From Alistipes sp. (GTDB lineage Bacteria; Bacteroidota; Bacteroidia; Bacteroidales; Rikenellaceae): a stretch of DNA of 34,836 nucleotides. The stretch covers positions 1 to 34,836 of the forward strand of contig JAGBEH010000005.1 of the NCBI GenBank assembly GCA_017937125.1. The letters are read 5' to 3'. Of the stretch, positions 1 through 34,836 are shown in pieces; positions within the stretch are counted from its first letter, which is position 1; the number at the start of each line of letters is the position of its first letter. The translations under genes were made by a program, and so were the position numbers. The notes beneath the pieces were generated by a model that had not been told where the DNA came from, ran no database searches, and saw only the letters and a list, made by a program, of their open reading frames with translations.

Positions 1-124
1 CGGGATTTTTCTTTCTCGCTCACTGAGCGGGCGCAGTAAGAACAAGACTTTACAGCCTCCCGCTCCGAGCGTTCGCTCGAAAGCTAAATCTCTTTCCGAA
101 ATTTTCGCAGTGAGATTTCAAGGT

Positions 125-233
125 TTCGCGCTTACGCGCGAAGTTGGGTTTATTGCTTTGAGCAATATTTTTCGCGACAAAATGCAACTCTTCGAGTTGC
201 GCAGGCCGCAGCCTTCGGCGGGCGAAGGCCTGC
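125..233. repeat. Cluster of four compact hairpins
   Basis: Four inverted repeats follow each other: 125-131/136-142 (7 bp, 4-base loop), 151-157/161-167 (7 bp, 3-base loop), 184-190/194-200 (7 bp, 3-base loop) and 201-207/227-233, which has an alternative inner stem 211-217/223-229. The arms are perfect matches. Arm sequences differ from hairpin to hairpin, so this is not a simple tandem repeat. It could be a structured RNA, a mosaic of intergenic repeat elements, or DNA cruciforms. Function unknown. Confidence 0.5.
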
Positions 234-309
234 TTCTGTCAAAGCACGCGCTTCGCAGGCTGCGTCCGAAAACAGACGAGCGGAAAGAGTAGAAAAGTAA
301 TATACAAAA

Positions 310-495
310 GAACCCCGCGCGAATAGCGCGGGTTCCGATAAACCGCACCGCGAAACTCGAGGAAAAAGGGCGGAGCGAAGATTGAGGAGAAGCGGAGGAG
401 ACGTTTTGTTTACAAAACCGCGAACGCGTCCGTAGCCCGAAAGCGAGCGACAGACCCCGAAGAGGTTCGCCTTGCGGGAGTTTTACGCCACTTTT
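310..495. repeat. 186-base intergenic direct repeat, copy 1
   Basis: This stretch matches 8128-8313 with only three mismatches by eye. It opens with a terminator-like hairpin (314-320/326-332, loop GAATA, extended by GAA/TTC with a one-base bulge). It also holds a second small hairpin, 403-408/413-418, with loop TTTA. Beyond 495 the copies diverge, although both run into related AAAGTGGCAAAGAAA sequence. No frame looks like a real protein. It is probably a genome-wide intergenic repeat of this lineage. Confidence 0.8.
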
Positions 496-652
496 ACGGA
501 TAAAAGTGGCAAAGAAAAAAAACTTTACAGGCTGCGACCTCGAAAATAACTCGCAGCCGGCTGCGTTCACGAGAACAGCAGTCGCGGAGAATGAACGGTA
601 TACGAACGTAGATTATATAAAATAGCCAAAATTGTTTTACTGCCTTTTTGAA

Positions 653-1624
653 ATGAAACGGAATAAAATGAAGATTATGACCTGTTTGGCAATGATGTCG
701 GTGCTCTCGTCGGCGGGATGCGGAGATACGGCGAAAAATTCGGCCGAGAAGCCGAAAGTGTATATGTATAAGGAGATTTCTTCCGAAAATCTCGTGAAAA
801 TCTATGAACGGCTCGGCCGCAAGGCCGAAGGCCGCGTGGCGGTGAAGCTCTCGACGGGCGAACCGGGTAACGACAACTACCTCGACCCTGCGCTCATAGC
901 CGATCTCGTGCGGCTCGTGAACGGCACGATAGTCGAGTGCAACACGGCCTACGGAGGCGGTCGCGCGAAGACGGCCGACCATCTCAAGGCTGCGGAGGAT
1001 CACGGATTTACGGCGATAGCTCCCGTAGATATTATGGATGCCGACGGCGATGCGGTGCTGCCCGTCGCGGGCGGAAAGCATCTGACCGAAGATTTCGTCG
1101 GACGGAACTATCTCGATTACGATTTCACCGTCGTGCTTTCGCATTTCAAGGGGCATCCTATGGGCGGGTTCGGCGGAGCGATAAAGAATATCGCTATCGG
1201 TATCGCCTCGTCCGAAGGCAAGGCGTGGATACACTCGGCGGGAAAGACCAAAAGCCAGTCCGAAGTGTGGCGCAACCTGCCGCCGCAGGACGATTTCTTG
1301 GAGTCTATGGCCGAGGCCGCCAAAGCCGTAACGGACCATTGCGGCGATAAGATATTGTACATCAGCGTGGCGAACCGTCTGTCGGTGGACTGCGACTGCG
1401 TGGCGACGCCCGAAGAGCCGCGAATGGCCGACATAGGCATACTCGCGTCGCTCGACCCCGTAGCGTTGGACAAGGCCTGCACCGATATGGTGCGCAATTC
1501 GGAGGATGCGGGCAAGGTGCACCTTATCGAGCGCATAGACTCGCGCAACGGTATGCACACGCTCGAATATGCCGAGCAGTTGGGTATGGGAAGTCGGGAT
1601 TACGAATTGGTGATGTTGGATTAA
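653..1624 (+). CDS. DUF362-family lipoprotein
   Basis: Predicted 323-residue DUF362 protein. The N-terminus is a lipoprotein signal: basic MKRNKMK, a hydrophobic stretch, then SSAGC with the lipid-bearing cysteine near residue 23. The conserved DUF362 tail is clear, with CDC at about 247-249 and DIGILASLDPVALDKAC after it. In related proteins such cysteines are associated with iron-sulphur or redox roles, but the function of the family is not settled. No separate ferredoxin-type four-cysteine domain is seen. I chose the start at 653 because it gives a normal signal peptide; 632 and 668 are alternatives in the same frame and no strong ribosome binding site decides. The next gene starts 16 bases downstream on the same strand, so the two are probably cotranscribed. 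Confidence 0.85.
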   Translation: MKRNKMKIMTCLAMMSVLSSAGCGDTAKNSAEKPKVYMYKEISSENLVKIYERLGRKAEGRVAVKLSTGEPGNDNYLDPALIADLVRLVNGTIVECNTAYGGGRAKTADHLKAAEDHGFTAIAPVDIMDADGDAVLPVAGGKHLTEDFVGRNYLDYDFTVVLSHFKGHPMGGFGGAIKNIAIGIASSEGKAWIHSAGKTKSQSEVWRNLPPQDDFLESMAEAAKAVTDHCGDKILYISVANRLSVDCDCVATPEEPRMADIGILASLDPVALDKACTDMVRNSEDAGKVHLIERIDSRNGMHTLEYAEQLGMGSRDYELVMLD

Positions 1625-1640
1625 ATCGAATTATGATATT

Positions 1641-2150
1641 ATGGAAACAGCAAATGTAAAACTCTACTCTTGGGGATTTTCGAATGCGAAAACCTATCTC
1701 GTCGCGGCATTGTTCGTCGCGGGCAATATCGTATTGCCGCAGTTGTGCCACTTAGTGCCGCAGGGCGGTGCCCGCTGGCTGCCGATCTACTTCTTCACGC
1801 TCGTCGCGGCATACAAATACGGCTGGCGTGCGGGGTTGCTGACGGCCGTAGCTTCGCCGCTCGTAAATTCGGCGTTGTTCGGAATGCCCGCTGCGGCGGC
1901 CCTGCCTGCGATACTGTTCAAGTCGGTTGTACTGGCCCTCGCAGCAGGATTCGCTGCGGCACGGTTCAAGCGCGTATCGCTGCTGCTCATAGCGGCTGTC
2001 GTGCTGACATACCAGATTGTCGGAACGCTGGGCGAGTGGGCTATGGTCGGCTCGTTCTATGCCGCCGTGCAGGATTTCCGCATCGGTGTGCCGGGAATGC
2101 TGTTGCAGATATTCGGCGGTTGGGCGGTGATCGATATGCTGCGTAAATAG
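1641..2150 (+). CDS. ECF-transporter S-component-like membrane protein
   Basis: A 169-residue, strongly hydrophobic protein with about five to six membrane segments and short loops, ending in a basic MLRK tail. Size, alanine/glycine-rich helices and layout resemble substrate-binding S components of energy-coupling factor vitamin or metabolite transporters. I recognise no ligand-specific motif, so the assignment is by general resemblance. No ATPase (A) or T component lies nearby; group II ECF systems share those from elsewhere in the genome. It sits 16 bases after the DUF362 lipoprotein gene and is followed by a strong bidirectional terminator, so the two form a short operon. Confidence 0.55.
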   Translation: METANVKLYSWGFSNAKTYLVAALFVAGNIVLPQLCHLVPQGGARWLPIYFFTLVAAYKYGWRAGLLTAVASPLVNSALFGMPAAAALPAILFKSVVLALAAGFAAARFKRVSLLLIAAVVLTYQIVGTLGEWAMVGSFYAAVQDFRIGVPGMLLQIFGGWAVIDMLRK

Positions 2151-2172
2151 CGGCTTAGCCGCTTGAACGAAA

Positions 2173-2204
2173 CGGGGTGTCCGATCAGTCGGACACCCCG
2201 TTTT
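2173..2204. terminator. Bidirectional intrinsic terminator between ECF-like gene and pgk
   Basis: Perfect 12-bp stem, 2173-2184 with 2189-2200, loop TCAG, followed on the plus strand by TTTT and on the minus strand by TTTCG. It lies between two convergent genes and can serve both. Confidence 0.85.
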
Positions 2205-2223
2205 CATCCCTCTTTCGAGGCGG

Positions 2224-3486
2224 TTATTTGCGTATGGCAGCCACACCCGGCAGTTCCTTGCCCTCCATATATTCGAGCAGCGCGCCGCCGCCCGTCGATA
2301 CGTAGGATACTTTGTCGGCAAGGCCGAACTTGTTGATGCAGGCAACCGAGTCGCCGCCGCCGATAAGCGAGTAAGCGCCCTTCTGCGTAGCCTCCGCGAT
2401 AGCTTCCGCTACGGCTTTCGAGCCCGTCGCGAACTTGTCGATTTCGAACACTCCCACGGGACCGTTCCAGAGAATGGTCTTGCAGCCGAGGATATGCTCG
2501 CGGAATACCTTTTTGCCCTCTTCGCCGATATCGACGCCTTCCCACTCGTCGGGAATGCTCATTACCGAAGCATAGTCCGTGTGGGCGTCCTGCGAAAAGT
2601 CGTCGGCGATGAGCGCATCGGGCGACATCACCAACTTTATGCCTTTCTGTTTCGCCTTTTCGATGATTTCGAGTGCCACGGGGAACATATCGGGCTCGCA
2701 TATCGACTTGCCGACCTTGCCGCCCTGCGCACCTGCGAAAGTATAAGTCATACCGCCGCCGATGATGATGGAATCGACCTTCTCCATCAGCTTCTCGATG
2801 ATGGTTATCTTGGTCGATACTTTCGAACCGCCGATAATCGCGCAGAAAGGACGCTGCGGATTCTCCATAACACCGTCGATAGCCTTAAGCTCGTTCTCCA
2901 TAACGTAGCCGAACATCTTGTCATTGGGGAAATAGTCGGCGATGAGCGCCGTCGATGAGTGTGCGCGGTGTGCCGTGCCGAATGCGTCGTTGATGTAGCA
3001 GTCGGCATACGAGGCGAGCTTCTTCACGAACTCCTTCTGCGGACCCTCTTTCAGCGCCTTCTTGGCAGCCTTCTTCTCCTCGTCGGTGGCATCTTCGGCC
3101 AAACCGCGGGGCTTGCCCTCCTCTTCGGCGTAGAAACGGAGGTTCTCGAGCAGCATAACCTCGCCCGCCTTGAGGTTCTTCGCCATCTCGGCAGCCTTTT
3201 CGCCCATACAGTCGCCTGCGAATTGGACCTTGACGCCCAGACGCTTCTCGATGGCGGGAATGATCTGCTCGAGCGAGAACTTCATATCGTTGTTCTTCTT
3301 GGGGCGGCCGAGGTGCGACATCAGAATTACCGAGCCGCCCTTTTCGAGCACCTTTTTGATGGTCGGGATTGCCGCACGTATGCGCGTGTCGTCGGTTACG
3401 TTGCCCTCGGCGTCGAGAGGCACGTTGAAATCCACGCGGATAATCGCGCGTTTGCCTTTGAAATCGTAAGAATCAATCTTGAACAT
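2224..3486 (-). CDS. pgk: Phosphoglycerate kinase
   Basis: A 420-residue cytosolic glycolytic enzyme that transfers phosphate between 1,3-bisphosphoglycerate and ADP. Length is normal for the family. The N-terminal substrate domain shows RVDFNVPLD (about 17-25) and SHLGRPK (about 58-64), then [13 protein letters not shown]. The C-terminal nucleotide domain shows [33 protein letters not shown] and IGGGDSVA. It appears monocistronic: it converges on the preceding plus-strand pair across a shared terminator and diverges from the GH13 gene. The ATG at 3484-3486 gives the expected N-terminus [20 protein letters not shown]. Confidence 0.97.
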
Positions 3487-3556
3487 AACTTATTGGTTTT
3501 TTATGCGTTTGAATGTTTTCGGAAAATGTCGGGCGTGCAATGGTCCGCACACGGCG

Positions 3557-3564
3557 CAAATTTA
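3557..3564 (-). promoter_or_regulatory. Candidate -7 box of the pgk promoter
   Basis: On the minus strand this reads TAAATTTG, a perfect match to the Bacteroidetes -7 consensus TAnnTTTG, 70 bases upstream of the pgk start. I see no good TTTG element at the expected 19-21-base distance, so the assignment is tentative. Confidence 0.45.
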
Positions 3565-3685
3565 CGAAATAATTCGTTATTACGATAACACACGCCTGCA
3601 AAGTTTGTGCTTGATATCCGTTATTCCGTGCCGTCCGCCGTTTCCCGCCGTTCTGTGCCCCCCCCGATACGGCGGACGCGTAAAA

Positions 3686-3716
3686 TTGGATATGATTGCC
3701 GATTGTTTTAACTTTG
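3686..3716 (+). promoter_or_regulatory. Bacteroidetes-type promoter for the GH13 gene
   Basis: TTGG at 3686-3689 and TAACTTTG at 3709-3716, 19 bases apart, fit the -33/-7 pattern of the primary sigma factor in Bacteroidetes. Transcription would start near 3723, giving a leader of about 108 bases. An 8-base C run lies just upstream (3658-3665). Confidence 0.6.
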
Positions 3717-3738
3717 TGCCTGCAACCCTCCCTCGGGA

Positions 3739-3767
3739 GCGGCTCGCGACGGTATCCGTCGAGCCGC
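3739..3767 (+). promoter_or_regulatory. Hairpin in the GH13 leader
   Basis: The arms 3739-3752 and 3756-3767 pair over 12 bp, with a two-base bulge on the left and loop TAT. No T run follows, so it is not an obvious terminator. Downstream in the leader, 3789-3812 encodes a possible seven-codon reading frame after an AAGGAA stretch. The pair could affect translation or mRNA stability; this is inference. Confidence 0.4.
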
Positions 3768-3830
3768 GGGGTTTGAAATAAGGAAATAATGTCGGCGTAT
3801 GGTTGCCGATAAGATAAAATATTTGCTCTG

Positions 3831-5513
3831 ATGAAAAGATTTATAATGCTTGCAGTTGCGTCCGTTGCCGCGATATTTCCGATGCGTGCGCTGAACCGCA
3901 TTCCCGCGTGGCTCGAAACGGCCGTTATTTATCACATATATCCTTCGTCGTATATGGATTCCGACGGCGACGGCATAGGCGACCTGCGCGGCATAGAGTC
4001 GCGTTTGGACTATATACGCTCGCTCGGCGTCACGGCCGTATGGCTCAGCCCGATTTTCGAATCGGAGTTCGTGGACGGCGGTTACGATGTGTCGGATTTC
4101 TATAAGGTCGATCCGCGCTTCGGGACCAATGCCGACCTCGTGAGCCTTGTGGAGACGGCGCATTCCAAAGGCATCAGAGTGCTGCTCGATCTGGTCGCGG
4201 GACATTCGTCGGACAAAAATCCGTGGTTCGAGGAGTCGCGCAAGGGCGAGCCTCACCAACGGTATACGGATTATTATATCTGGACGGACTCGAAAGATAA
4301 GGTGCCGAATAAGAATTTCATCGTCTCCGACGCCCCGCGCAACGGCAACTACCTGAAGAACTACTTCGACGAGCAGCCCGCACTCAACTACGGTTATGCG
4401 AATCCCGATCCCGCCGAGCCGTGGCAGCAGCATATGGATGCTCCCGGACCGATGGCCGTACGGAACGAGTTGAAAAACATTATGGCGTTCTGGCTCGACA
4501 AGGGTGTGGACGGCTATCGTGTCGATATGGCTATGAGTATCGTCAAGAACGACCCCGACAAGTCGGGAACGATGCGCTTCTGGAAAGATGTCATAGGCTG
4601 GTTCGAGGAGCGTTATCCCGAGGGCGTGCTGATGTCGGAGTGGGGCGTGCCCGAGAAGGCGATACCCGCAGGTTTCCACATCGACCTGATGATAGACAAG
4701 GGGACGCTGATGTACAAACCGCTGATGGTCAATTCGGGACATCGCGGCGGCGAGAAAACGGCGTATTTCGAGGCCGAGGGGCGCGGTGCCGCCGAATTGC
4801 GCGAATTCGTCGATAACTATTCGCGCGTGTTCGCCGCTACCCGCGGCAAGGGCTTTTCGACGATGCCTACGGCCAGCCACGATAATTGGCGCGTGAATAC
4901 CAACGGCCGCAATACTCCCGAACAGCTGAAGGCCGCCCTGACGATGTTTCTGCTTATGCCGTGGCCGCCGATAATCTATTACGGCGATGAAATAGGTATG
5001 CGTACGGTTATGAGCACGCCGCCCAAAGAGGGCAGCCTGAGCCGCTCGGGGCGCAACCGCAGCCCTATGCGTACGCCTATGCAGTGGGATGCGACCGAAA
5101 ATGCGGGATTCTCAGCGGCGCCGAAAGAGAAACTTTATCTGCCGATAGACCCCGACCCCCATTTTCCAAACGTAGCGGCGCAGGATGCGGACCCCAACTC
5201 CGTGCTCAACTATGTGCGTGGGCTGCTCAGGCTGCGACGCGAGAATGCGGCTCTCGGCACGCGCGGCGACTGGAGGGTGCTGAGCGATGTCGATAATGCC
5301 TATCCGCTGGTCTACGAACGCCGTGACGGCGATGAACGGTTCATCGTAGTCATCAATCCGAGCGCACGCAGGGCGGAGACGCGGCTCGAAAAGTTGGGCG
5401 GGCGTCCCGTTACGGTCTACGGCGATGCCGAAGCCTTTGCGTATAAGTCGCAGTCCGATTGCGACCGTATGATTGTCAGGCCTTTCGGCGTGGCCGTCTG
5501 CAAGATCGAATAG
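3831..5513 (+). CDS. Secreted GH13 alpha-amylase-family enzyme
   Basis: A 560-residue alpha-glucan enzyme of family GH13, resembling alpha-glucosidase/oligo-1,6-glucosidase types. Residues 1-20 form a signal peptide, so it should act in the periplasm or outside. The N-terminal barrel starts with VIYHIYPSSYMDSDGDGIGD, including the acidic metal-loop pattern. Catalytic residues are visible: nucleophile D232 in GVDGYRVDMA, acid/base E270 in LMSEWG, and the third aspartate D351 in TASHDNWR. Conserved region I reads DLVAGH (120-125), with glycine where most members have asparagine. The C-terminal part (about 480-560) is the usual small beta domain. It has its own promoter and a following hairpin, so it is probably monocistronic. 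Exact specificity cannot be read. Confidence 0.9.
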   Translation: MKRFIMLAVASVAAIFPMRALNRIPAWLETAVIYHIYPSSYMDSDGDGIGDLRGIESRLDYIRSLGVTAVWLSPIFESEFVDGGYDVSDFYKVDPRFGTNADLVSLVETAHSKGIRVLLDLVAGHSSDKNPWFEESRKGEPHQRYTDYYIWTDSKDKVPNKNFIVSDAPRNGNYLKNYFDEQPALNYGYANPDPAEPWQQHMDAPGPMAVRNELKNIMAFWLDKGVDGYRVDMAMSIVKNDPDKSGTMRFWKDVIGWFEERYPEGVLMSEWGVPEKAIPAGFHIDLMIDKGTLMYKPLMVNSGHRGGEKTAYFEAEGRGAAELREFVDNYSRVFAATRGKGFSTMPTASHDNWRVNTNGRNTPEQLKAALTMFLLMPWPPIIYYGDEIGMRTVMSTPPKEGSLSRSGRNRSPMRTPMQWDATENAGFSAAPKEKLYLPIDPDPHFPNVAAQDADPNSVLNYVRGLLRLRRENAALGTRGDWRVLSDVDNAYPLVYERRDGDERFIVVINPSARRAETRLEKLGGRPVTVYGDAEAFAYKSQSDCDRMIVRPFGVAVCKIE

Positions 5514-5608
5514 GCAGGCCGATACGATGTCGGGAGAGCCCGTATGCCTGTGTACGGAGGCCGTTCGGACGACGCGGATTGTCGTCATCGCCGATTCCCG
5601 ACCGATTG

Positions 5609-5646
5609 AAGCACCGCCCCTGCAACAGCCTCGCGGGGCGGTGCTT
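5609..5646 (+). terminator. Terminator-like hairpin after the GH13 gene
   Basis: A 12-bp perfect stem, 5609-5620 with 5635-5646, around a 14-base loop; AACATTTATAACTTTT follows. It lies 95 bases after the GH13 stop. The T-rich tract is displaced, so termination efficiency is uncertain. Confidence 0.55.
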
Positions 5647-5709
5647 AACATTTATAACTTTTCGGAGTGAAAAAATTACGATTCATAGTAGAAAGTATCC
5701 GAAAAATAG

Positions 5710-5717
5710 TACCTTTG
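5710..5717 (+). promoter_or_regulatory. Candidate -7 box for the kbl operon
   Basis: TACCTTTG matches TAnnTTTG 92 bases before the kbl start, in an AT-rich stretch. No clear TTTG is found 19-21 bases upstream, so only the -7 element is supported. Confidence 0.4.
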
Positions 5718-5809
5718 CATAAAAGCGGCCGTATACGTCCTGCTTCGGGGCGTTGCACAGTCGGGAATATATGCCTGACGGGGTCGGTCAATCTTAAAAC
5801 CGCATAATT

Positions 5810-6997
5810 ATGTACGGAAAATTCAGGGAGCATTTGCAGGCGGAACTGCAATCCATAAAGGATGCGGGACTCTACAAGTCCGAACGCATAATCGAGTCGC
5901 CGCAGCGCGCCGCAATCGAGGTCGCAGGCCGCGAGGTGCTCAACTTCTGCGCCAACAACTATTTGGGGCTGTCGGACAATCCGCGTCTCATCGCCGCCGC
6001 CAAACGCGCTATGGATGAGCGCGGGTTCGGTATGTCGTCCGTACGTTTCATCTGCGGGTGTCAGGATATTCACAAACAGCTGGAAAAGGCCGTCTCCGAC
6101 TATTTCGGGACGGAGGATACAATCCTTTATGCCGCCTGCTTCGATGCCAACGGCGGTGTCTTCGAGCCGCTGCTCACGGAGCAGGACGCCATAATCTCCG
6201 ACTCGCTCAACCACGCGTCGATAATCGACGGTGTGCGTTTGTGCAAGGCCGTGCGATACCGTTATGCCAATGCCGACATGGCGGCGCTGGAGGAGTGCCT
6301 CAAGGAGGCTCGGGCACAGCGGTTCCGCATAATATGCACCGACGGCGTCTTCTCGATGGACGGCAATGCCGCGCCGTTAGACGAGATTTGCCGCCTTGCC
6401 GACAAGTACGACGCTATGGTTATGGTCGATGAGTGCCATTCGGCGGGCGTTTTGGGCCGCACGGGCCGCGGCATAACCGAACTGTACGACCTGCGCGGCA
6501 AGGTCGATATTATCACGGGCACGCTCGGCAAGGCGTTCGGCGGGGCCGTGGGAGGATTCACTACGGGGCGCAGGGAGATAATCGATATGCTGCGCCAGCG
6601 TTCGCGCCCGTACCTTTTTTCGAACTCGCTGCCGCCCGCAATCGTGGGCGCAGGCATCGAGCTCTTCAGGATGCTGGGTGAGAGCGACGAGTTGCACGAC
6701 CGTCTGGTGTCCAACGTCGAACATTTCCGTACGCGTATGATGGCGGCGGGATTCGACATCAAACCCACGCAGTCGGCCATTTGCGCCGTGATGCTCTACG
6801 ATGCCAAGCTGTCGCAGGATTTCGCGGCGGAGTTGCAGGCCGAGGGTATCTTCGTCACGGGATTCTACTATCCCGTCGTCCCGAAGGGTCAGGCGCGCAT
6901 ACGTGTGCAGGTCTCGGCGGGGCATACCGTCGGGCAGCTCGACCGCTGCGTCGAAGCATTCGTGAAGGTGGGAAAGAGATTGAACGTTATAAAGTAA
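5810..6997 (+). CDS. kbl: Glycine C-acetyltransferase (2-amino-3-ketobutyrate CoA ligase)
   Basis: A 395-residue PLP enzyme of the alpha-oxoamine synthase family. It cleaves 2-amino-3-ketobutyrate with CoA to glycine and acetyl-CoA in threonine breakdown. Motifs include NFCANNYLGLSDNPRLI, GMSSVRFICGCQDIHKQLE, MVDECHSAGVLGRTGRG and GTLGKAFGGAVGG, with the PLP lysine at K241. Length is typical. The N-terminus MYGKFREHLQAELQSIKDAG matches the usual start of KBL rather than of 8-amino-7-oxononanoate or serine palmitoyl relatives. Threonine dehydrogenase is not adjacent. The gene ends 6 bases before an Lrp-type regulator, so the two are surely cotranscribed. Confidence 0.93.
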   Translation: MYGKFREHLQAELQSIKDAGLYKSERIIESPQRAAIEVAGREVLNFCANNYLGLSDNPRLIAAAKRAMDERGFGMSSVRFICGCQDIHKQLEKAVSDYFGTEDTILYAACFDANGGVFEPLLTEQDAIISDSLNHASIIDGVRLCKAVRYRYANADMAALEECLKEARAQRFRIICTDGVFSMDGNAAPLDEICRLADKYDAMVMVDECHSAGVLGRTGRGITELYDLRGKVDIITGTLGKAFGGAVGGFTTGRREIIDMLRQRSRPYLFSNSLPPAIVGAGIELFRMLGESDELHDRLVSNVEHFRTRMMAAGFDIKPTQSAICAVMLYDAKLSQDFAAELQAEGIFVTGFYYPVVPKGQARIRVQVSAGHTVGQLDRCVEAFVKVGKRLNVIK

Positions 6998-7003
6998 GAC
7001 ACG

Positions 7004-7477
7004 ATGACAAAGGCTGTATTGGATGCGATAGATCGCAAAATTCTGAAATTCCTTATCGAGAATGCGCGTATGCCGTTTCTCGAAATCGCCCGCGAATGCG
7101 GCATATCGGGCGCCGCGATACACCAGCGCATAAAGAAGCTCGAAGATGCGGGCGTGGTTCTCGGCAGCCGTCTTGTCGTCGATCCCAAAAAGCTCGGCTT
7201 CGATGTGTGTGCGTTCATAAGCATCCGCATTCAGGACCCGAAATTGCAGCTTCAGGTCGTCGAGAAACTGAAGCACATACCCGAAATCGTCGAATGCCAC
7301 TTCATTACGGGCACCTACAACGTTATGGTGAAGCTCTACTGCGTGGATAACGACCACCTGATGAAGACCATCTTCGAGGGTATCCTGCCCGTGCCGGGTA
7401 TTTCTACGACACAGACCTATATTTCGCTCGACGAGACGTTCCAGCGTCAGGTGTATGTCGATTGTTTGGAGTTTTAG
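7004..7477 (+). CDS. Lrp/AsnC-family transcriptional regulator
   Basis: A 157-residue one-component regulator. Residues 1-60 form the winged helix-turn-helix (LDAIDRKILKFLIENARMPF, then AIHQRIKKLEDAGVVLGSRL). Residues about 70-157 are the RAM ligand-binding and oligomerisation domain (CAFISIRIQDP, ECHFITGTYNVMVKLYC). Such proteins usually sense amino acids. It starts 6 bases after kbl, so an amino-acid signal controlling threonine/glycine metabolism is plausible but inferred. It is followed 17 bases later by queD. Confidence 0.93.
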   Translation: MTKAVLDAIDRKILKFLIENARMPFLEIARECGISGAAIHQRIKKLEDAGVVLGSRLVVDPKKLGFDVCAFISIRIQDPKLQLQVVEKLKHIPEIVECHFITGTYNVMVKLYCVDNDHLMKTIFEGILPVPGISTTQTYISLDETFQRQVYVDCLEF

Positions 7478-7494
7478 TTCAAAGTCTCGGCTGT

Positions 7495-7953
7495 ATGGCG
7501 AAAATAAGATTGACGAAGCGTTTTACTTTCGAGGCCGCGCACGCTTTGGAGGGCTACGACGGCAAATGTCGCGAGATACACGGCCACTCCTACAAATTGT
7601 TTGTTACGGTGGCGGGCGAGCCTTGCAGCGACGGGAACGACCCGAAATACGGAATGGTAATCGATTTCGGCGTATTGAAGAAGATAGTGGGCGAGGAGAT
7701 CGTAGACCGTCTCGACCACGCATTCGTACTGCGCGGCACGGCGGACGGAGAGGCGATAAAGGATGCACTTGCGGCACGGTTCGGCAATATCGTTACGGTG
7801 GACTATCAGCCTACGTGCGAGAATATGCTCGTCGATTTCGCCGAGCGTCTCGGCCGACGGCTGCCCGAGGGCGTAAAACTGCACTCGCTGCGGATGTATG
7901 AGACGGAAAGTTCCTACGCGGAGTGGTTCGCCGAAGATCAACCTTTTCGGTAA
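7495..7953 (+). CDS. queD: 6-pyruvoyl-tetrahydropterin synthase/QueD-family protein
   Basis: A 152-residue protein, probably 6-carboxy-5,6,7,8-tetrahydropterin synthase of the queuosine pathway. Zinc ligands are H16, H29 and H31 (FEAAHAL, REIHGHSY). The catalytic cysteine is C25 in KCREIHGH; RLDHAFVL supplies the Asp-His pair, PTCEN the pterin-binding segment and ETESSYAEW the late glutamate. I start at 7495 (MAKIRLTKRFTFEAAH) rather than at the in-frame ATG at 7462, which lies inside the lrp coding sequence and adds residues unlike the family. The gene is the third in kbl-lrp-queD. Its last codons and stop lie inside a repeat element (7942-7959), so the C-terminal few residues may be repeat-derived. 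Confidence 0.9.
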   Translation: MAKIRLTKRFTFEAAHALEGYDGKCREIHGHSYKLFVTVAGEPCSDGNDPKYGMVIDFGVLKKIVGEEIVDRLDHAFVLRGTADGEAIKDALAARFGNIVTVDYQPTCENMLVDFAERLGRRLPEGVKLHSLRMYETESSYAEWFAEDQPFR

Positions 7954-8004
7954 GCCGAACGAGCAAAGCGAAGTTTACTTCGGCTTTGCCGCGGCGAGAA
8001 AAGG
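7942..8004 (+). terminator. Repeat-derived hairpin overlapping the queD stop
   Basis: The outer arms CCTTTTC (7942-7948) and GAAAAGG (7998-8004) enclose a long inner hairpin: 7963-7974 pairs with 7977-7989 over 12 bp with one bulged base. The stem starts within the last queD codons, and the queD TAA is 7951-7953. It could serve as a transcript end or a 3' stability element. The left arm is copy 1 of a repeated 18-base motif. Confidence 0.5.
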
Positions 8005-8018
8005 TCTGCTGGAGGAAA

Positions 8019-8079
8019 CCTTTTCGATAAGCCGAATGCAGAGCCGAGTTCGCTCGAGCTATGCTGAGGTCGGAAAAGG
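8019..8079. repeat. Dyad repeat element with TTCG-loop hairpin
   Basis: CCTTTTCGATAAGCCGAA (8019-8036) opens the element and GAAAAGG (8073-8079) closes it, pairing with CCTTTTC; CCGA 8032-8035 can pair with TCGG 8070-8073. Inside, CGAG-TTCG-CTCG (8045-8056) forms a stem with a TTCG tetraloop, extended by AGC/GCT. Related elements start at 7942 and 8482. Confidence 0.55.
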
Positions 8080-8127
8080 ATGAAAAACGGCCGCACCTGT
8101 TTGGGACGGCAAAGTAAATTGACAACA

Positions 8128-8313
8128 GAACCCCGCGCGAATAGCGCGGGTTCCGATAAACCGCACCGCGAAACTCGAGGGAAAAGGGCGGAGCGAAGAT
8201 TGAGGAAAAGCGGAGGAGACGTTTTGTTTACAAAACCGCGAACGCGTCCGTAGCCCGAAAGCGAGCGACAGACCCCGAAGAGGTTCGCCGTGCGGGAGTT
8301 TTACGCCACTTTT
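8128..8313. repeat. 186-base intergenic direct repeat, copy 2
   Basis: Same orientation as 310-495 with three mismatches by eye, and starts with the same terminator-like hairpin (8128-8153). It lies 7818 bases from copy 1, and the pair brackets the DUF362-to-queD segment. Recombination between the copies could delete or duplicate that segment. Confidence 0.8.
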
Positions 8314-8402
8314 GCGGTCAAAAGGTACGAAGGAAATAAAGAATTTTGCGGTCAAAAGTGGCAAAGAAAGAACTTTTGCAGGCAAAGATGCCAAAGAAAG
8401 AA
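8310..8402. repeat. Degenerate ~30-base tandem repeat, three units
   Basis: Three consecutive units, 8310-8343, 8344-8373 and 8374-8402, each begin TTTTGC and end in an A-rich AAAGAA stretch. Units 1 and 2 share TTTTGCGGTCAAAAG; units 2 and 3 share CAAAGAAAGAA. Copy 1 of the large repeat has a single related hairpin at the same place (487-510), so this looks like local expansion. Confidence 0.6.
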
Positions 8403-8481
8403 TTTCGAGTTTGCCCGCAAACTCGCTTCGCCGCCCTAAGGGGGGCAAAGAGCCGACAAGAACAGGAAGAAAGAAATTTAG

Positions 8482-8499
8482 CCTTTTCGATAAGCCGAA
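8482..8499. repeat. Third copy of the 18-base repeat motif
   Basis: CCTTTTCGATAAGCCGAA, identical to 8019-8036 and one mismatch from 7942-7959. The downstream half of this copy is less symmetrical than in the other two. Confidence 0.6.
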
Positions 8500-8662
8500 C
8501 GCAGAGCCCCGCGACCGCAGAAGATGAACTGCAACGAGTAGCGGAAAGATGAAAGAATAAGGAAAGTATTAACAAAAATACAGAGACCGTCGCAGACGGC
8601 CGTATACATACGAAAATTCCCCGACCGAAGAATATAACGGACAAATTTTAACATTGTAGCCG

Positions 8663-11587
8663 ATGGCTGACAACGGATTGAAAAAACTCTTTTTGGTCGA
8701 TGCCTACGCATTGATTTTCAAGTATTATTACGCCTTTATGGGGCGGCCGATGCGCAACCGCACGGGAATGAACATCTCTATCGTCTTCGGATTCACGAAG
8801 TTCCTGCGCGATATTCAGAAGCGCGAAAAACCCGACCTGCTGGGCGTGGCGTTCGATCCGAAAGGCGGTTCTTTCCGCAAGAATATCTTCGCGGAATACA
8901 AGGCCAACCGCCCCGCGACACCCGAAGACATACTCGAATCTACGCCTTACATCAAGCGTCTGCTCGACGCTATGTGCATCCCCATACTCGAAGTCGAGGG
9001 ATACGAGGCCGACGACGTCATAGGCACGCTGGCGCATAAGGGCGCCGCTGCGGGATACGAGGTCTATATGGTTACGCCCGACAAGGACTACGGCCAGTTG
9101 GTCGGCGACCACCGCCACATATACAAACAGAAAGGCGACGGCATAGAGATAGTCGATACGGCCGCCGTATGCGAGAAATACGGCATAGACGACCCCGTTC
9201 TGGTACGCGACATCCTCGCGCTGTGGGGCGATGCGTCGGACAACATCCCGGGGGTTCCGGGCATAGGTGAAAAGAGCGCCTGCAAGTTGGTGCAGACGTG
9301 GGGTACGGTCGAGAACATTCTCGACAACACTGGTAATATCAAGGGCAAGCAGGGCGAGAATATCGCTGCGTGGGGCGACAAACTGCGGCTGGCCAAGCGT
9401 CTGACGACCATTTGCCTCGACGTACCTGTCGAGTTCGACCCCGCCGCGCTTACGGTCTGCGCACCCAATATCGATGCACTGAGGGCATTGTTCGCCGAGT
9501 TGGATTTCCGTATGTTTATGAACGATCTGGCCAATCTGGCACCGCCCGAAGAGTTGAGCGACGTCCCGCGCCAGGCCGCGCAAACGCAGCTCGCCGAGGT
9601 GGCGCGCGCCAAGTCATATGCGGCCAAAAAGGCGGCTATGGCGGGTCAGGGCGATCTGTTCGCGCAGGCGGAGGAAACGACCGTCGAGAGCGCGGCATCG
9701 AATATAGCGGCGGGCGAAGCCGACATGAGGAACGGTGCAGCGAACGGTACGGAAAACGACACTCCCGAAGCCGAAGAGTTGGCGACAGCCGCCACTACGC
9801 CGCACGAGTACAAGGTGGTCTATACGATAGATGAGTTGCGCGAGACGGTGGCGCAGGTGTCGAAATACGACGAATTCTGTTTCGATACCGAGACTATGGG
9901 TTTCGACATCTTCAACGACCGTATCGTCGGTCTGTCGTTGGCCGTAGAGCCGCACAAAGCGTGGTACATACCTTTCGACGGCCGTTCGAACGAGGAGTAT
10001 GCCGCCGTGTTGCGGCCGCTGTTCGCCGATGCGGGCATCGCCAAGATAGGGCAGAATATGAAGTTCGACATAATGGTGTTGAGCCGTCTGGGCATAAGTG
10101 TCGAGGGGCGCAAGTACGACACGATGATACTTCACTACCTGCTCGATCCCGAGTCGCGCCACAATATGAATGCCCTTTCCGTACGTTATCTGAACTACAA
10201 GCCCATAGAGATAGAGACGCTCATAGGTCGCGGCGCCAAGCAGCTGACGATGGATCTGGTGGCCGTCGAGCGCGTCGCGGAGTATGCCGCCGAAGATGCG
10301 GACGTTACGCTGCGGCTGAAACGGGCGTTGATGCCGCTTGTCGAGGAGCAGGGGCTGTGCGACCTCTACTCCGATATCGAGGAGCCGATGATAGATGTTC
10401 TGGTCGATATGGAACTTACGGGTGTCTGCATCGACTCGGAGCTGCTGAACCGCTATGCCGTCGAGTTGAACGAAAGGCTCGCCGATCTCGAACGGCAGGT
10501 GCGCGACGAGGCGGGCGAGCCGACGCTGAATATAAACTCCACGCGCCAGTTGGGCGAGGTGCTGTTCGCGAAGATGCGCATAGCCGAGAAGCCCAAGATG
10601 ACGAAAACCAAGCAGTTCTGCACCGACGAGGAGTATTTGCAGAACTTTGCCCACAAATACCGCATCGTCGATTTGATATTGGAGTATCGCGGTGTCAAGA
10701 AACTGCTATCGACATACGTCGAGGCGTTGCCGCTGTTGGTTAACAGGGCGACGGGACGCATTCACACCTCTTTCAATCAAGCCGTAACGGCTACGGGACG
10801 TCTTTCGTCGGCAAACCCCAACCTCCAGAACATCCCCGTGCGCGAGGAGCAGGGGCGCCGCATACGCGAAGCGTTCATACCGTCGGATGACGGGCATCTG
10901 CTGCTCTCGGCCGATTACAGTCAGGTGGAGCTGCGCCTTATGGCGCACCTGAGCGGCGACGAGTCCCTCATCGACGCTTTCCGCCACGGCGAGGATATTC
11001 ACGCCGCGACGGCTGCCAAGCTCTTCGGCAAAACTATCGGGGAGGTTACGGGCGATGAACGCCGCAAGGCCAAGACGGCCAATTTCGGCATAATATACGG
11101 CATCTCGGCATTCGGCTTGAGCCAGCGTCTGGAGCTGCCGCGCTCGGAGGCCAAGGCCATAATAGACGGGTATTTCCAGTCGTATCCGAAAGTTCGGGAG
11201 TATATGGACCGTGTGGCTCGGGAGGCTCGGGAAAAGGGGTATGTGACGACCATATTCGGTCGCAGGCGCTATCTGAACGACATAAATTCGAGGAATGCCG
11301 TAGCGCGCGGGCTGGCCGAACGGAATGCCATAAACGCCCCCATTCAGGGCAGTGCCGCCGATATTATGAAGATTGCGATGGTGAAGATGGCGCGGGAATT
11401 CAGGCGATTGGGACTGCGGTCGAAGATGATTTTGCAGGTGCACGACGAAATCATCGTCGATATGTTGCGCGAAGAGCAGGAGACGGTCGTGAAAGTCGTG
11501 ACCGAAGCTATGGAGAATGCCGCGCGTTTGAGCGTACCGCTGATTACCGACTACGGCATAGGCAAGAACTGGCTGGAGGCGCACTGA
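8663..11587 (+). CDS. polA: DNA polymerase I
   Basis: A 974-residue three-domain enzyme for Okazaki fragment processing and repair. The N-terminal 5'-3' exonuclease (about 1-290) shows DAYALIFKYYYAF, YEADDVIGTLAHKG and DNIPGVPGIGEKSACKL. A low-complexity linker rich in Ala, Glu and Asn (about 300-385) separates it from the 3'-5' exonuclease (about 390-560). The proofreading residues are kept: D408 and E410 in FDTETMGFD, and the late YAAEDADVTLR. The polymerase part has motif A DYSQVELRLMAHLSGD (D751), motif B RRKAKTANFGIIYG and motif C LQVHDEIIVD (D928). Proofreading is therefore probably active, unlike in Taq-type enzymes. It stands alone, converging on the SGNH/MBOAT pair. Confidence 0.97.
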   Translation: MADNGLKKLFLVDAYALIFKYYYAFMGRPMRNRTGMNISIVFGFTKFLRDIQKREKPDLLGVAFDPKGGSFRKNIFAEYKANRPATPEDILESTPYIKRLLDAMCIPILEVEGYEADDVIGTLAHKGAAAGYEVYMVTPDKDYGQLVGDHRHIYKQKGDGIEIVDTAAVCEKYGIDDPVLVRDILALWGDASDNIPGVPGIGEKSACKLVQTWGTVENILDNTGNIKGKQGENIAAWGDKLRLAKRLTTICLDVPVEFDPAALTVCAPNIDALRALFAELDFRMFMNDLANLAPPEELSDVPRQAAQTQLAEVARAKSYAAKKAAMAGQGDLFAQAEETTVESAASNIAAGEADMRNGAANGTENDTPEAEELATAATTPHEYKVVYTIDELRETVAQVSKYDEFCFDTETMGFDIFNDRIVGLSLAVEPHKAWYIPFDGRSNEEYAAVLRPLFADAGIAKIGQNMKFDIMVLSRLGISVEGRKYDTMILHYLLDPESRHNMNALSVRYLNYKPIEIETLIGRGAKQLTMDLVAVERVAEYAAEDADVTLRLKRALMPLVEEQGLCDLYSDIEEPMIDVLVDMELTGVCIDSELLNRYAVELNERLADLERQVRDEAGEPTLNINSTRQLGEVLFAKMRIAEKPKMTKTKQFCTDEEYLQNFAHKYRIVDLILEYRGVKKLLSTYVEALPLLVNRATGRIHTSFNQAVTATGRLSSANPNLQNIPVREEQGRRIREAFIPSDDGHLLLSADYSQVELRLMAHLSGDESLIDAFRHGEDIHAATAAKLFGKTIGEVTGDERRKAKTANFGIIYGISAFGLSQRLELPRSEAKAIIDGYFQSYPKVREYMDRVAREAREKGYVTTIFGRRRYLNDINSRNAVARGLAERNAINAPIQGSAADIMKIAMVKMAREFRRLGLRSKMILQVHDEIIVDMLREEQETVVKVVTEAMENAARLSVPLITDYGIGKNWLEAH

Positions 11588-11677
11588 CGGCCGCAGGGCA
11601 CGGACACGATCCGTTCGGGGATATATCGACTGCAATATACGGGTGCTGCCTGCCTGAAACCGCACTGACGGCCGCAG
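11580..11677. repeat. 17-base direct repeat at the polA 3' end
   Basis: CGCACTGACGGCCGCAG occurs at 11580-11596, spanning the polA stop codon, and again at 11661-11677, 81 bases later. The rest of this 121-base convergent gap shows no clear terminator. Confidence 0.6.
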
Positions 11678-11708
11678 ACAATTTTCCCGTCCTCCTCGGC
11701 CGCTGCTG

Positions 11709-12659
11709 CTAACGCAGAGCCTTTTGCAGAAACGGCATTATCGTCGCCATATGCCTGTCTATGCCGCTGCGCGTAAGGTGATACGGTGAATCGTAGTATA
11801 GCGAATCGTGATACGATACCGCTGCGGGATTGCAAACGTAGCCTATGCCCGCCTCGTCGAGCGCGCGGACTATATTGCCTATTGCATTCTCGTCGCTGCG
11901 AAAATAGCTCTCCGCATATGTCGGCGGCAGCATAATCACTCTTACGCCCCGTTCGCGCAGGGCGGCTATCCTGTCGGCCGTCTCTTTTACCGTCGTCGGA
12001 TCGACGTCTCCCGTACATCTCTGAGTATGCCATTCGGCTTTCGGCGTACGGCCGTAGTGCGCCGTGAAATCGCCGTAACGATTGTATTCGGTGCGTTTCT
12101 CCATATTTTCGGGTATGCGGTTACCCCCCCCCTTCATCCTGCGGCGTTTTATGCGTGTGCGGATGAGTTTGTATGCGGATAAAAAATTGCGTGTGTCGAT
12201 TATGTGCGCGAATGCCTTGCCCCACCGACGTTTGATAAGGTACATATCTGTAAGGGCGATGTCTCCGTCGTAGATTACGCGATCCGTGAACTGGTTATAC
12301 TCGGCCGAAACGACGAGAACGTCGCCCGCCCGCAATGACGGAGCCGTCTGGTCGAACATAAAGTCGAGCCCCAAACCGATGTGTATGCCCATATTGACCG
12401 CGTCGCGGCCGAGCGCTTCCTCCATAATCCGGCTGTCGAATCCGAAGCGGGTGTTCGAGCCGCCGATAACGGCAACGATACCCCTCTCGGATGTTGCCGA
12501 CAGGCTGTCGAGCCGCGCCTCCTTGTCGAACGCCGATGCGTAGTTTACATACGTAAGGTCGTCGCCGACAGACAGCAGTACGAGTGTTCCGAAGCAGAGC
12601 GCGTTTATCAGCAGGAGCGGCAACAGCGCAATGAACAGGTTTTTCAGGAATCGTTTCAT
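11709..12659 (-). CDS. SGNH/DltD-like membrane-anchored partner of an MBOAT acyltransferase
   Basis: A 316-residue protein with one N-terminal membrane anchor (about 8-31) and a periplasmic SGNH-like domain. The nucleophile block is GGSNTRFGFD with S68; the late Asp/His pair is D290 and H294 in DSPYHLTRSG. A glycine-asparagine-type oxyanion block appears around VSAEYNQF. The 10-base gap after the MBOAT gene points to a DltB/DltD- or AlgI/AlgJ-like pair, in which the membrane protein passes an acyl group across the membrane and the SGNH partner places it on a cell-envelope glycan. The target here is unknown. A run of nine G (minus strand; 12124-12132) encodes G177-G179 and is a possible slippage site. 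Confidence 0.75.
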   Translation of the reverse strand: MKRFLKNLFIALLPLLLINALCFGTLVLLSVGDDLTYVNYASAFDKEARLDSLSATSERGIVAVIGGSNTRFGFDSRIMEEALGRDAVNMGIHIGLGLDFMFDQTAPSLRAGDVLVVSAEYNQFTDRVIYDGDIALTDMYLIKRRWGKAFAHIIDTRNFLSAYKLIRTRIKRRRMKGGGNRIPENMEKRTEYNRYGDFTAHYGRTPKAEWHTQRCTGDVDPTTVKETADRIAALRERGVRVIMLPPTYAESYFRSDENAIGNIVRALDEAGIGYVCNPAAVSYHDSLYYDSPYHLTRSGIDRHMATIMPFLQKALR

Positions 12660-12669
12660 AAGTTCGCCG

Positions 12670-14109
12670 TCAGAATTGGAAATATATGAAATCGGACGTC
12701 TCGCCCATAGCGAGTTCGATTATCAGAATGATGACCGTGTATATCGCTATGCGCATCCCGCGGCTTTTCAACGACTCTATTTCGAGCCCGTGGTCCTTTT
12801 TGCGTTGCAGCCACTCGACGACGAGCAGCAACAGTACGTAAATACTCGTTGCGGACATATCCGCGTCGATGACGGCCGCCGCCTGCCGCATCGAGAACAT
12901 ACGTATTAGGTAGTTCGCCGCCTCGCCGATATTCTCGGCACGGAAGATTATCCAGCCGATGACTACCAGCAGGAATGTCGCGGCCATTCGCAGGAACTCC
13001 CCGACGGAGGGCAGCATATGCCCGTCGGCAGCCGTATCGCGGTATTTGCGGTTGCGGCCCGTAAGCAGCAGGGGCAGAAACAGCAGGGCGTGGTACAATC
13101 CCCAGCAGACGAACGTCCAGTTCGCGCCGTGCCATAATCCGCTGACTAAGAATATTATGAACGTGTTGCGAATGCTTTTGGCACGCCCTTCGCGACTGCC
13201 GCCCAAGGGTATGTATATGTAGTCGCGGAACCACGTGTTGAGGGATATGTGCCACCGTCGCCAGAATTCGGCTATGTCGCGCGAGAAGTAGGGGTAATCG
13301 AAATTCTTCATCAGGTCGATGCCGAAAAGCCGTGCCGACCCGATGGCTATGTCCGAATAGCCCGAGAAATCGCCGTAGATCTGGAATGCGAAGAATATGC
13401 CGCCCGCCAGCAGCTGGAGGCTGCCTGCCGTCTGTATGTTGCCGAACACGGCATTTACTATCACGGCGCAGTTGTCGGCCACGATTATCTTCTTGAACAA
13501 GCCCCACAGTATCTGACGCATACCGTCAAGAGCCTTGTCGCAGTCGAAGGTGCGCGGTGCCGTGAATTGCGGCAGTAGGTTAGTGGCGCGTTCGATAGGC
13601 CCCGCCACGAGCTGCGGGAAGAAGCTGATGAAGGCGAAAAAGGCGACTATATCGTGCGTGGCCGCCATCTTGCGGCGGTAGACGTCTATCGAGTAGCTCA
13701 ATGCCTGGAACGTGTAGAAACTTATGCCCACGGGCAACAGTATGTCTATCGTGAACCAGTCCGCCTCGATGCCTGCGGCGTTCAGCAGCCATTTCAGGTT
13801 CTCGGAGAAGAAGTTGAAGTATTTGAACAGCCCGAGAATCGCCAGATTGAGCACTATGTTGGACCCGCAGATCCATTTGCGCGCCTTGCCGTTGCCGTCG
13901 AAACGTTCGAGCAGCGTGCCGCTGAAGTAGCTGCACAAGGTGGTGAAGGCTATGAGCAGCAGAAATCTCCAGTCCCACCAGCCGTAGAACAGATAGCTTG
14001 CGGCCACGACGAAGAGATTCTGCAACTTCAGGTTCCTGCGGAATATGAACCAGTAGCCGATGAAAACCAGCGGCAGGAATATGAGGTAGCTTACCGAGTT
14101 GAACAGCAT
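12670..14109 (-). CDS. MBOAT-family O-acyltransferase (AlgI/DltB-like)
   Basis: A 479-residue multi-pass membrane protein of the MBOAT family, which transfers acyl groups (often acetyl) toward extracytoplasmic polymers. The family signatures are clear: the N-terminal MLFNSVSYLIFLPLVFIGYW, PVGISFYTFQALSYSID (about 126-142), EFWRRWHISLNTWFRDYIYI with H287, and SGLWHGANWTFVCWGLYHA with the catalytic histidine H327 and a second histidine H340. Length fits AlgI. It is the first gene of a two-gene minus-strand operon with the SGNH partner 10 bases downstream. There are no polysaccharide synthesis genes nearby, so the acceptor cannot be inferred. Confidence 0.93.
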   Translation of the reverse strand: MLFNSVSYLIFLPLVFIGYWFIFRRNLKLQNLFVVAASYLFYGWWDWRFLLLIAFTTLCSYFSGTLLERFDGNGKARKWICGSNIVLNLAILGLFKYFNFFSENLKWLLNAAGIEADWFTIDILLPVGISFYTFQALSYSIDVYRRKMAATHDIVAFFAFISFFPQLVAGPIERATNLLPQFTAPRTFDCDKALDGMRQILWGLFKKIIVADNCAVIVNAVFGNIQTAGSLQLLAGGIFFAFQIYGDFSGYSDIAIGSARLFGIDLMKNFDYPYFSRDIAEFWRRWHISLNTWFRDYIYIPLGGSREGRAKSIRNTFIIFLVSGLWHGANWTFVCWGLYHALLFLPLLLTGRNRKYRDTAADGHMLPSVGEFLRMAATFLLVVIGWIIFRAENIGEAANYLIRMFSMRQAAAVIDADMSATSIYVLLLLVVEWLQRKKDHGLEIESLKSRGMRIAIYTVIILIIELAMGETSDFIYFQF

Positions 14110-14203
14110 CTATACGGATTTAACGAACGAGTTTGCTTTTATGCGGGCGTTTTCTCATCTCTGCACATTCGCCCGCGATGGTCGAAAATGCCCGAAAACG
14201 TTG

Positions 14204-14211
14204 CAAATATA
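14204..14211 (-). promoter_or_regulatory. Candidate promoter of the MBOAT operon
   Basis: Minus-strand TATATTTG matches TAnnTTTG; a weak TTAG lies 19 bases upstream (14231-14234). Transcription would start near 14197, about 88 bases before the MBOAT ATG. The remaining 14110-14456 stretch, between the MBOAT start and the glpD promoter, shows no gene. Confidence 0.5.
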
Positions 14212-14456
14212 GTCATTTTGTCGCATATTACTAAGAACTGCATACGACTTTGCGGCCAGTTCGTTTTTTGCCGCCGTTTTACCGCCCGATGTCCCGTCTT
14301 TTCCGTCGGGAGGTGTCGCTCGCGGCGAGGCCGCACCGTCCGCTTTCATATCCTTTCGTTTCTTATGCTTCGGTCGAAAACGGTCGGTATTGTTTCCTTT
14401 TATGTTCTTTTTCTGCCTTAAAATCGATTTTGCGGAACATAATGTGGGTGAAATGT

Positions 14457-14487
14457 TTTGTCAAAAGAAATAAAAAGTCTATTTTTG
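14457..14487 (+). promoter_or_regulatory. Bacteroidetes-type promoter for glpD
   Basis: TTTG at 14457-14460 and TATTTTTG at 14480-14487 with a 19-base spacer are both consensus matches. The start of transcription would fall near 14494. Confidence 0.7.
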
Positions 14488-14488
14488 C

Positions 14489-14538
14489 CACGTGAACGAT
14501 GACGTAATACGAAATTACGCAACGTCGTCATTTACGTG
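14489..14538 (+). promoter_or_regulatory. Nested dyad in the glpD promoter/leader
   Basis: An inner stem 14503-14508/14514-14519 (CGTAAT/ATTACG, loop ACGAA) is flanked by ATGACG 14499-14504 versus CGTCAT 14526-14531, and by CACGT 14489-14493 versus ACGTG 14534-14538. It begins right after the -7 box and straddles the predicted start point. This fits an operator for a dimeric regulator or a 5' hairpin; which one is unknown. Confidence 0.45.
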
Positions 14539-14566
14539 TGAAAAGCAACTGAATACCGAAAAATAT

Positions 14567-16135
14567 ATGAAAAGAGAAGTTTTATTGGAACAAATCGCCG
14601 ATACCGGGAAGGTATGGGACGTCGTTGTCGTAGGCGGCGGTGCAACGGGCTTGGGCTGCGCCGTGGATGCCGCGATGCGCGGATACAGCGTTGCGCTGTT
14701 CGAACAGAATGACTTTGCCAAATGTACGTCGAGCCGCAGCACGAAGCTCGTACACGGCGGTGTGCGTTACCTTCAGAAGGGCGACGTGGCATTGGTGCGC
14801 GAAGCCCTGCACGAGCGCGGACGCCTGCGCCGCAATGCTCCGCATCTCGTGAAAAACCAGTCGTTCGTCATTTCGAACTATTCGTGGTGGGACAATTTCC
14901 TCTATACGTGCGGACTTACGGTCTACGATATGCTCTCGTGGGGAGGTCTGGGACTGGGACGCTCGTACTTCATCCCCAAAAGCAAGGTCAAGAAGTGCCT
15001 GCCCAAAATCAAGCACGAAGGTCTGAAGGGCGGCGTAATCTATCGCGACGGCCAGTTCGACGACTCGCGTTTAGCGATAAACCTCGCGCAGACGGCTGCC
15101 GAGCACGGCGGCTGTCCCATAAACCAGATGACCGTAAAGGCCATCATCCACGACAATGCGGGCAAGGCTGCGGGCGTGAAGGTCGCCGACAACGAAACGG
15201 GCAAGGAGTACACCGTACGCGCCAAGGCCGTCATCAACGCTGCTGGCTGCTTCGTGGACGATATTATGAAGATGGACTCGGACAGCCACACCAAGATGGT
15301 CGTGCCCAGTCAGGGAGTGCACCTCGTGCTCGATATGAAGTTCCTCCAGAGCGATTACGCCATTATGGTTCCCAAGACGTCGGACGGCCGCGTGCTGTTC
15401 GCAGTGCCGTGGCACGGCCGCGTAGTCGTCGGTACGACCGACATCGTGCGCGAGAAGGCCGAACTGGAGCCGCGCCCGTTGGACGAGGAGATAGATTTCA
15501 TCCTCAATACGGCGGGATTGTATATGACGCCCGCGCCTACGCGTGCCGACATTCTCTCGGTATTCGCGGGTCAGCGTCCGCTCGCAGCGCCCAAGAAGGA
15601 GGGCAAGAGCACGAAAGAGATTTCGCGCAGCCACAAGGTGCTCGTCTCCGACAACAACCTCATCACCATAACGGGCGGAAAGTGGACTACGCACCGCCGT
15701 ATGGCGCAGGATACCGTAGACAAGGCCATAGCACTCGGTCTGCTGCCCGAGCGCAAGTGCCGGACATACAACTACAAAATTCACGGCTGGCGTCCGAACC
15801 CCGATCTTAACGACCATATGTACGTCTACGGCAGCGATGCGGATGCGATTCGCGCGTTGGCCGAGGAGAATCCCGCATATGCGGAAAAACTCTCCGAGAA
15901 GTTCGACTATACCGTCGCCGAAGTGGTATGGGCAGTCCGCGAGGAGATGGCACGCAACGTAGACGACATTCTGGCACGTCGCGTACGTATGCTCTATATC
16001 GATGCGCGCGAAGCTGCGGCCGTAGCGCCGAAAGTGGCGGCTGTCGTCGCTGCCGAACTCGGGTACGACAAGGCGTGGGAAGAGGCGCAGGTCGCTTCGT
16101 TCCGCGAGATAGCGTCGCATTATTATATCGATTAG
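14567..16135 (+). CDS. glpD: FAD-dependent glycerol-3-phosphate dehydrogenase
   Basis: A 522-residue flavoenzyme that oxidises sn-glycerol-3-phosphate to dihydroxyacetone phosphate and feeds electrons to quinone at the membrane. The FAD fold is VWDVVVVGGGATGLGCAVDA (about 17-36), followed by SRSTKLVHGGVRYL. Conserved blocks HGRVVVGTTD, VFAGQRPL and ITGGKWTTHRRMAQDTVD follow, then the C-terminal cap. I start at the ATG at 14567 (MKREVLLEQI); an in-frame ATG at 14492 would lie at the predicted transcription start and run through the dyad. It converges on a glycerophosphodiester phosphodiesterase gene across a shared terminator, so product and substrate of the two enzymes connect. Confidence 0.95.
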   Translation: MKREVLLEQIADTGKVWDVVVVGGGATGLGCAVDAAMRGYSVALFEQNDFAKCTSSRSTKLVHGGVRYLQKGDVALVREALHERGRLRRNAPHLVKNQSFVISNYSWWDNFLYTCGLTVYDMLSWGGLGLGRSYFIPKSKVKKCLPKIKHEGLKGGVIYRDGQFDDSRLAINLAQTAAEHGGCPINQMTVKAIIHDNAGKAAGVKVADNETGKEYTVRAKAVINAAGCFVDDIMKMDSDSHTKMVVPSQGVHLVLDMKFLQSDYAIMVPKTSDGRVLFAVPWHGRVVVGTTDIVREKAELEPRPLDEEIDFILNTAGLYMTPAPTRADILSVFAGQRPLAAPKKEGKSTKEISRSHKVLVSDNNLITITGGKWTTHRRMAQDTVDKAIALGLLPERKCRTYNYKIHGWRPNPDLNDHMYVYGSDADAIRALAEENPAYAEKLSEKFDYTVAEVVWAVREEMARNVDDILARRVRMLYIDAREAAAVAPKVAAVVAAELGYDKAWEEAQVASFREIASHYYID

Positions 16136-16227
16136 CGCGACGGTTCGAAAGTCGCCCTGCGGCGGCAGTTCGTGTCGGCGGGTGACATACGGTGTCTCCG
16201 CTCCGAATCGGACCTCCGGACATACAT

Positions 16228-16263
16228 AATTAATCCCCGCCGATTATTCGGCGGGGATTAATT
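16228..16263. terminator. Bidirectional terminator between glpD and the GDPD gene
   Basis: A perfect 16-bp stem, 16228-16243 with 16248-16263, loop TTAT, with AT-rich ends on both sides. It serves glpD on the plus strand and the long lipoprotein operon on the minus strand. Confidence 0.9.
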
Positions 16264-16282
16264 ATTCCGTCATCGTTCCCGA

Positions 16283-17215
16283 TCAGTCGTGCAGACCTCT
16301 CGAGCGCAGATAGTTGAGCAGGTACTCGGGACGGTCGGTCTGGATGAGCGTCGCGCCTAAGTCGATCATCCTGCCGTAAACGGCATCGGGGTCTTTCGTT
16401 GCGAATGCCGTGTCGTCATCCAGCCCGCCGCACAGCGACGGCCACAACGTATTCACCCACAGCTTCGAACCGCTCTCCACGACTTTGTGCATACACTCCT
16501 CGACCTGCGGCGTGAACTCTTTCCAGCATACTTCGTATGCCAAAGGCACTATGCCGTTGTCCATATACTGTGCGAAGAGCGCCTGCCCCTGCGGCTTGAG
16601 TATGTCGATGATGGGCATATACATCATATTGCGGGGATGCTCGGCGAATTTCGCGGCTACGACGTCGGTCGCGCGCTTGCCCTTGATGAGTATCTGATCC
16701 GTAACGCCCAACTCCTCGGTTATGGCCAGCACGAGGTCGTAGTACTCGTATCCCTGATCGACATTCACCACGATACGGTCCTTGCAGACCTCCAACGCTT
16801 CGCGCAGGGTCGGCATACGCATATCTTCGGTCTTGACGTTGTGCGCACGGCGCAGGACGCAACGGCGTATCGAGTCGTAGGTGATCTCGCTCACGCGGCC
16901 TTTGCCCGACGTGGTGCGGTTGATCGTATGGTCGTGGCAGAGCACCAATACGCTGTCGGCCGTCAGTTTGAGGTCGAGCTCCATAATATCGACACCCATA
17001 GCTATCACCGACTCGATGGCGGCGATAGAGTTTTCGGGCCAGTTGCGCCAGTCGCCGCGGTGCGAAGCCACCAAAACGGTCTTCGACGAGGGGTTGTGCA
17101 GTTCGGCAACTATGCGCTCGGCACGATTGCCTTCGGCCTTGGTCTCCTCTCCGCAGGCTGTCGTCGCGACGACAGCCGCACAGAGAAGCAGTGTTTTTAC
17201 AAACAGATTCTTCAT
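16283..17215 (-). CDS. Glycerophosphodiester phosphodiesterase lipoprotein
   Basis: A 310-residue GDPD-family enzyme that hydrolyses glycerophosphodiesters to glycerol-3-phosphate and an alcohol. The N-terminus is a lipoprotein signal ending TTAC with the cysteine at residue 21, so it is membrane-anchored outside the cytoplasm. Catalytic and metal residues are visible: H52-R53 in SHRGDWRNWPENS, E79 and D81 in MELDLKLTAD, and H94 in LCHDH. The late segment LIQTDRPEYLLNYL is also family-typical. It lies 51 bases downstream of the 1233-residue lipoprotein gene on the same strand and may be the last gene of that operon, although a candidate internal promoter precedes it. Convergent glpD would use its product. 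Confidence 0.92.
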   Translation of the reverse strand: MKNLFVKTLLLCAAVVATTACGEETKAEGNRAERIVAELHNPSSKTVLVASHRGDWRNWPENSIAAIESVIAMGVDIMELDLKLTADSVLVLCHDHTINRTTSGKGRVSEITYDSIRRCVLRRAHNVKTEDMRMPTLREALEVCKDRIVVNVDQGYEYYDLVLAITEELGVTDQILIKGKRATDVVAAKFAEHPRNMMYMPIIDILKPQGQALFAQYMDNGIVPLAYEVCWKEFTPQVEECMHKVVESGSKLWVNTLWPSLCGGLDDDTAFATKDPDAVYGRMIDLGATLIQTDRPEYLLNYLRSRGLHD

Positions 17216-17246
17216 TTTTATCGGTTTTAAGTTCTTTTACATCGGG

Positions 17247-17278
17247 TAAAGTTAGCAAAAAAACGCTTATCTGACAAT
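17247..17278 (-). promoter_or_regulatory. Possible internal promoter before the GDPD gene
   Basis: Minus-strand TAACTTTA (17247-17254) is one mismatch from TAnnTTTG, with ATTG (17275-17278) 20 bases upstream. It overlaps the end of the preceding gene. Weak evidence for separate expression. Confidence 0.35.
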
Positions 17279-20200
17279 TAAATTCTCGCTTTCGTGCCCC
17301 AATACCGTCTGCTCGGCCACGCTGCGCAGATAGGCGGCCTTTTCGGGGTCGAGCCCGCAGTCGGGAACCTCGCCCGTGAAACTTTCGCCGTAAATCACCA
17401 GATAGTTTACGCACGCCTTCAGATAGGCCCCGTATTCGGACTGGTGCTTGTTGTCGGTGTAATAGAGGTTTATCGACGTGTTCTTGCGCGCCTCCTTGAA
17501 GGCCTTGCCTATAGGCGACATCCACGCCGAGTTGGCCTGAGCCATTTCGAGGGCGCCCTTTTCGCTCAGAGCATCGAAATTCTCGAACGATTCGAATCCG
17601 CCGTAGGAACTTGCGCTGAATGCCCACGTTTCCTCCATAATTATCTGACATTGCGGCGACTTCGCTTTGATGAGACCTGCGAGCGTCGTTGCGCCGTTCA
17701 ATATCGACGCATCGGCCGTCTGACCGTACTTCGCGGGATTCTGGCTCTGGTCCTGAATGAATGCATAGTCGAAATCACCCTGATCGATCGCGTCGAGCGA
17801 CATCAGCAGCGAGCAGTGCTGCGTGAAGTTCTGCGAACCTTTCAGGTGCGTGCGGATGCGCATATAGTGCCCTTGGCTGTAGGCTATCTCCTTGAGCATC
17901 CAGACGGGATTGCTGTAGTACGAGAACGAGTTGCCCAGACAGAGTACCTTTTTGGTGTCTTTGGGTTCGGCCGTGCCCAAGTTCTGCACATAGCTGCCCG
18001 TAAATCCGAAGAGCGGCATAAGGCTGCGGCCCAATTTGGATATATCCTGCGGCGTGTCGGATGCCGTCATATTGCCGACCGCGCGGCAGCGTATCTTCAG
18101 CTCACCGTCGTCGATGGCCTTTGCAAGACGTATGGTCTGCATTACGGTCGCGTGCTGGTAGCCGCTGCTGTCGATATTGCCCGACGAACGGTAGGTGTAT
18201 TTTATCGAGGCGTCTTCGGGAGCCGTACGCAGATCTTCCTCGACGGATTTCCATTCTCCGTCTTCGAAATACTCTACGATGTAGTATTTGGGCGCACCCG
18301 TACCGCCGCCCATCGTGGCGTCGAACTCTATGGCCGTGCCGGCGTCGAGATGCTGCACGGGGAATGTATAGAGCCAATAGTCGCCCTCGCCCAACGTCGA
18401 GACGGTCGGTTTGTTGCCGTATATCGTGTAGCTTAGCGGCGTTGCGGCATACTTTTCGCCGCGTACGGCCGTGATAGCGCCTGAAGTTCCCGACGTGGCG
18501 GGTATGATGTGATTCTCGGTCCACGAATCGCCGTATATCGGCAGGTCATTGGCCGAAAATACCCATTTGCTCGGGAAAGCATCGCCGACGGGATCCTGCG
18601 TTACAGTCATCACGGCGGTCTTGTCGGCCGCATCCTTGGCCGTAAACGTTACGGTGCCCGTGCGGGGCGAGGTCGATGTATTGTGGTCGGCGACGATCTT
18701 GATATTCTGAACCGTGGCGCTCTTCGTCCCTTCGGTTACGGAGTTGCCCGACAGATCGGTGGCGTGCAGCCAAGCGTCGGAAGTTACCGTCCAGTCGTAC
18801 TCCGCTGCCGAAAGCTCGGCTACGATCGCTTTGGTTCCCCATACGTCTATCGTCGCCGTTGCGGGCGTTACCGAGAATTCGGCTGCGGCCTGCGCTTCGG
18901 CCCAAACTATGGTCTCGGTCGTTACGTGCGTGGCTGCCGAGGAGTGGTCGCCGATATACTGGAAATAGTTCGCCGCATTGAGCCCTATCAGCGAGTACGA
19001 ACCTCCCTCGTAGGTGCCGAGGTCGCCCTGCGCGACGCAGGAGGTGAATACGGCGTCCTTGTTGCACTGCCCGAAGAACGTGCCGCGATAGGAGGTGCGG
19101 TCGGTGATTATTCTTCCGTAGTTGGCGCAGTGGGTGAATTCGCAGTTGGCGTGATCGACCAAGCATACGATGCCGCCTGCGGCACCCGATGTCTTGCATA
19201 TCAGATCGCCCCTGTTCACCGCCTCTATCAGTTTGCTGCCCGTACCCGTCAGACAGGTGATATTGCCGATGCGGGCACTGCTTGCCGTTGCGAACGCGTT
19301 CACATTTTCACCGTAGTTGGTGCACTTGTTGATGACGGTTCCGCGGTTCGCGGCGCCGACGATGCCGGATGCACGTCCGACTTTGGTGTTCAGGTTGCCG
19401 TAGTTGTCGCACTTGGTCAGATAGTTGCAGCAGGTACCGTTGTTCAGGATGCTGCCGAAACCGAGAATGCCGGCTATATGCACGCCCGTTGCACCCGATT
19501 TGGTATTGCCCGCACTTTCGGCCGTTATGTTGCCGTAGTTGGTTACATTCTCGATATGGGTGTCGCTGTCGCCTGCGAATGCGAAGCCGATGACGCCCAT
19601 CGTAAGACGTACGTTGTCTCCCGAAGCCGCTTCGGCCGACACGGACATAGATGCGTGGTTTTCGATGTTGCGTACCGTCGAGTTGTAGACGAACCCTGCA
19701 AGGACACCCGTATCCGAGCCTTTTTGCGCAGCTACGGTCAGCGAGCACGATTCGTCGAATACGATGTTCTCGACGATGGCGCCGTCGGTCAGTGCGCCGA
19801 ACATACCCCACGCATTGGAAACCGTGCCCGATGCACGGCATACCATATCGAAATTCCTGATGGTGTGCCCGTCTCCGTCGAAATGACCTTTGAACGTATT
19901 GCCCGTCAGCGATTGTATGCTGTGGCTCGCCCACGAGAACGAAGCCTCGCCTATGGGCGTCCAGTTCTCGACGCCTGCCATATCGATGTCGTCGAGAAGT
20001 TTCACTACGCCGTTTTCGTCCTGCCATTCGGCGATGCTCGCGCCTGCGTTTACGGCCGCCGCGAAGGATACGAGGTCGTCTGCCGAGCCTATGCCGCCCG
20101 ACGAGCCGAGTGCGTAGAGGGCTTTGGCGATGTGTTTCGACGAGTAGACGCCCTCTGCTTCGTCATAAGTCTTGAGACCCGACTTGAAGATGTTTTTCGA

Positions 20201-20968
20201 ATAGCTGTTGCCGTCTTCGGTCGAGAGCGTAAGTTTCAGTCCGTCGGCCGAGGTGAAACGGCCTACGGGGAACTTTATCGTCTGCGGTTTGGTGAGGTCG
20301 GCGCCGCCGTCGAATGCTATCGTCATTTTTGTGCCCGTACCGTCGGCTGCGGGCGTCAGTGCCAGCGTCTGCGGATCTACCGTGCCCGTGAAGGTTATGA
20401 AACCGTCGAACGTTTCGGCCGTCGCGGGCTCTATCGAGATCGACTGCGCTTTCGAGGTGAGCGTGCCGGCGTCTATGCGCAGTTCGAGCACCGAGAAGAT
20501 ATTCTTGAACGCTAATTTCAGCGTCCCGCCGTTATCCATTCCGTTGGGCGTACCTACCAACGGCGCCTGCGCGGCATTGGTCTGGTTCTCTCCCGCGAGG
20601 GTTATAGTCCGCTCGGCGGCTATGCCTACGGTTCCCTCTGCCGTCGTGGGAGGGTAGTATGCCGTCAGCGGTTTGGCCGCATCGTAGGACTCGATGCCTG
20701 CCGTGCTGGTGAAGGTTACCGATGTCCCCGCCTCGGCCGTCGAATATTCGTATGCACGGCCGTCGTAAACGACGGTTATGGCATCGCCGGCCTCCCACGT
20801 GCTTTTTCCCTCGTTGATGTCGGTGCGCGTAGTCGGCAGACACGAAGCTTCGATTATCAGACCCTTGCCCGCAACGGGGTGCTTGGGGTCGGTTATTTCG
20901 GGGTCTGCGGCGCAACTTACCGCCGTTGCGGCGGCCAGCAGCCCCAATATTGTGTGTTTAAGTTTCAT
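17267..20968 (-). CDS. Giant surface lipoprotein: fimbrillin-like, beta-repeat stalk, BACON, DUF4886/SGNH head
   Basis: A 1233-residue protein with a lipoprotein signal (cysteine 19, AVSC). Modules: fimbrillin-like N-terminus (about 35-285); a cap beginning IGSADDLVSFAAAVNAGAS (about 293) and GLUG-like right-handed beta-helix repeats with recurring NYGN patterns (to about 680); a BACON domain (about 697-792); a beta-sandwich-like segment (about 800-985); and a C-terminal DUF4886/SGNH domain. The head has KVLCLGNSFSYYS with the likely nucleophile serine, and DNKHQSEYGAYLKA with the likely Asp/His. The head should be an esterase or related hydrolase; substrate unknown. BACON domains usually bind carbohydrate or mucin. 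Unlike its three relatives it lacks the DUF4988 N-terminus. It follows the 1422-residue gene after 71 bases that include a hairpin. Confidence 0.8.
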   Translation of the reverse strand: MKLKHTILGLLAAATAVSCAADPEITDPKHPVAGKGLIIEASCLPTTRTDINEGKSTWEAGDAITVVYDGRAYEYSTAEAGTSVTFTSTAGIESYDAAKPLTAYYPPTTAEGTVGIAAERTITLAGENQTNAAQAPLVGTPNGMDNGGTLKLAFKNIFSVLELRIDAGTLTSKAQSISIEPATAETFDGFITFTGTVDPQTLALTPAADGTGTKMTIAFDGGADLTKPQTIKFPVGRFTSADGLKLTLSTEDGNSYSKNIFKSGLKTYDEAEGVYSSKHIAKALYALGSSGGIGSADDLVSFAAAVNAGASIAEWQDENGVVKLLDDIDMAGVENWTPIGEASFSWASHSIQSLTGNTFKGHFDGDGHTIRNFDMVCRASGTVSNAWGMFGALTDGAIVENIVFDESCSLTVAAQKGSDTGVLAGFVYNSTVRNIENHASMSVSAEAASGDNVRLTMGVIGFAFAGDSDTHIENVTNYGNITAESAGNTKSGATGVHIAGILGFGSILNNGTCCNYLTKCDNYGNLNTKVGRASGIVGAANRGTVINKCTNYGENVNAFATASSARIGNITCLTGTGSKLIEAVNRGDLICKTSGAAGGIVCLVDHANCEFTHCANYGRIITDRTSYRGTFFGQCNKDAVFTSCVAQGDLGTYEGGSYSLIGLNAANYFQYIGDHSSAATHVTTETIVWAEAQAAAEFSVTPATATIDVWGTKAIVAELSAAEYDWTVTSDAWLHATDLSGNSVTEGTKSATVQNIKIVADHNTSTSPRTGTVTFTAKDAADKTAVMTVTQDPVGDAFPSKWVFSANDLPIYGDSWTENHIIPATSGTSGAITAVRGEKYAATPLSYTIYGNKPTVSTLGEGDYWLYTFPVQHLDAGTAIEFDATMGGGTGAPKYYIVEYFEDGEWKSVEEDLRTAPEDASIKYTYRSSGNIDSSGYQHATVMQTIRLAKAIDDGELKIRCRAVGNMTASDTPQDISKLGRSLMPLFGFTGSYVQNLGTAEPKDTKKVLCLGNSFSYYSNPVWMLKEIAYSQGHYMRIRTHLKGSQNFTQHCSLLMSLDAIDQGDFDYAFIQDQSQNPAKYGQTADASILNGATTLAGLIKAKSPQCQIIMEETWAFSASSYGGFESFENFDALSEKGALEMAQANSAWMSPIGKAFKEARKNTSINLYYTDNKHQSEYGAYLKACVNYLVIYGESFTGEVPDCGLDPEKAAYLRSVAEQTVLGHESENLIVR

Positions 20969-20997
20969 CGTCTGATGTTTTGTCGGTTAATGCGCTG

Positions 20998-21025
20998 CGG
21001 CTCCCCGTTTTGCGTCGGGGAGCCG
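20998..21025 (-). promoter_or_regulatory. Hairpin between the 1422- and 1233-residue lipoprotein genes
   Basis: A 9-bp perfect stem, 20998-21006 with 21017-21025, 10-base loop. No T run follows on the minus strand, so it is more likely an mRNA-processing or attenuating stem than a full terminator. It marks the longest visible gap inside the operon. Confidence 0.45.
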
Positions 21026-21039
21026 TCGGACGCTGTTCG

Positions 21040-24000
21040 TTATTCTTTGTTGCCGTCGTTTTCGAACGGAATGTCGATAATGCCGTTGGAAGGCGTATTT
21101 TCTGCCGCCGACATATCGGTCACTTCGAACGGTTTTGCTATCGCATAGCGTGCGGCAGCCAAAGCCGTGAGACGGTTCACATCCGTTACGGGTGTGGAAT
21201 ACGCCGTCGAGGAGGTGTCGGATACGTCGTAGCGGAACGAGTTGTCATCGAGCTTTATGCCGTCGAATGCGGGAGATACGAGCATCTCGAATACCGCACA
21301 GGCAGCCGCATAGCGCGAAATTCCGTAGTCCATATGGTAGCCGTCGCGCGTGAGGTTCATCTCGTTGTCGAGCGACGAGGTGCGCAGGTTTTGCAGGACC
21401 GTACCCGTGGGGATTATCTCGTCCACTTCGGTCTCGTCCAGAACCTTTTTGGCCTGCGCAACGATCACCTCGAACATCTCGTCCTGCGTGGTGAAGGTCT
21501 TGTAAGGCACCGATCCCGAACCTATCTTGCCCATATTGAAATAGGCCTGCGACATAATGTATTCTATGCGCGGTTTCGTGCCGCCCTGGTCGGCCTTGAT
21601 GTTGTCTATCATCCCGACTATCGAGTTTTTCTCCTCGTCCGTCCAGCTCCACGCGCGATAGTTGCCCGTGTGCTCCTGCAACGTTACGATGTCCCACTTG
21701 TCGGATTTCACGGCCTGTTGCAGGGTCTGGCCTTTGGAGCTTACCCATACGTCCGTGTCGGGATAGAGCGTGTAGCAGGTGTAGTCCGAAACCGTGGCGT
21801 AACCGTTGTAGTATTCGGGTATCGTACGGCCGCCGTAGTACATATGCACTATCTTGACGGTCTTTATTCCCGCCGCCGCGATCATCTTGGGAAGATGCTC
21901 GACGGCATCTTTGGTGAACGAGTTGCCGATGCAGAGTATGCGCAGCGTCGGTTCGGGACCTACGGGGTCGCCGCCCTCCGAAGTACCTATCTGATAAGTG
22001 ATGTTCGACAACTGCGCTTTTTTGGCGCCTTGAGGCCCGAGGTAAAGCTCCTTGCTCGTTTCGGCATAGCTGTCGTAGATGTAGTTGCCGCCGTTGTATG
22101 CGCCGACATATCCTCCTGCGATGCAGTTCACCCAGGTGCAGGCTACGGTGTTGTAACCCCAGAATACGCCTCTGTCGCCGTCGGATATTACCTTGCCGTA
22201 GTTGGCGCATCCGCTGAAGGAGTTTGCCTCGTTGTTCGCCAGACTCAATATGCCGCCGATGCGTGCGCTGTTCGTCGCTATCAGGTCGCCGTGGTTCTCG
22301 CAGTCGATCATCGAGCAGCCCGTGCCGAGAATGACCGTGATGCCGCCCAGACGTCCCGTGGCGCCTATCGAGTTGGTCTGCGAGCCGTAGTTGAAGCACG
22401 AGTTGAGCGTGGTGTAGCTGTTTGCGGCACCTATGACGCCTGCCGTACGTGCGGCGTTGGATACGATATTGCCGTAGTTGGCGCAATACTCTATGTGATT
22501 GACATTCTTGTTCGTCGAGTCGGCCGAGGTTACGGCGCATACGCCGCCGATATGGGGTGCGGTGCCGAGCCCGTTGTTCGTATTGCCTTTGACGTCGGCC
22601 GTTATGTCGCCGTAGTTCTTAACGTTGTCCAGATAAGAGGACTGCGTGTCGCTGAAGCACAGGCCTATCATCGCTACGAATGCGCGCGCCGACGTGGCGG
22701 AGGTGCTGTCGTAGTCGATGGGGACGTATGATGTGCAGCCGACGACTTTAGAGTCTATAACGGCTCCTGCCAGAACGCCTGCCCATACGGTTGCGGGTGT
22801 TTTGACCGTCAGCGAACCCGTATCGGCTGCGCGTGCCGTCGTCGGTCGTCCGATGTTGAGGTTGCGGACTTCGGCGCCCTTGAGTACGCCGAACAATCCG
22901 AATGCACTGTCGTTTACGGTGGTGCTCGTCGAGAGCCTGAGGTTCTTCAACGTCTTTCCGCCGCCGTCGAAAACGCCCGTAAAGGCGTTTCCGGTAACGG
23001 CGACCGTACCGATGTTGGAAGCGGGGGCTATCGTGGCGTTGCCTATCGGCGTCCACTCCGTAACCGCCGACATATCGAGGTCGGCCAGCAGGTTTACGAC
23101 GCCGTTGTCATCTTGCCACTCTTCGAGCGACGCGCCTGCATTCACCGCATCGCGGAACGCGAGCAGCTCCTCGACCGTCCTGATGCCCTTGCCCACGGGA
23201 GCCGCACCCGCGAAAACGTTGTTTTCGAGAGCCGGGTCGGTCCCTGCGAGGTGGAAGAATATGTAGTTCGAGAAGTTCTCCTCGGTAATGTCCGTAACAG
23301 TGTAGGTGTCGTCCTCGGTGTAGGGACCTATCTTGCCGCCTATCTTGTTGTCCTTGATTATGCAGGCGGTCTTGTTGGTGTTCGAGCAGATGATGGCGAT
23401 GTATTTGTTCTCTGCGGCCTTGATAATGTCCGAACGGATCGAACCGTAGTTCTCGCAGCCGATGACCGATGTGGCCGCTACCTGCATCTGGCCGACGATA
23501 CCCGCCGCATATCCGTGCGTCGTGTCGCTCGCTACGGCGAAGGTGATGTCGCCGTTGTTCACGCAGCCCTCGATGGAGGATCCGTTCGTTATAAATGCCG
23601 CGATGCCCGCCGTACGGCAGTTGGATGCCGTCATTTCGGTATTGGCCAGCGCTGCATCGTTGGTGCAGTTCGAGATTGCGCCGCGATAGTTGAGCGCGCC
23701 TGCGATACCGCCCGTACGCGCTGCCTGTACGTTGAACTCGCCGTGATTCTCGCAATCCGAGATTCTCGTATAGCAGGTGCCCGACGATGTTCCGTTTACG
23801 AACCCTACAATGCCTCCGAGCTGTATGCCGTTGGCGCCGTTGTTCGTGGAGAGCGTATTTGCGGAACTCATAGCGCCGTAGTTGCGGCAGCCCTTTACGA
23901 CTATGTCGGTCGCATCGGTATGCGCAGCTCCGAGAATGCCGCCGACCTCGATACGCTTGTCCTTGATGCCCGTCTCGACCTTTATCGCGGCGCGGTTATC

Positions 24001-25308
24001 GCAGTTTTCTATCGTCGTGTTGCCGACGGCTGCCGCAGCTATGCCGCCGACCGAGAGGAAATCGGTGCTCTTGACGTCGATGGACGAGCCTTCGCCCAGA
24101 ACGACATTCTTCACCGTTGCGTTGTTCAGTATACCGAACAGACCGACAACGGCCTGCGCGGGTGCTGCGTCGTTGTTTATCTTCAGGTTCTTGACGGCAT
24201 ATCCCTGCCCGTCGAACGTCCCCGAGAAGGCGGCGCCTTCGAATGCGCTGCCGCTGAAAATGCCGTTGCCTATGGGTGCCCAGTCGGTTACTGACGACAT
24301 ATCGATATCCTTTGTAAGGAAAATCTGCATCCCTTCGGGAATGGCGCCCGCATTGACATCCGTAGCGAACTGCACGAGTTCGTCCGCCGACGAGATGAAG
24401 ATGCGCGTATCTTTGGCCTTGGTGAAGAATACGGGCTTGACTATAACGTTGTTCCCCAAGTCATAGGCCATAATGATGATATGGGCGTTCGATGTGTCGG
24501 AGAATTCGCTGTCGAACGCGACGTTTATCGTCTGCTCTTCTTTGTCGATCGCAGCCTTGGCGCCGCCCGCTTCTTTGGCAATGGCGATCAACGCCTTGTC
24601 TTTGGCCTCGCCCGTCAGCTCGTAACCTATCTTGTAGCCCGCTTCGGCATCGACTATCGTCACCGTGGCCGTTGTCTGCAACTTGAGGTTCAGCGTGTTG
24701 AAGACGGGCAGCGACAGTACCTGTCCGTTGCCGAGCGTCAGAGTGAATACGCCGTCCTCGTAGGATGCAGCCTTGAAGATCGACGAGCTGTCGGTATTGG
24801 CCGCAACGGGCTTGCCGTCTTTGTCGAGTATGTGCTCGCCGTTCACGGTCCAGTAGCCGTCGGCATCGACCGCCAAGGTCGGCGTGTTTCCCCTCACGGG
24901 AATACGCTCGCCGCCCTCGCCCTTGCGGAGCCAGTCGGATTGCCCGTCTACATATTGGGTCCAGTAGTAGATGTTGTCTTCCTCGTCGAGTTCCACCCCG
25001 AGAACGGGAACATCCAAAAGGTCCTCCATAGTGGCCAGTACGACCGTGTATTCGACGTCTTTGTCGTCCTTGTAGGTAATGACGTACTTGCCGTCCGAGT
25101 TCTGGGTTACGGAGGTAATTACGTTTCCGTTCGTAAGGTGGCTCAGGGACTCGATCTGCGTATTGAGCGTCTCGGCCTTCTTCTGCAACACCTCGATGCG
25201 TTTCTTGTATCCGTCTATGCGGTCTCTCAGATCCGAGTCGTCGAAATCGCCGCAACTGCACAGGGCCGCAGTCGCCAGAAGGATTATGTTCTTAAATATA
25301 TTTTTCAT
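21040..25308 (-). CDS. Giant surface lipoprotein: DUF4988, two beta-repeat stalks, DUF4886/SGNH head
   Basis: A 1422-residue lipoprotein (cysteine 19, LCSC) with an acidic DFDDSD stretch after it that resembles the Bacteroidetes surface-export signal. Residues about 23-60 form a likely coiled coil, followed by the DUF4988 block ITSVTQNSDGKYVITYKD. Two stalk modules follow, each with the same cap: ISSADELVQFATDVNAGA (about 305) and IRTVEELLAFRDAVNAGA (about 708), then GLUG-like beta-helix turns. The C-terminal head from about 1121 is DUF4886/SGNH: LRILCIGNSFT with S1130, and TRDGYHMDYGISRYAA with the likely Asp/His. It lies 22 bases after the 812-residue gene. The tandem stalk suggests internal duplication. 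Head activity is inferred as ester or glycan hydrolysis. Confidence 0.82.
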   Translation of the reverse strand: MKNIFKNIILLATAALCSCGDFDDSDLRDRIDGYKKRIEVLQKKAETLNTQIESLSHLTNGNVITSVTQNSDGKYVITYKDDKDVEYTVVLATMEDLLDVPVLGVELDEEDNIYYWTQYVDGQSDWLRKGEGGERIPVRGNTPTLAVDADGYWTVNGEHILDKDGKPVAANTDSSSIFKAASYEDGVFTLTLGNGQVLSLPVFNTLNLKLQTTATVTIVDAEAGYKIGYELTGEAKDKALIAIAKEAGGAKAAIDKEEQTINVAFDSEFSDTSNAHIIIMAYDLGNNVIVKPVFFTKAKDTRIFISSADELVQFATDVNAGAIPEGMQIFLTKDIDMSSVTDWAPIGNGIFSGSAFEGAAFSGTFDGQGYAVKNLKINNDAAPAQAVVGLFGILNNATVKNVVLGEGSSIDVKSTDFLSVGGIAAAAVGNTTIENCDNRAAIKVETGIKDKRIEVGGILGAAHTDATDIVVKGCRNYGAMSSANTLSTNNGANGIQLGGIVGFVNGTSSGTCYTRISDCENHGEFNVQAARTGGIAGALNYRGAISNCTNDAALANTEMTASNCRTAGIAAFITNGSSIEGCVNNGDITFAVASDTTHGYAAGIVGQMQVAATSVIGCENYGSIRSDIIKAAENKYIAIICSNTNKTACIIKDNKIGGKIGPYTEDDTYTVTDITEENFSNYIFFHLAGTDPALENNVFAGAAPVGKGIRTVEELLAFRDAVNAGASLEEWQDDNGVVNLLADLDMSAVTEWTPIGNATIAPASNIGTVAVTGNAFTGVFDGGGKTLKNLRLSTSTTVNDSAFGLFGVLKGAEVRNLNIGRPTTARAADTGSLTVKTPATVWAGVLAGAVIDSKVVGCTSYVPIDYDSTSATSARAFVAMIGLCFSDTQSSYLDNVKNYGDITADVKGNTNNGLGTAPHIGGVCAVTSADSTNKNVNHIEYCANYGNIVSNAARTAGVIGAANSYTTLNSCFNYGSQTNSIGATGRLGGITVILGTGCSMIDCENHGDLIATNSARIGGILSLANNEANSFSGCANYGKVISDGDRGVFWGYNTVACTWVNCIAGGYVGAYNGGNYIYDSYAETSKELYLGPQGAKKAQLSNITYQIGTSEGGDPVGPEPTLRILCIGNSFTKDAVEHLPKMIAAAGIKTVKIVHMYYGGRTIPEYYNGYATVSDYTCYTLYPDTDVWVSSKGQTLQQAVKSDKWDIVTLQEHTGNYRAWSWTDEEKNSIVGMIDNIKADQGGTKPRIEYIMSQAYFNMGKIGSGSVPYKTFTTQDEMFEVIVAQAKKVLDETEVDEIIPTGTVLQNLRTSSLDNEMNLTRDGYHMDYGISRYAAACAVFEMLVSPAFDGIKLDDNSFRYDVSDTSSTAYSTPVTDVNRLTALAAARYAIAKPFEVTDMSAAENTPSNGIIDIPFENDGNKE

Positions 25309-25330
25309 AGTTCGTTGTTTTTGCAGCAGG

Positions 25331-27769
25331 TTAGTTTACGGTATTGATCGACGGATTGAAATACTCGCCGTTCTTGTATGCGAATGCATTGTCTGCCGTT
25401 GCGTCGGGAGCCGTTTCGGGAGCATCCTTGTAGACCGAGTAGTCGCCTACCTTGCCGCCCATCGTGCAGCCCGAAACATTCGTCCACGTATCGGTCGATT
25501 TGCCCGAATAACCGCAGGCCCAAGCGGAACCGTTGCCGTCTACCGTATGGTCGGACAGGATTATGCCCAGGTTCTTGCAGGCTATGATCTGAACATTCGA
25601 GTGGCCGATGAAACCGCCCGTGCGGCATCCGCAATGCGAGAATACGTTGCCGTAGTTCACGCAGTTCTCTACCGTAGCCGACGGAGTCGTCTTCAGGTCG
25701 TCGGTACCGCCGATCAGGCCGCCCATACGTTTGGTGTTGTATGTCACGTTCGTCTGCCCCGCGATGTTGTCCTCCACCAGACCGTAGTTGTCGCTGTTGC
25801 GGACGTTACCGTTCATCAGCGAGCCGACCAGACCGCCCGTACGTCCCGTAGGACAGCTTATATGGCCGCGGTTTACGCAATAGCCCACGAGGTTCTTCTC
25901 GTCCTTGGCCATAAAGGCGCAGATACCGCCGACCTGCATCGAGGTCGCTCCCGCCTGCATATTTGAGATGATGCCCGTGCGTACGAAACCGTAGTTCACG
26001 CAGGTCGCCTTCTTCGATTTGCCGCCGACGGTCGAGCCTTTGATTACGGCTACTATACCGCTCGCGAAACAGAATTCCGAGTCGCCGCAGTCGCCCGTCC
26101 AGTCGATATTGTAATAGTTGGTTACGTTTTCGATCGTCGAGTTGAGGGCATAGACCGCCAGTGCCGCCACGCCCGTAGCTTTCGGAGCCTTGCCCGAGAA
26201 TGTCCACGTGCATTCGGTCTCGGCGTCGCCCAGTACGAGGTTGCGTATGGTCGCGCCCTCTATCGAACCGAAGAGTGCGTATCCCCATTTGCCCGTGCTC
26301 ATATCGGCCGAGTACTTCATATTCTTTATGGCGTAACCCTGGCCGTCGAACGTGCCCTTGAACGGATTTACGGTCGTATAGACATTGGTGTTGTCGGCCT
26401 TGCTGCCGTTCACGCCGCCGATAGGCGTCCACGTCTCTACGGCGCCCATATCGATGTCGTTCAGCAGTACGACGTCTCCCGCCTCGTTCTGCCAGCGCTC
26501 GATGCTCGCTCCCGCATTGACCGCGTTCGCGAAGGCTATGAGGTCCGTGGCCGAAGCGATACCGCCGCCACCGCCTTCGGGAATCTTGGGCGACTGCTTG
26601 ACGGTAATGGCTGCCGAGATGTCATAAAGCTTGTTGGCGAAACGTATTTCGCCGCTGCGGATGGCACCCGAGGCGTCTTCGTACGTGTCGGCCATAAAAC
26701 GATATGTCTTGGTCTCCATCGCGCGGGTGGTTACGGGTATGAGCCATTTCTGCGCCGACTCTTCGACGGTGACCGTATAGTCGATGTTCGCCGATACAGA
26801 GATGTCGAATTGCGTCATATCGCCTTCCAGAACGATGTCGTTTGCGGAACCCTGATACAAGGGGTCTTGTATCAAGGCCGTACCGTAGGTGAAGAAGAGC
26901 GGTTTGAGTACGGTGTTGCCGTCGGAGTGCGCCATAACGAGTATGTTGCCCTCCTCTTTGGTGCCGTCCATCGAGACGGTTATGGTCGATACGGCCGTAT
27001 CGATGTCGGCCGTTACGTTATACGAGGTGAAGATGTCCACTATGGCGTCCTCGGCCTGCGTACCTGCGACTTTGTATTTGATCTTCAACTTGGTCGAGGC
27101 ATCTGCCACCGAGTTGTAGACGGGGGTGTCGAATTCGAGTTTCAGAGCCTCGAACATCCTCATTCGGAACTCCGAGCCGTCGGCCAGCGTGAATACCGCC
27201 TCGCCCGTAGTCTCGTCTACGGCCGCCGAACTGAAGAGGATGTTGCTCGCATCGTTCGCGAGAACCTTGTTGCCCTTGTCGTCGGTCAGGGGTTTGCCGT
27301 TTACGGTCCAGAAACCCTCCTTGTCGATGCCTACCGTCGGCATTTCGCCGCCCACCTTGTAACGAACGGTTTTCGTGTCGTCGGTGTATATCCACTCCCA
27401 CGTTAGGCCGTTGTCGGCGGTTTGGCGCCAATACCATTCGCCGCCGTCCTCGCCTATGCCTATTACGGGCACCGTAACCACTTCCTTCTGTGTCGCCACG
27501 GTTATGCTTCCCGTGGTACCGTCCTCTTTCATATAGGTAATCACGTAGTTACCGTCGGCATCGGTTGAAATCATTGTTACGAACGTGCTTTGCATAAGTG
27601 TTGTCAGTGCCGACATCTGGGTGTCGAGCTTGCCGGCCGCCTGCTCCAGCTCGTCCACTATCGACCCTACGTCGTCGAGGTCCTGACGTATGCGCGTGTC
27701 GTCGTATTTCGAGCAGCTGCCCGCGAACAGCATCGCAACGAGCACTAATATATTGATGTATTTTTTCAT
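25331..27769 (-). CDS. Surface lipoprotein: DUF4988, BACON-like, beta-repeat stalk, no catalytic head
   Basis: An 812-residue lipoprotein (cysteine 19, AGSC, then SKYDD). A short coiled coil and a DUF4988 block (MISTDADGNYVITYMKEDGT) lead to a BACON-like segment (about 310-395) and a glycine linker PEGGGGGIASATDLIAF. The cap and GLUG-like repeats fill the rest. The tail (GFIGHSNVQIIACKNLG, ILSDHTVDG, GGKVGDYSVYKDAPETAP) closely follows the 1097-residue neighbour, but the protein stops just where the neighbour's glycosidase domain begins. It may be a binding or scaffold protein, or a relative that lost its head. I see no frameshift: the stop is clean and only 22 bases precede the next gene. 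Confidence 0.8.
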   Translation of the reverse strand: MKKYINILVLVAMLFAGSCSKYDDTRIRQDLDDVGSIVDELEQAAGKLDTQMSALTTLMQSTFVTMISTDADGNYVITYMKEDGTTGSITVATQKEVVTVPVIGIGEDGGEWYWRQTADNGLTWEWIYTDDTKTVRYKVGGEMPTVGIDKEGFWTVNGKPLTDDKGNKVLANDASNILFSSAAVDETTGEAVFTLADGSEFRMRMFEALKLEFDTPVYNSVADASTKLKIKYKVAGTQAEDAIVDIFTSYNVTADIDTAVSTITVSMDGTKEEGNILVMAHSDGNTVLKPLFFTYGTALIQDPLYQGSANDIVLEGDMTQFDISVSANIDYTVTVEESAQKWLIPVTTRAMETKTYRFMADTYEDASGAIRSGEIRFANKLYDISAAITVKQSPKIPEGGGGGIASATDLIAFANAVNAGASIERWQNEAGDVVLLNDIDMGAVETWTPIGGVNGSKADNTNVYTTVNPFKGTFDGQGYAIKNMKYSADMSTGKWGYALFGSIEGATIRNLVLGDAETECTWTFSGKAPKATGVAALAVYALNSTIENVTNYYNIDWTGDCGDSEFCFASGIVAVIKGSTVGGKSKKATCVNYGFVRTGIISNMQAGATSMQVGGICAFMAKDEKNLVGYCVNRGHISCPTGRTGGLVGSLMNGNVRNSDNYGLVEDNIAGQTNVTYNTKRMGGLIGGTDDLKTTPSATVENCVNYGNVFSHCGCRTGGFIGHSNVQIIACKNLGIILSDHTVDGNGSAWACGYSGKSTDTWTNVSGCTMGGKVGDYSVYKDAPETAPDATADNAFAYKNGEYFNPSINTVN

Positions 27770-27791
27770 ATCCTTATATTTTTTGTCTCAG

Positions 27792-30700
27792 TTATTTTAT
27801 GCGAACGTGCATATAGTTCAGACAGCTGCGCTCGTCGCCGTTGGAGTCGCACGACTTGCAGACGAGACCGCCCGTTTTGGTCCACATCGAAGTGGAGCCG
27901 CCACCGTCGAACCGTATGGCATTGTACATACCTAATTTCTCCATTACCCGATAGAGCTGGTAGTAGTTCAGACCCGTTCCGGAAGATGACGTTCCGCTTA
28001 CGCAGACGATCTTGACTACGGTGCCGCTCTCGTCGGCTCCGATTACGGTCGCGGGTTTGAGTTCCTTGTCGGTTATGTTGCCCCATGCCCCCTTGTTGAG
28101 GAAGCGGTACATACTGCCGTTGTGCATAACTATCGATTTGTTCTGGTCGCCTATGGCGAAGTCGCCCTTGATCGATATGGCATCTCCCGCCTTGAGGTGT
28201 GCGAACTTGTCGGCGGAATCGCCTGTGAGCTGGAGCACCCATTCGTCGCGATTCTCGACGAACGGAATATCTATCGCCGCGTTGTTGCGTCCGTCGATTA
28301 CGGCCGTTACCGTTCCGTCGATATAGCCGCAGTTCACCTTGAGGTCGTTGTTGCTCTTCGCTACGACGAACAATGCGTTGGAGCTTACCTCGTTGAAGAT
28401 GCCCGGATGGGGCTCTTTCTTGAAGCGCGAGGTGTAGACGTTGGCCTTCTGGCAGTATTCGTAGCCTGCGGGTACGGGCGTGTGTTGTGCCACGATGGTG
28501 TCGTTTACCGAGTAGTATTCCAGTTCCGTGTCGCCCGCCTTTACATAACCCGAGAAGGTTCTGTTGTCGAAGCTTATCGAACGGTCGGAGAAGAACGTGA
28601 AACCGGGTCGGTGGTTGGTGAGGAAAGCGCGAGCGTACGCGTTATTCACGAATACGGGTTCGTCGTATTCGATATGCGCCGCGCGGCCGAATCCGAGGTC
28701 GCTGTAGAAGAATCCGGTATTTACGCCCGCCACGATGTCGCGTCCCTCCGAGGTGCGGCGCAGGCAGGTCTCCGAGAGCGTCTCGCGCAGGTTCTTACCG
28801 TTGTTGTGGTTGCCGTTCTTGTTGGGGTTCAGGCATATCTCGTCGGCGTAGACCGTTTCGAGCATTACGTTCGGGTTGCTGAGGTCTACCGTGATGACGT
28901 AAACGTTCGACGAGTTGTTCGTGAGGTCGTATTTGGTGTATGTCACGCCGCTGCCGAGCGAAACCTCGTCTTCTACCTTCCAGTCGTAGTACTCGGCGTC
29001 CTGATCGTTCAGACCGTTGTCGGACGGGCTGAACGTGCCGTGGCGTACGGCCGTGGCGTATGTAGCCGCAGGTGCCGTTTCGGGCGCGTCCTTATAGTCG
29101 GTGTAGTTGCCCACCTTGCCGCCGATGACGCACTGCGTGATGCTCGATATGGTCTTGTTGTATCCGCAAGCCCAACCCGAGCCGTGGCGGTTGCTGCCGT
29201 CTACGGTGTGGTCGGAGAGGATTACGCCCTTGTTCTCGCAAGCGGTGATTACGCCCTCGTTGTGTCCGACGAAGCCGCCCGTACGGCAGCCCAATTGCGA
29301 AAAGACATTGCCCTCATTGACGCAGTTTACGAGTTTGCCCGATGCCGCCGCACCGCCTGCCAGTCCGCCCATACGCTTGTATGCGGGGTTGGGACCGCCG
29401 TGTACGCCGTTTACATCGTCCTGAACGAGGCCTTTGTTTACGCAGGAGGTCAGCGTTCCGCCGTTCACTACGCCCGCGATGCCGCCGCCGCGACCCGCAG
29501 GTGCGCTTATGCTGCCGTTATTGACGCATTCGGTCAAGGCTGCCGTTCCCATCGTGAAGCCGCAGATGCCGCCCTGGTGGAAGCCGCTGTTGGTACCGTT
29601 GCCCGTGTTGTCGGTCTTGTCGCACGTCTGTTCGCCGTCGTTGATGCAGCCCGTCAGCGTTCCGCCATTCACTACGCCTGCGATGCCGCCGATGCGTACC
29701 GATGTGTTGGATGCGTCGCTGCCCTTGAATGCTATCGACACCTTGTTGGTGCATCCCGTAATTTTACCCTCGACATAACCTGCGAAAGCACCGATAGCGC
29801 TGCCCTGCGGAGCTGCACCCGTAAGAGTTATCCTGCCCTCGATTGTGAGGTCCTTTATCTCGCCCTCGCTGCCGAGTGCCGCAAACAGGCCGTGCGCCGC
29901 ATTGCCGTCCGCGAGGTCGAATGTCCAGTCCACGTTCCTGAGTGCGTAGCCGCAGCCGTTGAATATGCGGTTGAATACCGTTTCGGACGGTGCGTACGTT
30001 ACTGCCGTGTTGGCGTTTGTCGTGTTAGGTTCTACCTTGCCGCCGATTACGTAATCGCTCCAGTCCGTGCCCGACATATCGATGTCGTTCATCACCCGAA
30101 CCTCTCCTTCGATCATATATTTGGCGACGCTCGCGCCGTTGTTCACCGCCAGAGCGAAAGCCTTCAGGTCATCGGCGGAGCGGATGCCCGTAGGTGCGCC
30201 CTCCATAGTCGTGAATGCGAGCGGCTTGATTATGACGTTGTCCGTGCCGTCGTAGAAGATTACGGTCATCAGGCCGTTCTCGAAACGCTCGGGGAACGTG
30301 ACGGTGATGGTCTTTGCAGCCTTGTCTATCGTCGGCTCGTTGATGCCCGAATACTTTTCTATGGCGAGTACCGACGTTTCGGTCTGGCCGACGAGCGTAT
30401 AGTTGATTACGAGCGGTTGTGCGATATCCTTGACCACCGTTTTCGTCTCGATGTCGAACAGTACGTTGAACCCGTCGTTGATCTGCGCCGAAACGGTGAC
30501 GCCGTTGCCGAGCGTGAATGTCACCGTTCCGCCTTCGACGGCTATGTCGGTGATTACCGATGCCGCTTTGCCCTCCGATTTCACGGGGTTGCCGTCGGCA
30601 TCCTTTATGCGGACTCCGAATATCGTCCAGTACCCCTCGTCGTCCACGCCTATCTTCGGCGTACGTCCCGTTACGGGTATCTTTTCGCCGTCGGTATCGA

Positions 30701-31085
30701 GCAGATATGATGTCTTGCCCTTGACGGTCGTGGTCCAATACCATACGTCGCCATCCTGCTGCATACCGATTATCGGCTGCGTGTCGGCGTCTTCCATCGT
30801 CGCGACGTTTATCCGATGTTCCACATTGTCCTGATCCTTGTAGGATATTATGTATTTGCCCTGTTCGTCCTGCGTAATCGAGGTTATCGCCCCGTTATTG
30901 CCGACGATGAGGCTCAAGGCGTCCAGCTGCTCCTGCATCGACGAGATCTGCGTGCGCAGGGCATTCAGATCTTTGTAGATCTTGTCGATGTCTTTCCAGA
31001 GCGCCGAATCGTCGTATTTGTCGTTACAACCGACGCTGCATAGCAGCGAGAACGCTGCCATACACATAAATATTAGTCTCTTCAT
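27792..31085 (-). CDS. Surface lipoprotein with phosphodiester glycosidase (NAGPA-type) head
   Basis: A 1097-residue lipoprotein (cysteine 20, SVGC, then NDKYDD). A coiled coil at about 25-58 and a DUF4988 block (ITSITQDEQGKYIISYKDQD) come first; the stalk begins IRSADDLKAFALAVNNGAS near 298 and continues in GLUG-like repeats to about 700. Residues about 713-1097 form a phosphodiester glycosidase domain, the family of mammalian N-acetylglucosamine-1-phosphodiester alpha-N-acetylglucosaminidase: VAGVNTGFFYSDLG (about 785) and the hallmark IRFDGGGSTSMW (about 1062). The family removes sugars joined through a phosphodiester. It is 22 bases before the 812-residue gene and 36 bases after the nuclease gene. 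Exact substrate unknown. Confidence 0.87.
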   Translation of the reverse strand: MKRLIFMCMAAFSLLCSVGCNDKYDDSALWKDIDKIYKDLNALRTQISSMQEQLDALSLIVGNNGAITSITQDEQGKYIISYKDQDNVEHRINVATMEDADTQPIIGMQQDGDVWYWTTTVKGKTSYLLDTDGEKIPVTGRTPKIGVDDEGYWTIFGVRIKDADGNPVKSEGKAASVITDIAVEGGTVTFTLGNGVTVSAQINDGFNVLFDIETKTVVKDIAQPLVINYTLVGQTETSVLAIEKYSGINEPTIDKAAKTITVTFPERFENGLMTVIFYDGTDNVIIKPLAFTTMEGAPTGIRSADDLKAFALAVNNGASVAKYMIEGEVRVMNDIDMSGTDWSDYVIGGKVEPNTTNANTAVTYAPSETVFNRIFNGCGYALRNVDWTFDLADGNAAHGLFAALGSEGEIKDLTIEGRITLTGAAPQGSAIGAFAGYVEGKITGCTNKVSIAFKGSDASNTSVRIGGIAGVVNGGTLTGCINDGEQTCDKTDNTGNGTNSGFHQGGICGFTMGTAALTECVNNGSISAPAGRGGGIAGVVNGGTLTSCVNKGLVQDDVNGVHGGPNPAYKRMGGLAGGAAASGKLVNCVNEGNVFSQLGCRTGGFVGHNEGVITACENKGVILSDHTVDGSNRHGSGWACGYNKTISSITQCVIGGKVGNYTDYKDAPETAPAATYATAVRHGTFSPSDNGLNDQDAEYYDWKVEDEVSLGSGVTYTKYDLTNNSSNVYVITVDLSNPNVMLETVYADEICLNPNKNGNHNNGKNLRETLSETCLRRTSEGRDIVAGVNTGFFYSDLGFGRAAHIEYDEPVFVNNAYARAFLTNHRPGFTFFSDRSISFDNRTFSGYVKAGDTELEYYSVNDTIVAQHTPVPAGYEYCQKANVYTSRFKKEPHPGIFNEVSSNALFVVAKSNNDLKVNCGYIDGTVTAVIDGRNNAAIDIPFVENRDEWVLQLTGDSADKFAHLKAGDAISIKGDFAIGDQNKSIVMHNGSMYRFLNKGAWGNITDKELKPATVIGADESGTVVKIVCVSGTSSSGTGLNYYQLYRVMEKLGMYNAIRFDGGGSTSMWTKTGGLVCKSCDSNGDERSCLNYMHVRIK

Positions 31086-31121
31086 AGTAGAGAATTTTGA
31101 AATTATACAAGGTTATTTCGG

Positions 31122-31916
31122 TTAATCGAACAATTCGTTCAGCACTTTCGCCAATCGGTGTCCCGCCTTCAGTATCTGGCTTTCGACCAGAGGTACAGCC
31201 TCGTTGAGGAAATCCTGACCTAAGCGTTCGTCGGGTTTGGCTATGTCGAACTGTTTTTCACAGCAGACGGCGGCATCGTGCAGCCAGTCGCGCAGCGTCC
31301 CCTCGGTTACGGCACGCCGCTCGGCGGGCGACAGTCTGTCCAGCTCTTCGGCCCATTCGCTTACGGACCATATGCGTGCGGTAGTGATTATCTCATTGTC
31401 CCATACGCTGTGTACGTAGAATTTGTGAGGTTTGTGGTACTTGTCCTCGAACTTCACGTCGTACTTCATATTGCGGCCCGCATATTTGATGTGGGCGGGG
31501 CAGTGCATATCGCCTACAAGGTGGATCACATACTTCAGATTGACATTCACGGCCGAATCGGGCAGCTCTTTGTAGTGCCTGAGTTCGCCGATGACTCTCT
31601 CCAGCCCGTAGATGGCATTGCCCTTTTGCGGGTCGAGCAGGTCGTCCGTATAACGGCATTCCGCATCTACCGGAGCTACGTGCCAGTAGGTCGTGAATTT
31701 GTATTCGGGCGTGTGGCGGTATTCGTCGCACCACTTGGCGTAGTAGACTATCGAATGCCCTCCCAAATAGTTCTCGATGCGCTTTTTAGCACGCTTGGTG
31801 AGATTGCGCTCGGCGATTTTGGCTATCGTTTCGTGCCCTTCGCGCCCCCACGCCGACGCCTTTTGCGAAGGCGTCAGCATCAGGAGAGCGAACAGTAATA
31901 TTATCGTCCTTTTCAT
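31122..31916 (-). CDS. Secreted S1/P1-family zinc nuclease
   Basis: A 264-residue enzyme of the phospholipase C/P1 nuclease superfamily, which cleaves phosphodiesters or 3'-phosphates with three zinc ions. The signal peptide ends KASA before W23, so the mature protein starts with the tryptophan whose amino group binds zinc. Further ligands are visible: H28, the aspartate in WCDEYR, the histidine in TYWHVA, H132, D136 and H142 in HLVGDMHCPAH, and H169/D173 in VHSVWDNE. Cys replaces the usual Gln in DxHQPxH. I start at 31916 because the longer frame would run into susD. It lies 13 bases after susD, so it is cotranscribed. It could act on nucleic acid or on another phosphodiester. Confidence 0.92.
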   Translation of the reverse strand: MKRTIILLFALLMLTPSQKASAWGREGHETIAKIAERNLTKRAKKRIENYLGGHSIVYYAKWCDEYRHTPEYKFTTYWHVAPVDAECRYTDDLLDPQKGNAIYGLERVIGELRHYKELPDSAVNVNLKYVIHLVGDMHCPAHIKYAGRNMKYDVKFEDKYHKPHKFYVHSVWDNEIITTARIWSVSEWAEELDRLSPAERRAVTEGTLRDWLHDAAVCCEKQFDIAKPDERLGQDFLNEAVPLVESQILKAGHRLAKVLNELFD

Positions 31917-31929
31917 ATCGGGCGGCGTA

Positions 31930-33723
31930 TCAATATCCTTCGTTCTGAGAGAGCGCGCCGCCCGTAGCGATACGCTGGGCTTCGGGAATAGGCCACAGAT
32001 AGTCTCGCACTTCGTTCCATACGTAAGTCTCCATATTGTACATAAGTACATATCCGTGATCGCCCTCCGAAAGGGTCAGATCCGTATCGACGTTGTATGC
32101 CGTCAGTGCGGTAGAAGGTTTGGTGCCGCGATAGAGCAGAATGTCGGGTTCGTTGTCGCCGTTCATATCTATCTCGCCCAATCCCGCGAAGTAGATGCCT
32201 TCGAAACCCTTGTGTTCGTATGCGTTGGGTGTCAGGAACTGTCCCTCTTTCCAGCGGAGCATATCCCACTGGCGGAAGCCTTCGGCAACCAGCTCGATCG
32301 TACGTTCGCGGCGTATTTCGAGAATTACGCCCGTGTTGTCGCTCTTGGTAACGTTGGGATAGTAGCCGGCGAGCAGCGCATCGGGAGCACTGTTGGCATC
32401 GGCCATCGTAAGGCCGCCCATTCCCACGCGGTGGCGTATGGCATTTACCGTCAGGTCGATGTCGTCCTGCGTGAGCGTGCCGAGTTCGGCTTTGGCTTCG
32501 GCATAGTTGAGCAGGACTTCGGGATAGCGGAACAGCGGCCAGTCGGTCGTCGAGGTCGTCGCCGTATTGTGCGAGTCGTCGCTGATGAACTTTATGATGC
32601 TGTAACCGCTCAGGTCGCTGGTGAGCGTCTCTACGGTCTCGTCTTCCTGACCGATCTGCTTATAACCGGGCGCCAACAGGGTCTGCGACATACGCGGGTC
32701 GCGATCCTTGAACGACTCGGCGTAGGACATAGTGGCGTATCCCTCCTTGTCCTGAACTTTCGAACCGTCGGCCATAAGATAATGGTTGGTGAAACGGCGC
32801 GTAGCGCTGATGCGGGCATTGCCCAGCAGGGCGAACTGCAAGCCGTGGCGTACGGTTACGGCATCCCCGTTTGCGAAGCGTATGCCGAGGATGGTCTCCG
32901 AAGGATCGGCATCTTCGAGTACGAAGAAGTCGCGGTATGGGCCGACGCCCTTCGCATCCTTCTCATAGATCGAATATTTCTTGGACTCGATGATGAGTTT
33001 GGCCGCATCCGCCGCCTGTTCGAGGAACCAGTCTGCCGAAATCGTCACTCCGTCTACGGTCTCGTCCTCGATGTTATGGTACTTGCGGAACGTACCCTCG
33101 TAGAGGGCCGCACGCGATTTGAGTGCCAGAGCGGCGTATTTCGATACGTGATACATCGGGTTCGACGGCCACGCTTCGGGCAGCATATCGTACGCATTGT
33201 CTAAATTTTTAAGCACTTGATACATAACGTATCCGCGGCTGTCGCGCGGCTTTTTGAGCGAAGCCCAGTCCGTGTCGGATATCACATAGTCGTAGTAGGG
33301 TACGTCACCGTATTTCTTGACCTTCTCGAAGTAGAAGAATGCACGGAAGAAATGAGCTACGCCTCTGTACTTCGTACGAACGGCTTCGTCGGAGCAGTTG
33401 CTGTCGTAGGCGAACTGGTAATTTATCCAGCGCAGGTACTGCCATGCTCCCGTTCCCCAGTTTTCGCTTTCGGGCGTGCGGGTTCCGCGTGCCACCGAGC
33501 TGAGCGACGAGGCTACGTAGTCGTCGGCATAGGTCTTGAGAAAATCGTCCGGCGAGGAGAACTGGTTGTAGTATCTGTTCGACCACAGTTCGAGCTCCTT
33601 GTCGCTCGAAAAGAAGGTTTGGGGAGGCAGATCCGTTTCGGGCTCTTTCGTGAGGAAATCATCGCACGCCGAGAGCATTGCGACGGCCGAAAGAAGTATC
33701 GATATATTTATAAACTTTTTCAT
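31930..33723 (-). CDS. SusD/RagB-family nutrient-binding lipoprotein
   Basis: A 597-residue outer-membrane lipoprotein (cysteine 20, LSAC, then DDFLTKEPETD). It is the lid of a SusCD uptake pair. The SusD fold shows in WQYLRWINYQFAYD, the helix YRGVAHFFRAFFYFEKVKKY, the DVPYYDYVI strand, the later PLFRYPEVLLNYAEAKAELG, and REPRTIEL-type sequence RRERTIELVAEGFRQWDMLR. It starts 18 bases after susC. Ligand specificity cannot be read from the sequence, but the downstream phosphodiester-cleaving enzymes hint at a phosphorylated substrate. Confidence 0.95.
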   Translation of the reverse strand: MKKFINISILLSAVAMLSACDDFLTKEPETDLPPQTFFSSDKELELWSNRYYNQFSSPDDFLKTYADDYVASSLSSVARGTRTPESENWGTGAWQYLRWINYQFAYDSNCSDEAVRTKYRGVAHFFRAFFYFEKVKKYGDVPYYDYVISDTDWASLKKPRDSRGYVMYQVLKNLDNAYDMLPEAWPSNPMYHVSKYAALALKSRAALYEGTFRKYHNIEDETVDGVTISADWFLEQAADAAKLIIESKKYSIYEKDAKGVGPYRDFFVLEDADPSETILGIRFANGDAVTVRHGLQFALLGNARISATRRFTNHYLMADGSKVQDKEGYATMSYAESFKDRDPRMSQTLLAPGYKQIGQEDETVETLTSDLSGYSIIKFISDDSHNTATTSTTDWPLFRYPEVLLNYAEAKAELGTLTQDDIDLTVNAIRHRVGMGGLTMADANSAPDALLAGYYPNVTKSDNTGVILEIRRERTIELVAEGFRQWDMLRWKEGQFLTPNAYEHKGFEGIYFAGLGEIDMNGDNEPDILLYRGTKPSTALTAYNVDTDLTLSEGDHGYVLMYNMETYVWNEVRDYLWPIPEAQRIATGGALSQNEGY

Positions 33724-33741
33724 ATCTTTTTCTGCTTGAAA

Positions 33742-34836
33742 TTAGAACGTAATATCCACGCCTACGGAGAACGTACGCGAGTAGGGATAGAGACAGTCGT
33801 CGCTTGCACCCGTTACGGCCACTTCGGGATCGACGGTCTTGCAATATTTTTTCAGCGGCGACCAGTATGCGAGGTTCTCGCCCGATACGTATACGCGCAG
33901 CTTGTCGATGCCGCGTTTGATGGGCAGCGTGTAACCTAAGGTGATGTTCTTCAGACGCAGATAGCGTGCGTTCTGGAGATAACGGTCGGTCTTGACGCCG
34001 AGCGCACCCGTCGATGATGCCTGATAACCTCTGTGTCGGGGGAAGTAGGCATTGCGGTTGTCTTCGGTCCACGTCTTTTCGGGGAAGCCTTTGGCGATGA
34101 ACGACGAGCGCGGGAACTGGTATGTGTTCCAGAAATATGCGCACGTAGCCGCCGGCATCCAGTCGATTTGTCCGACGCCTTGGAAGAATACCGAGAAATC
34201 GATGCCCATCCAGTTGATGTTTCCTCTGAAAGAGTATGTGTAGCGCGGCAGCGAGTTGCCGATGATCTCCATATCTCCCGGGTCGTCCACCGTACCCGCA
34301 CCGCGGTTTATCTCGCCGCTGTTGTCCTTGTCGATGAAGCGGACGTCGCCGGCCATAAGTTTGTTGTAGGGTGCGGCGCTGTTGTATACGCCGTTGTTCA
34401 CTGCCTTGTCGTTTATGGCTGCCTGATAGCGTGCGGCCTCCTCGTCGGTCTTGAACAGACCCGCTACGCGGTAGCCCCATATCTCGCCGAGCGTCTGGCC
34501 CACATAGTGGTCGGATATGAGTTTGTCGGGATTGTTGTATTTGGTGATAGTGGATTTGTAATCGCCGAGCGATGCGCTTATGCCATAGGTGAACGGTTTG
34601 CCCGCCACGAGTTTCGTGTCGTGCCATCCGACGGTTATTTCATAACCTTTGGTCCGCAGGTCGGCGGCGTTCATCTTCGGCGAGGCGGCACCATAAACGT
34701 CGGGCAGCGTCAGCGCCGTAGTAAGCATATCTTTGGTGTCGCGGATATAGAAGTCGGCCGAAAGATTCAATCGGTTGTTGAAGAAGCCCAAGTCGATACC
34801 CAGGTTGTAGGTGATCACCGTCTCCCAAGTAAGGCC
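33742..34836 (-). CDS. SusC/RagA-family TonB-dependent transporter, C-terminal part
   Basis: The frame is open to the window edge, so only about the last 364 residues are present; the gene starts beyond 34836. The visible part begins LTWETVITYNLGIDLGFFNN, typical of the last third of SusC beta-barrels, includes RWGKA-like barrel strands such as YRVAGLFKTDEEAARYQ, DVRFIDKDNSGEINRGAGT and PRYTYSFRGNINWMGIDFSV, and ends PYSRTFSVGVDITF with the terminal phenylalanine of outer-membrane barrels. It forms the uptake pore with the SusD protein 18 bases downstream. The plug and TonB box are outside the window. Confidence 0.95.
   Translation of the reverse strand, partial: GLTWETVITYNLGIDLGFFNNRLNLSADFYIRDTKDMLTTALTLPDVYGAASPKMNAADLRTKGYEITVGWHDTKLVAGKPFTYGISASLGDYKSTITKYNNPDKLISDHYVGQTLGEIWGYRVAGLFKTDEEAARYQAAINDKAVNNGVYNSAAPYNKLMAGDVRFIDKDNSGEINRGAGTVDDPGDMEIIGNSLPRYTYSFRGNINWMGIDFSVFFQGVGQIDWMPAATCAYFWNTYQFPRSSFIAKGFPEKTWTEDNRNAYFPRHRGYQASSTGALGVKTDRYLQNARYLRLKNITLGYTLPIKRGIDKLRVYVSGENLAYWSPLKKYCKTVDPEVAVTGASDDCLYPYSRTFSVGVDITF

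Follow-up and report, generated by a model that had tools for sequence, protein, structure and literature searches.

The window analysed here, a stretch of 34,836 nucleotides at the start of contig JAGBEH010000005.1 from Alistipes sp., carries a predicted operon of eight minus-strand genes, running from susC to a glycerophosphodiester phosphodiesterase (GDPD) gene, that probably serves PUL-like uptake of a glycan joined or decorated via phosphodiesters. In the best reading of the locus, the target glycan would carry both sugar-1-phosphate and glycerophosphate diesters. The gene set recurs in other Bacteroidales, which marks it as more than a chance arrangement, and its nearest known kind is that of the phosphate utilisation systems of Flavobacterium, with other enzymes here. 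A first-pass annotation had already proposed the uptake of a phosphodiester-linked polymer, and this is partly supported: its SusCD operon with phosphodiester-acting families and no glycoside hydrolase or polysaccharide lyase domain found stands, and the genes also stay together in relatives. Its argument from the neighbouring glpD gene does not find support.

A Pfam domain search recovered every gene named in that annotation, together with one omitted from its list, a headless lipoprotein with DUF4988 (PF16378) and repeats, encoded at 25331–27769 between the NAGPA gene and the first DUF4886 gene. From susC to GDPD, the intergenic gaps measure 18, 13, 36, 22, 22, 71, and 51 bases, which bears out the close spacing (13–71 bases) for all seven. 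A consensus scan of positions 16000–34836 detected 18 terminator-like sites, a count not above that of shuffled sequences; every one of them is on the plus strand, and the minus strand has none. The window holds the C-terminal 364 of the 1191 residues of SusC (33742–34836; PF00593, TIGR04056), whose gene is complete at contig position 37317 and encodes STN, CarbopepD_reg_2, Plug, and barrel domains. It is adjacent to susD (31930–33723), for a predicted outer-membrane binding lipoprotein (PF07980, 8.3e-41; PF14322), and the genes immediately preceding susC encode FecR and an ECF sigma factor. The susC–susD pair, the lipoproteins, and the presence of both regulator genes are common to classical PULs, whereas no glycoside hydrolase or polysaccharide lyase domain was found by Pfam in the eight operon genes, as previously noted, nor among the genes annotated in the approximately 10 kb past the window edge, upstream of susC, where the first-pass annotation had considered that hydrolases might define an ordinary glycan target. 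Membership in the hyaluronan-lyase family NF058554 (NCBIfam) was rejected, with a score far below cut-off and a match to the N-terminus only; NCBIfam matches to the BT3328 lyase were far below cut-off, covering only the N-terminal third.

In the proposed mechanism, SusC and SusD would be responsible for surface binding and import of fragments, while the long stalked lipoproteins would display their enzyme heads beyond the membrane surface. The NAGPA head would split sugar-1-phosphodiesters to free the sugar (GlcNAc-like, to judge by family), the DUF4886/SGNH heads would take off ester groups, the S1/P1 enzyme (an EEP enzyme in other species) would cut internal phosphodiesters, and the GDPD lipoprotein would free glycerol-3-phosphate. 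The latter would be imported by a GlpT-type carrier, encoded near GDPD in some relatives and elsewhere in the window genome, and the operon would be controlled by FecR and the ECF sigma factor beside susC.

The NAGPA lipoprotein (27792–31085) consists of DUF4988 (PF16378), a repeat stalk, and a phosphodiester glycosidase head, which matches PF09992 above the gathering score. The model of the head (pLDDT 91.2) matches the fold of NAGPA crystal structures, with E values of 7e-9 to 1e-6 against the animal enzyme and an identity to the matched solved structures of 10–16%. The DGGGS and ERS motifs are invariant across 36 head sequences, and DGGGS aligns to animal NAGPA and to the DUF2233 protein BACOVA_00430 (3ohg). 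Pfam family, DGGGS motif, and fold are thus common to these proteins; however, the bacterial head is larger (~400 residues), is held on a DUF4988 or BACON stalk, and is encoded beside SusCD. Members of PF09992 need not act on GlcNAc, which counts against the proposed system.

The S1/P1-family nuclease/phosphodiesterase (31122–31916; PF02265, 4.5e-39; similar to 8qjl) is contained in a long open reading frame that begins within susD. Its true start is likely at 31916, which would give the protein a signal sequence, with Trp as the first residue of the mature form. This Trp is present in seven of the eight aligned homologues, and the His/Asp positions that we take to be the metal ligands are invariant in all of them. 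The GDPD lipoprotein (16283–17215; PF03009; DUF4996, PF16387; 3i10, 6.5e-62) matches PF03009 along positions 1–96 of the 244 in the profile, and its motifs H52 R53 G54, E61 N62, and H94 D95, presumably with catalytic roles, are invariant in 15 sequences.

The first-pass annotation had taken the neighbouring glpD-like gene for an FAD glycerol-3-phosphate dehydrogenase (14492–16135, plus strand; PF01266, PF16901) as a clue to glycerol-3-phosphate. This argument was dropped because the gene, outside the operon, is convergent with it, and none of the 42 related loci shows a glpD label in its fetched extent. The release of glycerol-3-phosphate is better supported by a GlpT-like carrier, whose gene follows that of GDPD at a distance of at most two genes in 5 of the 42 loci and in seven of eight fetched GDPD regions without NAGPA. 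The exception is a 44% paralogue in the window genome itself, whose GlpT-like genes are located elsewhere and not beside a GDPD gene. Pairs of GDPD and GlpT-like genes also exist away from the locus, so the two could serve salvage in general.

A scan of named genomes for the NAGPA head yielded 42 loci across Bacteroidales, labelled by best BLASTP matches to named proteins, and susC/susD are found beside NAGPA in 38 of them. Ten loci belong to genomes of the window organism's family, which are also part of a set of 268 family genomes; among the 32 outside the family, 30 hold susC/susD and 14 hold GDPD. Two loci, L051 and L063, are in one genome. GDPD is present in 16 of the 42 within the fetched flanks, and in at least 21 after reading on in the extended loci (L038, L044, L046, L047 (genome copies), L057, L069, and L071; L054, L070, and L072 are not counted as extended). 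S1/P1 was detected in ten loci (two of the 32 outside the family, within the stretches read) and EEP enzymes in nine others. Absences in these tallies are soft, because many loci end at contig ends or at the 10 kb flank. The search of related genomes that the first-pass annotation had proposed thus finds the set recurring, with NAGPA kept and GDPD often kept rather than lost. Its description of an operon built around three phosphodiester-cleaving families had to be reworded, since S1/P1 is optional: SusCD and NAGPA form the core, and GDPD is found in half of the loci or more, but S1/P1 or EEP only in some. Within the family, the NAGPA head occurs in 12 of the 268 genomes, all of which hold a homologue of GDPD (at E ≤ 1e-60), compared to 61 of the 256 without the head (Fisher 8e-8, relatedness ignored); this GDPD gene is in the NAGPA locus in nine of the 12 and elsewhere in the genome in three. 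In one Alistipes (L021/L039), the sole companion of SusCD is a stand-alone NAGPA. The three genomes with GDPD elsewhere count against the proposed system, as does genome G149, which keeps susCD without NAGPA. The locus is also carried by the complete genome of B. xylanisolvens XB1A.

According to the available text of PMC8115612, the PusCD systems of Flavobacterium have in common with this locus a SusCD-type transporter encoded next to phosphodiesterases or phosphomonoesterases, an ECF sigma factor or FecR, and the lack of CAZy enzymes; they are induced by phosphate starvation and have periplasmic enzymes of the pf00149/pf16670 or PhoA type. These enzymes are absent, by Pfam, from the eight genes of the operon, where SusCD co-localises with phosphodiesterases by family and not by activity. 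Unlike PusCD, the Bacteroidales locus holds NAGPA, GDPD, S1/P1, and SGNH heads, several of them on stalked lipoproteins. A Flavobacterium-like scavenging of organic phosphate, with phosphate and not carbon as the goal and small phosphodiesters (lipid head groups, for example) as the substrate, is a real but minor possibility. It is favoured by this precedent and by the His_Phos_2 phosphatases in or near 5 of the 42 loci and upstream in the window genome. However, the enzyme families differ, as the phosphodiesterases tabulated for PUSI are pf00149 and pf16670, while pf09992, pf02265, and pf03009 do not appear in the main text of PMC8115612. A polymer would better account for the sugar-releasing enzyme and for as many as four large lipoproteins on stalks, and a GlpT-type carrier would take in phosphate still bound to glycerol. 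Scavenging is partly compatible with the uptake of a phosphodiester-bearing glycan, which could double as a phosphate source.

The presence of S1/P1 or EEP in part of the loci (10 and 9 of 42), together with the nuclease names of solved S1/P1 relatives, would fit an uptake of nucleic acids, in which these enzymes cut RNA or DNA and SusCD imports the oligonucleotides. This is very improbable: neither enzyme is found in eight loci with NAGPA and GDPD (L040, L041, L045, L048, L049, L056, L062, and L074), nucleic-acid use has no need for NAGPA or GDPD, and no nucleosidase or nucleoside carrier is among the three identified of the eight clusters common to at least three loci. It is also unlikely that the locus is a PUL whose target, a glycan of host, fungal, or plant origin, merely bears sugar-phosphate caps (GlcNAc-1-P-Man, mannosyl-phosphate), relying on glycoside hydrolases from elsewhere. 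NAGPA proper does free GlcNAc from GlcNAc-P-mannose, as described in the available part of PMC12024695, and a GlcNAc-type module, with GH20 or GH3 and Nag-type genes, is located near both Bacteroides loci; this module also speaks for the proposed phosphodiester-glycan uptake, although it is known from two species of one genus. Nevertheless, such a target leaves GDPD and the GlpT-like carrier unexplained, and the recurrent gene families of the 42 loci include, among those identified, no glycoside hydrolase.

For the uptake of a glycan bearing phosphodiesters, the most plausible substrate class is that of glycerophosphate-containing bacterial wall polymers, with the teichoic-acid type as the leading candidate. 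More tentatively, this could be a widespread Bacteroidales locus for stripping and importing the teichoic acids of Gram-positive neighbours, where the SGNH heads would take off D-alanyl esters. The accompanying scheme, possible but doubtful as a whole, would have S1/P1 or EEP and GDPD acting on the polyglycerophosphate chain, NAGPA on the GlcNAc-1-phosphate that anchors it to peptidoglycan, and glycerol-3-phosphate entering by a GlpT-type carrier. GlpQ is an enzyme of the GDPD family. In Bacillus, as reported in the available text of PMC11188070, teichoic acids are hydrolysed by GlpQ as the exo-enzyme and PhoD as the endo-enzyme. The GDPD chemistry predicted here would be alike, as would the endo/exo split if S1/P1 is the endo part, although organism and setting are different and the operon has no PhoD-type (calcineurin-like) domain.

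SusCD loci are mostly interpreted through their glycoside hydrolases and lyases, and a conserved class that cuts phosphodiesters would easily escape CAZyme-based prediction; no description of the gene set came up among the results listed by literature searches. Such a class would indicate a food source in phosphate-linked glycans, perhaps the cell walls of neighbours, and would provide concrete candidate functions for bacterial enzymes of the NAGPA type as well as for DUF4988, DUF4996, and DUF4886.

DUF4886 (PF16227), with no substrate or activity known according to the available text of a 2022 review (PMC9487903), forms the SGNH head of a lipoprotein with DUF4988 and repeats (21040–25308; PF16378; 4i8i), and a second such head follows the repeats and BACON domain (PF13004) of another (17267–20968). 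A whole-protein scan of the BACON protein at E 0.1 gave no match to DUF4886, which passes the cut-off (E 1.2e-9) when the last 234 residues are searched alone; a profile comparison between the two heads was unconvincing, with a probability of 5. The model of the headless lipoprotein (pLDDT 81.9, pTM 0.61, from 18 sequences) shows mostly low-TM matches to immunoglobulin-type repeats among the 50 matches listed, and consequently no enzyme can be assigned to it. A hidden lyase was considered and set aside, as the model has no useful PDB match among the matches listed, which stops short of proving its absence. Full-length homologues of this protein are found in 20 of the 42 loci, and it is perhaps a surface binding protein, often the partner of the NAGPA gene.

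The eight minus-strand genes begin on the right with susC, susD, and an S1/P1 nuclease gene. Three DUF4988 lipoproteins come next, the first with a phosphodiester glycosidase (NAGPA, PF09992) head, the second headless, and the third with a DUF4886 head; a further DUF4886 head sits on the BACON lipoprotein after them, and a GDPD-DUF4996 lipoprotein (16283–17215) closes the series. Domain searches recovered all the susC, susD, S1/P1, NAGPA, DUF4886, and GDPD genes claimed on this strand by the first-pass annotation. Intergenic gaps are 18, 13, 36, 22, 22, 71, and 51 bases, and the lipoprotein calls rest on a Cys after the signal sequence. susC, truncated at the window edge, is whole in contig C3 (positions 1–34836 form the window) of this 2.16 Mb, 12-contig genome. 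Upstream of it come the FecR, ECF sigma factor, and DeoR-type regulator genes, then a His_Phos_2 gene, an FAD oxidoreductase gene, an MFS carrier gene, and the gene for CorA. The check for glycoside hydrolases past the right edge came back empty: domain searches run as far as CorA, some 10 kb beyond the window, found no glycoside hydrolase or lyase domain.

Judging by motifs and predicted fold, the enzymes of the operon look intact. The NAGPA head scores above the PF09992 cut-off, and its DGGGS and ERS motifs are invariant across 36 aligned heads. Its predicted model (pLDDT 91.2) retrieved 15 chains with Foldseek at E < 0.001 (E 1.6e-18 to 1.1e-6), all from Slr0280 (5h3k), BPSS2145 (6ozd), 3ohg, or animal NAGPA; in profile alignment, the DGGGS region lines up with NAGPA and 3ohg. 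TM-scores to animal NAGPA are moderate (0.38–0.42 by query, 0.49–0.61 by target), indicating a common core with additions in the bacterial head. The GDPD motifs are invariant in 15 homologues, with 3i10 as a close solved relative. The S1/P1 protein has a signal sequence and keeps in 8/8 homologues the His/Asp positions that we take to be metal ligands, the N-terminal Trp being Phe in one of the 8. Both SGNH heads retain GNSF and the C-terminal D..H. The DUF4988-repeat scaffold (21040–31085) bears a NAGPA head, a DUF4886 head, or none, with heads swapped on a common stalk; in both rumen relatives scanned (L062, L065), the NAGPA head is paired with a BACON domain instead.

One scan of named genomes, run with the NAGPA alignment, yielded 42 loci, 10 of them from genomes also counted in the 268-genome Rikenellaceae set. 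susC and/or susD occur in 38/42, with none in L038, L044, L060, and L064 as fetched; the genome copy of L038 (L017) does show both. GDPD is present in 16/42 loci as fetched and in 21/42 after some loci were extended (adding L038, L046, L057, L069, and L071), S1/P1 in 5/42 and then 10/42 (adding L038, L046, L047, L057, and L069), EEP-family labels in 9/42, His_Phos_2 in or near 5/42, and GxDLY/Lipase_GDSL_3 esterases in L045, L049, and L056 (the last from BLAST alone). Of the 32 non-family loci, 30 have susC/susD, 14 GDPD, 9 EEP, 4 a GlpT-like carrier, and 2 S1/P1. The most constant core is SusCD with NAGPA, then GDPD; the SGNH heads are variable, as is the presence of S1/P1 or EEP. Of the three phosphodiester-cleaving families first proposed as the core, NAGPA keeps that place, GDPD is found in at least half the loci, and S1/P1 is optional. 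S1/P1 and EEP co-occur in none of the 42 loci as read, as would be expected of endo-phosphodiesterases that can replace one another, although contig ends soften this absence. At its end, the extended L057 locus has S1/P1 and then a second, stand-alone NAGPA gene (L093:2046–3362). Eight loci encode a protein of ~455 residues after the DUF4886-type lipoprotein gene (L062:14039–15397 and seven further); the one member scanned matches PF21311, a phage five-bladed beta-propeller receptor-binding domain. L045 comes from a MAG labelled Ruminiclostridium sp., but it has the SusCD content usual for Bacteroidales, and the record is probably mislabelled or contaminated.

Within the family, the NAGPA head occurs in 12/268 genomes. 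All 12 hold a GDPD homologue (E 1e-60 or better), versus 61/256 of the others (Fisher 8e-8, relatedness ignored), in 9/12 within the same locus and elsewhere in G011, G160, and G170. The susD orthologue adjoins the NAGPA gene in 11/12, lying on a separate contig in G170. Gene order is not fixed: the NAGPA block is opposite in orientation to susCD in G132, G262, and G265, and S1/P1 sits at the far end of the locus in G011, G013, and G016. The locus is nonetheless kept as a unit in this family, and its rearrangement without dispersal argues for a shared function, with G149 (susCD without NAGPA) and G160 (only a stand-alone NAGPA beside susCD) as counter-examples.

In L042, L048, L050, L056, L069, and G013, one of the two genes after GDPD encodes an MFS carrier; in L069, GDPD, S1/P1, and the GlpT-type carrier are directly consecutive. 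Three of these carriers, when scanned, scored best to the PgtP, GlpT, and UhpC models, below curated cut-offs, which points to a broadly defined organophosphate carrier. The same carrier lies within two genes of GDPD in 7/7 regions without NAGPA, chosen among family GDPD matches (66–77% identity), so the pair is not exclusive to the NAGPA locus; an eighth region, around the window genome's own 44% paralogue (contig C11), is without it. The window genome's carriers, on C9 (71% identity) and C6 (53%), do not adjoin a GDPD. In relatives, this pairing links GDPD to import of its product, and it replaces the convergent glpD (14492–16135, plus strand) as support for glycerol-3-phosphate.

On the sugar side, one of the two Bacteroides loci, GM023, is preceded upstream by genes for two GH20-domain proteins, an MFS carrier, and proteins resembling NagB and NagA. 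The other, that of B. xylanisolvens XB1A, has upstream of it, past some unrelated genes, a GH3 enzyme, an MFS carrier, an amidohydrolase resembling NagA, and a single NagB-like gene, present in both L049 and L096. BLAST clustering places another NagB-like homologue near L057. These labels, inferred from PF01979 (NagA) and PF01182 (NagB), are suggestive of a GlcNAc-type module near NAGPA loci, mainly in one genus.

The simplest account, and a reasonably probable one, would be a surface system for a polymer in which diesters of glycerophosphate occur together with sugar-1-phosphodiesters. Both diester types are found in wall teichoic acid, in its glycerophosphate chain and in the GlcNAc-1-phosphate unit that joins it to peptidoglycan, and an SGNH head could take off its D-alanyl esters; teichoic acid itself would be the leading candidate substrate, though at rather low probability. 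Bacillus degrades teichoic acid with GlpQ as exo-hydrolase and PhoD as endo-hydrolase (PMC11188070). SusCD loci with phosphodiesterases are already known from the phosphate utilisation systems of Flavobacterium, whose gene set differs from that of the Alistipes operon (PMC8115612). No description of the latter set was found in the literature searched, a limited negative, as most subscription papers lay outside its coverage.

In the window genome, EEP, which accompanies the NAGPA locus in 9/42 relatives, is also encoded about 9 kb upstream of susC on the same strand (L007:16309–17232; C3 46309–47232). The His_Phos_2, FAD oxidoreductase (PF12831), and MFS carrier genes that separate DeoR from CorA there (L007:10033–14061; C3 about 40033–44061) are missing from that interval in G157, and homologues of the first two also flank the rumen locus L070. 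The same genome has a second SusCD locus (L008:6630–19999; C4 about 94.6–108 kb), whose SusD is 43% identical. Along with a DUF5689/BACON lipoprotein it encodes an EEP-family protein, a further case of SusCD next to an enzyme of phosphodiesterase type.
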